A program made the translations under genes and the position numbers. The notes below the pieces were generated by a model. It saw only the letters and a list, made by a program, of their open reading frames with translations, was not told the origin of the DNA and ran no database searches. From Alcanivorax sp. DP30 (lineage in GTDB: Bacteria > Pseudomonadota > Gammaproteobacteria > Pseudomonadales > Alcanivoracaceae), in the NCBI RefSeq assembly GCF_009882945.1, contig NZ_WTUY01000004.1, positions 797,341-861,340 of the forward strand: a DNA stretch of 64,000 nt. The letters run 5' to 3'. This document shows, piece after piece, positions 1 to 64,000 of the stretch. The first letter of the stretch is position 1. Each line of letters opens with the position of its first letter.

Positions 1-725
1 TGGCCTTCCTGATGGGCCACGGATCGGTTGTCTATTTTGACGGTCCATTTTTGCGGGCCGCTCTGGGTAACCAAGGCCTGGGGATGAGCGGGGAGTCGTA
101 CGGCATCGACGGGATAACTGCTGCGCAGGTTCATCGTGAAGGTGAAATGTTCTTTGACTGCTTCGTTGGCAGTCCAGAACGAGAGTGTTTGTTCATCCAC
201 GCCGCCTTCTTCCAGAGGGTAGACGTACCGCCCGATGCTGGTATCGATAAATGCCGGCTGCAGGTAAACCAGCTTTACGCGGGTGTTCTGCCCTGCGCGT
301 ACCGGGCTGACGAATACGTCGAAGGCTTTATAACTGTCTTTCTCGGTGAGCCCGGCGTCGCGCCCTGCGGCCTTTTCCTGTTGGTAAACCTCGCGAGCCT
401 TTTGCTTCTCCAGCACTTCGCCCGTCACGGGTTTGCCATCTATCCAGACAGTGAATTCGGCGACGGTGCCTTTTTCCGGAACCGGAAAGCGGTAGTAAGC
501 CTCCAGATCCTGATCGTTGGGGTTATGGAAAACCTGTTCCACTTCCGTGATGGCGTAACCGTCTTCCACATCCACGGTGACATGTTGTTCGCGAATCTGT
601 AGCGCGGGGAATGTGGTGTTGACCGGTTGCATCAGGCCTGCGGCATGCAGGCTTTGCGAAAGCGTGAGCGTCAGCAGTAACGATAGCCCTGCCAGGAGAT
701 GTCCGAGTCGATGTGGTAAGGCCAT
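1..725 (-). CDS. VIT-domain protein, N-terminal part (partial)
   Basis: The reading frame enters from the left edge, so only the first ~241 residues are seen. After a signal peptide (hydrophobic run ending near SQSLHAA) comes a VIT (vault/inter-alpha-trypsin) domain: AYYRFPVPEKGTV, then GEVLEKQKAREVYQQEKAAG and an RVKLVYLQP strand. In this family the VIT domain is usually followed by a von Willebrand A domain and a C-terminal membrane or sorting segment, which would lie outside the window. An exported or surface-anchored adhesion-type protein is inferred. The start at 725 is preceded by AGGGAGCC; an in-frame ATG at 749 gives a poorer signal peptide. Confidence 0.8.
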   Translation of the reverse strand, partial: MALPHRLGHLLAGLSLLLTLTLSQSLHAAGLMQPVNTTFPALQIREQHVTVDVEDGYAITEVEQVFHNPNDQDLEAYYRFPVPEKGTVAEFTVWIDGKPVTGEVLEKQKAREVYQQEKAAGRDAGLTEKDSYKAFDVFVSPVRAGQNTRVKLVYLQPAFIDTSIGRYVYPLEEGGVDEQTLSFWTANEAVKEHFTFTMNLRSSYPVDAVRLPAHPQALVTQSGPQKWTVKIDNRSVAHQEG

Positions 726-908
726 GGTCTGGCTCCCTGTTGTTGTCATCAAGCCTGTTATAGGCGGGAGCCGGCATTTTGTTAAACGATGTTCATTAAC
801 AGGATTTTACCCAGGGTGTTCAATAGAAATTGTTACATCGCCAGAAAGGGAAAAATCACATCAACGCAACTGCTGCGCATCAGGCGAGATGCTGTCACGA
901 CACCAGAG

Positions 909-1406
909 TTATGTTGTCTGGCGAAGTTGCTTTGCAGTGTCTGTAATCAACATGGCGAAATCCGGTTTGGCGACCACGGCCAGTACCAGAGTGAAGATGC
1001 CATTTAGCAACGCCAGCTCGGCATCGGCCTGCATCAGACTAAGTGCAATGATGATCACCGAAACGAAGTCCAGCGCACCCAGCAGCATGAACATGCTGGC
1101 CTGGGTTTTGGCCGCGGCCTGCTGATCCATATCCTCACTCACTGTATGGCTCTGCAGGGGGCGTCCGGCAATGGCGGAAGGAGACAGGACAAGGTTTCGC
1201 AGCGGGCGGGCAATCACCAACATCAAGCCCATGGCTCCCATGGCGACCATACGCAGGGTGTCGGCGGGCAGGAGTTCAGCAGGTGCTTTGAAGTTACCAA
1301 ACCAGACCAGCAGGCTGATGGCGATACCGATCATCAAGGGTGCAGATAAGACGGTGAACCAGAGAAGGGTCATGCGTTGCGCATGGCTGTTCACAGTGTT
1401 GCTCAT
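909..1406 (-). CDS. four-helix integral membrane protein, unknown
   Basis: A 165-residue protein with four hydrophobic segments: near residues 13-38, a second around 48-68, and a pair in the C-terminal half (ASMFMLLGALDFVSVIIIAL and LALLNGIFTLVLAVVA). No catalytic motif was seen and the family was not recognised. The start at 1406 follows AAGGAATCCTC; an upstream in-frame ATG would add 26 polar residues without a better ribosome-binding site. It stands alone between two unrelated genes. An inner-membrane location is inferred from the helices; the function is unknown. Confidence 0.65.
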   Translation of the reverse strand: MSNTVNSHAQRMTLLWFTVLSAPLMIGIAISLLVWFGNFKAPAELLPADTLRMVAMGAMGLMLVIARPLRNLVLSPSAIAGRPLQSHTVSEDMDQQAAAKTQASMFMLLGALDFVSVIIIALSLMQADAELALLNGIFTLVLAVVAKPDFAMLITDTAKQLRQTT

Positions 1407-1598
1407 GAGGATTCCTTTCTTTTTGTAATGCGGGGACGGTAGCAGGTCACCGGTGGATAAAAAAGTGCATTCTGTTTCTGTCATAGAAGGACATTATGCC
1501 CGCGATATCCTTGCCAGCGCGCAGCCTCACGGACAAGGTATGGCAATTAGAACTTGTCAGTTTTTATTTGCCCAGTCATGGGCAGAAAGGAGAGAACC

Positions 1599-2846
1599 AT
1601 GACCGCCATGTTGCAGGAGCTGCCGCTGGATCCCGCCCGGCTTAACCGTGTGGGTGACCCCAATCGTCCGGGCGTCAAGAAAGTGCGGAGACTGTTCAGG
1701 TGGATACTGGGTTCTGATCCCCAGCCAACGGAAGGGCAGATGAAGGTGATCCGTGAATCCATCCTTTCCGGTGATCCCCTGGCTGATGCCGTGGTCGCCA
1801 TGTATGGCCAACTGCCTGCCGGGCAGGGTCGCAAGATGTTGGACCAGGCGCTGGAGCATGGCATCAACAGTGTCGAGGCGCCGCCGGAAGAGCTGGTTGA
1901 CTTGTTTCGGCAGGTCGATCATGAGCCTATCTGGCTGGATCGTGACCTGATCCGTCTGGGTTGCGAAGTGTCCTATCGGGTGGGTATCTCCGGGGAGCTG
2001 GTGCTGCGGAACATGTCGCTGATGGGCGGCTATTTAGCTGGTGCTGCGGCCAAGCCGCTGGTCTTTACCGGGCAGCTGGACCGGATGGCAAACCGCCGTC
2101 TGGTAGAGACCGGGAAATTCTGGATGGATGTGACCACCCCAGGTGGACTGGAGCGGGATCAGGAAGGCTTCAAGAGTGCCGTGCGGGTTCGTCTGATGCA
2201 CGCCCAGGTACGCAACATGCTGCTCAAATCGGATAACTGGGACATGCGCTGGGGGTATCCACTCAATCAGTGGGATTCCATGGGGACCATTCTGGAATTC
2301 TCGGTGATTTTCCTCACCGGGTTACGCTCCCTGGGGTATTTGTTCTCCCGTCGTGAGCGGGAAGCAGTTGTCCACCTGTGGCGTTATGTGGGTTACCTGA
2401 TGGGCGTGGATGAGCGCATCCTGCCCACCAATGAGCAGGACAGCATGCGCGCCCTGTATCACCTGATCGCCACCATTGGCCAGAGCGATGAGGATACTCG
2501 CAGGCTGGGTGAGGCGCTTGGGAATGCCTCGTTGCAGAATCGCGAGGGCTGGCTGCAGGAAAATCTCGGCAAGCTGGAGTACACCCTGCGTGCCGGTTAC
2601 TCCCGCTATATCCTGGGCGACGAAGCGGCGGACAAGCTGGGTCTGCCACGGACCCTGACAAAATATTTCTGGCCCGCCCAGGCGCCGCTGCGGATGAGTG
2701 CGGAGCTGGTTCGCAAGGCCACGCCCGGTGCCAACAAGGCGTTGATGTGGCTGGGCGAAAAGGCACGCAAGAGCCAGTTCCCGGAGCAGGTGAAGAAGTT
2801 AAAGGCGGATACCACCTTTACGCCGGTGAAAAAACTGTTTCGATGA
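1599..2846 (+). CDS. DUF2236 / MpaB-Lcp family oxygenase-like protein
   Basis: A 415-residue all-helical protein of the DUF2236 family, which includes mycophenolate MpaB and the latex-clearing b-type haem dioxygenase Lcp. The family signature is visible: NRRLVETGKFW (R167, T171) and VRLMHAQVR (H201). The R-T-H spacing equals that of Lcp from Streptomyces K30 (R164, T168, H198), where the His is the axial haem ligand, so haem binding by H201 is inferred. The substrate cannot be read from sequence; many members are found in hydrocarbon and lipid degraders. No Tat or Sec signal was seen, so it is probably cytoplasmic or peripheral. The start at 1599 has AGGAGA seven bases upstream; an in-frame ATG at 1554 lacks one. 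Confidence 0.8.
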   Translation: MTAMLQELPLDPARLNRVGDPNRPGVKKVRRLFRWILGSDPQPTEGQMKVIRESILSGDPLADAVVAMYGQLPAGQGRKMLDQALEHGINSVEAPPEELVDLFRQVDHEPIWLDRDLIRLGCEVSYRVGISGELVLRNMSLMGGYLAGAAAKPLVFTGQLDRMANRRLVETGKFWMDVTTPGGLERDQEGFKSAVRVRLMHAQVRNMLLKSDNWDMRWGYPLNQWDSMGTILEFSVIFLTGLRSLGYLFSRREREAVVHLWRYVGYLMGVDERILPTNEQDSMRALYHLIATIGQSDEDTRRLGEALGNASLQNREGWLQENLGKLEYTLRAGYSRYILGDEAADKLGLPRTLTKYFWPAQAPLRMSAELVRKATPGANKALMWLGEKARKSQFPEQVKKLKADTTFTPVKKLFR

Positions 2847-2849
2847 TGA

Positions 2850-2938
2850 GAGCTACGAGCTACGAGAAGCGAGTTTCGAAATTCAAAAGATAACCTTTCC
2901 TTTGTAGCGAGTTTTGATCTTCGCTTCTCGAAACTCGA
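2850..2938. repeat. 7-bp-period repeat, inverted pair
   Basis: Just after the DUF2236 stop, five consecutive 7-mers (GAGCTAC, GAGCTAC, GAGAAGC, GAGTTTC, GAAATTC) run from 2850 to 2884. On the other strand at 2911-2938 a related series reads CGAGTTT, CGAGAAG, CGAAGAT, CAAAACT. The two halves form an imperfect hairpin. It has no T-run and is not a typical terminator. Confidence 0.7.
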
Positions 2939-3060
2939 CACCTTTTATTCTCACCTCAAGCGGTGCTCTTACAAAAACCGTCTGTCAAAACGCAAGAGGC
3001 CGCGTCCGAATTCCAGGCGCGGCCCCTTGCGTTTCAGTATCTACAACGATTCACTCTCGT

Positions 3061-3095
3061 TGTAGCTTGTAGCTTGTAGCTTGTAGCTAGAAGCT
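3061..3095. repeat. TGTAGCT heptamer array
   Basis: Four perfect copies of TGTAGCT followed by one degenerate copy (AGAAGCT) end four bases before the yajQ stop codon. A copy-number-variable microsatellite is possible. The same word reappears inside the inverted arrays behind polA and at 62376. Confidence 0.8.
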
Positions 3096-3099
3096 GATG

Positions 3100-3585
3100 T
3101 TAGTCCCTGAAATTATTGAACTGTAGAGGGATCTCCAGTTTGGATGCTTTCAGAAGTGCAATGGCTTCCTGAAGATCGTCGCGCTTCTTGCCATTCACGC
3201 GCACCTGTTCACCCTGGATGGAGGCCTGTACCTTCAGTTTGGCGTCCTTGATCATTTTCACGATCTGCTTGGCGGTGGGCTGATCAAGGCCTTGCTTGAA
3301 GGTCAGGGTTAGGGAAAAGGTCTTGCCGCTATGCTCCGGTTTTTCAGGGCGATCAGCGCCAGCGGCACTGATTCCCTGCTTCACGGCGGCCTTGGCAAAA
3401 ATATCTTCCAGCTGCTGAACCTGAAAGTCAGAGACTGTTTTCAGAGTGACGGTCAGGCCCTGCTGCTCGATGCTGGCTTCTACACCCCGAAAATCGAAAC
3501 GGTTTGCCAGGTCTCGGTTGGCGTTTTCCACCGCGTGGCGCAGGGCCACTTCATCAATCTCGGAGACAATATCAAAGGACGGCAT
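3100..3585 (-). CDS. yajQ: YajQ family nucleotide/c-di-GMP-binding protein
   Basis: A 161-residue protein matching YajQ (DUF520/UPF0234) along its whole length: MPSFDIVSEID start, NRDLANRFDFRGVEASIE, the central SLTLTFKQGLDQPTAKQIVKMIKD and the closing ALLKASKLEIPLQFNNFRD. Two ferredoxin-like folds are known for the family. Orthologues in Xanthomonas and Pseudomonas bind cyclic di-GMP and act as transcription co-regulators; phage-related roles are also reported. It is monocistronic here, with a 7-mer repeat at its 3' end. Length and both termini are normal for the family. Confidence 0.93.
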   Translation of the reverse strand: MPSFDIVSEIDEVALRHAVENANRDLANRFDFRGVEASIEQQGLTVTLKTVSDFQVQQLEDIFAKAAVKQGISAAGADRPEKPEHSGKTFSLTLTFKQGLDQPTAKQIVKMIKDAKLKVQASIQGEQVRVNGKKRDDLQEAIALLKASKLEIPLQFNNFRD

Positions 3586-3777
3586 GGCGTCGGCTTCCCT
3601 CGGCTATTCAACGGCTGCCAAGTATAACCGCTGACGGCCCGCTGTGGCAGGTTGCAACCCAGGTCACATTCCTGAAAATTGGTACCTTTGAAGCATATCA
3701 GTGAACCCGCCTCGGGATTATGTTGCCTGTGCTGCACGGGATTGTGCAGCACCATACATATGCCAGGAGGCACTATC

Positions 3778-4737
3778 ATGTCATTGAAGGAACGACTGTC
3801 TGCGGACAGTCTCATGGAATCCCTGCCTGTTTCACGGGATCTACTCACCCGCCTGGGGCTGCTTGGCGCCCAGGTGTCCCGCAAGATTGCCATTGACCAG
3901 GTCAGCATTGATAACGGCACGCTGCATAACCTCAAGGTGGAAACGGTCAATCTGGGCAGTGCCAGCATTGGCAGCCTGAAGGTGGAAAACGGCTCGGCCA
4001 GCGTGAACAACGCCAACGCAGTGCTGAATCAGGTGCGCAGCATTGTGGAGCTGGGCTTTCACCTTGACTGGAAAATTGATCTCGGCTGGATCGGTAGCTG
4101 GGACGGCAGTGAGGACATGGGCAGTCTCGATATCCCGGTGGATCTGGGCACTATCACCGTGCCGGATCTGGGTGATATCGACCTGCAGATACCCAGCATT
4201 GATATCCCCGGCCTGGTGGCCGAAATGAAACCCATTGATCAGCTGGATCTAGGCAACCTGGATCTTGGCGGGGTGCGGTTGGACAAGCTGAGCCTGCCCA
4301 GCGCGGGTTTGTCTATTACCGGGATGGGAGTCGGGGAGCTGACACTCAGCTCCGTCACGGTACCCTCAGCGGACGGTGAGGCCATACGGGTGAATCGTGC
4401 AGCACCCACCCGCCAGCTTTCTCTGCCCGGTGCCAGTCTGGCGAATGTGTCGATTCCCTCCATCAGCATGCCCACTGCCACCAGCGGCGCTTTCAATGCC
4501 GATGCAACCGCCTCGGACAAGTCTGTGGGTATCGATGTGGGCATCCTCAGGGTCAGTGTGCGGGTAACGCCCACGGTGCATCTCAATGTGGGCAGCATGA
4601 CCCTCAGCGATGCTCAGCTGGCAGCGGATCTGGGCAAGGTATCGATCAATGACATCAGTTTGCCGGTTTCCCTGGAAGGGATTACTGGCGGTGAGCTGGG
4701 GCTGAACAGCATCAGCGTTAACAAACTGACATTCTGA
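3778..4737 (+). CDS. unknown protein with regular beta-rich repeats
   Basis: A 319-residue protein that was not recognised. It has no signal peptide. After a helical start (residues 1-35) it turns into a long beta-like pattern of alternating hydrophobic residues with recurring I-x-I-P, L-G-x-L-x-L and S-I-P-S-I steps (GSLDIPVDLGTITVPDLGD; IDLQIPSIDIPGL; NLDLGGVRLDKLSLPSAGLS). This looks like a beta-solenoid or stacked beta-sandwich. It has no cysteine and little aromatic content. The start at 3778 follows AGGAGG. A small basic gene starts 14 bases downstream and is probably co-transcribed. Location and function are unknown. Confidence 0.7.
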   Translation: MSLKERLSADSLMESLPVSRDLLTRLGLLGAQVSRKIAIDQVSIDNGTLHNLKVETVNLGSASIGSLKVENGSASVNNANAVLNQVRSIVELGFHLDWKIDLGWIGSWDGSEDMGSLDIPVDLGTITVPDLGDIDLQIPSIDIPGLVAEMKPIDQLDLGNLDLGGVRLDKLSLPSAGLSITGMGVGELTLSSVTVPSADGEAIRVNRAAPTRQLSLPGASLANVSIPSISMPTATSGAFNADATASDKSVGIDVGILRVSVRVTPTVHLNVGSMTLSDAQLAADLGKVSINDISLPVSLEGITGGELGLNSISVNKLTF

Positions 4738-4751
4738 ACAAGGAGAGGGAC

Positions 4752-5018
4752 ATGTCACTGAATCACAAGCAATTTGAAAAGCGTTGGGAGCAGGCACACC
4801 GCAAGCAGCGCCCACAAATGAAAAAGGCATCGATTGCCCCGGTGGTGCACCTGTCGGTGATTTCTGTACTGGACAACTACATGAGCCAGTTGCACAAGGC
4901 GGTGGAAGGTCATGCTTTGAGCAAGGAAGAGTGCGATGAAGTCTGCAAGAAAATTGCAGAATTGAAACCGCTGGCCAAGAAGGCAGATAGCAAAGCGGCC
5001 AAGTACCTGCGGGTGTAA
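4752..5018 (+). CDS. small lysine-rich helical protein, unknown
   Basis: Eighty-eight residues, strongly basic and mostly helical: an N-terminal KRWEQAHRKQRPQMKK stretch, a hydrophobic middle (VVHLSVISVLDNYMSQLHKA) and a lysine-rich end (KPLAKKADSKAAKYLRV). The ribosome-binding site AGGAGAGGGAC lies just upstream. The 14-base gap to the preceding beta-rich gene suggests an operon and possibly a shared function. No family was recognised. Confidence 0.65.
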   Translation: MSLNHKQFEKRWEQAHRKQRPQMKKASIAPVVHLSVISVLDNYMSQLHKAVEGHALSKEECDEVCKKIAELKPLAKKADSKAAKYLRV

Positions 5019-5133
5019 CGCCTTCCCGCAGGAACCGGAGTGCAACGGAGGTAACAGCCGCAGGCTGGCCCGGAGGGTGAGCGCCGCGAATAACCTGCCT
5101 GCAGGCGATCCGAGCCTAAGCGAGGAAACAAAA

Positions 5134-5168
5134 ACAGTTTCGAGTTACGAGAAGCGAGTTTTGAAAGG
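5134..5168. repeat. 7-bp-period repeat (CGAGTTA type)
   Basis: Consecutive 7-mers ACAGTTT, CGAGTTA, CGAGAAG, CGAGTTT, TGAAAGG. The order CGAGTTA-CGAGAAG-CGAGTTT is the same as at 63741-63761, and both are preceded by a gatccgagcc..gcgagg segment. The two sites are therefore copies of one dispersed composite element. Confidence 0.75.
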
Positions 5169-5225
5169 CAAAAACCTGAAACTCGCGCTTGGTCTCGGAT
5201 CTCCTTCAAGCATGGGTTCATAGTC

Positions 5226-5297
5226 GCTGTGGGAGCCTGCCTGCAGGCGATGGGATATATATCGAAGGCAAATCGCTTGCAGGCAAGCTCCCACAGC
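5226..5297. repeat. REP-like palindrome GTGGGAGC..GCTCCCAC
   Basis: Inverted arms of about 26 bases (5226-5251 and 5272-5297) begin GCTGTGGGAGCCTGC and end GCAAGCTCCCACAGC. The form is like the REP elements of Pseudomonas. It lies in the gap between two convergent genes. Confidence 0.7.
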
Positions 5298-5310
5298 AGT
5301 TTCATTCTTG

Positions 5311-5380
5311 GCGTCAGGCGTCAGGCGTCAGGCGTCAGGCGTCAGGCGTCAGGCGTCAGGCGTCAGGCGTCAGGCGTCAG
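5311..5380. repeat. ten perfect tandem copies of GCGTCAG
   Basis: Seventy bases made only of the heptamer GCGTCAG, ten identical copies, ending 17 bases before the stop codon of the porin gene on the other strand. The perfect identity suggests recent expansion by slippage. The unit is not a multiple of three, so apparent coding through it is an artefact. Confidence 0.9.
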
Positions 5381-5396
5381 CTGCGTGCAGCGTTTC

Positions 5397-6821
5397 TTAA
5401 AACGCCAACACCATATCCGTGGTAAAGGCCCAGCCGTTGCCGCCCAGCTGGAAGGGGACACTGCTGTAGCCCACTGGTGAATCCTTCAGATACAACCCCT
5501 GCACATTGAAACGGAACTCCTTGCGCTTGAACGGGAACCAGTTGAAGCCCACGCTCAGGTCATGGGGGGTGCCGTATTCGCCCTGAATTTCCGAATACGC
5601 CACATAGGGTTGCAGCACTTTGGGGATGGCCATCATGGAAGCCTGAACGGAATAGCCTTTGTCATCCAGTTCGTCCACCGGCAGCGGGCCGGTGGCATCG
5701 AACTTGTCCACCCAGCGATGGTAGAACTCGGCCTCCAGGAACCAGCCCCGGTACTTCAGGCCCGCATTGGCAGCGGCCATCTGGTAGGTGGCCTGATTGA
5801 TGGCCGTGCCGTTACCGAATGGATCGGCCTGGAAGATCAGGGTGCCGTCAGACAGGCGGATCTGTGAATTTTCGAATGAGTTGGTGCCCGGCTGGGCCTG
5901 GGCATCCTCCCGGCTGTGGGTGAAGTGAATGCCAAAGCGGGTGGCCAGTTGTTCGTGGAATTCGTAATCACCGAATCCTTCGCCGGGGCCGAATTCTCCG
6001 GTGGTGGGCATCCACCATAATGAACCGGAGGCAGTATTGAGCCCGTCATCCAGCTGATTGCCGCTGACGCCCAGCTGGCTCAGGTTGTTGCCGAGCATGG
6101 CGCGGTACATCAGGCCGTCGGCGATTTTGCCTTCGGCCCAGATGCCGGTGGTGTAGGAACCACGGAAGAATTCATCGGCGATGGTGCGGTGGTCGTTCTT
6201 CAGCCAGTTGGGGAAGGTGTAGTTGGTAGACCGGGTAGAGGGCAGAGCACCGATACCGGCATACAGTTTGAACGCCGGGTTAAAGTGATAACCCAGGTTC
6301 CCGGCCACCACCACCTGGGCCGGGTCGCCCTGGCTGGTGTTGGAAGTCCAGGTATAGAACAGGTATTGCAACTTGGGATCAAAGATCCAGCCCTTGAAGC
6401 TGATGTTCACTTTCTGGAACTGGAAGTCATTGCGTGGATCGATGTTGCTGGTGTTCCCGAAGCTGTCGGTATAGGTGCGGTCGAAGTCTTTCTGGTTCAG
6501 GTAACGGGTGTAGCTGAAGACTCCGAAATTTACCTCGCCCATGTCTGAACTGAACAGGTTGAAGCCCCGGCCGGGACGGTAGCCCAGGCTTCTGCCTGGC
6601 TGGGGCGTGGCGGCCGGTGGCGCGGCGCTTTCCCCATACAGCTCGGTCTCCAGCTGCTGGATGCGTTGATCAAATTGCTGGCTCTGTTGTTCCAGGTTCT
6701 GGCGCAGGGTTTTCAGTTCCTGCAGTTGTTGCTCTACATCCTGCGAACCGGTTTCCGCAGTGGCGGGTGACGCAAGCGTGGCGACGCAAAACGCCGCTGA
6801 AAGAGTGGCTAATTTTCGCAT
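5397..6821 (-). CDS. outer-membrane porin, OprO/OprP-like
   Basis: A 474-residue exported protein: signal peptide to about residue 22 (ASPATA-ET), then a coiled coil rich in Q/L (residues 27-62, DVEQQLQELKTLRQNLEQQ) as in periplasmic trimerising helices of porins, then a beta-barrel from about residue 85 (FNLFSSDMGEVNFGVFSYTRY) to a C-terminal phenylalanine (TTDMVLAF), the usual BAM signal. The overall form fits the phosphate-selective porin O/P superfamily, but the substrate cannot be inferred. It starts 18 bases behind the lipoprotein-amidohydrolase gene and is probably its operon partner. The 3' end borders a GCGTCAG tandem array. Confidence 0.8.
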   Translation of the reverse strand: MRKLATLSAAFCVATLASPATAETGSQDVEQQLQELKTLRQNLEQQSQQFDQRIQQLETELYGESAAPPAATPQPGRSLGYRPGRGFNLFSSDMGEVNFGVFSYTRYLNQKDFDRTYTDSFGNTSNIDPRNDFQFQKVNISFKGWIFDPKLQYLFYTWTSNTSQGDPAQVVVAGNLGYHFNPAFKLYAGIGALPSTRSTNYTFPNWLKNDHRTIADEFFRGSYTTGIWAEGKIADGLMYRAMLGNNLSQLGVSGNQLDDGLNTASGSLWWMPTTGEFGPGEGFGDYEFHEQLATRFGIHFTHSREDAQAQPGTNSFENSQIRLSDGTLIFQADPFGNGTAINQATYQMAAANAGLKYRGWFLEAEFYHRWVDKFDATGPLPVDELDDKGYSVQASMMAIPKVLQPYVAYSEIQGEYGTPHDLSVGFNWFPFKRKEFRFNVQGLYLKDSPVGYSSVPFQLGGNGWAFTTDMVLAF

Positions 6822-6839
6822 TCCCGATTCCTTTCGTTA

Positions 6840-7997
6840 TCAGTTGTTTTCATCTGCCGGACAGACATTGGGTGCGTTGTAATCCAGTTCCATCAGCTTG
6901 AAGTAGTTGGCGCCCAGGGCAATGTTGTGGAACGCCTGGTCATCCAGAGCCCTGAGCACTCTGCTGGTGACTTCCAGCTCCTTGGCATACTGGTCATCGG
7001 CCTTGTAACCCGCTGCAACGAAGTCGGTGCCGGGCAGAATGCGAGTGGAGTATTTGTTGAGGAAGGGGACATAGATCTCGCCCCACTGATGATACTCGTT
7101 GTAGAGCACGTCCCAGGAGATATCCAGCATCAGGTGCGGATAGGTATCCAGCAGGTTGCCGAGAATCTCCACATGGCGGGCAGGATCCATGTTGCCCAGT
7201 TCCTTGGACAGCCCCATATGGGCCCAGACGATCTTGTTGTCCGGATAGGTCTCCAGAATGTGTTGCATCAACGGCAGGAACTCGGTGGGGTTGGCGTCGT
7301 TGCCCAGATCGGAATGGAAAGTGACCGGGATGCCGCGCTCGCGCAGCACCTTCATGAACGGACCCCACTGGTTGATGGATTCTATGGTGGCGGGCTCGTG
7401 ATTGTTCTTCAGCAAGGCCTGCTTCATGACATTCAGTTCACCACTCCAGCTGAACATGCCCGGGTACTCGCGGTCGTAGAGTTCAATCAATTCCGCGATG
7501 TTGTCGGGGTGTGCCAGATCCATGAAGGTCATGGACAGGGTGATGTGCAGGTTCTCGGAGGGATAGGCCACCGTTTCCATGCCATTCACGAAATCATTCT
7601 TGATGCTGGGCATGGCGGTGACGCCGGGGCAATCCAGGTAATAGTTGCAGCCGGAATCCAGTTCCAGAATTTGCCCGATACCAAAATAGTTCACAAAGCG
7701 AACGCCCTGGTCTTCCAGCATGGTGTGGAGCTTTTCAACCGGGATGGCAGCGCCACCGAACGGACGCGGGTGGAAGTGGGCATCCACCAGCGGGGTATAG
7801 GGTTCGCGGTCGCGGTCGTAACAGGCCTGCTGATCACTGGGTTGGCTCAGCGAGGCCAGAGTGCGGGGATTATCGCTGCGGGTGCCTGCGTCGCTGCCCA
7901 GGGAAGCACAGCCACTGATTAAGGCGCCCAGGGAGAGGGTCAGCAGAGCGGTGCGAAGAGGTATAATGGTGCTGCGTGCAGCAGGAAGATTAGCCAT
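6840..7997 (-). CDS. lipoprotein amidohydrolase (metal-dependent hydrolase)
   Basis: A 385-residue protein with a lipoprotein signal (LTLSLGALISGC lipobox), so it is probably anchored in the periplasm. The rest is an amidohydrolase-2 type TIM barrel: DAHFHPRPFGG carries the first metal-binding HxH, followed by VTFHSDLGND, KIVWAHMGLSKEL, LMLDISWDVLYN and a late Asp in ILPGTDFVAA. Family members hydrolyse or decarboxylate lactones and carboxylates; the substrate is unknown. A longer in-frame start at 8135 adds 46 non-signal residues and is rejected. The porin gene follows after 18 bases, suggesting a substrate uptake and processing pair. Confidence 0.78.
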   Translation of the reverse strand: MANLPAARSTIIPLRTALLTLSLGALISGCASLGSDAGTRSDNPRTLASLSQPSDQQACYDRDREPYTPLVDAHFHPRPFGGAAIPVEKLHTMLEDQGVRFVNYFGIGQILELDSGCNYYLDCPGVTAMPSIKNDFVNGMETVAYPSENLHITLSMTFMDLAHPDNIAELIELYDREYPGMFSWSGELNVMKQALLKNNHEPATIESINQWGPFMKVLRERGIPVTFHSDLGNDANPTEFLPLMQHILETYPDNKIVWAHMGLSKELGNMDPARHVEILGNLLDTYPHLMLDISWDVLYNEYHQWGEIYVPFLNKYSTRILPGTDFVAAGYKADDQYAKELEVTSRVLRALDDQAFHNIALGANYFKLMELDYNAPNVCPADENN

Positions 7998-8331
7998 ATC
8001 CGTTAGCCCTTTTAGAAGATCCAGATCCTTTGTGGCCAGGTAAACGCCTGGCCAGCATTTGTCTGATACTAAGTGAATTGAAATCAATGAGCCATGGGTG
8101 TCTGAGGCTGTTGTGAAGGGTGACATAACCTTCACGGCAACCTTGTTAAGGCGTTGACTCCAGTCGCATGAATATACAGGTGAAGTTGTTGCGTCTACCT
8201 TTGCGCTTTCACAGTCAGGAGATGGTGTTTTTGGTCAGTTGAATGAAGCAAATCTCATGGTGCCGTCCCAGTACCCGTGAAACACTCTGTTTCCAGTTGC
8301 AGTGTTTGCAGGCACATCAAGGAGACAGGTC
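7998..8331. other. divergent intergenic region
   Basis: This 334-base gap separates the divergently transcribed amidohydrolase-porin operon from the aldehyde dehydrogenase gene and should hold both promoters. No convincing palindrome, terminator or coding frame was found. Confidence 0.4.
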
Positions 8332-9741
8332 ATGGGTGCGGTACTCGACGACAAAAATATCAATCAGTCACAGGACTGGGCCGCGGAAGCGGTGACCAGG
8401 CAGCGTCGTTATTTTGAATCCGGCGCAACGCGAAGCTATGCATTCCGCATCCAGCAGTTGAAGAAGCTGAAGAGTGCGCTGGTAAAGTATCAAACGGAAA
8501 TTCAGGAAGCGCTGAAAGCCGATATTGGCCGCCCGGAATTCGAAGCCTATATCGAGATCAGCACTGCCTACGAGGATCTCAAGCACACCATCAAGCACCT
8601 GAAGAACTGGATGAAGCCCAAACGGGTGGCCACCACCATGTGGGCGCAGCCGGGTCGCAGTCGCATCGAGTCCGTCCCCCAGGGCGTGACCATGCTGATG
8701 GGACCGTATAACTATCCTTTCCTGTTGCTGGTGCAGCCGTTGATTGGTGCTATCGCGGCGGGTAACACCGCTGTACTGAAGCCTTCTTCCCTGAACCCCA
8801 CCGTGGCAGATGTGGTTGAGAAGATGATGAAGGAGTGCTTCAGCGAAGAGTATGTGGCCACGTTCAAGGGTAGCACCGAAGTGACCAATGCCCTGCTTGA
8901 GCAGCGCTTCGATCACATCTTCTTTACCGGCAGCCCGCGGGTGGGCCGTATTGTCATGGCGGCCGCGGCCAAACACCTCACCAAGGTGACGCTGGAGCTG
9001 GGCGGCAAGAGCCCCACCATCATCCACAAGGATGCCAACCTGAAGATCGCCGCCCGTCGTACCCTGGCCGGCAAGATGCTCAACGTGGGCCAGACCTGCG
9101 TGGCACCGGATCACCTGCACGTCCACAAGGACATCAAGGATGCCTTCGAGAAGGAGCTGGTGGCTACCCTGAAGGAATGGTACGGCGACAATCCGGTGCA
9201 AAGCCCGGATCTGGGCCGCATGATCAATGATCGTCACTTCGAGCGGGTCGCGGCTCTGATCGACAAGGCCAAGGTGCTGACCGGTGGCCAGACGGATGCA
9301 GGCCAACGCTTTATCGCACCAACGCTGTTAAAAGATGTGAGCATGGATGATGCGGTGATGCAGGAAGAAATTTTCGGTCCGGTATTGCCAATGGTGACCT
9401 ACTCCTCGCTGGAAGAGCTGATCGGCAATATCAAGAAGCTGCCGGAACACCCGCTGGCGTTGTATCTGTTCACCGAGAGCAAGGATGTGGAACAACACGT
9501 GCTGGCCAACACCCAGTTCGGCGGTGGCTGTATCAACAACACGGTGATGCATGTGGCCAACCCCAACCTGCCTTTCGGCGGAGTGGGTGAGAGTGGCATG
9601 GGTGCCTACCACGGCCAGAACTCGTTCAGCGTGTTTTCCCACCAGCGCAGTATCCTCAAGGCCACCACCCTGTTCGATATCAAGATGCGCTATGCGCCCT
9701 ATGGTGACAGGGTCAACATGATCAAGAAGATGATCAAGTAG
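8332..9741 (+). CDS. aldehyde dehydrogenase, class 3 / AlkH-like
   Basis: A 469-residue NAD(P)-dependent aldehyde dehydrogenase of the ALDH3 group (fatty or coniferyl aldehyde type; about 450-480 residues). Visible motifs: MGPYNYPFLLLVQPLIGAIA, AGNTAVLKPS for the cofactor, FTGSPRVG glycine loop, LELGGKSP with general base E222, GQTCVAPDH with nucleophile C256 and EIFGPVLP. The C-terminal tail beyond PFGGVGESGMGAYHG is hydrophobic and basic, as in membrane-associated fatty aldehyde dehydrogenases. Oxidation of medium- or long-chain aldehydes fits an alkane degrader, but that is inference. The start at 8332 follows AGGAGA; a GC-rich terminator comes right after. Confidence 0.9.
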   Translation: MGAVLDDKNINQSQDWAAEAVTRQRRYFESGATRSYAFRIQQLKKLKSALVKYQTEIQEALKADIGRPEFEAYIEISTAYEDLKHTIKHLKNWMKPKRVATTMWAQPGRSRIESVPQGVTMLMGPYNYPFLLLVQPLIGAIAAGNTAVLKPSSLNPTVADVVEKMMKECFSEEYVATFKGSTEVTNALLEQRFDHIFFTGSPRVGRIVMAAAAKHLTKVTLELGGKSPTIIHKDANLKIAARRTLAGKMLNVGQTCVAPDHLHVHKDIKDAFEKELVATLKEWYGDNPVQSPDLGRMINDRHFERVAALIDKAKVLTGGQTDAGQRFIAPTLLKDVSMDDAVMQEEIFGPVLPMVTYSSLEELIGNIKKLPEHPLALYLFTESKDVEQHVLANTQFGGGCINNTVMHVANPNLPFGGVGESGMGAYHGQNSFSVFSHQRSILKATTLFDIKMRYAPYGDRVNMIKKMIK

Positions 9742-9762
9742 GGGCCTTCCAGCCATAAAAAA

Positions 9763-9789
9763 AACCTGGCAAATCGCCGGGTTTTTTTA
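9763..9789 (+). terminator. rho-independent terminator of the aldehyde dehydrogenase gene
   Basis: Stem AACCTGGC / GCCGGGTT with a five-base loop (AAATC), followed by a run of seven T. Confidence 0.85.
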
Positions 9790-9821
9790 TGGTTCTTCGC
9801 GGATGAGCACGAAAAAGATTG

Positions 9822-10005
9822 GTCGAACGTCTGAAGTCGGACGTCTGACGCGAAAGACAGAAAACGGCAGCATCAAAGCTGCTGGCACAAACACAAGAAC
9901 AATCACAAGGACAAAAGCTGGTCGCGATCCACTCCTGCATTGCACAAATCAGCTATCACCTGACCGCGTGATTTTGGGTTCAGCGTCAGACTTCAGACGT
10001 CCGAC
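9822..10005. repeat. 7-bp-period inverted pair (GTCTGAC type)
   Basis: The left array 9822-9849 reads GTCGAAC, GTCTGAA, GTCGGAC, GTCTGAC. The right array 9978-10005, read on the other strand, is GTCGGAC, GTCTGAA, GTCTGAC, GCTGAAC. The core between them (about 130 bases) has no gene. Confidence 0.75.
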
Positions 10006-10146
10006 CTCTGGCATGACGGCATAACATTCCCTCAAATCTGCGATGAACCTTTTTATGGCTGAAAAGCAGCAACACGCTTTAAAAGTCACAAGCGGAAAGG
10101 TTGGATGCATTCGTAACGGATGTGGCTGCCGGGATTTTCGATGCCA

Positions 10147-10309
10147 CTGCAGGAGCGCCGCTTGAGGCGCGAACCGTGCGAAGCGCGGAGTGGATCGCAG
10201 GGTCGATCAGGGGTTCCAGGCTATGGAAGGTTTCAAAAAGGTGTGCACGAGCTGGCAGAATCTTCCCTCGCCAGGGCTCGGGTTCGCGCCGCGAGCGACG
10301 CTCCTACAG
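10147..10309. repeat. 163-bp element with 29-bp inverted ends
   Basis: The left end CTGCAGGAGCGCCGCTTGAG (continuing GCGCGAACC) and the right end at 10281-10309 are inverted copies with a few mismatches. The GTAGGAGCG word recurs at 10325 and 63691, pointing to a dispersed REP/MITE-like family. No transposase gene lies within. The rest of this 750-base gap holds only similar fragments. Confidence 0.7.
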
Positions 10310-10513
10310 CGGCCGGATATTGTTGTAGGAGCGATCGTTCGACCGCGATAGCTGGTTGAAAGCGGTTAATCGCGGTGGAACCACCGTTATTCGCTACGCC
10401 TACCCTTCGGGCCGCACTGCGTGCGTTACTGCGCTACGCTACGTTCCTACAGCGGCTTCGTAGTGAGGTTAGCAGCAGTGTGCTGGCCGTCATTGGGTAA
10501 AGCACAATCCTGA

Positions 10514-10555
10514 AAACTCGAAACTCGAAACTCGAAACTCGAAACTCGAAACTCC
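10514..10555. repeat. AAACTCG heptamer array
   Basis: Five perfect AAACTCG units and a sixth with one change (AAACTCC) run up to the first base of the stop codon of the RND pump gene (TAG, read on the minus strand). Confidence 0.85.
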
Positions 10556-13500
10556 TACTTCAGCAATTTCTGTTTCAGGGTTTCCCGGGTGCTCTGCACG
10601 ATGGCATAGAACGCGGGAATCATCGGTGTGCCTATCAGCAGTGCTGCCAGCATCCCCCACATCACCGTATGGCCCAGTGAAAGCTGACTGAACATGCCGG
10701 CGCCGCTGGCAAAGGCCAGCGGCAAAATGCCCAGCACAAACGACAGGGCGGTCATGCACACAGCGCGGAAGCGCAGGCGGCCGGCTTCGGCGGCGGCTTC
10801 CAGAATGGACAGGCCGCCTTGTTCTCGCCGTTCACGGGCGAATTCCACAATCAGGATGGCGTTCTTGGCGGCCAGGCCGATGAGTAACACCAGCCCCACC
10901 TGGGCAAACAGGTCCAGCGCGCCCAGCTGGGGAATGCCGATCTTCCCTACCATCAGCAGCCCGCCGATGGCCCCGGCCACGGCGATGGGAACCACCAGGA
11001 TAATCGCCGCCGGCACCGACCAGCTTTCGTATTGCGCCACCAGGAACAGGTAGATGAACACCATGGCCAGGGCAAAGGCGATACCGATCTGGTTGCCGGC
11101 CTTGCGCTCCTGATAGCTCTGTCCGGTCCATTCCACCTGATAGCCCTCCGGTAATACCTCGGCTGCCACGCGTTCCAGTTCGGCCATGGCATCACCGCTG
11201 GAGACGCCCTCGCCGGGCTGGGCGCGGAGAATGGCGGAGCGGTACAGGTTGAAGCGGTTGGTGATGTCGGCGCCCAGCACCGGTTCGGTGGTGAGCAGGG
11301 TGGACAACGGCACCATGTTGCCGTTGCTGCTGCGGGCATAAAGCCGTTCGATGTCCTTCAGGTCGGACCGGTAGGCCGGATCGGCCTGCATCATCACCCG
11401 GAAGGTGCGCCCGAACAGGGAGAAGTCATTGATGTAGCTGGAGCCCAGCTGGCTCTGCAGGGCGGAGAAGATGTTGGTCAGCGGTACCTGCAGGGTCTTG
11501 GCCTTGTTGCGGTCAATATCGATGCGGTACATGGGCACGTTGGCCCGGAAGCTGGTGGAGGCGCTGCCAATCAACGGCGACTGGTTGGCCGCCGCTGTCA
11601 GCAGCTGCATGGCCCCGGCCAGATCCGCATGGCTGCGCCCCAGGGTATCTTCCAGCACCAGTTCCAGGCCGCCCACGGCGCCCATGCCCGGTACGGAGGG
11701 CGGCGGGAAGGACTGGATCTGGGCTTCGGGAATGGTCTGGTAAGCCTGCTGGGTAACCCGCGCCGAGACGGCCAGGGAAATGTCCTGGAAATCCGGCCTT
11801 TCATCCCAGTGCTTGAGCACCACAAAGCCGGTGCCGCCGTTACTCTGCACCCCGCCGGTGAGCATGGAGAAGCCGGCAATCATGGTGGCGGATTCCACCG
11901 CCGGGTCATTGTCCAGCAATGTCTGCACCTGTTCGATAACGGCTTCGGTGCGGTTGATGGACGCCGCGTCCGGCAGCTGGACATTCACCAGCAGCAAGCC
12001 CTTGTCCTCCATGGGCACAAAGCCGGTGGGCACGGCGCGGGCACCAAAGAACAGGCCCAGCATGATCAGCGCATACAGCACCAGAGTCAGGCCGCGTCGG
12101 CCCAGCAGGCCGCCGACTACCCGGGAGTAGCCCAGGGTGACCTTGGCAAAGCCCTTGTTGAAGGCGCGGTACCAGGCGGCTTCGCCTTTATCCCGGCGCA
12201 GTACCAGGCTGGCCACTGCCGGGCTCAGGCTTAATGCGCAAATGGAGGAAATGACCACGGCCACACAGATGGTTACCGCGAACTGGTTGTACATGATGCC
12301 GGTGATGCCAGGCATCAGCGCCACCGGGATGAACACGGCCAGCAACACCAGGGTGGTGGCGATGATCGGCCCGGTCACCTCTTCCATGGTGCGGGTCACC
12401 GCGTCACGGGTGGTGATGTTGGGATCTTCATGAAGGTGCCGGTCGGTGTTTTCCACCACCAGGATGGCATCATCCACCACGATGCCGATGGCCAGGATCA
12501 GGCCAAACAGGGTAATGGTGTTGATGGACATGTCCGCCACCAGCATGATCGCCAGGGTCCCGATCAGGGATACCGGGATCACCACCGTGGGGACCAGCGT
12601 CGGACGCCAGTCACCGAGGAAAATGAAGGTGATCAGGATGACCAGGCCCACGGCCATCAGCAGCGAGGTGGTGACCTGGCGAATCGCCACTTCCACATAG
12701 CGGGTGGTGTCGTAGCCGATGGCGTATTCGAGACCGTCGGGGAAGGTTTTGCTCTGTTCCTCCAGTGCCTGCTTGAGGGCATTGCCGGTGGCCAGGGCAT
12801 TGGCGCCCGGTGCCAGATAGGCGGCCATTACCGTGGTGGGATGATTCTGGTAGTTGGCGGCAATGCTGTAGGAGAGCTGACCCAGTTCGATGCGTGCCAC
12901 ATCCCCCAGCCGTACCATGGCGCCGTTTTCGTCGGCACGCAGGATGATGTTTTCAAATTCCTTCACATCCTTCAGTCGCCCCTCCAGCTGCAGGGCATAC
13001 TCGGTGCTGAGGGTGCCATCGAAAGGCGGCGCGCCGATTTTGCCGGCGGGTGCCTGCACGTTCTGTTCGCGCAGGGCATTGGAAATGTCGTCCGGGGTAA
13101 TGCCCAGCGCGGTCATCTGTGGCGGGTCCATCCACAGGCGCATGGAATAGTCCGCGGAACTGAACACGCTCACATCGGAGACACCTTCTACCCGCTTGAG
13201 CGGGTTCTGCACATTGAGCAGGCTGTAGTTGGCAATGAACAGCTCGTCCAGGGAACCGTCCGGGGAATACAGGTTGATGGTGAAGAGTATATCCGGGGAA
13301 CGCTTGTCGATGGTCAGGCCCTGGGCGCGGACTTCTGACGGTAGCGAGGGCTCGGCCAGCTTGACGCGGTTTTGCACCCGCACCAGGGCCATGTCCGGGT
13401 CTTCGCCTACCTCGAAGGTAATGGCGAGGCTATAGCTGCCATTGTTGGAGGAGCTGGACGACATGTACGCCATGCCTTCCACCCCGTTGACCACATCCTC

Positions 13501-13698
13501 GATCACCTGCCCCACGGATTCTTCCATGATTGCAGCGGAGGCGCCGGGCCAGCTGGCGCTCACGGAAATCTGCGGCGGCGCCACTTCCGGGTATTCGGAA
13601 ATGGGCAGCAGTTTCATGGCCAGCAAGCCGGTGAAAGTGATCACCAGGCCCACCACCATGGCCAGCTTGGGTCGTTGAATAAAGACGCCGCTGATCAC
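10555..13698 (-). CDS. RND multidrug efflux transporter, HAE1 (AcrB/MexB-like)
   Basis: A 1047-residue inner-membrane pump of full family length. It shows the RND plan: TM1 near residues 12-30 ([20 protein letters not shown]), a periplasmic loop with [15 protein letters not shown]2-6 including [12 protein letters not shown] with the paired Asp of the proton relay in TM4, a second periplasmic loop, and TM7-12 with the Lys-containing [13 protein letters not shown]. Proton-driven export of amphiphilic compounds is the family function; the substrate is unknown. Its ATG overlaps the stop of the adaptor gene by four bases, so the two are translationally coupled. No outer-membrane channel gene is next to it. 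Confidence 0.93.
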
Positions 13699-14897
13699 GG
13701 AGCAGTACCCCCGTTGTTGTCCGTCTCCGCTGACGCGTTCGCCTTGGCAGTGTCGTCGCTGTGGGCTTTTTCGGACTGGCTGCCGATATGGGGGGCGGTG
13801 GCGGGCTTGTAGCTGGATGCCCGGACTTCACTGCCGGGGCGCACTTTCTGGATGCCACGCAGGATGACTTTTTCCCCGGCCACCAGCCCTTCGGTGACCA
13901 GCACATTTTCGCCGAAGCGGTCGCCGGTCATCAGGTTGTTGCGCAATACCCGGTTATTGGCGTTGACGGTAAAGACGTAGGTGCCTTGTTGATCCACCTG
14001 CAGGGCGGCCTGGGGAATCATCAGGCCGCTCAGACTTTGCTTGAGGCGGACATGGGCCTGCACAAACATGCCGGGGCGAAGCAGGTCGCGGGGGTTGGGC
14101 ATGGCCGCGCGAACTTCCACGGTGCCAGTGTTGCTGTCCACCCGGTTGGAGACGTAAACGATGTTGCCGGTGTAGGGGTACTCGCTGCCATTGGGTAGTT
14201 CCAGACCCACTTCAATCTCTGACGGTTTGGGCTGGTTGTCACTCATGGCCGCTTCAGTGAGCAGGCGCTCGGGGATCTGGAAAACCGCCTGCATGTCGTT
14301 GCCGCCCACCAGGGTGGTCAGGGTGCCGAAACCGGGGCTGACCACATCGCCAACCGAGGCAATGGAGCGTCCCACCCGCCCGGCCTGGGGCGCCTGGATA
14401 TGGGTATAGGACAGATCCACCTGGGCACTTTCCCGTGTGGCGCGAGCGGATTGTTCCGCGGCTTCCGCTTCCTGCTGACGGGCCTTGAGCGTGTCGTACT
14501 CCGAATCGGAGATATACCCCTTGTCCACCAGCTTGTTGGCACGGGCAAAGTTGCTTTTCGCTTCTGCCAGGGTGGCTTTGGCCCGCTCATGCTCCGCCTT
14601 GGCCCGCGACAGGGCGGCCTCATAGGGGGCAGGGTCGATATCGAACAGGGGGGCCCCGGCTTCCACCATGTCACCCTCGCGGAAATGCACGGCGGTGAGC
14701 TTGCCGGACACCTGGGCGGTGATGTTCACATCGCTGCGCGAATCAATCCGGGCGGTGAAGGTGCGCTCGGGCTGGTAGGGCTGCTCGCTGGCGGTGACCA
14801 CAAACACTTCCGGTGGCGGGGCTGCCGGGGGCGGTGCGTCGTCGCAGGCACCAAGCAAAAGGGTGGTAAGAGGCAGGCCCAGTTTGATCCAGCGCAT
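13695..14897 (-). CDS. RND efflux periplasmic adaptor lipoprotein (AcrA/MexA-like)
   Basis: A 400-residue membrane-fusion protein: lipobox [10 protein letters not shown], a proline-rich linker, then the lipoyl half-motif [20 protein letters not shown], a coiled-coil hairpin (about residues 95-160, [19 protein letters not shown]), the second lipoyl half [20 protein letters not shown] and the beta-barrel/membrane-proximal domain with [15 protein letters not shown]. The tail of about 35 residues is polar and low in complexity. It links the inner-membrane pump to an outer channel. The gene leads the operon; the pump start overlaps its stop. Confidence 0.93.
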
Positions 14898-15308
14898 GGC
14901 AGATTCTCTCCGTGATTCCGTCGGTGTAGTTCACCGAATCCTTTATTCCAGGCTCACTCTAGCATGAAGCCTGTGACAGCGGAGCGAGAGGGGAGTCGCT
15001 GGAAGGGTGCTAGCGGTGAGCCTCTTCGGCCTGTCAAAACGCCAGGGATTTCAGATTATTCCGTGTTCAGTGCAGGCATGACGACATGGGGCTGGCTGGC
15101 TCAATTAGCTTGCGTGCCAGAATGCCCGGCAGGGGAGTGCGCAGGCCGTTGCCGGGTCAATGCTGCCTTGCATCAGGGGATTTGGCTACCTGAAACCTGC
15201 TGATTTCCACTGTTCTTGCCGTTTCCCCCGGCCTTTTCGCTAACTTCCTGACATAAATCAATTTTTAATCTTTCTTTAAGCTGTGACGGGTACTATTATT
15301 TTCGTATC

Positions 15309-15324
15309 TGTGACGGGGGTCACA
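15309..15324. promoter_or_regulatory. CRP/Vfr-type binding site 1
   Basis: The sequence TGTGACGGGGGTCACA is a perfect TGTGA-N6-TCACA palindrome, the consensus bound by CRP and by Vfr of Pseudomonas. The regulator itself is not encoded in the window. Confidence 0.65.
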
Positions 15325-15426
15325 AACCAGAATAACGACAGGGGTTCTCCCCCTATTTGCGGCTTGTGACAAGGATGTGCTCAGGATGGATCGGGATGGG
15401 ATCAAAAATGTCACTGGCTGGCTCTT

Positions 15427-15442
15427 TGTGACACAAATCACA
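15427..15442. promoter_or_regulatory. CRP/Vfr-type binding site 2
   Basis: The sequence TGTGACACAAATCACA is a second perfect TGTGA-N6-TCACA palindrome, 118 bases from the first and about 240 bases before the first gene of the surface operon. Confidence 0.65.
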
Positions 15443-15665
15443 CTTATTTTGTCTAAAGTCGCACGGTTTGTGACGCTTTTGTGTCGCCATCGGGCCGTAT
15501 CCCGGGTCGATCATGACCACATATCACTCCAATGGCGCCTTTCGTCGCCAAATCACTGTCAGTGGTCACTAATGGCACATTTCTTTCTTTTTCCAACGGG
15601 ATACGCGGCTTGTGAAGCCCGCGATGCCCATACCTGCATGACCTGACTCCCCCAGGAGGACAACC

Positions 15666-16160
15666 ATGAACACGCGACTACGTTTTCTCACGGTACCGGC
15701 AGCCCTGCTGTGCTCCGGGCTACTAATGGCCGGTGCGGCACAGGCTGCCCCGCAGGTCAGCGTCACCGTCAAGGTTGAGCGCGATGTGCAGACGACGGAT
15801 GCCGACGGCAACACCGACGTTCAGCGTCAGGAGGCTGGCGACGCAGCGCCGGGCGAGACCTTGTACTACACCATCACCTACGCCAACAGCGGCGATGAAT
15901 CGGCCACCAATGTGAAGCTCGATAACCCCGTGCCTGATGGTGCGTCTTTTATCGCCGGCAGCGCCTGGGGCGAGGGAACAGACATGCTGTTTTCCATTGA
16001 TGGCGGCAAGAGCTTCAAGAAAGCCGCTGCCCTGACCTACTCGCAAGGTGGCGAAACACGCACGGCGATGCCGGAGCAGTACAACGCGCTGCGCTGGGTG
16101 GTTCCTGATATCCAACCGAATACAACGGGCAGCGTGGGCTTCAGCGTGCTCGTCAAGTAA
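15666..16160 (+). CDS. secreted single-module DUF11-type protein
   Basis: A 164-residue exported protein: signal peptide to about residue 27 (LLMAGAAQAA-PQ), then one DUF11-like beta-sandwich. Diagnostic steps are AAPGETLYYTITYANSGDES, ATNVKLDNPVPDGASFIAGS and the last strand TTGSVGFSVLVK, which is also the end of the protein. DUF11 modules occur in surface and fimbrial proteins, often with intramolecular isopeptide bonds. It is first of five genes in the same direction and follows AGGAGG. It is likely a small surface subunit; the molecular role is unknown. Confidence 0.78.
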   Translation: MNTRLRFLTVPAALLCSGLLMAGAAQAAPQVSVTVKVERDVQTTDADGNTDVQRQEAGDAAPGETLYYTITYANSGDESATNVKLDNPVPDGASFIAGSAWGEGTDMLFSIDGGKSFKKAAALTYSQGGETRTAMPEQYNALRWVVPDIQPNTTGSVGFSVLVK

Positions 16161-16257
16161 GTGTCGACCTGACACGAATCCAGGCATTCCCCGGGTGATG
16201 ATTGCGCCGCGCCATCCGGGTGGTTCCAAAACGGCGCGTACATAGAGGACACCTCTT

Positions 16258-17463
16258 ATGAAATCGCAAGCTGTACGCTACCTTGGCGCAGCCTTGCTGG
16301 CAGGCTCGATGATCTCACCGATCACGGCTTATGCCAGTACAGCGGCCAACACCTCCATCACCAATACGGTGACGGTCAACTTCGATGATGCCGCGGGGAA
16401 TGCGCAAACCGCTGTCACTGCCTCGGTATCTTTCTCTGTCAATCTGGTTGCTTCGGCGCCGATTCTGTCTGCACCTGCAGACGTGGATCCGGCGACGGAA
16501 AGCACCCTGTACAACCAGGTCTATACGGTCACGGCCACGGCCAATGGTAATGACACCTACAACATTACCAATGCGTCTGTGAATACCAATATGGATGGTG
16601 ATCCGGCGTTTGGTGGCGATGCCTCCATCGTGCTGGGTGGCAGCACCACCGCCGCAGCCATCACCGCCGGCGCGACCACCTTCACGGTGCCATTTGATGG
16701 CACAGACGATAGCGAAGTGAACCTGATTGCGGTTGGCGACACCATCGTGCTGGACCCGACGGGTACTGCCGAGGTGGCTACCGTGACGGCCATCGATGAA
16801 TCCACCGGTGCAGCCAACAACACGGCCACGATCACTGTTGGCTCGGCGCTGGCAAACAGCTTTGCTGCCGGTCTGATCATCGGTGAACAGGGCACGGCGA
16901 CGATCACTGTCACCACCGATACCGTGACCACGCCGCCTACCGGTACGCACAACGTGACGGTGACCTATACCTCCGTCGCAGATGCTGGCGTGACGGCAGA
17001 CGACAGTGTGCTGTACACGGTCTATCGCTCCGCGTTGACGGTAACCAAGTTTGTTCGCAACGACAGCAACCCCAACGGCACGGGTACGTCTACCAGCTTC
17101 AATGGCCAGACCTATTACGACAGCGGTGTGAACGGTAACCCCGGCGACACCATGGAGTACCTGGTCGTAGTGGAAAACCCGGCGGGTTACGGCGATGCCC
17201 AAAACATCGTGGTATCCGATCCTGTACCGCAATTCACCACCTATGTTGCCAGCTCCGTACAGATGGATGTCGACGGCGGCGGTTTGGTGGGTTATGCCGA
17301 CACCGCAGACAACGGTGATGCCGTAGAGACCGATGGCAGCACCATCTATGTCTACGCGGGTGTGGGTGGTGACGATACGGCTGCAGGCCTGGGTAACGGT
17401 ACCGGTGGCACGCTTGCCGGTGGCGAAACGGCTTCTGTGCTGTTCCAGGTCACTATCGACTGA
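16258..17463 (+). CDS. secreted DUF11-type surface protein A
   Basis: A 401-residue protein with a signal peptide (to about residue 27, MISPITAYA-ST), threonine/alanine/glycine-rich beta repeats with almost no cysteine, and a C-terminal DUF11 module starting near LTVTKFVRND (residue ~260) with NPGDTMEYLVVVENPAGYGD and VVSDPVPQFTTYVASSVQMD. It ends exactly on the strand ASVLFQVTID. It shares the segment TATANGNDTYNIT and the overall plan with the next gene, so the two are paralogues. A terminator-like hairpin follows it, which may make the first two gene products more abundant. A surface-layer or fibre subunit is inferred. Confidence 0.78.
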   Translation: MKSQAVRYLGAALLAGSMISPITAYASTAANTSITNTVTVNFDDAAGNAQTAVTASVSFSVNLVASAPILSAPADVDPATESTLYNQVYTVTATANGNDTYNITNASVNTNMDGDPAFGGDASIVLGGSTTAAAITAGATTFTVPFDGTDDSEVNLIAVGDTIVLDPTGTAEVATVTAIDESTGAANNTATITVGSALANSFAAGLIIGEQGTATITVTTDTVTTPPTGTHNVTVTYTSVADAGVTADDSVLYTVYRSALTVTKFVRNDSNPNGTGTSTSFNGQTYYDSGVNGNPGDTMEYLVVVENPAGYGDAQNIVVSDPVPQFTTYVASSVQMDVDGGGLVGYADTADNGDAVETDGSTIYVYAGVGGDDTAAGLGNGTGGTLAGGETASVLFQVTID

Positions 17464-17477
17464 TAGTCCCCCTTGAT

Positions 17478-17509
17478 CGGGGCCGGAGTCCTCCTGGCCC
17501 CGTTTTTTT
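17478..17509 (+). terminator. internal terminator/attenuator in the DUF11 operon
   Basis: Stem CGGGGCC / GGCCCCG with further GGAG/CTCC pairing and seven T, placed between the second and third genes of a run of five genes in one direction. The next gene's ribosome-binding site (AAGGAGAA) begins directly after the T-run. Confidence 0.75.
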
Positions 17510-17524
17510 AAGGAGAAAAATGAC

Positions 17525-18664
17525 ATGAAAGCCCTGACAAGGATCCTCGTCAGCATGGCAGCCGCGTTTGCGTTGCTGCCGGCGACGGCATGGTCTGCGG
17601 TGGGCGGTGGTGCGGTCATTCATAATGCCGCAACCCTGTCATTTGCAGGTGGTCAGGTTACGGTGACGGTAGACGTTACTGTGTCAACGGTCGCCTCGGC
17701 ACCGGTGTTTGATGTCAATCAGACAAACATAGACAGCTACCCGGGTAGCGTCTCTGACTTCCTCTACACCATTAGTGCCACGGCCAATGGTTCTGATACC
17801 TATAACCTTTCCACCAGCAGTGTTGATGTGGATGTCTCCGCACCCGGAGCATTGACTATTACGCCGGCAACGGTTGTTTTGGGCGCGTCGATTGCGTCGC
17901 AGGATTCCGATGCTGCCGGTAACGTTTATATTCCCGCGAACTCGGAAGCGGACCTTGCGGTTGGCGATCGGGTTCTGGTGACGGTTTCAGGGAACGATTA
18001 CGTTTACGAAATCGCGACCCTGACACCCGGCACCCCGACCAGCACCGCAGGCAATAGCACCACACCGGAAACACCAACTCGCCTGACGCTGACACCGATA
18101 ACCGGTGGTGCACCGGCGATCAGCACCGGTGTGATTCCGGCAGGCACACAAATCGGTGAGCAGCAGGTGCTTACCGTGCAGGTTACCGCTGGCACGCCTG
18201 CAGCGGCAGGGGTGAATGGTCTCCACACTCTGACAGTATCGGGCTCCACCACGGCATTAAGTGGCGGTAGTGCGGTGTTGTTTGATGACGGCCTTAACGC
18301 CACGAACACCGTGTTGTCTGGTGAGGGGAGCTTCACCAAGGAAGTGCGCAATGTCACTAATGGTGGCAGCTTCGCTACCAGCGGGGTTACGGCAACCACC
18401 GGTGACGTACTTGAGTATCAGCTAACCGCAGCGAGTCTTGCCGGTTCAAATCTGGTGGCAGCGGTGGTGGAAGATACGGTACCGACGTATACCGCTTACG
18501 TGGCGAACAGCACCACCCTCAATGGCAATCCGGTTGCTGATGCGGGTACCACTCCCTTCCCGCTTGATGAGGGCGGTATTCCGGTGAATACGCCGTCGGG
18601 CGCCAGTGGTGAGTTGATAGATGGTGAAAGCGCCATTGTGATTTTCCAGGTCACGGTGGACTGA
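17525..18664 (+). CDS. secreted DUF11-type surface protein B
   Basis: A 379-residue paralogue of the preceding protein: signal peptide (ALLPATAWS-AV), Thr/Ser/Val-rich beta repeats with TISATANGSDTYNLS, a C-terminal DUF11-like module (SFTKEVRNVTNGG, TGDVLEYQLTAASLAGSN, VEDTVPTYTAYVANSTTLNG) and a closing strand IVIFQVTVD at the very end. It has no cysteine after the signal peptide. It follows an internal terminator and precedes the large outer-membrane protein by only seven bases, so the two are probably translated together. Confidence 0.78.
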   Translation: MKALTRILVSMAAAFALLPATAWSAVGGGAVIHNAATLSFAGGQVTVTVDVTVSTVASAPVFDVNQTNIDSYPGSVSDFLYTISATANGSDTYNLSTSSVDVDVSAPGALTITPATVVLGASIASQDSDAAGNVYIPANSEADLAVGDRVLVTVSGNDYVYEIATLTPGTPTSTAGNSTTPETPTRLTLTPITGGAPAISTGVIPAGTQIGEQQVLTVQVTAGTPAAAGVNGLHTLTVSGSTTALSGGSAVLFDDGLNATNTVLSGEGSFTKEVRNVTNGGSFATSGVTATTGDVLEYQLTAASLAGSNLVAAVVEDTVPTYTAYVANSTTLNGNPVADAGTTPFPLDEGGIPVNTPSGASGELIDGESAIVIFQVTVD

Positions 18665-18671
18665 CGCCATT

Positions 18672-21600
18672 ATGAATGCAGCGTTGCGACGCCTCAGAGA
18701 CACGCGATTCCAGTCTGGCATGATGCCGGACGGGATGGTTGCGCGTGTCTGCGTCCTGCTGCGTTTGTGGTTCATGTCGTTGTGTCTGCTCGGTCTTGCA
18801 TCAGGCGCGCAGGCTGCATACCTGATTCAGGGCGCGACGCCAGCAACGCTGACCTGGAATGGTGCGGTTGCGGCAGTAGAAGCCAGTGTGGTTGTCACTC
18901 GCTACGAAAAGATCACTCTTTTCCGCTATGCAGACGGGGCCACGCCGGTAGCCTCCCCCACGGTTTTTAGCGGTAACTATGCCAGTGCGGACAGTCTGTC
19001 GGGTTCGACGCCGGCATTGCTGGGTGCTTTGCCCGTACCGCTGGACAGCAACGGCAACCCCATCCCATTGGATCAACCGGTCCCTCTGATCCCGGCAGAC
19101 AGTGGAACTGGCAATCAGGTTAGCAACAACGAACCGCTGTTCATCCTCGTCGAACAGCCGGCACTACCACCCGGTGCCTTTGGCACACGACCGGATGGCC
19201 GGAACTTCATGGCTACCACGCTGGTTGTGGACGGCACTAGTGGCACCAGTAGCTACATCATCACGCTGGTGGAAACGGCACCGGGCAGTGGTGACTACGC
19301 CGGTTACTTCATGCCTTCCCCTTCAACACCGGTTTTGGCCGGGGATACCTTGAGTCTGGCCTATGACCAGTATGGTGATATTGACGACAGCAACACCGCC
19401 AATGGGCCGTCCTTTGTATCGCCGGTGGTTGTCGATAGTTTCGAATTGAGCAAACAGGCTGGTGTGTCTGCCGCTGCGCCCCCTTCGCCTACTGGCAAGT
19501 CACTGTTTCTGAACAAGGAGGCAGTGCGAGGCCAGGTCACGATTGGTGATATTGCTCCGTATCGTCTCAGCCTCACTAACAACGGTGCCAGTGTCAGCAA
19601 TGTGCAGCTGGTGGATACCTTGCCGCCAGGTTTTCGTCTACGCGAAAATTCTGTAATGAGTAACGGCCGCAAATTGCCCGCTACGGTTGATGGTGATGGC
19701 CGAACTGTCAGGATTAAACTCGACACTCTGGGTGCCGGTGAACAGGTAATCGTCAGTTATGTGGCCGACGTGACGCCACTGGCGAGTGTGGGGGTGGCCA
19801 CCAATATTGCGATCGCCCGAAGTGGCGGTGATGCCTCCAATGAAGCGCGCGCAGATATCACGGTCGAGCAGCCCTTCTTCAATGATCGTGCCTTCCTGAT
19901 GGGGCGGGTGATGGTCGGTCAGTGTGGAGATTACAGCGCAGAAGGTCTGGAAGGCGTGCGTGTCTATCTGGAAGACGGCACCAATGTGGTGACCGATGCC
20001 CGTGGTCGCTGGCATCTTGAAGGCGTTCGTCCCGGCACCCATGTGGTGCAGATCGACGATGATTCCTTCAGTCGTCGTTACAGTTTGAAGCTGTGTGAAG
20101 ACAACAGCCGAAAAGCCGGTAATGCCCGCTCCCGTTTTGTTGAAGTGCAGGGTGGAACCCTGTGGCGTGAAGATTTCTGGGTGGATGCCAAGCCGGAAGT
20201 CAATGCGCTTCTGCAACAACGAATGATTACCGAATTCCGTGATGGTCGCGCCCATGTCCGCTTGCCCATCAGCAATGGCGAAACCGAGTTTCGCAAGATT
20301 GAAATCCGGCTATTCCTGCCCGACAACATTAGCCCCGTTTCCGGCACCGCCCGCATCAATGGTCAGTCAGTTGGTGACGGTCGCGCGGTTGAAAACTACT
20401 GGCTGTTTGAGCTGGATGGCAGCGGTGATTACTGGCAGCAGGAGCTTGAGCTTGATCTGGATATTGATCCTGGCTCCAGAATGACGGGCAGCCAGTCCAT
20501 TCTGGCAAAAACCACCGGCATCACGGCCCGCGGCGAGCGACACGAATTGATGTCGACGAATCAGATTCTTGCAGATGCGGCCAAAGTTGAAACCCGGGAA
20601 CTGACGTTGCGTCCCCATTTCGAGCCTGGTTCGGATGTGCTTGGTGCAGAAGATGAAGCCATGCTGGATGACATTGCCGATTCACTGCGTGGTTATGACG
20701 GCATCCGCTTGTACGCGGTAGGTCACTCCGACAATGTGCCTTTCAAGCGCAATACGAAAGCGCTGTTCAAGAACAACAAGGCGCTTTCCCGTATGCGCGC
20801 CCATGCTGTGGCCGAGTATCTCCGTCCTCTTCTTGGCTTGTCTGATGAGGCAGTGACGGTCGAGGGCGCTGGCGAGGATTTCCCCCTTGCCAGTAATGAC
20901 AGTGAGGCCGGCCGTGCCATGAACCGTCGCGTGGAACTGGTAATCATCAGGGAGCTGCGAGTCAAGGATGCGAATTTCAGTGTGGTCGAGGGTGATAGCG
21001 GGATGAATACCACCGACGCCATGCAGAAAGGATATGCGGAAAGTGCCCCAACAGGCTTTACCAGCCTGCACGATAATATGAAGGTAAGCCTTCCCGTATT
21101 GAGTATCAGTGCCGCCATGGACAGCAGGCTCAAGCCTCGACTGTTGCTCAATGGCGAGGAAGTCAGCAATGACCGCCTCGGCATGACGCTGCAGGATTCA
21201 GCAACTGGCCTGACACGCTATACCTGGGTGGGTATTGATCTCAAGCAAAGTGGTGACTATACCTTCGAGCTGCAAGGGACAGGGCCGTTTGGAAACGTTC
21301 GTTTCAGTGATGTGGCCACCGTTACGCGTACTGCTGAAATAAAATCCATCAAGGTGCTGGATAGCAGCGGCAATGTGGCAGATGGCAAGACACCGGTACG
21401 CGTCAAGCTGGAGCTGATCGATGACTTTGGCCGCAAGGTTGAATCGCGCACCGATCTGCGCCTGCTTAGCGGTAATCTGCGCCCGCTGCTGCCTGAAGGG
21501 CAGCAAGACCCGCTCAATCTGAAAAGTCATATTGTGCAGGTGGACAGCGAGGGTTATGCCTGGTTTGAACCGGTAAGTAATGCCGGGACTTTCCGTATCC

Positions 21601-24083
21601 GGCTGGCCTCAGACAAGATTGAAACCGATGATCTGGAGGTCAGCGTTGATCCGTACCTCAGAGACTGGATTCTGGTGGGTTTTGCGAAAGGCACGGTGGG
21701 TTATAACACCCTGGATCACAACCTGGAAAACATGCCGGGTGCAGAAAAAGATGTGTACACCGACGGTGAGTCCACCTTCTATGCGCGCGGTCGGGTAAAA
21801 GGCTCATGGTTGATGACTGTTGCTTACGACAGTCAGCGGCAGGCCGGTTACAACCCCCATGGGGAAGTGCTTGATCCCGACGCCTGGTACATTCTCTACG
21901 GTGATGACACCACCCGACTGCACGATGCCCCTAGCCAGGAAAAACTATACCTGCGACTGGAGCGTAAAGATTTCTATGTCCTGTTTGGTGATTACCAGAC
22001 TGACATGACCATCACTGAGTTGAGCCGCTATCAGCGTTCGTTGACCGGTCTTAAGAGTGAATACCAGGGCCGGAATGTCAGTGCCAACCTGTTTGCTGCC
22101 GAAAGTGCCAATGGCTTTATTCGCGACGATATTCGCGGCGATGGCACCTCCGGGCTTTACCGCCTGACACGTCAGAACCTGATGCCGGGAACAGAGCAAA
22201 TTCGTATTGAGGTACGTGACCGTTTCAACAATGAGCTGCTTTCCAGTGAGTCGCGCACCCGTTTTATTGACTACAGCATCGATTACCGAACCGGCACGCT
22301 TTTCTTCCGTGAACCCATCCCGGTACAGGACGGGCAGTTCAACCCGATTTATATTGTGGTGGATTATGAGGTGGACGCCGGTGAGGAAAATGTCACTGGC
22401 GGTGGCCGTGTCGCGGTACATACCCAGGACAAATCGCTTGAGATCGGCTTGAGTGCGGTGCATGAAGGCACCGAAGGTGCCAACGGTGATCTGGGCGGCG
22501 TGGACCTGACCTGGACACCGGATGAGCACCACACTCTGCGGGCCGAAGGCGCCTACAGTGATCAGGAAATCGCGTTGTCGTCCACTGACAGTCAGGATCG
22601 TGCCTGGTTGGTGGAACATGAATACCTGTCTGACAGATTCGATTCCCGTTTGAGAGTGGAGCAGCGTGACGGCGGGTTCGGTCTTGGCCAGCAGGCGGCA
22701 AACGACGACGACATACGGCAAAGTTCAGCTCAGGGGCGCTACCGGTTTACCGAAGCCTTGTCCGTCAACGGTGAGTTGCGTCGTCAGGAAGTGCTCAGCA
22801 ATGATAATACCCGTGACAGCGCCGAGAGCACGCTGCAGTACGATCGGGAAGACTGGCGTGTCTATGGCGGCGCACGTCGTATCTCGGATCAGGTTGCCGG
22901 TGAGCAGTACTTGTCCAATCAGATGATTGCCGGGGCAGAGCGGGATTTCATGGAGGATCGCTTACGGCTTTCTGCCAAGGGCGAATCCAGCCTGGGCGGT
23001 GAAGATAGCAATACCGATTATCCGAAACGCCTTACCCTGGGTGCGGATTACCGGCTCAACAAAATCGCCAGCCTGTACACCAACCAGGAAATGGCCTGGG
23101 GCCACAATTACCGCAGTCAGGAAACCCGCAGCGGCGTGCGTGCCACCCCTTGGTCTGGCGGCACGGTTACGACCGAAGTAGGGCGCGCAGCAGATGAGTA
23201 CGGCCCTCGCCTGTTCAGCCATGCGGGTCTGTATCAGACGCTGCAGCTCAACAGTCAGTGGAGTGCCGATGTGGGTTTTGATCGGGCGCAGACATTGAGT
23301 GATGACACGCTGACACCGACCTTTGATGACCGGCGCCCTCTGGCCAGCGGCACACGTTCCGATGACTATACCGCAGGGTCCCTGGGGCTCGGCTATCGGG
23401 ATGGCGCCTGGAGCCTGACCAATCGGGCTGAATTCCGTCATGCGGATACCGATGACAAGATCAGCCTGTTGAGCGGTTTCCAGCATCGTCTGGATAACGT
23501 GAATACCATTGCCGGGCGACTGTTCTATTTTGATCGTGATTTTGCCGGTGGCGAGGAAGAGTGGGAAGGGCAGCTGGATTTCAGCCTGGTGCACAGGCCG
23601 CTGCACGGCAACTGGTTTGTGCTCAATCGCACCCAGCTTATTCTGGATGCCCTGAGCGATAGCAATGGCGATCTGCGTGGACGACGTCTGGTCAATAACA
23701 CTGCCGCTAACTTCAAGCCATCAGAGCGTCAGCAGCTGGCCCTCAATTATGGTGCTCGTTATGTTATGGACACCGTCGACAGTGAACGCTACACCGGTTA
23801 CACCGACCTGATTGGTGTTGAGTACCGCTACAACCTGACTCGCCAATGGGATGTGGGCGCACGCGGTAGTGTTATGCATGGCTGGCGTACCAAAACCATG
23901 GATGTGAGCAGTGGTGTGATGGTGGGCTTCTCTCCGATCCGTGATGTGTGGATGAGTCTGGGGTACAACTTCAAAGGGTTCTACGATGCCGATTTCACCG
24001 GTGCCGAAAGCCGTTTGGGTGGCATCGTGTTTGATTTCCGCATCAAGTTTGACCAGGACACTTTTCGCCGCAACGGGGATTGA
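18672..24083 (+). CDS. giant outer-membrane protein: DUF11, OmpA domain, C-terminal barrel
   Basis: An 1803-residue exported protein. A signal peptide ends near residue 49 (GLASGAQAA). Next come a beta region, a DUF11 module at about 277-395 (NNGASVSNVQLVDTLPPGF), a carboxypeptidase-regulatory or SdrD-like module at about 408-460 (VYLEDGTNVVTDARGRWHL), and an OmpA-type peptidoglycan-binding domain at about 645-765 (LRPHFEPGSDVLG; NNKALSRMRAHAVAEYL; AMNRRVELVI). An Ig-like module (about 890-990) and a long C-terminal region of barrel-like strands (about 995-1803, starting LRDWILVGFAKGTVGYN) follow. An internal OmpA domain before a barrel is unusual. It is inferred to be the outer-membrane anchor or exporter of the four secreted partners. 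The true start may be 18735 (better signal peptide). Confidence 0.8.
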   Translation: MNAALRRLRDTRFQSGMMPDGMVARVCVLLRLWFMSLCLLGLASGAQAAYLIQGATPATLTWNGAVAAVEASVVVTRYEKITLFRYADGATPVASPTVFSGNYASADSLSGSTPALLGALPVPLDSNGNPIPLDQPVPLIPADSGTGNQVSNNEPLFILVEQPALPPGAFGTRPDGRNFMATTLVVDGTSGTSSYIITLVETAPGSGDYAGYFMPSPSTPVLAGDTLSLAYDQYGDIDDSNTANGPSFVSPVVVDSFELSKQAGVSAAAPPSPTGKSLFLNKEAVRGQVTIGDIAPYRLSLTNNGASVSNVQLVDTLPPGFRLRENSVMSNGRKLPATVDGDGRTVRIKLDTLGAGEQVIVSYVADVTPLASVGVATNIAIARSGGDASNEARADITVEQPFFNDRAFLMGRVMVGQCGDYSAEGLEGVRVYLEDGTNVVTDARGRWHLEGVRPGTHVVQIDDDSFSRRYSLKLCEDNSRKAGNARSRFVEVQGGTLWREDFWVDAKPEVNALLQQRMITEFRDGRAHVRLPISNGETEFRKIEIRLFLPDNISPVSGTARINGQSVGDGRAVENYWLFELDGSGDYWQQELELDLDIDPGSRMTGSQSILAKTTGITARGERHELMSTNQILADAAKVETRELTLRPHFEPGSDVLGAEDEAMLDDIADSLRGYDGIRLYAVGHSDNVPFKRNTKALFKNNKALSRMRAHAVAEYLRPLLGLSDEAVTVEGAGEDFPLASNDSEAGRAMNRRVELVIIRELRVKDANFSVVEGDSGMNTTDAMQKGYAESAPTGFTSLHDNMKVSLPVLSISAAMDSRLKPRLLLNGEEVSNDRLGMTLQDSATGLTRYTWVGIDLKQSGDYTFELQGTGPFGNVRFSDVATVTRTAEIKSIKVLDSSGNVADGKTPVRVKLELIDDFGRKVESRTDLRLLSGNLRPLLPEGQQDPLNLKSHIVQVDSEGYAWFEPVSNAGTFRIRLASDKIETDDLEVSVDPYLRDWILVGFAKGTVGYNTLDHNLENMPGAEKDVYTDGESTFYARGRVKGSWLMTVAYDSQRQAGYNPHGEVLDPDAWYILYGDDTTRLHDAPSQEKLYLRLERKDFYVLFGDYQTDMTITELSRYQRSLTGLKSEYQGRNVSANLFAAESANGFIRDDIRGDGTSGLYRLTRQNLMPGTEQIRIEVRDRFNNELLSSESRTRFIDYSIDYRTGTLFFREPIPVQDGQFNPIYIVVDYEVDAGEENVTGGGRVAVHTQDKSLEIGLSAVHEGTEGANGDLGGVDLTWTPDEHHTLRAEGAYSDQEIALSSTDSQDRAWLVEHEYLSDRFDSRLRVEQRDGGFGLGQQAANDDDIRQSSAQGRYRFTEALSVNGELRRQEVLSNDNTRDSAESTLQYDREDWRVYGGARRISDQVAGEQYLSNQMIAGAERDFMEDRLRLSAKGESSLGGEDSNTDYPKRLTLGADYRLNKIASLYTNQEMAWGHNYRSQETRSGVRATPWSGGTVTTEVGRAADEYGPRLFSHAGLYQTLQLNSQWSADVGFDRAQTLSDDTLTPTFDDRRPLASGTRSDDYTAGSLGLGYRDGAWSLTNRAEFRHADTDDKISLLSGFQHRLDNVNTIAGRLFYFDRDFAGGEEEWEGQLDFSLVHRPLHGNWFVLNRTQLILDALSDSNGDLRGRRLVNNTAANFKPSERQQLALNYGARYVMDTVDSERYTGYTDLIGVEYRYNLTRQWDVGARGSVMHGWRTKTMDVSSGVMVGFSPIRDVWMSLGYNFKGFYDADFTGAESRLGGIVFDFRIKFDQDTFRRNGD

Positions 24084-24158
24084 TCGCCTGCGGTGAGCGA
24101 GATGATGACAAAGTGAGACGTGGCCATGAAGGAAGATGGCCTGAACCAAGGTGATGGC

Positions 24159-26282
24159 ATGTTGCCGATAAAATGGCATAACAAGATAACCGCATTCCAA
24201 GCTGCCGGGTGGCTATTGCCCCTGGTGCTGGTGTGTGGGCCTGTGCATGCTGCCCAGACCTCCTGTGCCAATAACGGTGGTGCGGGTTGGCCGATTACCA
24301 ATGGCTCGCAGACGACCATCGACATCAACTACGACTTTGCTGATCTCGGTGAAGTCACGGACATCAATGTGGATGTGGATATTTCCCACACCTACACCGG
24401 TGACCTGACGGCGCGTATCACGAGTCCGCAAGGGTCCACAGTGAGCCTGTTTGAACGCCCCAATACCGCTGCGGCCTTTAACCAGGATACGGGGCCCTAT
24501 GGCTGTTCCGGTAACGATATTGACGTGCTCTTCGACGACGAATCACCGAATGGTCCATTGGAGAATGCCGCCTGCGGCAATAACCCGGCGTTTAGTGGCA
24601 CGCATCGTACCCACAATCCCGCGCCAAATAATTTGAGTGCCTTTGACGGGCAGAATCCCGTTGGCATCTGGAATTTCTTTTTCATGGATCCGGTCAGCCA
24701 GGATACGGGAACCATGAATGAAGCCTGTATCGTGGTGTCTTCGGCGGCGGTGACCTTTGATCAGTGGGTCAGCAGTAATGCAACCTGTAGCGATCAGCTG
24801 GATAGCCTGAGCATTCTCAATGGCAGCAATGTGTATGTCTGCTATACGTTGACCAATCCCGGTGATGAGGCGCTGGTTCTCAATAGTGGCGACTGGAATG
24901 ACAGCCTGGGGAATGATCTGTCATCGCTTGAAGGCAGTTACGCCCCTGGTGCCACCCAAACACTGAACTTTGGTCCCTTTGTTGCCGGCAGCACCACCTT
25001 CCCCCTGGGTGTTACCAATGCGACCGCCGATGTCACGCTAACCGGAAACTCGGTGAATTTCCCTTCGTCGCGAACCCTGTTTACTGATGAGGCAGCTACC
25101 GTTGCGGTCGCTAACTCGCCGCCGGCCACGGGTAACAAGCCGCTGTATCTGTATAGCAACAATGATCTGTCGAGGGTGCCCACAGCGGCGAATCAGGCAG
25201 AGATCACCTTCAATGCAGGCATTAGCCGCTCTTGGACGTTGACGCCTGCGCTACAGAGCAGCCTGGATTTGAATACGGCAGGTGGGCAGATTCCCGTTAC
25301 GCTTTATCTCCGTAGAAATGGAAACTACGGGGGATCGTTTCAGCGGGACATGACTCTGACCATTGCTGGTTCAGCCTCCGGAGTCATTGGTACAACATCT
25401 ACTTCAATCAGCATGGATGGTACGTCGACCGCTTACACCATCAATGTACCTATCACCGGAGCCAGCACCCTGGTGAGTGGGGAAGCCATTACCTTTACCT
25501 TTACCAACAATACGTCCGGCCAGCGAGGCATTCTGTTGGACCCGTCCGATGGCGCCAACAATCGCTCCCTGATCAATCTTCCCTCCAATACCGTCATCAA
25601 TATCGACAGTATTCAGGTCTATGACCAGAGCTACGCGACCAACCCTGCTGCTACGCCGGTGAGCAGCATCCAGCCGGGACAGACCGCCTATATCCGTGCC
25701 CTGATCAGCGACCCGTTCGGCAGCTTTGATATTTCCTCGGCAACCATCGACCTGACTGACCCGGCGTCGACGCTACAGGTGGATGATGGCGCAATGACTC
25801 TGGTATTCGACTCAGGCACCAATACCGGCCTGTATGAATATGCTTTCAATGTGTCGCCCTTCGTGGTGCAGGGGGAATGGCAATTCTCGGTAACGGGCAA
25901 CGAAGGCACGGAAGGGGTGTTCCATACGGATTACATCGACTTCCCCATTGTCGCCCCGCCGGCCTTGAGTGTCGTCAAGACAGCCAGTGTGGCCAGTGCC
26001 AGCCCGGGAGATCCGGTCACGCACTTCATTACCGTGACCAACTCCGGCAGTGGGCCGGCCAGCAATGTGCATTTGTCGGATAACCTGAGTCCGTTTACCA
26101 CCCTGAATACGGGAAGCTTCAGTTGCAGCAGTGGCTGTCCTGGCTCAGGGGTAACGCTGGGAACGCCCAGCTACACCATGGATGGTGGTGGCAAGATCAT
26201 TCAGTGGGAAGTCGACATGGTGGGTAGCCTCAATGCCGGTGGTGGCAGTTTTACCATCCAGTATCAGGTCAATGTGGATTGA
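24159..26282 (+). CDS. secreted protein with P-domain and C-terminal DUF11 module
   Basis: About 707 residues. The signal peptide ends CGPVHAA. Residues ~35-185 form a proprotein-convertase P-type jelly roll: ADLGEVTDINVDVDISHTYT, GDLTARITSPQGSTVSLFER and PVGIWNFFFMDPVSQDTG. A beta-rich middle follows. The C-terminal DUF11 module (LSVVKTASVASASPGDPVTH, NSGSGPASNVHLSDNLSPF) ends exactly at the last strand IQYQVNVD. It has several cysteines, unlike its neighbours. P-domains elsewhere sit on secreted proteases and surface proteins, but no protease domain is present. The start at 24159 has AAGGTGAT upstream and a proper signal peptide; in-frame starts at 24120 and 24126 add an acidic leader. Last gene of the surface operon. 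Confidence 0.75.
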   Translation: MLPIKWHNKITAFQAAGWLLPLVLVCGPVHAAQTSCANNGGAGWPITNGSQTTIDINYDFADLGEVTDINVDVDISHTYTGDLTARITSPQGSTVSLFERPNTAAAFNQDTGPYGCSGNDIDVLFDDESPNGPLENAACGNNPAFSGTHRTHNPAPNNLSAFDGQNPVGIWNFFFMDPVSQDTGTMNEACIVVSSAAVTFDQWVSSNATCSDQLDSLSILNGSNVYVCYTLTNPGDEALVLNSGDWNDSLGNDLSSLEGSYAPGATQTLNFGPFVAGSTTFPLGVTNATADVTLTGNSVNFPSSRTLFTDEAATVAVANSPPATGNKPLYLYSNNDLSRVPTAANQAEITFNAGISRSWTLTPALQSSLDLNTAGGQIPVTLYLRRNGNYGGSFQRDMTLTIAGSASGVIGTTSTSISMDGTSTAYTINVPITGASTLVSGEAITFTFTNNTSGQRGILLDPSDGANNRSLINLPSNTVINIDSIQVYDQSYATNPAATPVSSIQPGQTAYIRALISDPFGSFDISSATIDLTDPASTLQVDDGAMTLVFDSGTNTGLYEYAFNVSPFVVQGEWQFSVTGNEGTEGVFHTDYIDFPIVAPPALSVVKTASVASASPGDPVTHFITVTNSGSGPASNVHLSDNLSPFTTLNTGSFSCSSGCPGSGVTLGTPSYTMDGGGKIIQWEVDMVGSLNAGGGSFTIQYQVNVD

Positions 26283-26322
26283 TCGTTGGCCCCGGCGGGT
26301 TTTCTGAGGGGAAATGAGGCAT

Positions 26323-26352
26323 AAAAAAAGGCGCCCTAAGGCGCCTTTTTTT
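26323..26352. terminator. bidirectional terminator
   Basis: Stem AAAAAAAGGCGCC / GGCGCCTTTTTTT with loop CTAA. It serves both the DUF11 operon and the convergent cold-shock gene. Confidence 0.92.
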
Positions 26353-26367
26353 CACTGGAACAGTTGC

Positions 26368-26574
26368 TTACAGAGCAACGATGTTCTCAGCCTGCGGGCC
26401 TTTCGGGCCCTGAGTCACGGTGAACTCGACAGCCTGACCTTCGGCCAGAGTCTTGAAACCGGAACCAGTGATAGCGCTGAAGTGAGCGAAAACGTCCGGG
26501 CCGTTTTCCTGCTCCAGGAAACCAAAACCTTTAGCTTCGTTGAACCACTTAACGGTGCCTTTAACTGTAGACAT
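26368..26574 (-). CDS. cold-shock protein, CspA family
   Basis: A 68-residue single-stranded nucleic-acid chaperone with both RNP motifs intact: [17 protein letters not shown] (RNP1, KGFGF) and DVFAHFSAI (RNP2). Length and the ending PQAENIVAL fit the CspA/CspD-like group. Members melt RNA structure during cold or stationary phase. An AT-rich leader of over 100 bases precedes the start, compatible with post-transcriptional control, but no cold-box was identified. The gene stands alone with a strong terminator. Which Csp paralogue it is cannot be told. Confidence 0.93.
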
Positions 26575-26849
26575 AACAATCTTCCTGAGAATGAAGTTTA
26601 TAGGTGTAGCTGAAAAACGATGACTTGGACTTCAGGACTGCAGGACGAGTTATACAGAGAAAACAACGAAATGAAGTACGTGATTCAAGTGCGATCTTTT
26701 AGCTAGGGTGAACGTTATAGGGATTGCCGGCGGCTGTCCACCTAATTCGTGATTATTTGTCGGCAGGCAGGGCGGGGCACTGTGGCTGCGGTGTTCCGGG
26801 CCCAGCGGCTTCGCTATGCTGAAGAGGACGTCTACAGGAGGGCAGTGGT

Positions 26850-27218
26850 ATGCCAGAAGAGAAGGACCCGAGAGTGCTGTTTGCGGCTGAGCGAACCCTG
26901 CTGGCCTGGAATCGCACCAGCATTGCCCTGATTGCGTTCGGGTTTCTGGTGGAGCGCTCCGGCATGCTGATGCGGATGCTGTCATCGGATACCCCGGATC
27001 AGGTGGGGCAGACGGTGACCGTGCTGGTCGGCCTGTTGTTCATTCTCATTGGTGCGGGCGTGGCGATATTTGCTTCCCGCCAGTACGCCCGTCTGTTGTC
27101 CACCCTGAAACCCGCGGATTTCCCGGACGGTTATGCCGCGCGCTGGGGGATCGCCGTGAATGTGGCGGTGGCTCTGCTCGGGCTGGCGCTGGCGGTTGCC
27201 CTGTTTCTGGCCCGATAG
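26850..27218 (+). CDS. DUF202 (YidH-type) inner-membrane protein
   Basis: A 122-residue protein with the DUF202 signature near the N-terminus (DPRVLFAAERTLLAWNRTSI) and three transmembrane helices: about residues 23-43, 60-78 and 98-120 (IAVNVAVALLGLALAVALFL). The family is widespread and of unknown function. The start has GGAGGGCAG upstream. It is followed by, but probably not co-transcribed with, a Nudix gene 62 bases downstream. Confidence 0.85.
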   Translation: MPEEKDPRVLFAAERTLLAWNRTSIALIAFGFLVERSGMLMRMLSSDTPDQVGQTVTVLVGLLFILIGAGVAIFASRQYARLLSTLKPADFPDGYAARWGIAVNVAVALLGLALAVALFLAR

Positions 27219-27280
27219 GGCAGGGGCGGAAGGGGGCGCAGTGCTAAGCTTGGCAGGACTATCATCTGCAAGGTGTCCGC

Positions 27281-27838
27281 GTGCCTGATCTGACCTGGTT
27301 AAAGACGGTTCGTCCCCAAAAGTTACCCTTTCGACGCCATGTCACCCGTGCGGCGGTGGCGCTCATCGAGCGTGGCCAGCGTGAAGACAGGGAGCTGTTC
27401 TTTATTCAGCGTGCCCAGCGCCAGGGGGATCCCTGGTCGGGCGACATGGCGTTTCCCGGTGGACGGCTGCAATCCGGGGACAGCTCCAGCCGCGACACCG
27501 CCATGCGTGAAACCCGTGAAGAAACCGGCCTCGATCTTTATCGCAACGGCGACTACCAGACCCGGCTGTCTGACCTGCTAACCCGCCATCACAGCCGCTG
27601 GCGGCCCATGGTGGTCACGCCCCATGTGTTCACCTGGGGCGGTGACGGTGCTCTCAGCCTCAACCATGAGGCCCGTCGTGGAGTCTGGATACCGGTCGAT
27701 TACCTGGCTGATCCGGCGAATCACTCCACACTTCAGGTGTCCACCCCGCTGGGGCCGCTTCGCTTTCCCTGCTGCCGTTATGAGGATTACTGCATTTGGG
27801 GATTGAGCTACAGCATGATGCGCGAGTGGCTGGATTGA
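27281..27838 (+). CDS. Nudix hydrolase, NudL-type (CoA pyrophosphatase-like)
   Basis: A 185-residue Nudix protein that starts with GTG. It has the motif typical of CoA-diphosphatases upstream of the Nudix box (LFFIQRAQRQGDPWSGDMAF), then FPGGRLQSGDSSSRDTAMRE, continuing TREETGL. The spacing follows the NudL/NUDT7 form rather than the canonical MutT box: the first Glu of the box is replaced, while the catalytic REtrEE helix is kept. Cleavage of CoA or its derivatives is therefore the best guess. Substrate assignment from sequence is uncertain. Confidence 0.78.
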   Translation: MPDLTWLKTVRPQKLPFRRHVTRAAVALIERGQREDRELFFIQRAQRQGDPWSGDMAFPGGRLQSGDSSSRDTAMRETREETGLDLYRNGDYQTRLSDLLTRHHSRWRPMVVTPHVFTWGGDGALSLNHEARRGVWIPVDYLADPANHSTLQVSTPLGPLRFPCCRYEDYCIWGLSYSMMREWLD

Positions 27839-27936
27839 CGGTAGACGTTTGCCGTTGAGCCCTCGGGCCACTTTGTCACAATGCGAAAGCCTGCCCTGAC
27901 CGGTACACTGCTTCTTTTGTTGCATAGGGGGTAGTC

Positions 27937-28536
27937 ATGCAGGCACCACAACAGGTGGGTAAACGTCGCACTCCGCTGGCCCAGTTAATCGGCCAGGCTT
28001 TATTGCGCATGACCGGCTGGAAGGCCGGCCCTTTTCCGGATATCGAACGTGCCGTGATCGCGGGCGGTCCACACACCTCCAATTGGGATGGCGTGATTGC
28101 CCTGGTCAGTCGTTCTGCCCTGCAGAAAGACGTGAATATCATGATCAAGCACAGTCTGTTCAAGGGACCGCTGGGCTGGTTGCTGCGCAAGCTGGGCGCC
28201 ATGCCCATTGAGCGCGGGCGAGCCGGGGGTGTGGTCACCCAGACCGTGGCGCAGTTCAAGAAGCGCGATAAACTGCTCATCGCGGTGACGCCAGAAGGCA
28301 CCCGCAGCAATGCTACGGAATGGAAGCTGGGCTTCTATCACATCGCCAAGCGCGCCAATGTGCCCATCATCCTGGCACTGGCGGATTATCAGAAAAAAAC
28401 CTTCAGCTTCCCGGCGGTGATTTATCCCACTGACGATATGGAAGCGGACTTGCAGAAAATCTATCAGCACTTTGCCACGGCGACGCCACGCCACCCTGAC
28501 AAACTGTCTTTGCCCGTCAAGGCGTACTACGGATAA
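27937..28536 (+). CDS. 1-acylglycerol-3-phosphate acyltransferase-like (PlsC family)
   Basis: A 199-residue acyltransferase. Block I is GGPHTSNWD (H46-x4-D51, the catalytic pair), block II AMPIERGRAGG, block III TPEGTRSNA and block IV VPIILALADY. It is shorter than E. coli PlsC and lacks a clear N-terminal transmembrane helix, like the small PlsC-type proteins found in many proteobacteria. A role in phospholipid or other acyl-ester synthesis is expected. It stands between two unrelated genes with ordinary spacing. Confidence 0.85.
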   Translation: MQAPQQVGKRRTPLAQLIGQALLRMTGWKAGPFPDIERAVIAGGPHTSNWDGVIALVSRSALQKDVNIMIKHSLFKGPLGWLLRKLGAMPIERGRAGGVVTQTVAQFKKRDKLLIAVTPEGTRSNATEWKLGFYHIAKRANVPIILALADYQKKTFSFPAVIYPTDDMEADLQKIYQHFATATPRHPDKLSLPVKAYYG

Positions 28537-28614
28537 CTCCTGCGTCTCGGTTGGCGGCTCGCCATTCTGGAAGCAGGGGCATCCTGATTGCCTGAAATAG
28601 GGTATAAAGGCGGC

Positions 28615-29472
28615 ATGAAAACCCCCAAACGCATACAGCCCCTGGTCGATGATGGTCTCGTCGACGAAGTCCTCAGCCGCCTCATGAGTGGCAAGGAGGC
28701 GGATGTCTTTGTGGTGCGCTGTGGCGACGAGATCCGTTGCGCCAAGGTTTACAAGGACGCGGTGAAGCGCAGTTTCAAGAAAGCGGCCCAGTATCAGGAA
28801 GGCCGCAAGGTGCGTAATACCCGCCGTGCCCGGGCCATGGAAAAGGGCTCCAAATTCGGTCGCGAGCAGCAGGAAAAAGTCTGGCAGAGCGCCGAAGTGG
28901 ATGCCCTGCGTCGCCTGGCCGATGCCGGTGTGCGGGTGCCTCGTACCTACGGCATGCTGGAAGGTGTGCTGCTCATGGAGCTGGTCACGGACGGAGACGG
29001 GGAGGTGGCCCCGCGTCTTGGCGAAGTGGTCATGGATGCCGAGCAGGCTCGCGAAGACCACACCCTGATGATGCGCTTTATCGTGCGCATGCTCTGCGCC
29101 GGTCTGATCCACGGTGATTTGTCTGAATTCAATGTGCTGGTGGACGAAGAAGGACCGGTGATCATCGACCTGCCCCAGGCCGTGGACGCCGCCGCCAACA
29201 ACAACGCCCGTGCCATGCTCGAGCGCGACGTGAATAACATGCGCCGCTACTACAGCCTGTTCGCCCCGGAACTGGCAAATACCCGCTATGCCCAGGAAAT
29301 CTGGGATCTCTATGAAGCCGGGGAACTGACCCCGGACACTGAACTCAGCGGCGATGCAGAAGAAGACACCCACGAAGCGGATGTGGATGACGTGCTGGCG
29401 GAGATCAAGGCGGCGTTCGAGGAAGAAGAAGAACGCAGGCAACGGCTAAGGGACGCCGAGCAGCCGGATTGA
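28615..29472 (+). CDS. RIO1-type serine kinase
   Basis: A 285-residue RIO kinase: nucleotide loop [10 protein letters not shown] (residues 25-34), catalytic Lys in CAKVYK (K44), catalytic loop [11 protein letters not shown] (H166, D168) and metal-binding IIDLPQAVD. The lysine/arginine-rich insert [20 protein letters not shown] is typical of bacterial RIO1 homologues. The C-terminus is acidic then basic ([16 protein letters not shown]). Eukaryotic and archaeal RIO1 act in ribosome maturation; the bacterial role is not settled. The start at 28615 was preferred to 28588 because of AAAGG just upstream. Its 3' end touches a hydroxylase remnant on the other strand. Confidence 0.88.
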
Positions 29473-29610
29473 TGGCCAAGATACCGAACAGGCGATCCCA
29501 GACAATAACGGTGCCACCGAAGTTGCGGTCGTCCGGGTTGCGGCCTTGGTGCACGCGGTGGTGTGAGTGGCGGTAATGCGTATGCCCGCTTTGTTCATGA
29601 TTGCACTACT
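29472..29610 (-). pseudogene. remnant of a fatty acid hydroxylase / sterol desaturase gene
   Basis: Read on the minus strand, about 45 residues without a start keep the C-terminal di-iron signature of the fatty acid hydroxylase family: [16 protein letters not shown], then [18 protein letters not shown] (family pattern H-x2-HH then NxG and WDxLFG). A stop codon lies directly upstream and the frame runs into the RIO kinase 3' end. The rest of the gene, normally 250-350 residues, is absent. It is a decayed, 5'-deleted gene. Confidence 0.65.
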
Positions 29611-29700
29611 ATGCGGGCAGGACAGGACGGAGCAGGGCTTGCCTCTTATGCCGGATGTGTGTCGTCCAGACACTGAATGACGCTACGGGTGACAGGGAGC

Positions 29701-30444
29701 ATGGAAAAAGACTGGAAACTGGATATCGTTTTTTCCGACAGCGTCGCCATCTTCCGGGGGCATGTGGGGCCCAACAAGCCGCACAGTCACTGGGCATCAC
29801 AGCTGACCATTGCACTGGACGGGGAGCTGGAATTCGAGGCCGGTGACGCCGGCCGCCGTCATGCCAGGGCGCTATTCCTGTCGTCCAACGTGAAACATCA
29901 GCTGTACTCCGGTTATGTCTGTTCCATTTACTTCGACCCTCTGGCGCGATCGTCACTCACGGCGCTGGGCGAGGGACGGGACGCCGGCTGGGCGGCGTTG
30001 ACGGCTGCAGAGCTGCCCGCGCCCCTTCGCCAGCTGTCGGCGGACAGTGACCTTCGCGCCCTGCTGGAATCGGACCTGCTGACGGTGACGCCGCCTGATA
30101 CAGCCGAAGAAGGGCGCTTTCGCGACATCGTTAACGTGATCACCGCCCAGCTGCGCGCCGGGAACGATCCGGACCGGGAGGTGCTGGCGGCACAGGCACG
30201 CCTTTCGCCCAGCCGCTTTTCGCACTGGTTTGTGGAGCAATCCGGCATTCCGCTGAGGAGCTACAAGAAATGGCTCAAGCTGCGCATGGCCATGGATGCA
30301 TTGCTGGACGGCGTGAATCCCATGGAGGCAGCCATGCAGGCGGGCTTCAGTGATTTACCCCACATGAGCCGTGCCTTCGCCGAGTCCTTCGGCCTCACCT
30401 ACATGGACGCGCTCCACGCCTTGCAGCAGGCTCAGCACCAGTAG
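29701..30444 (+). CDS. AraC family transcriptional regulator
   Basis: A 247-residue regulator with an N-terminal cupin-like sensor (about residues 15-90, HVGPNKPHSHWASQLTIALD) and a C-terminal double helix-turn-helix: EVLAAQARLSPSRFSHWFVE as the first HTH, then LKLRMAMDALLDGVNPMEAA and AGFSDLPHMSRAFAESFG as the second. Residue use fits the AraC/XylS consensus. The start at 29701 follows GGGAGC. An alpha/beta hydrolase and a small unknown gene follow in the same direction and may be its targets, but no operator was identified. Confidence 0.87.
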   Translation: MEKDWKLDIVFSDSVAIFRGHVGPNKPHSHWASQLTIALDGELEFEAGDAGRRHARALFLSSNVKHQLYSGYVCSIYFDPLARSSLTALGEGRDAGWAALTAAELPAPLRQLSADSDLRALLESDLLTVTPPDTAEEGRFRDIVNVITAQLRAGNDPDREVLAAQARLSPSRFSHWFVEQSGIPLRSYKKWLKLRMAMDALLDGVNPMEAAMQAGFSDLPHMSRAFAESFGLTYMDALHALQQAQHQ

Positions 30445-30536
30445 CTGTTTCGTTCAATACGGAACCCGCCTTCATCGCTACGCTTATCCCATGACGTGAC
30501 CGTCGCCAAACGGCGTGACAACAATCGGGAGAGCGC

Positions 30537-31454
30537 ATGGACGTGAGAAACGGGTTTGTGGATATCGAAGGCCATCGGCTGGCGTGCCTGGCGGTGAATG
30601 AACACCTGGCGCAACCTGACGAGCCGGCAGTGGTGTTCATTCATGGCGTGCTGGCATCGGTGAACTTCTGGCGCGCGGCCCTGCCGGCGGACTATCGCGA
30701 CAACCGCCCCTGGTATGCCCTGAGCCTGCCCGCGCATCCGCCTTCCACCGCCCCGGCGGACTTTCAGCCGGAGCAGGTGGATGATGACTGGTTCTACCGG
30801 ATCATGAACGGGGCCCTGGAACAATTATTACAAGGCCGAAAGGCCATCGTGGTGGGCCATTCCACCGGCGGCTTCGCGGCCCTGAATCTGGCCCTTCACC
30901 ATTCGCCTCACGTGGCGGGCATTGTCAGCATCGCGGGTTTCCACAGTGGCCAATGGGGCGGGGTGGAAGGGGCGTTGGTGAAGCTGGCGGGCCTGGGCCA
31001 CTGGGCGCGGCCATTGTTTGCGGCCAATCTTGCCATCGCCCGGCACAGCCGTTTTGTTCAGAAAACCTTCGCCAGCCTGCTTGCCAATGATCGCAAGGCG
31101 TTCCTGCGCCACCCCCTGAGCAAAGCCATGCTCGACAACCTTCAGGCAGACACCCAGGCCCAGGATGCCAGGGCCCTGTTCTGCCTGTTCAACGGCATCA
31201 GCAAGCTGGAAATTGGCCACCGGTTGGAGGCGATCCGCGTGCCGTGCCATCTGTTTATCGGCACCCACGATCCCGTGGTGCCCACGTCCCAGTCAGCGCT
31301 GCTGGCAGCCCGCGTGCCCCACGCCCGCACGGAGGTGTTCTGGAATGTGGGCCACATGCCCTTCATGGAGAGTCCTGAGCGCTTCGCCACCGCCCTGGAG
31401 CGGGCGATCACCGATATCCATCAACGTTACCATCGGGTAGCCCCGGCTGCCTGA
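30537..31454 (+). CDS. alpha/beta hydrolase
   Basis: A 305-residue alpha/beta-fold hydrolase: oxyanion strand VVFIHGVLASVNFW, nucleophile elbow VVGHSTGGFAAL (Ser of GHSTG), a helical cap at about residues 140-225, acid residue in FIGTHDPVVP and catalytic His in WNVGHMPFMESPERF. No signal peptide, so cytoplasmic. Esterase, lipase or haloalkane-type activities all share this fold, so the substrate is open. The small helical gene starts 16 bases after its stop and is probably co-transcribed. Confidence 0.85.
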   Translation: MDVRNGFVDIEGHRLACLAVNEHLAQPDEPAVVFIHGVLASVNFWRAALPADYRDNRPWYALSLPAHPPSTAPADFQPEQVDDDWFYRIMNGALEQLLQGRKAIVVGHSTGGFAALNLALHHSPHVAGIVSIAGFHSGQWGGVEGALVKLAGLGHWARPLFAANLAIARHSRFVQKTFASLLANDRKAFLRHPLSKAMLDNLQADTQAQDARALFCLFNGISKLEIGHRLEAIRVPCHLFIGTHDPVVPTSQSALLAARVPHARTEVFWNVGHMPFMESPERFATALERAITDIHQRYHRVAPAA

Positions 31455-31470
31455 CCTGAGGAGAACCCAG

Positions 31471-31935
31471 ATGAGCTACCCGGAATACCAGGCTGACCTG
31501 CAGCGGATTCATGAATCGGAAGTCTATGGCCGCGCGGTGTTTGATACGGCCGCGCGATTGGCTCGCGATCCGGCGCGCCGAAAAAAATGGCTGGCGCTGA
31601 AAGCGCTGGAGGAACAAACCCTGCAACACTACCTGGACTACATGGCACGCACCGGGCAGACCGTCGTAGAGCCCAAGGGGTGGGCCGTGAAGGGCCGTGC
31701 GGAGGGGGCCGCCCTGGCCGTCATGCCCTGGCGTCTGGCCATGATTCTGGTGCGTAATGCCACGGGCCCCTTCCAGGAAAAATTCCTGCGCCTGAAGACC
31801 CATGCACAGGAAGAGGAGCGCGAATTCTTCGCCTATGTGTACGCCCATGAGAAAGCCATTGAAGCCTTCGCGAAAAAGGAACTGGCCAGAGAGAAAGGCA
31901 GCCTCAAGGCCATTGAAAGCCTGTTGGCGGGATAG
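31471..31935 (+). CDS. helical protein, unknown, possibly ferritin-like
   Basis: A 154-residue, almost entirely helical protein rich in Glu, Lys and His: ADLQRIHESEVYGRAVFDTA, LKALEEQTLQHYLDYMA and KTHAQEEEREFFAYVYAHEK. The recurring E/H spacing in these helices resembles the metal-binding helices of ferritin-like or rubrerythrin-like proteins, but no complete ExxH pair set could be confirmed. It follows AGGAG and the upstream hydrolase gene by 16 bases. Function unknown. Confidence 0.7.
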   Translation: MSYPEYQADLQRIHESEVYGRAVFDTAARLARDPARRKKWLALKALEEQTLQHYLDYMARTGQTVVEPKGWAVKGRAEGAALAVMPWRLAMILVRNATGPFQEKFLRLKTHAQEEEREFFAYVYAHEKAIEAFAKKELAREKGSLKAIESLLAG

Positions 31936-31973
31936 GCAGGACTACTTGGGAGGGTGTGGATGAGGAGCAGACA

Positions 31974-31998
31974 ATGGCGCAGGCTAGGCCTGCGCCAT
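31974..31998. terminator. perfect hairpin between convergent genes
   Basis: Eleven-base perfect arms ATGGCGCAGGC / GCCTGCGCCAT with loop TAG lie in a 68-base gap between two converging genes. The T-run is missing, so it is a terminator candidate only. Confidence 0.5.
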
Positions 31999-32003
31999 GT
32001 GCT

Positions 32004-32762
32004 TTAGAATGTGTATGCCGCGCCAACTTGCAGGGTCTGGCTTACGACTTCTACATCTGCTTCAACCCCGAAAGACTCTCCCAGTTCTTGGGTGACGGGG
32101 GACAGCTCGGCAGTGCCAAGATCCGCGTAACGATACTCGGCTTTAACAGAAAAGTTATTGCCGAGCGATTTTTCTACGCCTACGCCGAGCGCCCAACCGC
32201 TGATATCGTCATCATCCTTGAAGGACTTCGGAGCAGACCCAGGGTTACAAATAAAGCCGTCGGAAGGACAGAAAGAGGAAGACTCAACCTCAGTTTTGGT
32301 AGCACTAAGGGTGCTATAGACCATGGTCGTTTCATCAAGCAGATAGCCGCCTTTTACACCCAGCAGGTAAGTCGCATTAACGTCTACTTCGGTGCTGGTT
32401 GAGTTGTTGCCGCCATCATCAAAGCCGGGGACGAAATTAATGGAATCGCTGATGTCACTGTCCTGGAATGCCAGCTCGAAACCGAGAATGACCTTCTCGC
32501 TGATAGCCAGGTTGTAGCCAGCAAATACGCCATAGGCGAATGCAGAATCGTCCATGGATTCCGTCTTGTCGCCAACGGCCGCGAAGGTATCGTTATTGCT
32601 AAAGGCGCTTGAAAAGGTTGTCGTCTCCCAATCCATGCTGACATCTTCGTAGCCCAGGTTGGCCCCGGCTTGAATACCGGAAAATGCATTGTCCGCAAAA
32701 CCGCAGACAGGCAGTGCGGCAATCGAAAAAGCTGCAAAAGTGAGCTTCATTCCTGATTTCAT
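32004..32762 (-). CDS. outer-membrane beta-barrel protein (OmpA N-domain / OMP_b-brl type)
   Basis: A 252-residue exported protein: signal peptide MKLTFAAFSIAALPVCGFA, then eight-strand barrel features beginning GIQAGANLGYEDVSMDWE, with strands such as YGVFAGYNLAISEKVILGFE, LLGVKGGYLLDETTMVYSTL and EYRYADLGTAELSP, ending on VGAAYTF with terminal Phe. Barrels of this size act as structural proteins or small porins. It has no peptidoglycan-binding OmpA domain. The start at 32762 gives the signal peptide; a longer frame from 32927 does not. Confidence 0.8.
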   Translation of the reverse strand: MKSGMKLTFAAFSIAALPVCGFADNAFSGIQAGANLGYEDVSMDWETTTFSSAFSNNDTFAAVGDKTESMDDSAFAYGVFAGYNLAISEKVILGFELAFQDSDISDSINFVPGFDDGGNNSTSTEVDVNATYLLGVKGGYLLDETTMVYSTLSATKTEVESSSFCPSDGFICNPGSAPKSFKDDDDISGWALGVGVEKSLGNNFSVKAEYRYADLGTAELSPVTQELGESFGVEADVEVVSQTLQVGAAYTF

Positions 32763-32981
32763 ATTGTTCCCCGAAAAGTGATAAACCGGTGATACTATTA
32801 CGCCGGGCATGGATCGGCAAGAAGCCAGAGCAAATGTAGGAAATCGCTTACAGGATCGTGAGATAAGGCTGACATCCTGTAAGGGTCGCAGCCTATGCTG
32901 ATGGGTTTTGCTAGCGTTCGTTTCCATTTTCTGTGTATTCGGCCCGCTTGGGCTTTTCGTATCTGGCTAGTGGGAGAGACA

Positions 32982-33404
32982 ATGATTAACACCAAGATAT
33001 ACAAGGCCGTTTACAGTCTGGCGGAAAAACTGATGGAAGCGGCCAGGAAAAATGATCAGGCGGAGTTCGATGCGCTGTATGCCCAGCTCAAGGCCATTTG
33101 CACCGACAACGACGGCACTGACAAAGACCACCCCGAGCAATGGGAAACCCTGGCCGACTTCACCGACGATCTGAATGCCGCCCTGGTGGTTTACGAAACA
33201 GCGCGGGGCAAGGCACTGGCCATTAACGCCAAGGACCACCTCGCCTCCATTGGTTTTTCCATGGCGAAATTGCAGCTGGAGCTGGGGCAAAAAGTGGAGG
33301 CGATCCGCAGTCTTGAGGACGCAAAAATCAGCGCCAACAAGATCGAGGATAAAGAACTGAAAGCGGAAATTGATACGCTGCTTGCGGGGTTGCTGGAGGG
33401 TTAA
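32982..33404 (+). CDS. helical TPR-like protein, unknown
   Basis: A 140-residue soluble protein made of amphipathic helices with Tyr/Ala/Leu spacing reminiscent of TPR repeats (YSLAEKLMEAARKNDQAEFD, LYAQLKAICTDN, LQLELGQKVEAIRSLEDAKI). No signal peptide and no catalytic motif. It starts after GGGAGA. The function is unknown; a protein-interaction role is a guess from the fold. Confidence 0.7.
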   Translation: MINTKIYKAVYSLAEKLMEAARKNDQAEFDALYAQLKAICTDNDGTDKDHPEQWETLADFTDDLNAALVVYETARGKALAINAKDHLASIGFSMAKLQLELGQKVEAIRSLEDAKISANKIEDKELKAEIDTLLAGLLEG

Positions 33405-33425
33405 CTGGAGCGGTATCAGAAGCGG

Positions 33426-33459
33426 TAAAAAAACCGGGAGCAGACCTGCTCCCGGTTTC
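33426..33459 (-). terminator. terminator of the MAPEG gene
   Basis: A perfect 12-base stem AACCGGGAGCAG / CTGCTCCCGGTT with a two-base loop, followed on the minus strand by seven T. On the plus strand the T-run is short. Confidence 0.85.
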
Positions 33460-33485
33460 CTCGTTCTCATGTCGTCATCACTTTG

Positions 33486-33887
33486 CTACAGCAGCGCAAA
33501 CGCCAGATACAGCATCAATGCCACCTGAGCCAGGAACAGACTGGCGCGGATGAACACCAGCGGGAAACTGGTGCCGGCAAGATGCACCAGGCTTTGCCCG
33601 ATACGGGCCGCAACGACAAAGCCTGCCACCGCGTTGACGATCTCGCTCTGACCCGTAGCGGCGGCGACCAGCACCAGCGCCGCAAACAGCGGCAGGTTCT
33701 CCAGGCAGTTCAGGTGGGCGGCCTTGGCGCGTACCAGAATCGCCGGATCATCCACCGGTTCACCCCGCTCCCAGTGGTTGGCGGCTTTCTTGCCCGTGAG
33801 GACCAGCGGCAGCCGATATGTGGCGTAACTGAGCGCCAGAATCAGCGTCCAGACGATATAGATAAGTAGTGCAGTCATTCCAGTCAT
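33486..33887 (-). CDS. MAPEG family membrane protein
   Basis: A 133-residue protein with four membrane helices and the MAPEG signature (membrane-associated proteins in eicosanoid and glutathione metabolism): AKAAHLNCLENLPLFAALVL in the loop and second helix, and ARIGQSLVHLAGTSFPLVFI further on. Bacterial members of this form are poorly characterised, and glutathione-dependent activity is not guaranteed. The start at 33887 follows AAGGGC. A strong terminator follows. Confidence 0.85.
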   Translation of the reverse strand: MTGMTALLIYIVWTLILALSYATYRLPLVLTGKKAANHWERGEPVDDPAILVRAKAAHLNCLENLPLFAALVLVAAATGQSEIVNAVAGFVVAARIGQSLVHLAGTSFPLVFIRASLFLAQVALMLYLAFALL

Positions 33888-34035
33888 GGGGCGGCCCTTC
33901 CATCTCAAAAGAAAACAGCGTGGTGAGGGGCGCGGCAAGGTGGCGTGAAGTATGGGGTTTGGGCGCTTCACAGCCCTCGCGGTGAATGCCTTCTTTCATG
34001 CAGCGATTTTCGATTAAACAGGCCGCCAATGCGCT

Positions 34036-34061
34036 TTTATGTAAGAGATGGCTTACATAAA
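34036..34061. promoter_or_regulatory. perfect 10-bp inverted repeat, operator-like
   Basis: Arms TTTATGTAAG / CTTACATAAA with a six-base spacer are typical of a TetR-type operator. They lie in the 313-base gap between the MAPEG gene and the divergent lipoprotein gene; no TetR gene is adjacent. A TAGAAT box lies 17 bases further on (34079-34084). Confidence 0.45.
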
Positions 34062-34200
34062 AAAGGGACTGCACTCGGTAGAATACCCCTTCAGCGTGCC
34101 GTCATGTAGCGAAATCTGCCTAACTGAAGCGAGCAGTCACGGCAAATGGGTGCCTCCTGGCTCACCGGTTGGTTCAGGGAAATAAAAACAAGGAATGTAT

Positions 34201-35595
34201 GTGAAAACATTGCTAAGTGTCGGTCTTCTGAGTGGCCTCTCTTTATTTTTGGCGGGTTGCGGAGGCGGCGGCTCGTCGTCGCCTATGCCGTCGGCGTCCA
34301 CGGGCTCTTCCCCGGTGGTGCCGGCCTCCATCGAGTACTTTGATAGAAGCTCCGGCAACCTGACCGGCAAGGTGGTGTATGACTACAGCACCTCCGGCCA
34401 GCTGCGTTCCCGTTATCTCTCTCCCGGCGAAGACGGTCTCTGGGATACCACCGACGATACCGATTCCCTGTTCCTGGAATGTGACTACGTGGCCCACGAG
34501 GAGGCCGACAGTGCCTTGCCGCGTCAACGGTTTCTGCCTGTTCATGCCATAGCCCGTTCACCCTCCGGTGCAGCGGCGTTGGCCGAATCCGGTCAGCCCG
34601 ATGGCGAAGCCATGTATTGCCCCGCGTTTGAAGGCTATCGAGTCACCCGTGAGGAATATTGCACTGGGGCAAGTTGTCCCCACGGGAATGGCGGGTATCT
34701 GATGATGCTCTCTCGGGTGAGAGAAGGGAGTGTCGTGACCGATTCGCAAACCCTCACCGCGTATCAGGAGGGTGTTGAGGATGGCTTGTTAGGACAATCC
34801 CAACAGACCACGATTCCACTGGATGAAGCAGGCAGACCCGAAACTATCGAGATCGAGGTTCTGGAAACGGACTTTGTTTCAGCGGGGCTCGCCGATGTCT
34901 GTGATACCGGCTCCAATGCCGCTCTTGAGGCGTTGGACTATCGCAGCTGCAAACTGCTGGACGAAACAGTGCGTTACACCTACGCCGATAACAGCGTCGG
35001 GCGTGAAGTGGATTACTACCACGACTATGTGTTCAACCACACCGAGCACAGCGTGCGTACCCTGGATCCCGAGCTGAATACCTACACAGTCGAGATCGAC
35101 AAGGACTTTGTCTCCGGTGAGCCCGCCCCGATGCGGGTGGTATACCAGCTCGATGCCCGTGATCAGGTTACTGGGTCCACCACCCGGGAAGCCGGTGAGG
35201 ATGGTCTGCTGGATACGGCTGACGATGTGCTAACCCTCGGTCCGTCGTACGAGTACCGCCCCGATGGCAGCCCGAAGAGCACCTGGCAAGCGCTGGGGGA
35301 TCAGGGGGTTCACTACCAGTACGACGCAGCGGGCCGCCTGAAAACCCAGACAGTCTATCCAGACACCTCGGGCGTTGCGTCCATCAAATACGAATTTTCT
35401 TATGCGGGCGGCAGGCTGAAGGAGGAAGATGTGTTCAGGCCACGGTCTGCTGAAGACCCGACCCTGGTCTTGGCGCGCCGCATCACCTACCGCGCAGCGG
35501 CGGCAGGCTTTCCTGCCGGTTTTAACGCAGATGGCCCGCAGTATTTTTCCAATACAACGTTGTCAGGATTGCAGCGGCGGTTTGATCTGCCGTAA
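34201..35595 (+). CDS. lipoprotein with EDGLxDTxDD and YD-like motifs
   Basis: A 464-residue predicted lipoprotein: SGLSLFLAGC lipobox, then a Gly/Ser linker. Two copies of an acidic motif occur, GEDGLWDTTDDTD (about residue 77) and GEDGLLDTADDVL (about 335), flanked by Rhs/YD-like strands (RSRYLSPGED; YDAAGRLKTQTVYPD; YEFSYAGGRLKEEDVFRP). The motifs may bind calcium, but this is only a guess. GTG at 34201 with AAGGA upstream gives a standard lipoprotein signal; an ATG two codons earlier is possible. Its last ~70 codons and downstream flank recur, decayed, about 970 bases later. Function unknown. Confidence 0.7.
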   Translation: MKTLLSVGLLSGLSLFLAGCGGGGSSSPMPSASTGSSPVVPASIEYFDRSSGNLTGKVVYDYSTSGQLRSRYLSPGEDGLWDTTDDTDSLFLECDYVAHEEADSALPRQRFLPVHAIARSPSGAAALAESGQPDGEAMYCPAFEGYRVTREEYCTGASCPHGNGGYLMMLSRVREGSVVTDSQTLTAYQEGVEDGLLGQSQQTTIPLDEAGRPETIEIEVLETDFVSAGLADVCDTGSNAALEALDYRSCKLLDETVRYTYADNSVGREVDYYHDYVFNHTEHSVRTLDPELNTYTVEIDKDFVSGEPAPMRVVYQLDARDQVTGSTTREAGEDGLLDTADDVLTLGPSYEYRPDGSPKSTWQALGDQGVHYQYDAAGRLKTQTVYPDTSGVASIKYEFSYAGGRLKEEDVFRPRSAEDPTLVLARRITYRAAAAGFPAGFNADGPQYFSNTTLSGLQRRFDLP

Positions 35596-35671
35596 CTAGA
35601 TGAGATGCAGGCCTTGGGGTTGGGCTGAGTCTTTATATTTCCTGGGATAATGTGTGCGTATTCCTTCTTTC
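35378..35671 (+). repeat. direct repeat copy 1 (about 290 bp)
   Basis: Covers the 3' end of the first lipoprotein gene and 76 bases beyond. It matches 36350-36641 at most positions with a net difference of two bases. Both copies end in TGTGCGTATTCCTTCTTTC or a close variant. Confidence 0.85.
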
Positions 35672-35744
35672 GAGATGGATTGTCGACTAATGTTGTCGAT
35701 GTTTTTTGGGGTTGTGATTTATATTCAAGAGGTATTGAAAAACT

Positions 35745-36290
35745 ATGAAAGTGGTATTTGTTGTATTTATTTTTCTTTTTCTTTCTGCGTGCGCATCAAA
35801 ATCAGGGTTTGAGCCGTATGAAGCAACGCCGGGTAATGAAAAAACAGAAGCGATGAGTTACAAGATTGAAGAAGGTGATTTTTCATTGTCTGGTCCGGAT
35901 GTGGGCGAGAGTTATCCTGGCGAAGCTGAGCTTAAGTCAGATTTCTATGGATATCTAAAAGATAGCATCGATGAAAGAGGGGTGGACGGCGAGAGTTATA
36001 CGCTAAGGGTCTCGGTCGAGTGGGAAAGGCGCATGTCGGGTATAAAAAAGGACAGCGTTTTCTCCTCCGCGGTTTGCCGTTTTAATTCTGAAATAATAAA
36101 AAACGGCGAAGTTGTTGCCGTTGACTACGGCGACCCCTTGAATGCCGATTCAGCAAAATACAATAACAAAAACTTCTTTAATAACTTAAAAAGAATGGCT
36201 GACACTTTGACTCAAAGTGGAGATGCCGATTCAGAGCAAAGAGAAATGAAACGCTGCGCGATGCTGCTTGTAGAGCGATTGCCCAAGTAG
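35745..36290 (+). CDS. small AT-rich lipoprotein, unknown
   Basis: A 181-residue predicted lipoprotein (VFIFLFLSACASKSG lipobox) with no recognised domain: polar, Ser/Asp/Lys-rich, with RVSVEWERRMSG and AVCRFNSEIIKNGEVVAVDYG strands that resemble periplasmic beta-sandwich lipoproteins. Base and codon use is visibly AT-richer than both neighbours. It sits between the two copies of a 290-bp direct repeat, so it looks like recently acquired cargo. Function unknown. Confidence 0.7.
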   Translation: MKVVFVVFIFLFLSACASKSGFEPYEATPGNEKTEAMSYKIEEGDFSLSGPDVGESYPGEAELKSDFYGYLKDSIDERGVDGESYTLRVSVEWERRMSGIKKDSVFSSAVCRFNSEIIKNGEVVAVDYGDPLNADSAKYNNKNFFNNLKRMADTLTQSGDADSEQREMKRCAMLLVERLPK

Positions 36291-36349
36291 GGCGCTGTTG
36301 CAAGAAGGTTAGAAGCAAACCTGGGGTCAGATACCCTGTTACGTCGCTC

Positions 36350-36566
36350 CGTCCATCAAATACCAATTTGCTTATGCGGGCGGTAGGCTGAGGAAGGAAG
36401 AGGTGTTCAAGCCAGGGGCTGCTGAAGACTCGACCCTGGTCTTGGCACGCCGCATCACCTACCGCGCAGCGGTGGCCGGCTTTCCTGCCGGGTTTAACAC
36501 GGATGGCCTGAAGTATTTTCCAATGCCACCTTGTCAGGGTTGGAGAGGCGGTTTGATCTGTCGTAA
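36350..36566 (+). pseudogene. duplicated, frameshifted 3' end of the lipoprotein gene
   Basis: It encodes the same C-terminal segment as the gene ending at 35595 (SIKYQFAYAGGRLRKEEVF against SIKYEFSYAGGRLKEEDVF; TLVLARRITYRAA in both). One T is missing from the run after the tyrosine codon near 36519, which breaks the frame; restoring it recovers the ending RRFDLS and a stop. There is no start and no 5' part. Confidence 0.75.
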
Positions 36567-36641
36567 CCAGGCGGAGTGCAGGTCTGGGGTTGGACTAAGT
36601 CTTTATATTTGCTCCGCTAATGTATGCGTGTCCCTTCTTTC
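36350..36641 (+). repeat. direct repeat copy 2 (about 290 bp)
   Basis: Second copy of the repeat described at 35378. It ends TGTATGCGTGTCCCTTCTTT, after which the truncated peptidase reading frame begins at once. The junction is the apparent breakpoint. Confidence 0.8.
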
Positions 36642-36642
36642 T

Positions 36643-37126
36643 TGCCCAGCTTAACTGGACTACCGTCGAGGCCGGCAGCAAGCGCAACCAGATCCCCGCC
36701 CAGGCGCAAGCCGGCGGCGATGTGCGTATCCTCAACGAGAAAGCCGGTGAACGCCTGCTCAAGGCGCTGCAAAAAAAGATCAGCGAAAGCAAACAGGTGG
36801 CCGACACCACCACCCAGGTGCGTATTGAGCCGGGTCGCCCGCCCTATGTGGCCGGCCCAAAAGGCGAGGCCCTGGCCCGCAGGGCCCAGGCGATCTATCA
36901 GGAGCTGGATGGACGCAAGCTGATCCTGATTCCGCATACCTTCGGTGGCACCGATGCCGGCTACGCCGCCCGTTCCGGCAAACCGGCGGTACTGGAAAGC
37001 CTGGGTCTGGCTGGCTGGGGCTACCACGCGCGTAACGAATACATCGAGATCGACTCGATTGCTCCGCGCCTGTATCTGGCTTCGCGTTTACTGATTGAAT
37101 TGGGCAAGGACTACAGCAGGCCGTAA
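36643..37126 (+). pseudogene. 3' fragment of an M20 family metallopeptidase
   Basis: About 160 codons match the C-terminal half of glutamate carboxypeptidase/M20 peptidases: AGSKRNQIPAQAQAGGDVRI (the strand after the insertion domain) and HTFGGTDAGYAARSGKPAVL (metal-side His region) through EYIEIDSIAPRLYLASRLLI. The N-terminal catalytic half, with the first metal ligands, is absent. The frame upstream is supplied by the direct repeat, so no native start exists. It is a truncated, presumably inactive gene. Confidence 0.75.
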
Positions 37127-37219
37127 TGCGGTACACCAGGTCGGGGTGTCCTGTGCCAGCGCAGGCAGGCTGAATTGATGCGTGCCCCCTATTTCCATTT
37201 CCATTCCTCCCCCGCCGGG

Positions 37220-37621
37220 TCAGCGTTTAGGCAGGGAATCGTCGATGTCCACGGTGCGGCGGTCATAGAAAAAGTGTGCGTTGGGTTGGCAGCTTTCCGG
37301 CAGGGTGCCGTGGTGATTCTTTCGGAATAGCCATTGCGAAACGATCTTCCAGCCCATGGCGTTGGTGTTGTAGAGCACCTCGCCACATTGCTGGCAGAAG
37401 ACGCGAGTCATGTTGCTGGTAGCGGATTGGAACACGGTCAGCACGTCACTGCCCTTGGCGACACTCACCTGATCACTGTCCCAGGCCAGCACGGAATGAA
37501 AGGGCACCTGTAGCAGGTTTCGGCAATCTTCGCAGTGGCAATGGGCGTGGACTCTGGGGTTGCCGTTCAGAGTGATAACCACCTCTCCACAGTCGCAATG
37601 CACCTGATGTTGTTCCGTCAT
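37220..37621 (-). CDS. GFA/CENP-V family zinc protein
   Basis: A 133-residue protein of the glutathione-dependent formaldehyde-activating (GFA) family, with its zinc cysteines: VHCDCGEV, HAHCHCEDCRNL and VFCQQCGEVLYNT. Full length for the family. Many members have no proven role in formaldehyde metabolism. It is third in a minus-strand run with the cupin lipoprotein and the MdaB-like gene (61 bases behind the cupin stop), so it is probably under the same HxlR control. Confidence 0.85.
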   Translation of the reverse strand: MTEQHQVHCDCGEVVITLNGNPRVHAHCHCEDCRNLLQVPFHSVLAWDSDQVSVAKGSDVLTVFQSATSNMTRVFCQQCGEVLYNTNAMGWKIVSQWLFRKNHHGTLPESCQPNAHFFYDRRTVDIDDSLPKR

Positions 37622-37682
37622 GTTGGGCTCCTTTTGTTAGAGGCGCTGGCGAGCGCGGTGGCCCGCCAAGCTTTACATTGCC

Positions 37683-38063
37683 TCAGGGCTTCTCTTCGAC
37701 AATGATCGCCATCACGGGCTCGCTTCCCGTATTGGTCACCTGGTGAGACCAGGCCTTGTGCCACATTACATGGCCATCCGGCACGGTCACGTCCATGGCG
37801 TCGCCGCCGGGCAGGGTAATACGCAGGGAACCGCCTTTCTGAAAATAGACGGTTTCATCGCGGTGGTCATGCGGGCGGTCCGATTCGCCCGGTTCGAGCA
37901 CCATTTCCAGTACCAGCACCTGATCATTCTCCAGCAATACCCGGTACTGATCCGGGGAGGTCACGTGGGCGGATTTGTGCTGTGCATGGCTGGCGGTGCT
38001 GCAACCGGTCACGTTCAGGGCCATGCCAAATAGCAAAGCCGGAGTAGCGTATTTTTTTAGCAT
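37683..38063 (-). CDS. cupin-domain lipoprotein
   Basis: A 126-residue protein with a lipoprotein signal (LFGMALNVTGCST lipobox) and one cupin domain: motif 1 EPGESDRPHDHRDETVYFQ carries the metal-binding His pair and Glu, motif 2 PDGHVMWHKAWSHQVTN. A periplasmic anchored cupin is uncommon. It follows the MdaB-like gene by ten bases. The substrate is unknown; co-occurrence with a quinone reductase suggests detoxification of small electrophiles (inference). Confidence 0.8.
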   Translation of the reverse strand: MLKKYATPALLFGMALNVTGCSTASHAQHKSAHVTSPDQYRVLLENDQVLVLEMVLEPGESDRPHDHRDETVYFQKGGSLRITLPGGDAMDVTVPDGHVMWHKAWSHQVTNTGSEPVMAIIVEEKP

Positions 38064-38073
38064 GTTTGCTCCC

Positions 38074-38667
38074 TCAGACTGCGGGTAGGTGGGTGTCGAG
38101 ATGTTGCTGGAAACGCACAAAATCGTTTTCTGCCTGGGCATTCTTCATCACGTCGAAGCATGCAAAGGTATCCAGCGGTGTCATGCCGAAAAAGCGGAAA
38201 TTCATGTGCATGGGGAACAGCAGGTCGTCGACGCCCTTGCCCTGAAACAGGTATTCCTGTGGATCGTCGAAGGCTTCTTGCGGGGCATTGAAGGTCAGCG
38301 AGAGCATGTAACGCTTGCCGTTCAGGGTGCCGCCGGCCCCGTAGTTGGCCTTGGGGGCGGCTTCGGTGCGGCCATCGCCATGGCACAGGGCGCCACCCAT
38401 GCCGGCGGTGTACACCTCGTCCATGTATTTCTTGAACACCCACGGCACTCCCATCCAGTTCACCGGGGTCTGCAGCAGGATCACATCGGCCCACTGGTGG
38501 TGGGCCAGTTCCTGCTCCACGTCCCAGCCCTTGTCGACTTCCACAATGCGGATCTGGTGGCCATTGGCCTGGAGCTGCTCGCTGGCCCGTTGCACCAGTG
38601 ACGCGTTGAGTTTGCCCTCGGCAAACGGGTAGGGGTGGTGGGCATTAATAATCAGGATGTTGCTCAT
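38074..38667 (-). CDS. mdaB: NAD(P)H quinone oxidoreductase, MdaB/flavodoxin-like
   Basis: A 197-residue flavodoxin-fold reductase: [20 protein letters not shown] for FMN/FAD binding, [20 protein letters not shown] and [20 protein letters not shown], as in MdaB (modulator of drug activity B). The family reduces quinones by two electrons, protecting against oxidative stress. The start at 38667 follows GGAGACC. It heads a three-gene minus-strand operon and is divergent from an HxlR regulator with a shared operator, the usual arrangement for quinone-sensing control. Confidence 0.85.
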
Positions 38668-38724
38668 CAGGGTCTCCATGAAACAGGTGAAGGTGACAGC
38701 GGGTTGCTGGTTACCAATCTATTT

Positions 38725-38745
38725 CAGGTATACTATTTATACCTG
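38725..38745. promoter_or_regulatory. HxlR-type operator in the divergent promoter region
   Basis: Perfect 8-bp arms CAGGTATA / TATACCTG with a five-base spacer lie midway between mdaB and the hxlR-type gene. HxlR/QorR/YodB regulators bind palindromes of this size. Confidence 0.7.
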
Positions 38746-38801
38746 TTGGCGTGGATCAATTAGTATCCTTTTGGAAACCTGGTGCTTAGGGCGGTGAAAA
38801 A

Positions 38802-39161
38802 ATGAAAAGTCGCATCGAAACAGATGGTTATGGCAGGAAAAAAGTCATCGATGCCTGCATGGAACCCTGCGCCATCGAGCGGGGCATGCGCATTATCGGC
38901 GGCAAGTGGACCGGCTCGCTGATCTATCACCTCAAGGATGGCCCGGTACGCTTCAATGATCTGAATCGCCTGCTCGGCGGCGCCACCAAGAAGATGATCG
39001 ACCAGCGGCTCAAGGCGCTGGAAGCTCGCGGGATGGTGCTGAGAACGGTGATCAACGACAGGCCTATTGCCGTGACCTATGAGCTCACCGAGCTGGGGCG
39101 CAGTGCGCTGGATATTCTGGAAGATCTGCGGTTGTGGTCGGAGAAGTATGATATTCGGTAG
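38802..39161 (+). CDS. HxlR family transcriptional regulator
   Basis: A 119-residue winged-helix regulator: ACMEPCAIERGMRIIGGKWT, LIYHLKDGPVRFNDLNRLL (recognition helix region), ATKKMIDQRLKALEARGMVL and the wing AVTYELTELGRSALDIL. Two cysteines (C19, C23) lie near the N-terminus, where the redox cysteine of YodB/QorR/HypR-type members is found. It is divergent from the mdaB operon and presumably represses it until electrophiles or quinones modify the cysteine (inference). Confidence 0.88.
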   Translation: MKSRIETDGYGRKKVIDACMEPCAIERGMRIIGGKWTGSLIYHLKDGPVRFNDLNRLLGGATKKMIDQRLKALEARGMVLRTVINDRPIAVTYELTELGRSALDILEDLRLWSEKYDIR

Positions 39162-39178
39162 GGGGAGCGTACTCCCCC
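39161..39178. terminator. bidirectional hairpin between convergent genes
   Basis: Stem GGGGGAG / CTCCCCC with loop CGTA lies exactly between the stops of the hxlR-type gene and the ltrA-type gene. T-runs are weak. Confidence 0.5.
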
Positions 39179-39184
39179 CTTCTA

Positions 39185-40384
39185 TCACTGTCGCTCAAAA
39201 TGCGGCATGTCACGTGCCGCCCGATAAAGCGGCACGGCAATTTGCGAGAACAGCGCCAGCCCCCAGAGCAGGTTGCCGATAATCGAGGGCACGAAAGGAT
39301 GCACGGCCAGCACGACCAGGGCCATGACAATACCGAATAGCCGCAGAGCCGGGCTGTGACCGCGGCAGGCATGGCTGTCCTCCGCCACGAGCCGCTGCAG
39401 TATCCATAGCGCGGCGAGAAAGACGGCGAGACCCACCGAGCCGAGGGCCCCGTAACCCGTCGGGTAGGGCTCCAATAGGCCAACATAGACTTCGCCGGCC
39501 AGCGCCACGCCAATCGTCACCGCGCTCCACAGGATGGTAATGTGCGCCAGCCAGTATCCCACCAGGACACCGATGTCGCGGCTCTTCGGTTTGGCGTTGC
39601 CGGCGCTGTCGAAATAGACCCAGGCCAGTGCGAAGAGCGACAGGCCGCCCATGGCCACATTGAAGAAGGTGCCGGCGCCGATCTTGTAGACCCCTTTGTC
39701 GGCCAGTGTCAGCACCAACTTGAAAAAGCCTTCCCCCAGCAGGATCAGCATCAACAGGCCGAAGCGCTCAGAGATATGCCCGAGTCGCGGGACGAATCGG
39801 GCGAACCGCAGCGTCCCTACCCGCGGCAGCATGTACTGCAGCTGGATCAACGCAACGCTGGCGCCGAACACCCAGTAGGCCAGGGGTTTAGGCAAAAACG
39901 CGGACAGCGCGAACAGCCCGGCCAGCACAAAGAAATTCCGTCCCTGCTCGTGTGCCAGCGTATCGGAGGCGTCGCCAACACAGCGCGCCCGCCAGTACAG
40001 ATAGGCGGTGATCGTCCGGTTCAGTGCGTAGCCCAGCGCAAAGTAGGTCCACCCTTTGCCGGTCACGTCAGGAATGGCCGCGGCGATGAACATCATGGTG
40101 ACGATCTGCAGCGCCATGGCAGCGCGATGGGGCATGTCCGTGGAGATATAGAGGGAGTTGTAGACGGAGCTGTCCGCCCAGGCATAGAAAATCGCCAGGA
40201 ACAGCCCGGTAAATACCCAGAAGCCCTGCCAATCCATATGGTGGGAGAGGTAGTTCCCCAGAATGAAGATCGTCACCACATGGATCAGATCGAAGAACAG
40301 CTCGACCCAATGCACATGATCGTGGGCGTCGTCAGCATCCATGTAATGGCGTGGCCGCCGCCAGAGAGGATCGTTCGCTGCCAT
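39185..40384 (-). CDS. LtrA family membrane protein
   Basis: A 399-residue protein of about ten to twelve transmembrane helices, matching the low-temperature requirement A family: the N-terminal HVHWVELFFDLIHVVTIFIL, a central GHISERFGLLMLILLGEGFF, and YFDSAGNAKPKSRDIGVLVG. The family was named from a Listeria cold-sensitive mutant; its molecular role is unknown. The start has GGGGGGCTCC upstream. It stands alone, convergent with the HxlR gene. Confidence 0.85.
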   Translation of the reverse strand: MAANDPLWRRPRHYMDADDAHDHVHWVELFFDLIHVVTIFILGNYLSHHMDWQGFWVFTGLFLAIFYAWADSSVYNSLYISTDMPHRAAMALQIVTMMFIAAAIPDVTGKGWTYFALGYALNRTITAYLYWRARCVGDASDTLAHEQGRNFFVLAGLFALSAFLPKPLAYWVFGASVALIQLQYMLPRVGTLRFARFVPRLGHISERFGLLMLILLGEGFFKLVLTLADKGVYKIGAGTFFNVAMGGLSLFALAWVYFDSAGNAKPKSRDIGVLVGYWLAHITILWSAVTIGVALAGEVYVGLLEPYPTGYGALGSVGLAVFLAALWILQRLVAEDSHACRGHSPALRLFGIVMALVVLAVHPFVPSIIGNLLWGLALFSQIAVPLYRAARDMPHFERQ

Positions 40385-40529
40385 GGGGGGCTCCTTGTGG
40401 GCGTTGCATTCTCTTGGGGGCGGATTATAGGTTGGCCAGCCTTATTGATCTAACTGGTGACGCTGCGCGACCAGTGCCGTGCTCCTTGGCCTTCGGGTAA
40501 GTGTCAGGCCATTTTTTACAGCTTATATA

Positions 40530-40549
40530 TGTGCGTGTCCCTTCTTTCT
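40530..40549. repeat. boundary motif TGTGCGTGTCCCTTCTTTCT
   Basis: Nearly identical to the ends of the direct repeats at 35652-35671 and 36622-36641. Here it lies between the ltrA promoter side and the stop of the AT-rich ATPase gene, marking a probable island edge. Confidence 0.6.
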
Positions 40550-40572
40550 AACCCCTGATCCCATTGCTGAAA

Positions 40573-42684
40573 TTAAGAGTTAATAATTGACTCTAATATG
40601 CACTCCATTTCTTTTGGCCTAATTTTATTTAGCCTCATTCTTTCAATTATTAGATTTCTGAGGTGGCGATACTGACATCCGATTCCAGATTTCTGACACA
40701 TCTTGTTTAAAACGTCTCTTCCTCGAAAGGTTGTCTTCCAGTCTCCGTTGAGAAGATCATTTTTTAGATTTTCTCGGATAGATTTCTCTAGTTCCATCAA
40801 AGATTCTTTGCTTAATTCACTAGATGATAATTTTTCTAAGCCTTTAATCGTTTCATTGATGGTTTCTGAATATTTTTCGGGGAGGTTCTCGCTATCGGTT
40901 TTGTTTATATTAAGTCGGATTTTTGACTTGAAAGAATTTTTAACAAAGTGGTCTAATTTTATGGAGATTAAATTTTCTAAGGTTTCTTCGGCTGAATCAA
41001 AGAGTAGAGATCTAACCTTTTCAAGGGTGAATCTCCCCTGCCTGTTATCTAAGCTTTCAAGAACGTAAGAAATGGCTTCTTCGTCTAGAAGGTAGTTTTC
41101 TATATGGTAAGATGGCCATTGGAATATATGATCGTCGTCCGGCTTTTCTTTATCGAAGTCGCTATCAACAATGGCATAGAATTTCCTGGCATAAATATCA
41201 CTGTTTTCGGCGGCCCTGAGTAATGGGGTTAGACTTAGGGCTGATCGTTTTGATCCAGATGAGATTATGTTTAGTTTATCGATCTTGTCAGGTAGCAGGC
41301 TTCGCAGAATGGTTTCGTCTATTCCTGGATCCCCTTGTCCCTCCAGGAGCAGTACCTTTGAGTGTGGATTGAAAGCTGCCACATCACCAACCAGATCTAT
41401 AATGGTTGATTCGAAGTCGTTGGGGTTATCTTTGGTGAGGCGTTTGGCCTGATTCTCCTCTCTGTCAGCGTGAAAGGGCTCCAGGTGAAAAACTTGGTAT
41501 CCGGGTAGTGACATTGCCTCCCGTAAAATTGCGTCAGAGTGAGTGATCATGATTATTTGGTTGCCTGCATTTTTTCCAAGGTTTTTTTCATAAAATCTGG
41601 CGAGACCCTTTGATAGGGCTGGGTTTAAATGTAGCTCTGGTTCATCTAGTAAAACGATGGAGTTGCGGGGTACATTGTTATGTAGGCGCAAGTATCCAAG
41701 TAAAAGCTCCTTTTCTCCTGAACTTAATTCGTCAATGTCGTGCTGTCCTCCCCCTTCTAAATATACAGGGAATTCTAAGCCTCCATCTTCTACTGGAACT
41801 GGGCCGTCAAATCGCTTTCCAGGGAAGAAAATCGAAAATAGCTCTTTTAGAGATGAGATTAAATTCGCGGAATCTTCTTGAGGTTTCTTTGTGGCTCTTT
41901 CTGATAAGAGTTGTTTTATGTAGGCGCTTGCCATCTCGCCTTTTATGCCGTTGTATTTGTTTTGTGAGTTGTAAAGTCTATGCTGTGCAGCTCGTTGGTT
42001 TCTGGCTTCAACATTAAGGTTTATATTTGCGATCCGTTCTTTATTATAAGATCTATTGGGGCTATGAAACTCAATTACTCCCAAATCAGACGGATTGTCT
42101 GTGCTGAATACTATTTCCATAACAAGCGATGGCCGTATCATTACTTCTGCGCTGGGAGTAACATAAATTCCTAAATGGTATTCACTCAATGCCAGCTCTT
42201 GCTCTATCTTCTCAATGTCTAGTCTGGCTTGCTCTTCCACTTGAGCTTCAAATCGTGCTCGTTGAGCGGGTGGAACAACTATCGCTTCTTCTTTGATTAG
42301 TCCTAGCGAGGACCTCTGCGATTTTCTGCCTGTGTACTGCTCCCACATTCTGTTTCTTATCATTAAGGGAGCTGTTTTTCGTATATACTCTTTTTCATCC
42401 TTTTCAAGGGTAAAACTAATTTCTATTTCTAAAGGCTTGGTGTGGTCTCTTGTTATTTTTTTTGCATCCGCCGAGAGGTCTTGAATGCTTAGTTCTGTGT
42501 AAAGCTGCTTTAATTCATTGTCGTACCACTGTCCGTAGGCTGATTTGATTAGCTTGATAGAGTCCAGGATTGTCGATTTTCCGCACCCATTTGCGCCTGC
42601 AATTACAATGCTTTCCCCAAGCTTATCCATCTCTGCATGCTGTATTGACTTAAAATTTTTCACGCAAAGCGAAACGATTTTCAT
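40573..42684 (-). CDS. AAA15 ATPase fused to TOPRIM/DUF4435-like domain (PARIS- or OLD-like)
   Basis: A 703-residue protein. The N-terminal half is an SMC-like AAA15 ATPase: Walker A AGANGCGKST (29-38), signature ELSSGEKE (319-326), Walker B SIVLLDEPELHLNP (342-355) and switch His in MITHSDA. The C-terminal half has a TOPRIM-like core: LLLEGQGD (446-452), VDSDFD (506-511), then WPSYHIENYLLD (523-534), which resembles DUF4435. AAA15 plus DUF4435 is the AriA/AriB pair of the PARIS anti-phage system; fused forms are known. An OLD-type nuclease is the alternative. The gene is visibly AT-richer than its neighbours and alone between ltrA and polA, as expected for an acquired defence gene. Confidence 0.75.
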   Translation of the reverse strand: MKIVSLCVKNFKSIQHAEMDKLGESIVIAGANGCGKSTILDSIKLIKSAYGQWYDNELKQLYTELSIQDLSADAKKITRDHTKPLEIEISFTLEKDEKEYIRKTAPLMIRNRMWEQYTGRKSQRSSLGLIKEEAIVVPPAQRARFEAQVEEQARLDIEKIEQELALSEYHLGIYVTPSAEVMIRPSLVMEIVFSTDNPSDLGVIEFHSPNRSYNKERIANINLNVEARNQRAAQHRLYNSQNKYNGIKGEMASAYIKQLLSERATKKPQEDSANLISSLKELFSIFFPGKRFDGPVPVEDGGLEFPVYLEGGGQHDIDELSSGEKELLLGYLRLHNNVPRNSIVLLDEPELHLNPALSKGLARFYEKNLGKNAGNQIIMITHSDAILREAMSLPGYQVFHLEPFHADREENQAKRLTKDNPNDFESTIIDLVGDVAAFNPHSKVLLLEGQGDPGIDETILRSLLPDKIDKLNIISSGSKRSALSLTPLLRAAENSDIYARKFYAIVDSDFDKEKPDDDHIFQWPSYHIENYLLDEEAISYVLESLDNRQGRFTLEKVRSLLFDSAEETLENLISIKLDHFVKNSFKSKIRLNINKTDSENLPEKYSETINETIKGLEKLSSSELSKESLMELEKSIRENLKNDLLNGDWKTTFRGRDVLNKMCQKSGIGCQYRHLRNLIIERMRLNKIRPKEMECILESIINS

Positions 42685-42717
42685 TGACTGTCCCTGTTTA
42701 TTGAATGGTGGGCAGCA

Positions 42718-45486
42718 TTAATGCGCCTCGTCCCAATTCTCCCCAATCCCCGCATCCACAATCAACGGCACCTTCAATGCCGCCGCTGATTCCATGCGAA
42801 CCTTCACTTCCTTGACCAGATCCTCCACCTGATCCTCGGCCACTTCAAACACCAGTTCATCGTGCACCTGCATGATCATCTTGGCGTCGAAGTCGGTGGT
42901 GTCCAGCCAGTCGTGTACCTGGATCATGGCCATTTTGATGATGTCGGCGGCGGTGCCCTGCATGGGGGCGTTGATGGCGGTGCGTTCGGCGGCCTGGCGG
43001 CGTTGGCCGTTGCTGCTGCGGATTTCCGGCAGGTAGAGGCGGCGGCCGAACAGGGTTTCCACGTAGCCTTGTTCCGAGGCCTGGGCGCGGGTTTCTTCCA
43101 TGTAGCGTTTTACGCCCGGGTAGCGTTCGAAGTACAGGTCGATGTAGTCCTGGGCTTCCTTGCGCGGCAGGCCCAGCTGTTTGGCCAGGCCAAAGGCGCT
43201 CATGCCGTAGATCAGGCCGAAGTTGATGGCCTTGGCGTTGCGGCGGTCGTTGTCGCTGACCTCGTCCAGGCTTTTGCCCCACACTTCCGCGGCGGTGGCG
43301 CGGTGAATATCCAGGCCTTTTTCGAAGGCGTCGGTGAGGCCCTTGTCGCCGCTTAGGTGCGCCATGATGCGCAGTTCGATCTGGGAGTAATCACAGGCGA
43401 CGATCTTTCTGCCTTCGGGGGCGAGGAAGGCCTGGCGGATCTTGCGGCCTTCCTCGCTGCGCACCGGGATGTTCTGCAGGTTGGGATCGCTGGAAGACAG
43501 ACGCCCGGTGGCGGCCACCGCCTGGTGGTAGGAGGTGTGCACGCGGCCGGTGCGCGGGTTGATCAGCTCCGGCAGCTTGTCGGTGTAGGTGTTCTTCAGT
43601 TTGGCCACGCCGCGGTAATCCATGATCACCTGGGGCAGGGGGTATTCCAGGGCCAGTTCCTGCAGTACCGGTTCCGCCGTTGAGGGCGCGCCCTTGGGGG
43701 TCTTCTTGATGACCGGAATTTCCAGTTTCTCGTAGAGGATTTCGCCCAGCTGTTTGGGGCTGGCCAGGTTGAATTCCTGCCCGGCGATCTCGAAGGCTTT
43801 TTCCTGCAGTTCCGCCATGCGCTTGGCCAGGAACTGGCTCTGGTGCTTGAGCAGGGTGGCGTCCACGTAGGTGCCGTTGCGTTCGATGCGGCTGAGTACG
43901 TTGACCAGGGGCAGTTCGATGTCGCGGAACACTTCGGGCAGGCGGCCTTCCTTTTCCAGTTTGGGCCACAGGGTCTGGTGCAGGCGCAGGGTCACGTCGG
44001 CATCTTCGGCGGCATAGCGGCTGGCTTCGTGCAGGCCCACCTGGTTGAAGGTGAGCTGCTTGGCGCCCTTGCCGGCGATCTCTTCAAAGCTGATGGTCTT
44101 GCGGCCCAGGTACTTGAGCGCCAGGGAATCCATGTCGTGGCGGGTGGCCACGGAATCCAGTACGTAGGACTCCAGCATGGTGTCGTAGGCCACGCCGCGC
44201 AGGGTGATGCCCACATCTTCGGCCAGCACGCTCATGTCGTACTTCAGGTTCTGGCCAATTTTCTTGAGGTTGTCGTCTTCCAGCAGCGGCTTGAAGGCGT
44301 CCATGACGAGCTGCTTGTCGAGCTGGTCCGGGGCGCCGGGGTAGTTGTGACCGAAGGGGATGTAGGCGGCCTTGTCGTCCACGGCCACACAGAAGCCCAC
44401 CAGTTCGGCGTTCATGTAGTTGAGGCTGGTGGTTTCGGTGTCGAAGGAAAACTCGCCGGCGCTTTTCAGTTTGTCGATCCACTTGTCCAGCTGCGCCTGG
44501 GTGTAGACGATGTCGTAGGCGTCGCGGCCGAAGGTGGGGGCCGGGGGCGCATCGTCATCCGCGTCCATTTCCACGTCTTTGCCCGCGTCTTCGGCCACCG
44601 GGTCCTTGCCGCCCAGCAGCTCCTTGAGCCAGCCCTTGAATTCCAGGCTGCGGTAATATTCGGCCAGTTTTTCCGCGTCCGGGGTTTGCAGTTTCAGGTC
44701 GTCCAGGTCTTCGCTGAGTTCGCAGTCCAGCTTGATGGTGGCGAGCTTGTAGGAGAGGAACGCCTGTTCCTTGTGTTCTTCCAGTTTCTTGCCCAGGGTC
44801 TTGGCGCCCCGGAAGCTGAGCTCGGCCACCTTGTCGAGATTGGCGTAGATATTCTCCAGAGAGCCCAGGCCCTGGATCAGGCCCAGGGCGGTCTTCTCGC
44901 CCACGCCGGGGACGCCGGGGATGTTGTCCACCTTGTCGCCCATGAGGGCGAGGAAATCGATGATCAGCTCCGGGCCCACGCCGAACTTCTTCACCACGCC
45001 GTCGATGTCGTAGAGGGCGTCGTTCATGGTGTTGATCAGGGTGACCTGGTCGGTGACCAGCTGGGCCATGTCCTTGTCGCCGGTGGAGATCAGCACCGGT
45101 TTGCCCTGTTCGCCGAAGATGCGCGCAAAGGTGCCGATCACGTCGTCCGCTTCCACGCCTTCTTCGATGATCAGCGGCAGGCCCATGGCGCGGATCAGGT
45201 CATGCAGGGGCTGCACCTGCTCGCGCAGGTCGTCGGGCATGGGCGGGCGGTTGGATTTGTATTCTTCGAACAGTTCGTCGCGGAAGGTCTTGCCCTTGGC
45301 GTCGAAAATCACCGCCATGTATTCCGGGTCGTAGTCCTTCATCAGTTTGCGCAGCATGGCGGCGACCCCGCGCACCGCCCCGGTGGGTTGGCCGCTGGAG
45401 GTGGTGAGCGGCGGCAGGGCGTGAAAGGCGCGGTACAGGTAGGAGGAGCCATCGACGAGGATGATGGGTTTTTCGGCTGCGGACAT
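42718..45486 (-). CDS. polA: DNA polymerase I
   Basis: A 922-residue polymerase I with all three domains: 5' nuclease (residues ~8-300, [34 protein letters not shown]), 3'-5' exonuclease ([13 protein letters not shown] with the DxE pair, kept intact) and polymerase ([16 protein letters not shown] motif [21 protein letters not shown] motif [13 protein letters not shown] motif C). It acts in Okazaki-fragment processing and repair. The start at 45486 is preferred to 45570, which adds 28 residues not belonging to the family. As in Pseudomonas and E. coli, a Spot 42-type RNA and engB lie nearby, here separated by the Mrp operon. Confidence 0.97.
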
Positions 45487-45556
45487 GGTGCTCGGCTTCT
45501 GCTGATGAGTGAGTGGAGAGAGTGTAGCGGAATTGGGCGGGTTCGGCAGGCGGGGA

Positions 45557-45817
45557 GCTACAAGCTTCAAGCTGCAAGCTACAACGCGGGTTAGGCATCA
45601 GTTAAACGGGAATGCCGTGCCCGTGATTCTTTGGCGGTCTTCATTCAGCAAGTTGAATCTCCCACAAAACAATCATCTGGTGTAAAGGCAGGGCCCTTGA
45701 GGGAGGGGCAGCTTGCTGAACGAAGGTTCTCGCGCCCAGCCCAGGATCGCGGGCACGACCCTGTCAGCGAAGGTATGCCTTACTTCGCGTTGTAGCTTGC
45801 AGCTTGAAGCTTGTAGC
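45557..45817. repeat. composite element with 32-bp perfect inverted ends of 7-mers
   Basis: The left end reads GCTACAA, GCTTCAA, GCTGCAA, GCTACAA, CGCG; the right end (45786-45817) is its exact inverse. Inside, a second imperfect inverted region (TTCATTCAGCAAGTTGAAT.. against ..AGCTTGCTGAACGAA) continues the pairing, so the arms are about 110 bases long. The 575-base gap between polA and mrpA otherwise holds only presumed promoters. Confidence 0.85.
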
Positions 45818-46061
45818 TGTCCTTAGGCATACTCAGTGCTCCTTTCTATCAATACGGATGCCATGACCGCTTCTTTGGTCCAGCCCTGCCGCATCATTCT
45901 GTCCCAGTGCCCGCGCCGGGGGCGTCGTCCGTATTTTCCTGATCCGCCGCCGTTGTCATTGTCTTTCTAGCCTAGTCTGTTCAAGCTATCGGGCGGGTTG
46001 CCGCCTGTGAAAACGACGAATCCGCTTACGGGAAGCGGTATTCATGACAACGGATTGATCT

Positions 46062-48860
46062 ATGAACCTTGCCTTTGTGGTGATGCTCCCGTTTCTGGGG
46101 GCGTGCCTGCCTCCGCTGGTGGAGAGGGTGTCGGCCAACCGCACCCTGATGGCGTGTGCGGTGGCGTTGATGCCGGCCACGGCGCTGGCGCTGCTGTTCA
46201 GCCCTGCCATGCAGGTGTTTGCCGGGGAAACCCTGCACAGCACGTTGCGCTGGATTCCCTCGCTGGATCTGTCGCTGGCCTTCCGTCTGGACGGGCTGGC
46301 ATTGCTGTTTGCGATCCTGGTGCTGGGCATTGGCCTGCTGGTGATTCTCTACGCCCGCTATTACCTCTCCGCCAAGGAGAAGGCCGGGCGTTTCTATGCC
46401 TATCTGCTGCTGTTCATGGGCGCCATGCTCGGGGTGGTCACCAGTGACAACCTGTTGTTGCTGGTGGTGTTCTGGGAGCTCACCAGTCTTAGTTCCTTCC
46501 TGCTGATCGGCTTCTGGGGCCACCAGACCGGGGCGCGCAAGGGCGCACGCATGGCCATGACCGTGACCGGTATGGGTGGCCTGGCGCTGCTCGCCGGCGT
46601 GTTGCTGATGGGCAATGTGGTGGGCTCCTTCAATCTGCAGACGGTGCTGGAAAGCGGCGATGTGATCCGCGCCAGCAGCTGGTATCCAGTGATTCTCTGT
46701 CTGGTGCTGCTGGGGGTGTTCACCAAGAGCGCCCAGTTCCCGTTCCACTTCTGGCTACCCCATGCCATGGCGGCGCCTACGCCGGTGAGTGCCTACCTGC
46801 ATTCGGCCACCATGGTGAAGGCGGGGGTGTTCCTGCTGGCGCGGCTCTACCCGGCCCTGGCCGGCACCGACCTGTGGTTCATGCTGGTGTCCCTGGCCGG
46901 CATGATGACCTTGCTGTGGGGGGCGTTTGTGGCCCTGTTCCAGCATGACCTGAAAGGGTTGCTGGCCTATTCCACCATCAGCCATCTGGGCCTGATTACC
47001 CTGTTGTTCGGCCTGAACAGCGAAATGGCGGCGGTGGCGGCGGTATTCCATATCATCAACCACGCCACCTTCAAGGCGAGCCTGTTCATGGCCGCCGGCA
47101 TCATCGATCACGAGACCGGTACCCGCGACATGCGGCGCATTAATGGTTTGTGGAAGTACATGCCTTATACGGCGGTGCTGGCCATGGTGGCCTCCCTGGC
47201 CATGGCCGGGGTGCCGCTACTGAATGGCTTCCTGTCCAAGGAAATGTTCTTTGCCGAGACCCTGGACTCCCATCAATTGGGGGTGCTGAGCTGGATACTG
47301 CCGGTGGGGGCGACCCTGGGCGGGATGTTCTCGGTGGCCTATTCGGCACGCTTTATCCACGACGTGTTCTTCAATGGCGAGCCGGTGAATCTGCCCAAGT
47401 ATCCGCCCCATGAGCCGCCGCGTTACATGAAGGTGCCGGTGGAGATTCTGGTGGCGCTATGTGTGGCGGTGGGCGTGTTCCCGGCGATCACTGTGGCCGC
47501 CCTGCTGGCGGTGGCCGCCAAGGCGACCCTGGGTGGCACCCTGCCGGACTACCATCTGGCTGTGTGGCACGGTTTCAATCTGCCGCTGCTGATGAGCTTT
47601 ATTGCCACCGCGGGCGGGGTGCTGGTCTATACCCAGCGCCGTCGGCTGTTCGATTTGTGGGCCAGGGTGCCGCAACTGGATGCCAAGCTGGTCTTTGAAG
47701 GGCGGGTGCAGCAGCTCAACCGTGTTGCCGCCGCGATTAGCCGGCGTTTCCAGAATGGCTCACTGCAAAGCTATGTGGCCTGGCTGATTGCCCTGGTGGC
47801 CGTGATTCTGCTGACCCAGCTGGTGCGCCTGCCTGCAATGGACCTGAGCCAGTACACATTGCCCATGGACGGGGTGGCGATTCTCTGTACCTTCATGCTG
47901 GTGGCGGCAGCCCTGCTGACCACGCTGCTGCACCGTCACCGGATGACTTCCATCATGTCGTTAAGCGTGGTGGGACTGATGGTGTCGCTGTTGTTCGTGC
48001 GCTTCTCGGCGCCGGATCTGGCTCTGACCCAGCTCTCGGTAGAAGTGGTGACCATACTGTTGCTGATGCTGGCCATGTATTTCCTGCCGGTGCGCACCAA
48101 GGCGGAATCCTCCTCGATCCGGGTGATTCGTGATATTGCGCTGGCGCTGATCTGTGGTGTGGGCGTGGCCGTGATGGCTTTCCTGGTGATGACCGGTGAG
48201 ACCAACACCATCAGCCAGTTCTTTATGGACAACAGCAAGCCTGGCGGCGGCGGGACCAATGTGGTGAATGTGATCCTGGTGGATTTCCGTGGCTTCGATA
48301 CCTTTGGTGAAATCGTCGTGCTGGGCGTGGCGGCCATGGGCATTTATGCCTTGCTCAAGGACCTGGAGCTGCGTTCCGCCAAGTACGATTCCCTGGGCCG
48401 GCCCTGGGCAAAGGATGCGCATCCGTTGGTGCTGGTGACCATTTCGCGTCCCCTGTTGCCGCTGGCGCTGCTGATTGCGGTGTACATCTTCCTGCGAGGA
48501 CACAACCTGCCTGGTGGTGGTTTCGTGGCGGGCCTGATCACCTCGGTGGCGCTGGTGCTGCAATATGTGGCGTCCGGGGTGGCGTGGGTGCACAGCCGCA
48601 TGCCGGGGGACTATCACCCGGTGGTGGCGCTGGGTGTCTTGCTGGCCGGGCTCACCGGGGTGGGTAGCTGGGCGTTTGACCACCCCTTCCTGACCAGCAG
48701 CTTTACCTATGTGTACTGGCCGGTGGTGGGCAAGTTCGAGCTGGCCACCGCCATGCTGTTCGATATCGGGGTGTTCCTCACGGTGGTGGGCGCGACGCTG
48801 TTGATGCTGGCCAACCTGGGCAAGCTGTCGCTGCTGGATGACAAGAGGGAGGAGGCCTGA
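46062..48860 (+). CDS. mrpA: Mrp/Mnh/Pha Na+(K+)/H+ antiporter subunit A (A-B fusion)
   Basis: A 932-residue membrane protein. The first ~500 residues are the NADH-quinone oxidoreductase-like channel of MrpA (FWELTSLSSFLLIGFWGHQT; SAQFPFHFWLPHAMAAPTPV; FNHATFKASLFM-type segment at HIINHATFKASLF). The C-terminal third carries the extra helices of MrpA and the fused MrpB domain (VNVILVDFRGFDTFGEIVVL; GHNLPGGGFVAGLITSVALV). The A-B fusion is normal for Pseudomonas-type PhaAB. With C-G it forms the hetero-oligomeric cation/proton antiporter for alkali and salt tolerance. First gene of the operon. Confidence 0.95.
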   Translation: MNLAFVVMLPFLGACLPPLVERVSANRTLMACAVALMPATALALLFSPAMQVFAGETLHSTLRWIPSLDLSLAFRLDGLALLFAILVLGIGLLVILYARYYLSAKEKAGRFYAYLLLFMGAMLGVVTSDNLLLLVVFWELTSLSSFLLIGFWGHQTGARKGARMAMTVTGMGGLALLAGVLLMGNVVGSFNLQTVLESGDVIRASSWYPVILCLVLLGVFTKSAQFPFHFWLPHAMAAPTPVSAYLHSATMVKAGVFLLARLYPALAGTDLWFMLVSLAGMMTLLWGAFVALFQHDLKGLLAYSTISHLGLITLLFGLNSEMAAVAAVFHIINHATFKASLFMAAGIIDHETGTRDMRRINGLWKYMPYTAVLAMVASLAMAGVPLLNGFLSKEMFFAETLDSHQLGVLSWILPVGATLGGMFSVAYSARFIHDVFFNGEPVNLPKYPPHEPPRYMKVPVEILVALCVAVGVFPAITVAALLAVAAKATLGGTLPDYHLAVWHGFNLPLLMSFIATAGGVLVYTQRRRLFDLWARVPQLDAKLVFEGRVQQLNRVAAAISRRFQNGSLQSYVAWLIALVAVILLTQLVRLPAMDLSQYTLPMDGVAILCTFMLVAAALLTTLLHRHRMTSIMSLSVVGLMVSLLFVRFSAPDLALTQLSVEVVTILLLMLAMYFLPVRTKAESSSIRVIRDIALALICGVGVAVMAFLVMTGETNTISQFFMDNSKPGGGGTNVVNVILVDFRGFDTFGEIVVLGVAAMGIYALLKDLELRSAKYDSLGRPWAKDAHPLVLVTISRPLLPLALLIAVYIFLRGHNLPGGGFVAGLITSVALVLQYVASGVAWVHSRMPGDYHPVVALGVLLAGLTGVGSWAFDHPFLTSSFTYVYWPVVGKFELATAMLFDIGVFLTVVGATLLMLANLGKLSLLDDKREEA

Positions 48861-49204
48861 TGGAACTGCTGGTCGCAATCATTATTGGTGTGCTGGTGTC
48901 CACCGGGGTCTACCTGTGCCTGCGGGCGCGGACCTTCCCGGTGGTACTGGGCCTGACCCTGCTCAGCTACGGGGTGAACGTGTTCCTGTTCTCCATGGGC
49001 GGGTTGAAAATCAACGAAGTGGCGGTGGTGGGCATGAGTGACAACCCCACCGACCCGTTGCCCCAGGCGCTGGTGCTCACCGCCATCGTGATCGGTTTTG
49101 CCATGACCGCGTTTCTGGTGGTGCTGGCCCTGCGCAGTCAGGGCGAGCACTACACGGATCATGTGGACGGCAAGGACGGTGAAAATCAGGGAGGGGCGCA
49201 ATGA
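48860..49204 (+). CDS. mrpC: Mrp antiporter subunit C
   Basis: A 114-residue NuoK-like protein with three helices: AIIIGVLVSTGVYLCLRART, LGLTLLSYGVNVFLFSMGGL and ALVLTAIVIGFAMTAFLVVL. The DPLPQALVLTAIVI segment is typical of MrpC/MnhC. Its ATG shares one base with the mrpA stop codon (TGATG) and its end overlaps mrpD by four bases. Confidence 0.95.
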   Translation: MELLVAIIIGVLVSTGVYLCLRARTFPVVLGLTLLSYGVNVFLFSMGGLKINEVAVVGMSDNPTDPLPQALVLTAIVIGFAMTAFLVVLALRSQGEHYTDHVDGKDGENQGGAQ

Positions 49205-50679
49205 GTCACTGGATAATTGCACCCATCCTGTTGCCGGCGCTGGCCGGGCTGCTGTTGTTGCTGGAAGTGCGTGAGCGGCACCGGTTGCGACGGCTGACAG
49301 GTTTGCTGTCCTGTGCGGCCTTGCTGGCGGTGGCGGTCGTGCTGGTGGGGCAGGCCTGGGATGGTACCTATACGGTGTACAAGCTGGGTAACTGGGAGGC
49401 GCCGTTCGGCATCGTGCTGGTGCTGGACCGGTTCAGTGCCCTGATGGTGCTGCTCACTGCCGTGCTGGCCTTCCCGGCGTTGTTGTATGCCAGCTGCGGT
49501 GATGACCGCAAGGGCGCCAACTTCCACGGGTTGTTCCAGTTTCAGTTGATGGGCATCAACGGGGCGTTTCTGACCGGTGACCTGTTCAACCTGTTCGTGT
49601 TCTTCGAAGTGTTGCTGATCGCTTCCTATGGGCTGGCATTGCACGGTCGCGGCCCCGAGCGGGTGAAAGCCGGGTTGCATTATGTGGTGCTGAACCTGGT
49701 GGGGTCAGGCCTGTTCCTGATCGCCCTGGGGCTGATCTATGGCACCACTGGCACCCTGAACATGGCGGATGTGGCCACCAAGGCCCAGGTCTTGCCAGTG
49801 GGTGATACCACCCTGTTTACGGTGGCGCTGTTGTTGCTGTGGGTGGTGTTCGGGCTCAAGGCGGCCCTGTTCCCGTTGTATTTCTGGTTGCCGGCCACCT
49901 ATGCCAGTGCCACCCCGGCCGTGGCGGCCCTGTTTGCCATCATGACCAAGGTGGGGATCTACGCCATGGTGCGGATGATGTCGCTGCTTATTGCGCCGAT
50001 TCCGCCCATCGGCCAACAGGCGCTGTGGTGGATGGGGCTGGTTACCCTGTTGCTGGCCTGTGTCGGGGTGCTGGGGGCCAGGCGACTGGGCACCGCGGTG
50101 GCCTACCTGGTGGTGATGTCGGTGGGCACGCTGGTGGCAGCGTTCTCTGCGGGCTACGGCACTGCACTGGCCCCGGCGTTGTACTATCTGGTGCATTCCA
50201 CCCTGATCTGTGGCGCCTTGTTCTTGCTGGCCGGCCTGATTGCCCGCGGCCGTGGCGAGGTGGGTGACGAACTGGTTGCGGGGCCGGCCATTCTGGGCGG
50301 CGGCCGGTTGTCCCTGTTGTTCTTTGTGGCGGCCATTGCGGTGGTCGGCTTGCCGCCGCTGTCCGGTTTCGTCGGCAAGGTGGCGCTATTGCAGGCCGTG
50401 CCCGAGCCGCTCTACTGGGCGTTGCTGCTGTTTGCCGGTCTGTGTGGCCTGATCGCCATGAGCCGTGCCGGGTCCACCCTGTTTTGGCGCACCACCGGTG
50501 AAAGTGCCGGCTTGCGGCCTTCCCGTCGACGGCTGCTGGCGGTGCTGTGGTTGCTTGTCCTCAGCCCGGCCATGGCGGTGTGGGGTGAATCGGGCCTGCA
50601 GTGGGCGGATGCGGTGGCGGATCAGCTGAAAATGCCGACGGCCTATATGGACGCTGTGCTGGGGGAGGATGCGCAATGA
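49201..50679 (+). CDS. mrpD: Mrp antiporter subunit D
   Basis: A 492-residue NuoL/M/N-like proton channel subunit with about 14 helices. Visible family landmarks: DLFNLFVFFEVLLIASYGLA with the conserved Glu of TM5, GLKAALFPLYFWLPATYASA with the conserved Lys, and YYLVHSTLICGALFLLAGLI. It overlaps mrpC at the start and mrpE at the end (ATGA), so the whole block is translationally coupled. Confidence 0.95.
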   Translation: MSHWIIAPILLPALAGLLLLLEVRERHRLRRLTGLLSCAALLAVAVVLVGQAWDGTYTVYKLGNWEAPFGIVLVLDRFSALMVLLTAVLAFPALLYASCGDDRKGANFHGLFQFQLMGINGAFLTGDLFNLFVFFEVLLIASYGLALHGRGPERVKAGLHYVVLNLVGSGLFLIALGLIYGTTGTLNMADVATKAQVLPVGDTTLFTVALLLLWVVFGLKAALFPLYFWLPATYASATPAVAALFAIMTKVGIYAMVRMMSLLIAPIPPIGQQALWWMGLVTLLLACVGVLGARRLGTAVAYLVVMSVGTLVAAFSAGYGTALAPALYYLVHSTLICGALFLLAGLIARGRGEVGDELVAGPAILGGGRLSLLFFVAAIAVVGLPPLSGFVGKVALLQAVPEPLYWALLLFAGLCGLIAMSRAGSTLFWRTTGESAGLRPSRRRLLAVLWLLVLSPAMAVWGESGLQWADAVADQLKMPTAYMDAVLGEDAQ

Positions 50680-51173
50680 GTCGTTTCTGGAATCATGTGC
50701 TGCCGTTTCCCAGCCTGAGCCTGATACTGTGGCTGGCGTGGTTGCTGCTGAACGGTTTTAGCGCCGGGCATGCCTTGCTAGGGGCGGTGTTGGCGGTAGT
50801 GTTGCCGCTGACCACCAAACCGTTCTGGCCCAATGTGCCACGGGTTCGCAACTTGCCGCGCATGTTGGGTTTTGTGGTGGTGGTGTTGTACGACATTGTG
50901 GTGGCCAATGTATCGGTGGCCATCAAGGTGCTGGGGCCGCTCAAGTCTCTGCGGCCGGGGTTTGTGGAGTTCCCGCTGGAGCTGGATGACGATTTTGCCA
51001 TCGCCCTGCTGGCGAGCACGATTTCCCTGACCCCCGGTACGGTGTCGGCAGATGTGAGTCAGGATCGCAAGACCCTGCTTATTCATGGTCTGGATGTGGA
51101 AGATCCGGCGGCCCTGGTGGCCGAGATCAAGCAGCGTTACGAGCGCCCGTTGAAGGAGATCTTCGAATGCTGA
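50676..51173 (+). CDS. mrpE: Mrp antiporter subunit E
   Basis: A 165-residue protein with two or three N-terminal helices (LSLILWLAWLLLNGFSAGHA; MLGFVVVVLYDIVVANVSVA) and a soluble C-terminal part with the MrpE landmarks FALLASTISLTPGTVSADV-like IALLASTISLTPGTVSADVS and LLIHGLDVEDP. It overlaps mrpD by four bases and mrpF by seven. Confidence 0.95.
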   Translation: MSRFWNHVLPFPSLSLILWLAWLLLNGFSAGHALLGAVLAVVLPLTTKPFWPNVPRVRNLPRMLGFVVVVLYDIVVANVSVAIKVLGPLKSLRPGFVEFPLELDDDFAIALLASTISLTPGTVSADVSQDRKTLLIHGLDVEDPAALVAEIKQRYERPLKEIFEC

Positions 51174-51436
51174 GCACTGCCTTATCGATTGCCATGGGCC
51201 TGTTTGTGCTGGCCTGGGTGTTGAATCTGGGCCGGCTGATTTTCGGCCCCAGTCTGCCGGACCGGGTGCTGGCGCTGGACACCATGTACATCAACAGTAT
51301 TGCCCTTATCGTGCTGTATGGCATTCAGCAAAGCAGCAAGATGTATTTTGAAGCAGCCATGCTGATTGCCCTGATCGGGTTTGTCAGCACCGTGGCGGTG
51401 GCCAAGTACGTCACCCGCGGGGATATTATTGAATAA
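51167..51436 (+). CDS. mrpF: Mrp antiporter subunit F
   Basis: An 89-residue protein with three helices and the MrpF/MnhF signature GPSLPDRVLALDTMYINSIA in the first loop, then KMYFEAAMLIALIGFVSTVA. Its start lies inside the end of mrpE. The next subunit gene is 75 bases further on, separated by a 7-bp-period repeat. Confidence 0.94.
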   Translation: MLSTALSIAMGLFVLAWVLNLGRLIFGPSLPDRVLALDTMYINSIALIVLYGIQQSSKMYFEAAMLIALIGFVSTVAVAKYVTRGDIIE

Positions 51437-51443
51437 GCCGAAT

Positions 51444-51506
51444 GCTGGAGGCCTGACGCTGGACGCGGTTTCGTCTGGCGTCGGGGATAAGGCGTCAGGC
51501 GCGGAG
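51444..51506. repeat. nine degenerate 7-mers inside the mrp operon
   Basis: The gap between mrpF and mrpG is filled by 7-mers: GCTGGAG, GCCTGAC, GCTGGAC, GCGGTTT, CGTCTGG, CGTCGGG, GATAAGG, CGTCAGG, CGCGGAG. The last unit also supplies the only ribosome-binding-site-like sequence of mrpG. Confidence 0.7.
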
Positions 51507-51511
51507 CGATT

Positions 51512-51844
51512 ATGGATTCTCTGATTGAATGGGCGGTGTCGATTTTTGTGATCATTGGTGGTGTGTTTGCCCTGGTGGGTTCTATCGGCCTGGCGCGACT
51601 ACCGGATTTCTATACCCGTCTGCATGGCCCCACCAAGGCCACCACCCTGGGAGTAGGCGGGACCATTCTGGGCTCGCTGGTTTACTTCTCCTGGCAGGAG
51701 CATGCCCTGCAACTGCATGAGGTGTTGATCACCCTGTTCCTGTTTATCACCGCACCGGTGTCTGCCCACATGCTCGCCAAGGCGGCCATGCACCGGGATC
51801 TCAAGCGGATGAAGGAAACCCGCGGGGAGCCGTGGAAGCAGTGA
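51512..51844 (+). CDS. mrpG: Mrp antiporter subunit G
   Basis: A 110-residue protein with three helices and the MrpG/MnhG signature: GGVFALVGSIGLARLPDFYT, RLHGPTKATTLGVGGTILGS and LFLFITAPVSAHMLAKAAMH. Last gene of the operon. Unlike its upstream partners it does not overlap its neighbour, because a 7-mer repeat array lies in front of it and covers the expected ribosome-binding site. Confidence 0.94.
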   Translation: MDSLIEWAVSIFVIIGGVFALVGSIGLARLPDFYTRLHGPTKATTLGVGGTILGSLVYFSWQEHALQLHEVLITLFLFITAPVSAHMLAKAAMHRDLKRMKETRGEPWKQ

Positions 51845-51869
51845 GGCGGCTCGCATCACGCGGAGTGTT

Positions 51870-51933
51870 GTGGGAGCGTGCCTGCACGCGATAAGGCTTC
51901 CAGTCGCACAATCGTCTGCAGGCAGATTCCCGC
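51870..51933. repeat. REP-like palindrome after mrpG
   Basis: Arms GTGGGAGCGTGCCTGCACGC.. and ..ATCGTCTGCAGGCAGATTCC form an imperfect inverted repeat of the same GTGGGAGC class as at 5226. Confidence 0.6.
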
Positions 51934-52222
51934 CGCGATAGGGACAAACTGGCCCGTAGGCATTCCTCAAAGAAAATGTATTTGCTGCGCGCCCCTTCGG
52001 GTCGCGCTTCGCGCGATTCGTCCCTCGAGAGGAACTCCTGCAGCGTTTTCTTGGTCAGGCCTGAATGGATTTCCTCAGTGGACTCCGTGATCGCGGTGGT
52101 AAAACCGTCTTTTGATCATCGAAATCGCGACGTGGAAGGTGGTGCTGGGCAAGGCCTGGAGCACGTTGTTGCGTGCGGCCTGAAGCGGGTTGCGAAGAAA
52201 ATTGTAAAATGTACGAGAGGTT

Positions 52223-52251
52223 GGAACTTATCAAAAATCGGTGCGGTCACA
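52223..52251 (+). promoter_or_regulatory. sigma-E/AlgU-type promoter of sRNA copy 1
   Basis: GGAACTT, a spacer of 17 bases and TCACA resemble the envelope-stress consensus GAACTT-N16-TCTGA; the -10 part is weak. Confidence 0.5.
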
Positions 52252-52256
52252 GTAAG

Positions 52257-52412
52257 TAGCTACGGATTGGCACCCCCCCGATCCCCCAGTACCCTCAGCC
52301 GGTTCGTAGCTTATTTGGACTCCCTGATCTCTTCCCCCGAGATTAGGGCGGCAAGCCTCCCTGGCAGCACAGTCGTTCCCTTCCCCCAAGATTGCTGCCA
52401 GGGATTTTTTTT
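52257..52412 (+). ncRNA. Spot 42/ErsA-like small RNA, copy 1
   Basis: A structured non-coding transcript of about 155 bases. It begins with a C-rich stretch (CCCCCCGATCCCCCAGTACC). A hairpin follows, CCCTGATCTC / GAGATTAGGG, presenting loop TTCCCCC. It ends in a strong terminator, CCCTGGCAGC / GCTGCCAGGG with eight T, whose large loop holds CCCTTCCCCCAAG. The polA-engB location is that of Spot 42 in enterobacteria and ErsA in Pseudomonas aeruginosa. C-rich loops are expected to pair with Shine-Dalgarno regions of target mRNAs. The 5' end is estimated from the promoter. Confidence 0.75.
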
Positions 52413-52671
52413 GCCCGCCGACCGGGTCAGCGAGCAAAAGGCTAGCGTTGATGCGTGTGGAAATCTGCATCTGAATAATATTTAAGCAAGCCTTGTGCCA
52501 CTTCTTCCTGCTCGAACTAACCGTTGTCGAATCAACAAGCTAGACCCTTTGGGTGGGTAAGGCAGATTGTTGCCCTGCTCGAACAGGGAGCATGAGTGCC
52601 ATTTCTCGCCAGTTTTGTGACGTGGATCGGCAGGACGGCAAAAAAACGTAAAAAAATACTTTGGGGGGGAT

Positions 52672-52699
52672 GGAACTTTCAGTGAAAGAAGGCATCTTA
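52672..52699 (+). promoter_or_regulatory. sigma-E/AlgU-type promoter of sRNA copy 2
   Basis: GGAACTT, a spacer of exactly 16 bases and TCTTA closely match the GAACTT-N16-TCTGA promoters of AlgU/RpoE. The predicted start site is about seven bases downstream. Confidence 0.65.
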
Positions 52700-52705
52700 C
52701 TTACA

Positions 52706-52855
52706 GCGACGGGCCGGAACCCCCGATCCCCCAGTACCCTCACCGGTCCGTCGTTATATAGCCCCGGTCCTCTTCCCCCAAAGAGCCGGGGCGGCAAGCC
52801 TCCCTGGCAGCACAGTCGTTCCCTTCCCCCAAGGTTGCTGCCAGGGATTTTTTTT
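52706..52855 (+). ncRNA. Spot 42/ErsA-like small RNA, copy 2
   Basis: The second copy, about 450 bases after the first and the same length. The 5' segment (CCCCCGATCCCCCAGTACCC) and the terminator arms (CCCTGGCAGC / GCTGCCAGGG) are identical to copy 1. The middle hairpin differs in sequence but not in form: GCCCCGG..CTCTT / AAGAG..CCGGGGC again exposes a CCCCC loop. Such compensated change argues for a conserved RNA structure. It has the better envelope-stress promoter. No protein frame fits it. Confidence 0.8.
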
Positions 52856-52908
52856 GCCTGGATTTTATGCTCGACGCCAGATGCTAAAACCCAAACCTGA
52901 CTGAACCC

Positions 52909-53096
52909 GCTGCAGGAGTTCCCTTCCAGGGGACGAACCTCGCGCAGCGAGGCGACCGAAGGGAGCATTTTGGTATTCATGGGCCCCGACTCACGATCTG
53001 CGAATACCTGGGCCCTCCTGGATCAACCCCGGGGCAGGCTCAGTGGTCGTTTCCGTGTTTCGCACGGTTCGTCCCCTGGAAGGGAACTCCTACAGC
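52909..53096. repeat. 188-bp element with 31-bp inverted ends
   Basis: The left end GCTGCAGGAGTTCCCTTCCA (continuing GGGGACGAACC) and the right end at 53066-53096 are inverse copies with one mismatch. The related pair at 62161-62306 shows that this is a dispersed family. No gene inside. Confidence 0.8.
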
Positions 53097-53125
53097 AGCT
53101 TTGTAGAGGAGTGTGTTGTCGACGC

Positions 53126-53160
53126 AAAAAGGCCCGCCCGGTTACCGGGCGGGCCTTTTT
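53126..53160. terminator. strong bidirectional terminator behind engB
   Basis: A perfect stem of AAAAAGGCCCGCCCGGT and its inverse ends in five T on either strand. Confidence 0.9.
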
Positions 53161-53163
53161 GCG

Positions 53164-53805
53164 TCACGCATCAGGCGTCTCTGCCCCGAAGCCCTCCACG
53201 TCCAGCCATTCGCCCAGTTTGTTCCAGGCTTCTTCGCAGCCGGTGCCATTGGTGGCGGAGAACAGTTGCAGGCTGAGGGGGGCGGGGTGATTCCTTAACT
53301 GGCTCTGGACCTTGAGCAGGGTGCTCTTGGCGGCACCGAACTTCAGCTTGTCGGCCTTGGTCATCAGAATATGGATGGGCATGTTGGCCTGGGCGGACCA
53401 TTCCAGCATCAGCTGGTCGAATTCCTTGAGTGGATGGCGGATGTCCATCATCAGTACCAGGCCGATCAGGGCCTGACGCTCGGCCAGGTAGTGATCCAGG
53501 TGCTGTTGCCACTCGTTGCGCTTGCTCTTTGCGACCTTGGCGTAGCCATAGCCGGGCAGATCCACCAGACGACGCTCTTCGTCCAGCTGGAAAAAATTGA
53601 GCAGCTGGGTGCGGCCGGGGGTCTTGGAGGTACGGGCCAGGGTGCGCTGGCTGGTAAGCCGGTTGATGGCGCTGGATTTCCCGGCGTTGGAGCGGCCGGC
53701 AAAGGCCACTTCACGGCCCTCGTCCGGGGGACACTGATCCAGCCGCTGGGCGCTTTGCAGGAATTGCGCGTGGTGCAGCAGGGTTTCCACGGGGTGCTGT
53801 GCCAT
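53164..53805 (-). CDS. engB: ribosome biogenesis GTP-binding protein EngB (YihA/YsxC)
   Basis: A 213-residue essential-type GTPase: G1 [12 protein letters not shown]2/G3 region [12 protein letters not shown] and [12 protein letters not shown]4 TKADKL and the late G5-like LFSATNGTG. It assists assembly of the large ribosomal subunit. The start at 53805 is chosen because the family begins just before [15 protein letters not shown]; the longer frame to 53937 runs through the cytochrome promoter. It is divergent from the cytochrome c5 gene. Confidence 0.96.
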
Positions 53806-53844
53806 GGTGGGCCTCTGTAGTTTATCCTTACCATTCACATGGAA

Positions 53845-53875
53845 TATGACGGCGTGGGTTAGTCTGGTATATAAT
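53845..53875 (+). promoter_or_regulatory. sigma-70-like promoter of the cytochrome genes
   Basis: A TATAAT box at 53870-53875 with an upstream TG, and TATGAC at 53845-53850 as a loose -35 (spacer 19). It lies about 105 bases before the cytochrome c5 start. Confidence 0.5.
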
Positions 53876-53981
53876 CCCGCCCGCCGGTCCCACTGGGGGA
53901 CCGCGGACGTTCTACAAGGGTTTGCCCGGAAAGGCAAACCACTTCGCCAGCGGTTACGCCAGCTTAGCAGAGGTAGCGTTT

Positions 53982-54278
53982 ATGAAGGGTATGGTTGCAG
54001 GTATTGCATTGGCTTTGGTGATGGGCTCTGCCGCCCACGCAGCAACGGTTGAGGAACGTTACAACGCAAGTTGTACTTTCTGTCATTCCACCGGTGCCGC
54101 CGGTGCGCCAAAATCCCATGATGAAGCCGCCTGGAAGCCTCGCATGGATAAAGGCATGGACACCATGGTGAAGCATGTAAAGGAAGGGTTTAATGCCATG
54201 CCGCCAAAAGGCATGTGCAACGACTGTAGCGACGACGAATACCGTGCTCTGATCGAGTACATGTCCAAAAGCAAATAA
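53982..54278 (+). CDS. cytochrome c5 family protein
   Basis: A 98-residue periplasmic monohaem cytochrome: signal peptide GIALALVMGSAAHA, one haem site CTFCH, axial Met in AMPPKGMC and the cysteine pair CNDC typical of cytochrome c5. It shuttles electrons in respiratory chains. It is followed by cytochrome c4 after 24 bases; the pair corresponds to PA5491-PA5490 of Pseudomonas aeruginosa. Confidence 0.92.
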   Translation: MKGMVAGIALALVMGSAAHAATVEERYNASCTFCHSTGAAGAPKSHDEAAWKPRMDKGMDTMVKHVKEGFNAMPPKGMCNDCSDDEYRALIEYMSKSK

Positions 54279-54302
54279 GACGCTGTACGTAAAGGATAGG
54301 CC

Positions 54303-54953
54303 ATGAAGTTTGTAAAACTGTTCGTGCTGATGGCGGTTGCCACCGTCGCCACCCCTGCTCTGGCTGCCGGTGACGCTGAAGCCGGTGAAGCCAAGGCTGC
54401 TCCCTGTGCCGCCTGTCACGGTCAGGGCGGTAATGCCTCCATCCCCACCTACCCCAAGCTGGCGGGTCAGGGTGAAGAATATCTGGTCAAGCAGCTGCAG
54501 GACTTCAAGTCCGGCGCCCGTAACAACGCCATCATGGCTGGTCAGGTGGCCAACCTGAGCGAGCAGGACATGCAGGACATCGCTGCCTACTACGCCAAGC
54601 AATCTGTAGAAGCCGGTCAGGCCAATGCGGACCTGGTTGAGCAGGGTGAGCGTCTGTACCGCGGTGGCGACATGGCCAACAACATCCCGGCCTGCGCAGC
54701 CTGTCACGGTCCTGCCGGTCAGGGTATCGATGCGGCCAAGTACCCGCATCTGGCTGGTCAGAATGCCCAGTACACCGAAGACCAGCTAAAGGCTTTCCGT
54801 GCCGCTGGCCGGAATGACCTGGGTGACAACATCATCAAGCGTACCAATGACGGCTCTGTTGATGATCCAGGCATGATGCAGACTATCGCTGCAGAAATGA
54901 GCGATACCCAGATCAAGGCTGTTGCCAGCTTTATTTCCGGGTTGTCCAAATAA
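54303..54953 (+). CDS. dihaem cytochrome c4
   Basis: A 216-residue periplasmic protein with a signal peptide ([10 protein letters not shown]) and two similar haem domains: [12 protein letters not shown] with a following YPKLAGQ, and [12 protein letters not shown] with YPHLAGQ. The internal duplication and the size fit cytochrome c4, an electron donor to terminal oxidases. It sits in one transcription unit with cytochrome c5 and ends at a clear terminator. Confidence 0.95.
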
Positions 54954-54976
54954 GTCTGTTTGGTTTCGGTTTGTAG

Positions 54977-55004
54977 AAAAGGCAGCCTTCGGGCTGCCTT
55001 TTTT
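54977..55004 (+). terminator. terminator after cytochrome c4
   Basis: Stem AAAAGGCAGCC / GGCTGCCTTTT with a TTCG tetraloop and a T-run. Confidence 0.92.
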
Positions 55005-55098
55005 ATTGTTATCATGAAAAGATACTCCCCCGGATCGGGAGAAAAATCACTTGCCGGTGGTCACACTACCGGACACTAACAAGAAAGGAGAGGATTCC

Positions 55099-55734
55099 AT
55101 GCTTCGCATTGTGACGGCCTTGCTGCTGACCCTGGGGCTGGCCACGACGGCCTGCGCTGAAGAACAACATTCCCGCTTTGCGCTGGATACCCACTACAAG
55201 ATCCTGGATGTGCAGGGCACGGTGGATGATCCGAGCAAGGTGGAAGTCCGCGAATTCTTTTCTTACGGCTGTCCGCACTGCTACTCCCTGGAGCCAGCGG
55301 TGGATAACTGGCTGAAGGAAAAGCCGGAATTCATCAATTATGTGCGTACGCCGGTACTGTTCCTGCGTAATGCCGAACCCATGGCCCGTGCCTACTATGT
55401 AGAAGAAGCGCTGGGCAAGGTGGACGAGATCCACGCGCCGCTGTTTGACGCCATTCACAAGCATCGTGAGCCGCTGTTCAGCGAGCCAGCCCTGGCCAAT
55501 TTCTTCCGTAAGTACGGGGTGGAGCCGGAGCAGTTCAGCAAGTTGTACAGTTCCTTTGGTGTGTCCACCAAGATCCGTCAGGCGGATGCCCTGAGCCGTG
55601 ATTACAAGATTCCGGGCGTGCCCAACTTCGTGGTGAACGGCAAGTACCTGGTGCTGCGCCAGAACCTGAAGAACAATGACGAGCTGTTCCAGGTGATCGA
55701 ATACCTGGCCAACAAGGAAAAGACTGACGGCTAA
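55099..55734 (+). CDS. dsbA: thiol:disulfide interchange protein DsbA
   Basis: A 211-residue periplasmic oxidoreductase: signal peptide (LATTACA-EEQ), thioredoxin-fold active site FFSYGCPHCYSLEP (CPHC) and the cis-Pro region IPGVPNFVVNGKYLV. It introduces disulfides into exported proteins. Placement after cytochrome c4 matches PA5489. The start at 55099 follows AGGAGAGGA. The endonuclease-like gene starts three bases after its stop. Confidence 0.95.
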   Translation: MLRIVTALLLTLGLATTACAEEQHSRFALDTHYKILDVQGTVDDPSKVEVREFFSYGCPHCYSLEPAVDNWLKEKPEFINYVRTPVLFLRNAEPMARAYYVEEALGKVDEIHAPLFDAIHKHREPLFSEPALANFFRKYGVEPEQFSKLYSSFGVSTKIRQADALSRDYKIPGVPNFVVNGKYLVLRQNLKNNDELFQVIEYLANKEKTDG

Positions 55735-55737
55735 GCG

Positions 55738-56640
55738 ATGCTGCTGGACAAGGCCCGTACAGCTTACCGTGACTGGAAGGCCCGCCCCGCGGGCTTTTCC
55801 TTTGCTCGCGAAGGAGTAAGAAAAACCCGCCAGACCCGTGAAGTGGTGTTGCCTGACAACACCCTCAAACTGGTCAGTTTCAATATCCAGGCGGGGATCG
55901 GTTCGCAGAAATTTGGCGACTATATTACCGGCAGCTGGAAGCATCTGGTTGCCCATCCCCGCAGTGTGGAAAACATCGAGCAGATCGCCGAAGTGATCAG
56001 CCACTTCGATGTGGTGGGCCTGCAGGAAGTGGATGGCGGCAGCCTGCGTTCACGGAACATGAACCAGCTGGTGCGGCTGGCCTCGCTGGGTGATTTTGCC
56101 TTCTGGCACCAGCAGCTGAACCGCAACCTGGGTCGCCTGGGCCAGTTCAGTAATGGTTTTCTCAGCCGTCTGCAGCCCTATGAAGTGACGGATCATCGCC
56201 TGCCGGGGCTGCCTGGCCGTGGCGCGATCGTGATCAAGTACGGGCACCCGATTCAGCCCCTGGTGGTGGTGGTGGCTCACCTGGCGTTGGGTGAGAAGAT
56301 CCGCAATACCCAACTGGCCTATCTCTATCGTCTGCTGCGTGAGTACAAGTACGTAGTGATGATGGGGGATTTCAATTGCCGGCTGGAGCATCTGGATGCC
56401 TCACCCCTGTCCGAACTGGGGCTGGGTACAGTGATGGCAGAGAACCTCAATACCTACCCCAGCTGGGCGCCGGATCGTCATATCGACCATATCCTGCTTT
56501 CGCCAGGGCTGACCAGTCAGCACACCCGCGTGCTGGAAGACTGCAAGCTGTCGGATCATCTGCCGCTGGCCACGGAAATCATCGTCCCGGACGATGTGAT
56601 CTCGGCCACCCTGGAACACCGGCTGCCGCTAATCAATTAA
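55738..56640 (+). CDS. endonuclease/exonuclease/phosphatase family protein
   Basis: A 300-residue metal-dependent phosphoesterase of the EEP fold: KLVSFNIQAGIGS (first metal Asn), VVGLQEVDGGS (catalytic Glu), VVVAHLALG, VVMMGDFNCRLE (Asp-Phe-Asn) and the closing DHLPLATEIIV with the catalytic Asp-His. Substrate not predictable (DNA, lipid or nucleotide phosphates). It is directly coupled to dsbA and corresponds in position to PA5488. No signal peptide. Confidence 0.9.
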   Translation: MLLDKARTAYRDWKARPAGFSFAREGVRKTRQTREVVLPDNTLKLVSFNIQAGIGSQKFGDYITGSWKHLVAHPRSVENIEQIAEVISHFDVVGLQEVDGGSLRSRNMNQLVRLASLGDFAFWHQQLNRNLGRLGQFSNGFLSRLQPYEVTDHRLPGLPGRGAIVIKYGHPIQPLVVVVAHLALGEKIRNTQLAYLYRLLREYKYVVMMGDFNCRLEHLDASPLSELGLGTVMAENLNTYPSWAPDRHIDHILLSPGLTSQHTRVLEDCKLSDHLPLATEIIVPDDVISATLEHRLPLIN

Positions 56641-56641
56641 G

Positions 56642-56795
56642 AATGAATAGTTAATAATGAATAGCTGCGCGGTTGGGTGTTTGTGTCTTTTTTAGTCTAA
56701 GCGCCGCGTACAAGCTGCGAGGCGCGGACATCACTGCAAGCAAAACCACCAACCTTGCTCGTGTGTTATTAATTCTTAACTATTCATTATTCATT
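56642..56795. repeat. 7-bp-period AT-rich inverted pair
   Basis: The left array is AATGAAT, AGTTAAT, AATGAAT directly after the endonuclease-like stop codon. The right array (56768-56795), on the other strand, is AATGAAT, AATGAAT, AGTTAAG, AATTAAT. The core also pairs (GGTTGGGTGTTTG with CAAGCAAAACCACCAACC). Confidence 0.75.
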
Positions 56796-56834
56796 CGTCC
56801 CACCACCGTCATGATTATCTGGCAGGCTACGATC

Positions 56835-57371
56835 ATGAACCTTCGCCGCCTCCTCATCGCTACACTGCTTCTGTTGTCCGCGTTTGCGGCCATGGCAGAC
56901 TGCCCCCGTGTGCCAGGGGAGGAGGATGACCGCCGGGCCAATGCAGGATGCCTGATCGTTGAAGATGGTCGGGTGTTACTGCTCACGCATCGCTGGGGCG
57001 GCAAGCTGGGAGTGCCGGGTGGGACGCTGGAAGAAGGTGAGCTGGCACAGTGCACGGCCTGGCGCGAAACCGCTGAAGAGACCGGCCTGCCGGTGACGGT
57101 GGGTGGGCGGCTGGCAGTGATGAGCAACGGCTTTCATCTCTACCGCTGTCATCTGCAGCAGCCGGTGGATACCAGCGAACCCGTGCCGGTGCCCCGCTCC
57201 GGGCGCACCGAAGTGTCGGCTATCGGGTGGTATCCGCTGTCGTCGTTGAGCAAGGATCGCTGGCGTTTCTACTACCAGTTCGATCAGTTTGTGGCGCTGG
57301 CAGAACAGGTTATGCGGAGCGCGACAGCTGCAACGGCGAGCGACGCCAGTGACGGACAGCCGGAGAAGTAA
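56835..57371 (+). CDS. Nudix hydrolase with N-terminal signal peptide
   Basis: A 178-residue protein: a clear Sec signal (LLIATLLLLSAFAAMA-DCP), then a Nudix domain with a canonical box, GGTLEEGELAQCTAWRETAE continuing ETGL (G-x5-E-x7-RE-x2-EE-x-G). An exported Nudix hydrolase is unusual because most act on cytoplasmic nucleotides; a periplasmic or outer-membrane-exposed diphosphate substrate is possible. Upstream in-frame ATGs would bury the signal. Its last 62 bases overlap, convergently, the 3' end of the LuxR-type gene. Confidence 0.8.
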   Translation: MNLRRLLIATLLLLSAFAAMADCPRVPGEEDDRRANAGCLIVEDGRVLLLTHRWGGKLGVPGGTLEEGELAQCTAWRETAEETGLPVTVGGRLAVMSNGFHLYRCHLQQPVDTSEPVPVPRSGRTEVSAIGWYPLSSLSKDRWRFYYQFDQFVALAEQVMRSATAATASDASDGQPEK

Positions 57372-58509
57372 GCACTTCCTTGGCCAGTTCGCTCTGGCGA
57401 GTGGTGCCGGTCTTTAAGAAGACATTTTTCAGTTGGGTGCGCACGGTATGAACGGAAAGCTTGTAGGCCTCCGCCACTTGCTGCGGGCCCATGCCCCGGC
57501 TGATGCCGGCGGCCACCCGGGATTCCGCCTCGGATAGACCGTAAAGCTGGATCAGGCAATCGAGATCAATGTAGACCTCGGTGCGAGGGTCCTGAAAGTA
57601 AAGGATCGCCAAAGGCTGGCGGGTACCGCTGTACTGCTGCGAAAGCGGATTGCCTCGCAGCGGGCTGACCAGGCAACGAACCCCCTGATTTGCGGATAGC
57701 ATCAGCGTAATGACACCGCCCGGTCCGAAACGGCTATCGCCGTCAGGGCGAGTCACTTCGTTGAGCAGGCGCAGAAGCTCCGAGTGCTGGCGTGGGTCCT
57801 GAAAACTGAGCAGATGGTTGCTGATGCAGACCTGGGGCAGCTCCTGCAGCAGATCGGCAGCCTCGGCGGAAAGGTGGATGATCTTGCCGTTGCGGTCTGC
57901 CAGCGCGAAGGGCTGGGCCTGAATTTCCAGCGTTTGTTCCAGCGCCATGCGGGTTTGATCCAGAGCGCTGACCTGAGTCTGTAACCGCAGGGCGCGTCGC
58001 ACATGCATCACCAGCTCATTGATGCGATCGGTTTCATCGCGCTGGTAATGGCCTTGCCCCTGGGTGCGTTGAATCAGTAGCTGAACCGTTTGTTGCTCGT
58101 CCTGCCAGACGGTGCCGCAGACGCCGTGGTGGATGTCTTGCTGAGCGGCCCAGTCATTGAAGAATTCGGTCTGGTAAAACTGCTTTTGTCCGCAGGTAAA
58201 ATCCAGATAGGAGGAATACAGCTGACCGGGTGCCTTGAGCTTGAGTTCCGGTCGCCAGGGGCAGGTATTCACAAAATGGGACACGTAGGCCTGATGATCG
58301 GCGTCGTCGATATTACGTTTGATGCTGGATTGCACAGACTCGGCGGCGCGATCCATGACCAGCATTCTGGCCGAACGGGAACCGGTCGCCTCGATCAGCT
58401 GATCAAGAAACCTGGGCCAGGCATCCGGATTGCACGGCGCGTCATAGAGCGTATCCAGCAATGACTCGTGCGCCTTCCCCTGCAATCCCTTAAGCGCAGA
58501 AGATGTCAT
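57310..58509 (-). CDS. LuxR-type HTH transcriptional regulator
   Basis: A 399-residue regulator. The C-terminal ~65 residues hold a LuxR/FixJ helix-turn-helix: LYGLSEAESRVAAGISRGMG, VAEAYKLSVHTVRTQLKNVF and TGTTRQSELAKEVL. The N-terminal part is an unrecognised sensor with a PAS-like stretch (PFALADRNGKIIHLSAEAAD). It lacks the acyl-homoserine-lactone domain of classic LuxR. The start at 58509 is favoured over 58728. It is divergent from an alpha/beta hydrolase gene that may be its target. Confidence 0.85.
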   Translation of the reverse strand: MTSSALKGLQGKAHESLLDTLYDAPCNPDAWPRFLDQLIEATGSRSARMLVMDRAAESVQSSIKRNIDDADHQAYVSHFVNTCPWRPELKLKAPGQLYSSYLDFTCGQKQFYQTEFFNDWAAQQDIHHGVCGTVWQDEQQTVQLLIQRTQGQGHYQRDETDRINELVMHVRRALRLQTQVSALDQTRMALEQTLEIQAQPFALADRNGKIIHLSAEAADLLQELPQVCISNHLLSFQDPRQHSELLRLLNEVTRPDGDSRFGPGGVITLMLSANQGVRCLVSPLRGNPLSQQYSGTRQPLAILYFQDPRTEVYIDLDCLIQLYGLSEAESRVAAGISRGMGPQQVAEAYKLSVHTVRTQLKNVFLKTGTTRQSELAKEVLTSPAVRHWRRSPLQLSRSA

Positions 58510-58628
58510 GTTGGTCTTGTTGTTCCCCTGAGTGACTCTTAAGGTACCCAATTGTTGGGTGTATTTGAAGCAAGTGGCATTTTTGGCGGTGACAGCAAAG
58601 ATAACCAAAAAAACGAAGGGGTAGGTGC

Positions 58629-59390
58629 ATGGGGGCGTTGCAATGGCGGTTGGCGGATGGTCAGGCCTTGCCGGTGACCCGGGCGGGGCAGGGTGAGCAG
58701 GTTGTTGTCTTGATTCATGGCTGGACATGCCAGCGTAAGCACTGGCAATGGTTGCTGGCCAATCCGCCCGCAGGCTATACCTTGCTGGCCGTGGACCTGC
58801 CCGGCCATGGTGAGGCCCGGGACGTGACGGTGCCGGCCTGGACGGTTGTTGCCCTGGCGGATTGTCTGGCTGACGCTCTCAAGGATATCGACAACCCCAT
58901 CCTGGCAGGGCATTCCATGGGCGGTGCCGTGGCGCTGGAGCTGGCTCGCCGCAAGTCTGTGAAGGGTGTGGTGCTGGTGGATACCTTCGTGATTCCCTAT
59001 GGGGATCTGGACGAGGACGGCGCCAGGGGGGTGGAAAGTGCCTTCTATGACGATTTCCCTGCGGCCATCGACAGCCTGGTAGCCAATAACGCTGGCCCGG
59101 ATTTGCCGGCGGATCAGAAAGCAGCATTGGCCCGGGATATGGCGTCAGCGCCCGCCGAAGCCATGTTGCCGTTATGGTCCGACCTGCTGCGCTGGTCCCC
59201 GGAGGCCGCATTCAGTGAAATCACCTGCCCCGTGCATGCCATCAACGGTGACCTGATCGGCGATGTGGCCAGGGCGCGTTGTGAGGGGCATGTCACCGAG
59301 TGGCTTCAGCCGGGCACCTGGCACTTCCCGCAGATGGAGCAGCCGGACATTTTTGCCGGGTTGTTTGGCAGGGTGCTTCACCAGCTTTGA
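58629..59390 (+). CDS. alpha/beta hydrolase
   Basis: A 253-residue alpha/beta hydrolase: VVLIHGWTCQRKHWQW (oxyanion loop), DLPGHGEARD, nucleophile elbow ILAGHSMGGAVALELA, and a helical cap around residues 125-190. The final catalytic His is probably in GTWHFPQMEQPDIF. It is cytoplasmic. It is divergent from the LuxR-type regulator, which suggests local control. Exact substrate unknown. Confidence 0.87.
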   Translation: MGALQWRLADGQALPVTRAGQGEQVVVLIHGWTCQRKHWQWLLANPPAGYTLLAVDLPGHGEARDVTVPAWTVVALADCLADALKDIDNPILAGHSMGGAVALELARRKSVKGVVLVDTFVIPYGDLDEDGARGVESAFYDDFPAAIDSLVANNAGPDLPADQKAALARDMASAPAEAMLPLWSDLLRWSPEAAFSEITCPVHAINGDLIGDVARARCEGHVTEWLQPGTWHFPQMEQPDIFAGLFGRVLHQL

Positions 59391-59399
59391 TGCTGAAAT

Positions 59400-59426
59400 C
59401 CTGCCGGGTACCCCACGCCCGGCAGG
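59400..59426. terminator. hairpin between convergent genes
   Basis: Arms CCTGCCGGG / CCCGGCAGG with a nine-base loop lie between the hydrolase and dgt. No T-run, so a weak candidate. Confidence 0.45.
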
Positions 59427-59442
59427 CCATGTCGGGCTATTT

Positions 59443-60795
59443 TCAGTACCGCGTTTCCGCCATTCCCGAAAACTGTTTGGCCAGATACGTCGCGTAGTTG
59501 TCAGTCATCCCGGCGAGAAAATCCAGTGCCCGCATGATGCATTGATAAATTCTTTCCTGCTCCGGCAGTTGTTCGAGATCTTCCGGAAAACTGTGCCGGC
59601 CGATCAGGTCGATGATGCGTTCGTGACGGTAATTTTTTGCGCTGTTGCAGGCGTGGGAAACTGCCGCTTCGATGAGCCCATCCAGCAGGGCGCCCATGAC
59701 TTCAAAGGCGCCAATTTCCAGTTCGATTTTTCTCGGATGCTCAAACACTTTTGAGCGCGCCAGCTGCTTGGCATTTTCTACCACATCGCGCACCGCCGGT
59801 TCGCAGTGGCTGATGAGATCCCCTTCCATGCGCCCTTGCAGCAAGCGTTCGTGGTTGGCCACAAAGGCTTCCACGCCGGCCTCGATAAATCGCTCGATAA
59901 TCTTGCCGCGTAGCAGTGCGGCCTTGCGCCCGTCGCGCAGGTCGGAATGAATCAGTTCGCTCACTTCCCTGGTGTCAGGTAACGCCGGTTGCAGCAGGGC
60001 ATAGACTTCATCCCAGTGCAGCAGGTCCATTTCCAGGCCGTCTTCCAGATCAATAATGGCGTAGCAGAAGTCGTCGGCGGCCTCCATCAGGTAGGCCAGC
60101 GGATGGCGACTGAAGCGCCCGGCCGCTTGTTCCAGCAGGCCGGTGGCGTTGGCGACTTCACGGAAGGCTGCCGCTTCTGACACGAAGGCGCTGTATTTGC
60201 CAGGCTTGCTACTGGCCAAGCCCGCATCCGCGGATAGCCAGGGGTATTTCAGGAAGGTGGCCAGGGTGGCGTAGGTGAGGCGCATGCCATCATCGTATTG
60301 GTGGTATTCGCTCTTGGTGAGAATGCGAAACCCCTGGGCATTCCCTTCAAAAAAAGTCAGGTCGCTTTGCTGGTGTTCAGGGAGCAGATCCAGGAAGCGT
60401 TGCCCCCGTTCCTGAAACCAGGCACGAATGGCGCGCTCGCCAGTATGGCCGAACGGCGGGTTGCCGATGTCATGGGCCAGACAGGCAGATTGGACAATGT
60501 CGCCAAAGTCGGTGGCGCTGACGGATTCCGGCAGCAGGTGTTTTGACTGCAGGCGCTCACCGGCACGAATGCCCAGGGTGCGCCCCACGCAGGAGACTTC
60601 CAGCGAGTGAGTCAGACGATTGTGGACGTGGTCGTTGGTGGCCAGCGGGTGGACCTGGGTCTTGCGGGCCAGGCGTCGAAAGGCGCCGGAAAAAATGATC
60701 TTGTCATGATCACGCAGAAAGGCGGTGCGCCCGCTTTCGTCTTTTGCATCGCGCCCGCCAAGGCGGGTCTTGCTCAATAGCTGTTGCCAGTCCAT
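59443..60795 (-). CDS. dgt: deoxyguanosinetriphosphate triphosphohydrolase (dGTPase)
   Basis: A 450-residue HD-domain enzyme: DESGRTAFLRDHDKIIFSGA, AFRRLARKTQV, NRLTHSLEVSCVGRTLG (first metal His), CLAHDIGNPPFGHTGE (HD pair) and the later AADDFCYAIIDLEDGLEM. These fit the dGTPase family, which hydrolyses dGTP to deoxyguanosine and triphosphate and limits dNTP pools. The start at 60795 removes 22 non-family residues. It converges with the hydrolase and is divergent from the DJ-1/PfpI gene. Confidence 0.93.
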   Translation of the reverse strand: MDWQQLLSKTRLGGRDAKDESGRTAFLRDHDKIIFSGAFRRLARKTQVHPLATNDHVHNRLTHSLEVSCVGRTLGIRAGERLQSKHLLPESVSATDFGDIVQSACLAHDIGNPPFGHTGERAIRAWFQERGQRFLDLLPEHQQSDLTFFEGNAQGFRILTKSEYHQYDDGMRLTYATLATFLKYPWLSADAGLASSKPGKYSAFVSEAAAFREVANATGLLEQAAGRFSRHPLAYLMEAADDFCYAIIDLEDGLEMDLLHWDEVYALLQPALPDTREVSELIHSDLRDGRKAALLRGKIIERFIEAGVEAFVANHERLLQGRMEGDLISHCEPAVRDVVENAKQLARSKVFEHPRKIELEIGAFEVMGALLDGLIEAAVSHACNSAKNYRHERIIDLIGRHSFPEDLEQLPEQERIYQCIMRALDFLAGMTDNYATYLAKQFSGMAETRY

Positions 60796-60924
60796 GAAAT
60801 CCGGTCCAGGGTTGATATTGCCGCTGCAAGTACCCACGGTTGGTTCACAGCATGTTGCCATGGCTTGTGCTGTGATGAACAGGCTGCATCCCCGTTGAAT
60901 TCTATGACGTTTCGGGAGGAGAGA

Positions 60925-61596
60925 ATGAAACTGGACAATCCGTTGTTAATGCTTGTGACCAGTGCCTCGCAAATGGGGCAGGGTCAGCAGACCGGCCTCT
61001 GGCTGGAAGAGTTTGCTGTGCCGTACCTGGCTTTTCGTGAGCAGGGCATTCCGCTGGTAGTTGCCAGCCCCCGGGGTGGCAAGATTCCGGTGGATCCCAA
61101 TTCCATTCCCGACGACGATCAGAAAGAGGCCTGGGTCGAAGCCATTGCGGCATTACAGGACACCAGGGTACTGGAAACCGTCTGGGAAGACGCTTTTGCC
61201 GGTGTCTTTGTCCCGGGTGGCCATGGTGCCATGTTCGACATGCCGGATAATCCTCTTGTGGCTGCGGTCATGGAGCGCACCTGGAATCGTGGCGGTCTGC
61301 TGGCCGCGGTCTGTCACGGGCCGGCGGCGCTGGTCGGGTTGCGCAATGAAGACGGCACTCCGCTGGTACAGAACCGCACCGTGGCGTGTTTCACCAATGA
61401 TGAAGAGCGCGAAGTGGGCCTCGACGAGGTGATGCCCTTCCTGCTGGCAAACCGCTTGGAAGAGCTGGGCGCGACGCTTGATCTGGCGGACAAGTTTGTG
61501 GCGCATACAGTCAGTGATGGAAAACTGGTGACCGGCCAGAATCCGCAATCCAGTGCGGCGGTGGCACAGGCTGTTATAGCCGCGCTGTCAGCATAA
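60925..61596 (+). CDS. type 1 glutamine amidotransferase-like (DJ-1/PfpI) protein
   Basis: A 223-residue class I glutamine amidotransferase-like protein: LWLEEFAVPYLAFREQGIPL, VASPRGGKIPVDPNS, DAFAGVFVPGGHGAMFDM and the nucleophile elbow LLAAVCHGPAALVGL (Cys-His). This form is close to the Hsp31/YhbO-type glyoxalase III or chaperone group. A role in carbonyl stress is plausible but unproven. The start at 60925 follows GGAGGAGAG. Glutathione peroxidase follows after 49 bases, probably in the same unit. Confidence 0.87.
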   Translation: MKLDNPLLMLVTSASQMGQGQQTGLWLEEFAVPYLAFREQGIPLVVASPRGGKIPVDPNSIPDDDQKEAWVEAIAALQDTRVLETVWEDAFAGVFVPGGHGAMFDMPDNPLVAAVMERTWNRGGLLAAVCHGPAALVGLRNEDGTPLVQNRTVACFTNDEEREVGLDEVMPFLLANRLEELGATLDLADKFVAHTVSDGKLVTGQNPQSSAAVAQAVIAALSA

Positions 61597-61645
61597 TTCA
61601 GAGTAATCGTGGCCTGCGGGCCACCACTAAGGACATGGAGTGATA

Positions 61646-62128
61646 ATGGGGATTTACGATTTTTCTGCCACCACCCTGAGCGGTGATGAGAAGAGCCTGG
61701 CGGAGTTCAAGGGCAAGGTCATGCTGATTGTGAACACGGCCAGCAAGTGTGGCTTTACCCCACAATTCGAGGGCCTGGAAGGGCTCTACGATGATCTCAA
61801 GGACAAGGGGCTGGAAATTCTCGGTTTCCCCTGCAATCAGTTCGGCAAACAGGAACCCGGTGCCGCCGATGAGATCGGTGCGTTCTGCCAGAAAAATTAT
61901 GGCGTCAGCTTCACCATGTTCGACAAGATTGATGTGAACGGTGATGGCGCCCACCCACTGTATAACTTCCTCAAGAAGGAAGCCCCAGGCGTGTTGGGCA
62001 GCAAGGGTATCAAGTGGAACTTCACCAAGTTTCTGGTGAACAAGGACGGCAAGGTGATGAAGCGCTATGCCCCCACCGACAAGCCTGAAGCGATTCGCAA
62101 GGATATTGAAAAACTGCTGAACGCCTGA
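61646..62128 (+). CDS. glutathione peroxidase (thioredoxin-type Cys-GPx)
   Basis: A 160-residue peroxidase: [19 protein letters not shown] with peroxidatic C35, [13 protein letters not shown] with the catalytic Gln and the resolving-type Cys, and [13 protein letters not shown] with the catalytic Trp-Asn. Bacterial members with Cys in place of selenocysteine usually take electrons from thioredoxin. It reduces hydro- and lipid peroxides. An upstream in-frame GTG would add two residues; ATG with GGAG upstream is preferred. Confidence 0.94.
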
Positions 62129-62160
62129 TGCCCGACGCTTGCTCCGCCCTGTGATCAGGC

Positions 62161-62306
62161 TGTAGGAGTTTCCTTCCAGGGGACGAAGACGAACCTGACG
62201 CTATAAGATGGCTAAACGGTCTTGGCCGCTTCGCCGCTCAGGGTCGGTCGCTCTTCGATTGATTCCGCGCTCCGTGCGGTTCGTCCCTCAAGAGGAACGC
62301 CTACAG
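62161..62306. repeat. 146-bp element with inverted ends, same family as 52909
   Basis: The left end TGTAGGAGTTTCCTTCCAGG (continuing GGACGA) and the right end TCGTCCCTCAAGAGGAACGC (continuing CTACA) are imperfect inverses. The rest of the 258-base gap has no gene; a short TTGTAGCTG fragment lies just beyond, at 62376. Confidence 0.65.
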
Positions 62307-62386
62307 TTCCTCCGATGACTCAGTTGCCTGTGCGCGGGCAAAGCGTTTCAGAACCTTCATGCCTTGCCCGCGCCTTGTAGCTGTCT

Positions 62387-62812
62387 TTACGCGCTCTTGC
62401 GCTTTTCCAGCATTTCAAAGATCACCATGCCGCAGAGCATGGCGGCCACGAACACCACGGCCTTCAGGCTGCCGGTGCCCAGTGCTACCAGTGCCGGGCC
62501 CGGGCAGAAGCCGGCCAGCCCCCAGCCGACTCCAAATCCCAACGCCCCCAGCACCAGGCGCTTGTCCAGCTTGCGGTTGGTGGGCACCTGAAAGCTGGCG
62601 CTGAACAGGGGGGCGGTGCGGTGGCGAGTCAGATAAAACCCGATGGCCGATACCGGAATGGCGCCGCCCATCACCAGGGCCAGGGATGGATCCCAGTTAC
62701 CTGCGATGTCGAGAAAGGCAAGTACCTTGGCCGGATTGGCCATGCCCGCCAACAGCAGGCCAAGGCCGAAGATCAGTCCGGCCACAAATGCCGTGATATG
62801 ACTGCGATGCAT
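62387..62812 (-). CDS. YeeE/YedE (DUF6691) family sulfur transport half-protein B
   Basis: A 141-residue membrane protein with four helices and the family signatures GLIFGLGLLLAGMANPAKVL and GFGVGWGLAGFCPGPALVAL, the Cys-containing loop expected to line the thiosulfate/sulfide path. Two such halves form one YeeE-like unit (PmpA/PmpB). Its start shares a base with the stop of the partner gene. Third gene of the BigR-type operon. Confidence 0.9.
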   Translation of the reverse strand: MHRSHITAFVAGLIFGLGLLLAGMANPAKVLAFLDIAGNWDPSLALVMGGAIPVSAIGFYLTRHRTAPLFSASFQVPTNRKLDKRLVLGALGFGVGWGLAGFCPGPALVALGTGSLKAVVFVAAMLCGMVIFEMLEKRKSA

Positions 62813-63249
62813 TACACACCTCCGAGAAGATGGCGAACCACGAAGACAGTGACGAAGCCGCTGCCCATGAAGGCGGCGGTGGCTACCAGTGAGCGGGGTG
62901 ACAGACGGGACATACCGCATACGCCATGGCCGCTGGTGCAGCCGGCCCCATAGCGGGTGCTGATCCCGACCACCAGACCGGCCACAATCAATAGCGGGAT
63001 GTCTGCATCAATGATCATCGGTGGCAGGGTGCCCATCAGTGCCCACGCGGTGGGGGCGATGAGCATGCCGAGGATAAAGGCGATGCGCCAGCCGCGGTCC
63101 AGCGGGGCCGGGCGCAGCAGTCCGCCAACAATGCCACTGATGCCGGCAATGCGGCCATTGGTGTGCAACAGCCACAGGGCGGCCAGGCCGATGAGGGCGC
63201 CTCCGGCCAGTGAGGCCCAGGGGGTAAAGGCATTCCAGTCGATGGTCAT
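62812..63249 (-). CDS. YeeE/YedE family sulfur transport half-protein A
   Basis: A 145-residue membrane protein with four helices and the partner signatures [20 protein letters not shown] and [20 protein letters not shown], whose cysteines are conserved in YeeE-like thiosulfate transporters. It overlaps the regulator gene (ATGA) on one side and the second half-protein on the other. Movement of a reduced sulfur species is inferred from the family. Confidence 0.92.
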
Positions 63250-63584
63250 CAGGACGCTCCGCAGAATTGCTCGTAAAGGGTGTGCAGAATGGCCAGCGCC
63301 CGAGGGTCGGCCACCCGGTAAAACATGTGCTTGCCGTCCCGGCGTCCCTCAATCAGGCCTTCCCGGCGCAGTACGCCGATCTGTTGGGAAAGCGAGGGCT
63401 GGTGCAGATCAGCCAGTATTTCCAGTTCGCTGACACTGCGCTCGCTGCCATCAGCCATTTGGCACAGCAGCATCAGGCGATCCGGATGGGACAATGCCTT
63501 GAGCATCTGGCTGGCGTCACTGGCGTTGGCACGGAGGCTTTCCGCATCGGGTAACAGGGATGAGTTTGCAGCTACATTATTCAT
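63249..63584 (-). CDS. bigR: ArsR family regulator of the BigR/SqrR type
   Basis: A 111-residue winged-helix repressor: [20 protein letters not shown], then [20 protein letters not shown] (recognition helix region) and [20 protein letters not shown]. Its only cysteines are C41 and C108, equivalent in position to C42 and C108 of Xylella BigR, which form the persulfide- or disulfide-based sulfide switch. It is the first gene of the operon with two YeeE-like halves, the known BigR target arrangement. A palindrome covering its start codon suggests autorepression. Confidence 0.9.
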
Positions 63585-63598
63585 AATTTAATAATGTA
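63573..63598. promoter_or_regulatory. BigR-type operator overlapping the start codon
   Basis: A perfect inverted repeat TACATTATT / AATAATGTA with an eight-base spacer. The ATG of the regulator gene lies in the spacer/arm region. It is AT-rich, as are known BigR boxes. Confidence 0.7.
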
Positions 63599-63690
63599 TA
63601 TTGTTGTGCAGGATTTGGCAAGGGGGGGGCGCTCATGCGACAGAATGCGGGCGAGGCCGCAGGCAGCAGAGGAGCTGTTCCCGGGCTGCT

Positions 63691-63877
63691 GTAGGAGCGA
63701 GCCTGCTCGCGATCCGAGCCTTGGCGAGGTAATAAAGTTTCGAGTTACGAGAAGCGAGTTTCGAAAATCACAAGCCTGCTGGCTGGAGGCGAGCCTTAGG
63801 GTTTTGCCTTTCGTTACTCGTAACCCGAAACGACCACCTCGCTTAGGCTCGGATCGCGGTCGAACGACCGCTCCTAC
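63691..63877. repeat. composite element: REP-like arms around 7-mers
   Basis: The outer arms GTAGGAGCG..CGCGATCCGAGCC..GCGAGG recur inverted at the right end. The inner left array is CGAGTTA, CGAGAAG, CGAGTTT, CGAAAAT, and an inverse series (CGGGTTA, CGAGTAA, CGAAAGG) faces it. Of the annotated repeats, this element shows most clearly how the two repeat types are nested. No gene is contained. Confidence 0.8.
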
Positions 63878-63922
63878 GGCGGGGTATAGCGAGTGTTTTA
63901 CCGATGCAGAAAGGCGCTGAAT

Positions 63923-64000
63923 TCACACCACCGGCGCCATATACGGCAGTACCCCGTAATACATGGCCAGGAAGTGGCAGACGCTGCCACCGACCACGAA
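63923..64000 (-). CDS. hemolysin III family protein, C-terminal end (partial)
   Basis: Only the last 25 codons and the stop are in the window. They read FVVGGSVCHFLAMYYGVLPY followed by MAPVV. The pattern F-V-x-G-S-x-x-H-F-x-A and the final hydrophobic helix match the end of the hemolysin III/YqfA membrane protein family. The rest lies beyond the right edge. Confidence 0.6.
   Translation of the reverse strand, partial: FVVGGSVCHFLAMYYGVLPYMAPVV

Follow-up and report, generated by a model that had tools for sequence, protein, structure and literature searches.

Heptamer arrays in the 64-kb window

The window, i.e., the whole 64-kb stretch of DNA that was analysed, comes from an oil-degrading, culturable marine bacterium of the genus Alcanivorax. 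A preliminary description of this DNA reported intergenic repeats with one 7-bp register and many different heptamer sequences. Direct reading of the claimed sites confirms that these repeats are real and that the register is common to them. However, their sequence is not locus-specific, as had been suggested, but family-specific: AAGCTNCAAGCTNCAACRCG occurs 66 times in the genome, and the reversed version of it, used as a control, 0 times. We distinguish the families A (GCTNCAA), H (AGTTNAA), B (ARTKAAN), C (GTCKGAM) and D (CGAGNNN), plus others.

Pure arrays were found at 5310..5380, where TRF reports 10.1 copies of GCGTCAG (100%), and at 10514..10554, where TRF reports 5.9 copies of AAACTCG (100%) directly abutting the stop codon of an RND permease gene. 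An A-type array, (TTGTAGC)x4, lies on the minus strand at 3060..3095 and ends 4 bp from the stop codon of yajQ (TRF 3060-3088, 4.1 copies, 100%); both its heptamer and its copy number vary between species. At 51444..51507, the preliminary description counted nine units. A period-7 signal is present here, with a lag-7 identity of 0.53 versus 0.255 ± 0.066 (top 0.3% of windows), but the array, of the GCGTC kind, is decayed and TRF reports none.

Several sites consist of inverted arms around a core. The A-type element upstream of polA (45556..45818) has two perfectly inverted 29-bp arms, AGCTACAAGCTTCAAGCTGCAAGCTACAA followed by CGCG, and a core of 205 bp; TRF reports 4.1 copies at 86% in each arm (45556-45584 and 45790-45818). 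The B-type element at 56635..56795, with AATGAAT/AGTTAAT arms, has a 101-bp core and a total length of 161 bp (arms reported by TRF at 56637-56664 and 56766-56795). The C-type element at 9822..10006 has a left arm at 9822-9849 (GTCGAAC GTCTGAA GTCGGAC GTCTGAC; TRF reports 9822-9848 as a 14-mer) and a right inverted arm at 9985-10006. A remnant A-type half-element on the minus strand (62330..62381) matches the half-core profile described below with an E-value of 0.026 and retains a single GCTACAA.

D arms were confirmed at 2850, 5138 and 63741, all of them short. The D-type hairpin at 2850..2938 (GAGCTAC GAGCTAC GAGAAGC GAGTTTC, inverted arm at 2920-2938; TRF 2850-2866, 2.4 copies) lies 3 bp from the stop codon of an MPAB-domain gene, and the corresponding hairpin of A. 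nanhaiticus has an expanded right arm. The D-type arm at 5138..5186 (CGAGTTA CGAGAAG CGAGTTT, with a decayed inverted partner) lies within a REP-like inverted repeat. At 63690..63876, a REPIN-like element combines outer REPs (GTAGGAGCG...GCGATCCGAGC) with inner D heptamer arms at 63741-63767 and 63808-63832.

Abutment to stop codons, another reported property, was found at 2850, 3095, 5380 and 10554 (0-16 bp), and also at 56635, where the left B-type arm overlaps a gene end at 56640, stop codon included. It does not apply to the element at 45556-45818, which sits between divergent genes, a location shared by only 3 of the 32 placed arrays. Likewise, inverted pairs around a core occur at several sites but not at all of them, as the 350 bp around the arrays at 5310 and 10514 contain no inverted partner (p = 0.77 and 0.51, respectively).

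Period-7 excess and element anatomy

A clear tandem excess was found for period 7 alone, both across the window and in a systematic sampling of the Alcanivorax genome. We counted 23 period-7 arrays in a systematic set of 20 own-genome stretches of 20 kb (399 kb in total). The other periods from 4 to 15 gave 7 arrays for period 9, 16 for the harmonic period 14, and at most 3 for the rest. A stricter count in the own-genome stretches yielded 16 arrays, versus 0 in a Markov control. Exact lag matches of at least 12, scanned in the window for all periods 2-24, were found only for period 7 (3 sites), 14 (3 sites), 21 (2 sites) and once for period 3. Elsewhere, period-7 arrays are far sparser: four order-mates gave 2 in 680 kb, and other Gammaproteobacteria 2 in 1.47 Mb. 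Among the genomes sampled, the elements are restricted to the genus. Scanning the window and four stretches against Rfam gave no family that reached the gathering score.

The full element is a palindrome of ~155 bp, composed of a heptamer arm, a CGCG junction, a core and an inverted arm. Each arm contains three or four (mostly four) head-to-tail heptamers, and the core of ~97–100 bp is formed by a pair of inverted half-cores and has a GC-rich stem at its centre. In the unselected set of 36 arrays (window plus 20 systematic stretches), inverted partners no more than 350 bp away were detected for 23 at p ≤ 0.05, and for 12 also at p ≤ 0.01, compared to random places; the other 13 had none at p ≤ 0.05, and most long pure arrays are among them. 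Polarity was identical in all 25 same-family inverted pairs of a larger sample, 22 of which come from stretches picked by a BLAST match to the A element of the window. Core length was 96-104 bp in 12 of these 25 pairs, and 96-105 bp in 23 of 28 H elements.

The arms share a common neighbour. A profile built from the inner half-core, free of heptamers, gave 22 matches in other species at E ≤ 1, all of which adjoin a heptamer array (A, H, B or other kinds). At E ≤ 10, 35 of 37 places in other species adjoin a heptamer array, and the remaining two adjoin 2-3 heptamer units. The individual E-values are weak (0.04 to 10), and the profile gave 0 matches in reversed sequence and 0 in the 1.47 Mb of other Gammaproteobacteria. 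Since different heptamer arms adjoin a homologous half-core, the period is best read as inherited together with the element.

The core halves were also considered as a conserved long stem, with marginal results. Pairing within an element was only slightly better than pairing across elements (permutation p = 0.038). When the core was folded by itself, folding was strong (z below −2) in 9 of 21 cases. RNAalifold predicted 29 pairs in 23 H elements, 3 of them with two-sided change; the arm pairs appear invariant by construction, because these elements were retrieved via the AGTTNAA pattern.

Our results point, with a probability of about 70%, to heptamer arrays that are mainly the arms, or remnants, of a superfamily of short palindromic dispersed elements. 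Period 7 would then occur at every site because the elements descend from a common ancestor with heptameric ends. The heptamer sequences may have drifted into families, with their register on the half-core staying fixed. The elements would multiply as whole units; they lie in intergenic DNA, often directly behind stop codons, and replace each other at the same slots over species time. Like MITEs, they are short, with terminal inverted repeats and many dispersed copies. Unlike in MITEs, target-site duplications of at least 3 bp were found in 0 of 28 H elements, and an autonomous transposon with A, B or H ends was absent from the loci scanned. Also at odds with this reading, the variable letters of left and right H arms did not agree beyond chance (p = 0.11).

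Slippage, slot turnover and candidate movers

In the papers cited here, abundant bacterial heptanucleotides are explained by polymerase slippage, and 7 nt has been proposed as a polymerase-interacting length (Mrazek 2007, as cited in PMC4679880 and PMC4692102). By slippage alone, heptamers would be born at unrelated loci with 7-nt steps favoured, and the pairs and families would be secondary. This would agree with reports that many bacterial genomes are enriched in heptanucleotides or have them as their most abundant class of long SSRs (PMC4679880, PMC4692102), with the 13 arrays that have no inverted partner, and with the pure arrays, which differ between relatives in 7-nt steps, as had been expected. 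AAACTCG has 5.9 copies in the window versus 52 in genome G005; GCGTCAG has 10.1 copies in the window, about 2.6 in G014, and 0 in G005, G006 and G007. At one slot, the right arm alone has expanded in G005, G007 and G014. Hence, 7-nt slippage does occur, in a subset of arms turned pure arrays, where the copy number of identical units changes.

In contrast, the degenerate arms lack the homogenised neighbours of slipping repeats. Identical neighbouring units were rarer than chance in both A arms (24 of 148, versus 46.2 in shuffled arms) and H arms (7 of 132, versus 31.5 expected). For the A arms this is the opposite of what slippage or step copying would produce, and it speaks against the suggestion that a mechanism copying in 7-bp steps caused the common period. 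Moreover, slippage alone does not predict the lack of an excess in the sampled Gammaproteobacteria and order-mates, different heptamers beside one homologous half-core, or a single polarity in all 25 pairs, and we consider it very improbable. What survives of the preliminary description is the register, pairs, stop-codon proximity, copy-number change and a link to other heptamers; its step-copying cause is not supported. In the palindromic-element reading, arms with identical units may slip, expand or shrink in 7-nt steps, and become pure arrays. This natural series from degenerate arm to pure array would illustrate how dispersed elements can give birth to tandem repeats.

Alternatively, the arms might be arrays of binding sites for a DNA- or RNA-binding protein, such as a regulator, a nucleoid protein or an RNA-stability factor, each subunit of which would read one heptamer; the elements would then be maintained by selection for a host function rather than by mobility. 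This could explain why one heptamer position is nearly free, being variable in 57% of cases (17 A arms) and 69% (12 H arms), versus at most 25% at other positions, in halves retrieved without their arms and assigned to A or H by unit consensus. Concentration of mismatches in one phase within single arrays was weak (0.603 versus 0.557, p = 0.06; 0.619 versus 0.551, p = 0.009). The location of arrays behind stop codons, with so few between divergent genes, and the presence of some hairpin in the same slot in most compared species would also suit a binding site. However, genome G001 contains zero A, H or B patterns, no candidate reader protein was found, and a host function would hardly account for the exchange of families and the burst described next. 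As a full explanation, binding sites appear quite improbable; they are compatible with mobility, and this reading therefore overlaps with that of dispersed elements.

Family H has multiplied recently in one species, G012, where its three-unit pattern has 198 matches, versus 0-44 in the other 16 genomes. We compared those H slots of G012 for which an element of another family was available from the same slot. In 4 of 5, the core resembled an H core from another place in G012 (0.74-0.95) more than the same-slot element (0.22-0.57). At slot 18700 the nearest core was that of the same-slot A element (0.61 versus 0.58), and slot 11200 had no element for comparison. Different families occupy the same intergenic slots in different species. 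Examples are polA|mrpA, six places in the L064 block and a further five slots, one of which is empty in G007. Such repeated occupation of one slot is unusual for ordinary transposition.

The D heptamers are the inner stems of REPINs: at locus L234 of G005, a complete REPIN and one that lacks its distal REP, both with D inner stems, flank a RAYT-like gene. This one locus implicates a RAYT-like transposase as a candidate mover of the D family. A REP head lies within 90 bp outside 16 of 80 D arms (e.g., 63690-63876 in the window), versus 1.1% of random positions, coding positions included. In the loci scanned, the sole arm pair that encloses a transposase is of type D, with one arm in each of two adjacent REPINs. 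Within 5 kb, no transposase gene in these loci is enclosed by A, B or H arms.

All families might be REPINs moved by RAYT transposases, with A, B and H as derivatives that lost their REP ends. Besides the D stems, this would fit that G001, which lacks A, H and B patterns, is also the sole genome of 17 without Y1_Tnp (60 matches in the other 16), and that Y1 count and summed pattern count are correlated (Spearman rho 0.59, p = 0.013, n = 17, uncorrected for relatedness and genome quality). Yet A, B, H and C elements lack two inverted REPs with a GTAG-type tagged palindrome. None of the 158 arms of families A, B, C and H has a GTAGGAGC-type REP head within 90 bp on its outer side (0 of 149 for A, B and H). 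Heptamer arrays occurred within 700 bp in 2 of the 19 Y1 loci examined with flanks. We regard this extension to all families as unlikely; being a special case of the dispersed-element reading, its odds overlap with that reading. RAYT as the direct owner of A, B and H arms was discarded, as no heptamer array lies within 700 bp of any of the three own-genome Y1 transposases; in L231, single arrays lie at 1.2 and 1.8 kb. By analogy with MITEs and REPINs, we infer that the dispersed elements may be moved by a trans-acting enzyme that works on the arms, each arm serving as a row of recognition units.

Heptamer repeats in other bacteria

Tandem heptamers in intergenic DNA are known from the STRR heptamers of cyanobacteria. 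That our repeats resemble in kind the heptamers of other bacteria, as proposed at the outset, is supported by published descriptions from Xanthomonas and Geobacter, where four-heptamer inverted pairs are already in print. Xanthomonas has G-rich heptamers, (GGGAATC)n, with 70-75 close pairs of opposite orientation per genome (PMC4692102). As in our elements, they are intergenic, consist mostly of four heterogeneous units and lie near stop codons, with few between divergent genes. They differ in that a single heptamer family was studied, read as quadruplex-forming; the accessible text describes no core, mobility or family exchange. Geobacter metallireducens has paired putative global-regulator sites and four-heptanucleotide elements, proposed as IHF/HU-type binding sites (PMC2700814). 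These resemble ours in having three to five tandem hepta- or octanucleotides, several classes that mostly occur as opposite-strand pairs at variable distance, and tens of copies, but the accessible text mentions no half-core common across classes.

Possibly, part of these repeats are related elements or their debris, a comparison based on the published descriptions. In this tentative reading, against which we would still place the odds, our elements would represent a class of mobile palindromes, absent from the papers found, whose ends form a heptad code of mostly four steps, read by a putative protein with one subunit per heptamer. Each step would have six constrained letters and one nearly free letter, with neighbours kept different. 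The code would drift and switch between families, and register and half-core would persist.

REPINs are likewise described as extragenic inverted pairs with predicted hairpins, at spacings of 71 and 110 bp in SBW25, and have been proposed to multiply as a unit (PMC3116915). In contrast, our A, B, C and H elements end in heptamers and carry no GTAGGAGC-type REP, and only the D heptamers correspond to inner stems. The TAACTGA repeats of Beggiatoaceae and cyanobacteria are also intergenic tandem heptamers at many sites. They comprise one heptamer, often upstream of starts, and the Maribeggiatoa genome has a single indirect repeat among 169 direct-repeat sets (PMC4679880).

A literature search found no description of the literal heptamer strings, of heptamer repeats in Alcanivorax, or of miniature inverted or palindromic repeats in this genus. 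One A arm, searched against plasmids, retrieved one Pseudomonas record, in which the arrays are pure. Within a single genus, our results tie the 7-base register to a defined palindrome that has several families, one burst and an exchange at slots, and the origin of heptanucleotide repeats can be tested in a marine bacterium that is culturable.

Period 7 in the window and beyond

The preliminary description had proposed a fixed 7-bp period at intergenic sites, and this period is real: both TRF and exact lag runs singled it out in the window. The excess over other periods also held in the 3.62-Mb genome of this strain, where 20 systematic stretches (398,811 bp) contained 23 arrays at period 7; period 9 had 7, and, the harmonic 14 aside, no other period of 4–15 exceeded 3. 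Stricter scan settings left 16 period-7 arrays in these stretches and none in a Markov control. With the same scan, 78 yajQ loci of other Gammaproteobacteria (1,473,708 bp) gave 2 period-7 arrays versus 25 at period 12, and 34 stretches from four genomes of the same order (680,000 bp) gave 2. Among the yajQ loci, otherwise poor in heptamers, that of a Vibrio sp. carries ~16 D-family-like AGTTGCG heptamers (L160:19233-19346). Pseudomonas aeruginosa pZM21 has two adjoining pure arrays, of the TCTGGCT and TCAAGCT kinds, in 149 bp (L219:19949-20097).

For Xanthomonas and Geobacter, an excess of heptanucleotides, arrays of four units and pairs in inverted orientation have already been published (excerpts of PMC4692102 and PMC2700814); the comparison also covered excerpts of PMC4679880, PMC3116915 and PMC9788540. 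We found no description of the Alcanivorax heptamer system among the open-licence papers searched, nor of the common half-core and slot exchange described below.

At a slightly lower threshold, the window and the 20 systematic stretches yielded an unselected set of 36 arrays. According to crude gene calls, 2 of the 36 are intragenic; of the 32 that could be placed, 15 lie in tandem, 14 in convergent and 3 in divergent arrangement. The nearest gene end of the placed arrays, by the same calls, was a stop codon in 21 of 32, at a distance of at most 17 bp in 17 of these 21. Several elements start at the stop codon of the gene upstream or overlap it (loci L310 and L313; window 56635-56640); by eye, in at least 2 H elements (L310, L313) a TGA stop codon is completed by the element's first base. 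This suggests that elements insert at the stop codon or are trimmed back to it.

A half-core common to different heptamer families

The heptamers fall into families A (GCTNCAA), H (AGTTNAA), B (ARTKAAN), C (GTCKGAM), D (CGAGNNN) and others. Many arrays are arms of a palindromic element of ~155 bp, in which a CGCG junction leads to a core of two inverted half-cores. In the unselected set, an inverted partner within 350 bp was found for 23 of 36 arrays at p ≤ 0.05 and for 12 at p ≤ 0.01, relative to these arrays set at 200 random positions; among the 13 arrays without a partner at p ≤ 0.05 are those at window positions 5310 and 10514, together with most of the remaining long pure arrays. A larger sample of 104 arrays was drawn from the window plus 40 stretches, of which 20 had been chosen, mostly for a BLAST match to the A element of the window. 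It contained 25 inverted pairs whose two arrays share a family and lie no more than 400 bp apart. All are of one polarity; 22 came from the chosen stretches, 19 were of family A and one (window 2850/3095) joins two separate arrays. Core length was 96–104 bp in 12 of the 25.

In 72 A arms aligned on the inner junction, the fourth unit is often recognisable and the fifth lacks a consensus; neighbouring units were identical in 24 of 148 cases versus 46.2 expected from shuffles. In the element at window 45556-45818 the two arms, 29 bp each, are identical; as single-stranded DNA this element folds with z −11.9, and a second element gave z −6.4. Left and right arms paired better than random in 17 A elements (p 0.018), and the free letters of the two arms of 22 H elements showed no agreement beyond chance (p 0.11). 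The core stems are weakly conserved, which counts against the reading given here.

A profile of 46 positions of the inner half-core, built from 72 A halves without any heptamer, was searched against 811,507 bp of Alcanivorax loci, which come from other species apart from 5,850 bp of own sequence (L202). At E ≤ 1 it matched 22 places; every one is in another species and adjoins a heptamer array. At E ≤ 10 it matched 38 places, or 37 without the own one in L202; 35 of these 37 lie beside an array and the remaining two adjoin 2–3 heptamers. It had no match in reversed sequences or in the other Gammaproteobacteria sampled. The adjoining arrays comprised A, H and B kinds as well as CTAGCTN, GCTACGA and intermediates. 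Among 34 distinct halves, one heptamer position was variable in 57% of units of 17 A arms and 69% of units of 12 H arms, versus at most 25% at other positions; a few inner units were out of register as read. Matches in the unselected own set are not independent because own halves trained the profile. They numbered 10 at E ≤ 10; by eye, 8 stand beside at least 2 heptamers, one beside none, and the one at window 62330-62372 has a single heptamer next to it. Judged from sequence, these results would be best explained if the heptamer families formed one superfamily, united by a half-core common under different heptamers.

A terminator-like palindrome, AAACGCAAGAGGCCGCGCC...GGCGCGGCCTCTTGCGTTT, and its variants recur in different species, both in intergenic regions and at the centre of several elements (window ~2988-3035; L064 ~7384-7430; L336; L329).

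Slot turnover, copy number and dispersal

The comparison of intergenic slots drew on 16 further genomes of the genus (17 including our own, G000); the yajQ protein of the window is 99% identical to that of Alcanivorax nanhaiticus. The locus upstream of polA held both neighbours in 12 of 17 genomes. A elements occupy this slot in G000, G006, G009 and G013, and D elements in G005, G007 and G014. G012 has an H element there, G001 a decayed A-like element, and G008 and G010 a REP-type hairpin in which one arm is D-like; G002 has no heptamer element. Six sites of the L064 block likewise carry different families in different species, as do five G012 slots set against their counterparts in four species, one slot being empty in G007. 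Some slots in some species contain other REP-type hairpins or none at all. Same-slot identity was at best 0.21–0.61 between families and 0.55–0.99 within a family. Next to polA, window 40573-42684 encodes an AAA ATPase with weak similarity, below curated cut-offs, to Eco8 retron effector and PtuA models.

The expected copy-number change between relatives was borne out in pure arrays. AAACTCG at the stop of the RND permease gene has 5.9 copies in the window versus 52 in G005, and for GCGTCAG the window has 10.1 copies, G014 ~2.6, and G005, G006 and G007 zero. These differences are slippage. In one L064-block slot, expansion is limited to the right D arm in G005, G007 and G014.

Across the 17 genomes, pattern counts started at 0 and rose to 107 for the A junction, 198 for three H units and 425 for three B units (overlapping matches included), with reversed controls of 0 for A and, per strand, at most 9 for H and 5 for B. 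The H maximum was in G012, followed by 44 in the next genome. In 4 of 6 G012 H slots compared by core, the nearest H core elsewhere in G012 (0.74–0.95, the better of two orientations) was more similar than the same-slot element of another family (0.22–0.57); slot 18700 showed the reverse (0.58 versus 0.61), and for slot 11200 no same-slot element of another family was found. Among 28 H elements from G012, G014 and G005, retrieved with the AGTTNAA pattern and a 60–200-bp gap, core length was 96–105 bp in 23, none had a target duplication, and the base preceding the left arm was G or C in all 28 (TG in 17).

D heptamers and REPINs

Genes matching Y1_Tnp, which we take to be RAYT-like in part from their flanking REPs, occur in 16 of 17 genomes (60 matches). 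In G005, one such gene (L234:4908-5384) lies between a complete REPIN (~4703-4886) and a second REPIN lacking the distal REP, and D heptamers form the inner stems of both. A REP head was found outside the arm in 16 of 80 D cases versus 1.1% of random positions, coding included, and in none of the A (0/77), B (0/52), H (0/20) or C (0/9) cases. The D family thus probably belongs with REPINs, as far as sequence features indicate. The other families work like REPINs or MITEs, yet fall outside them in tests of membership.

A heptamer array lay within 700 bp of the Y1 gene in 2 of 19 Y1 loci fetched with flanks. Y1 and pattern counts correlated across the 17 genomes (rho 0.59, p 0.013, ignoring relatedness). 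The 3.12-Mb genome of G001 is the sole one with neither a Y1_Tnp match nor A, H or B pattern matches; despite these zero pattern counts, it has kept its decayed A-like element upstream of polA (L215).
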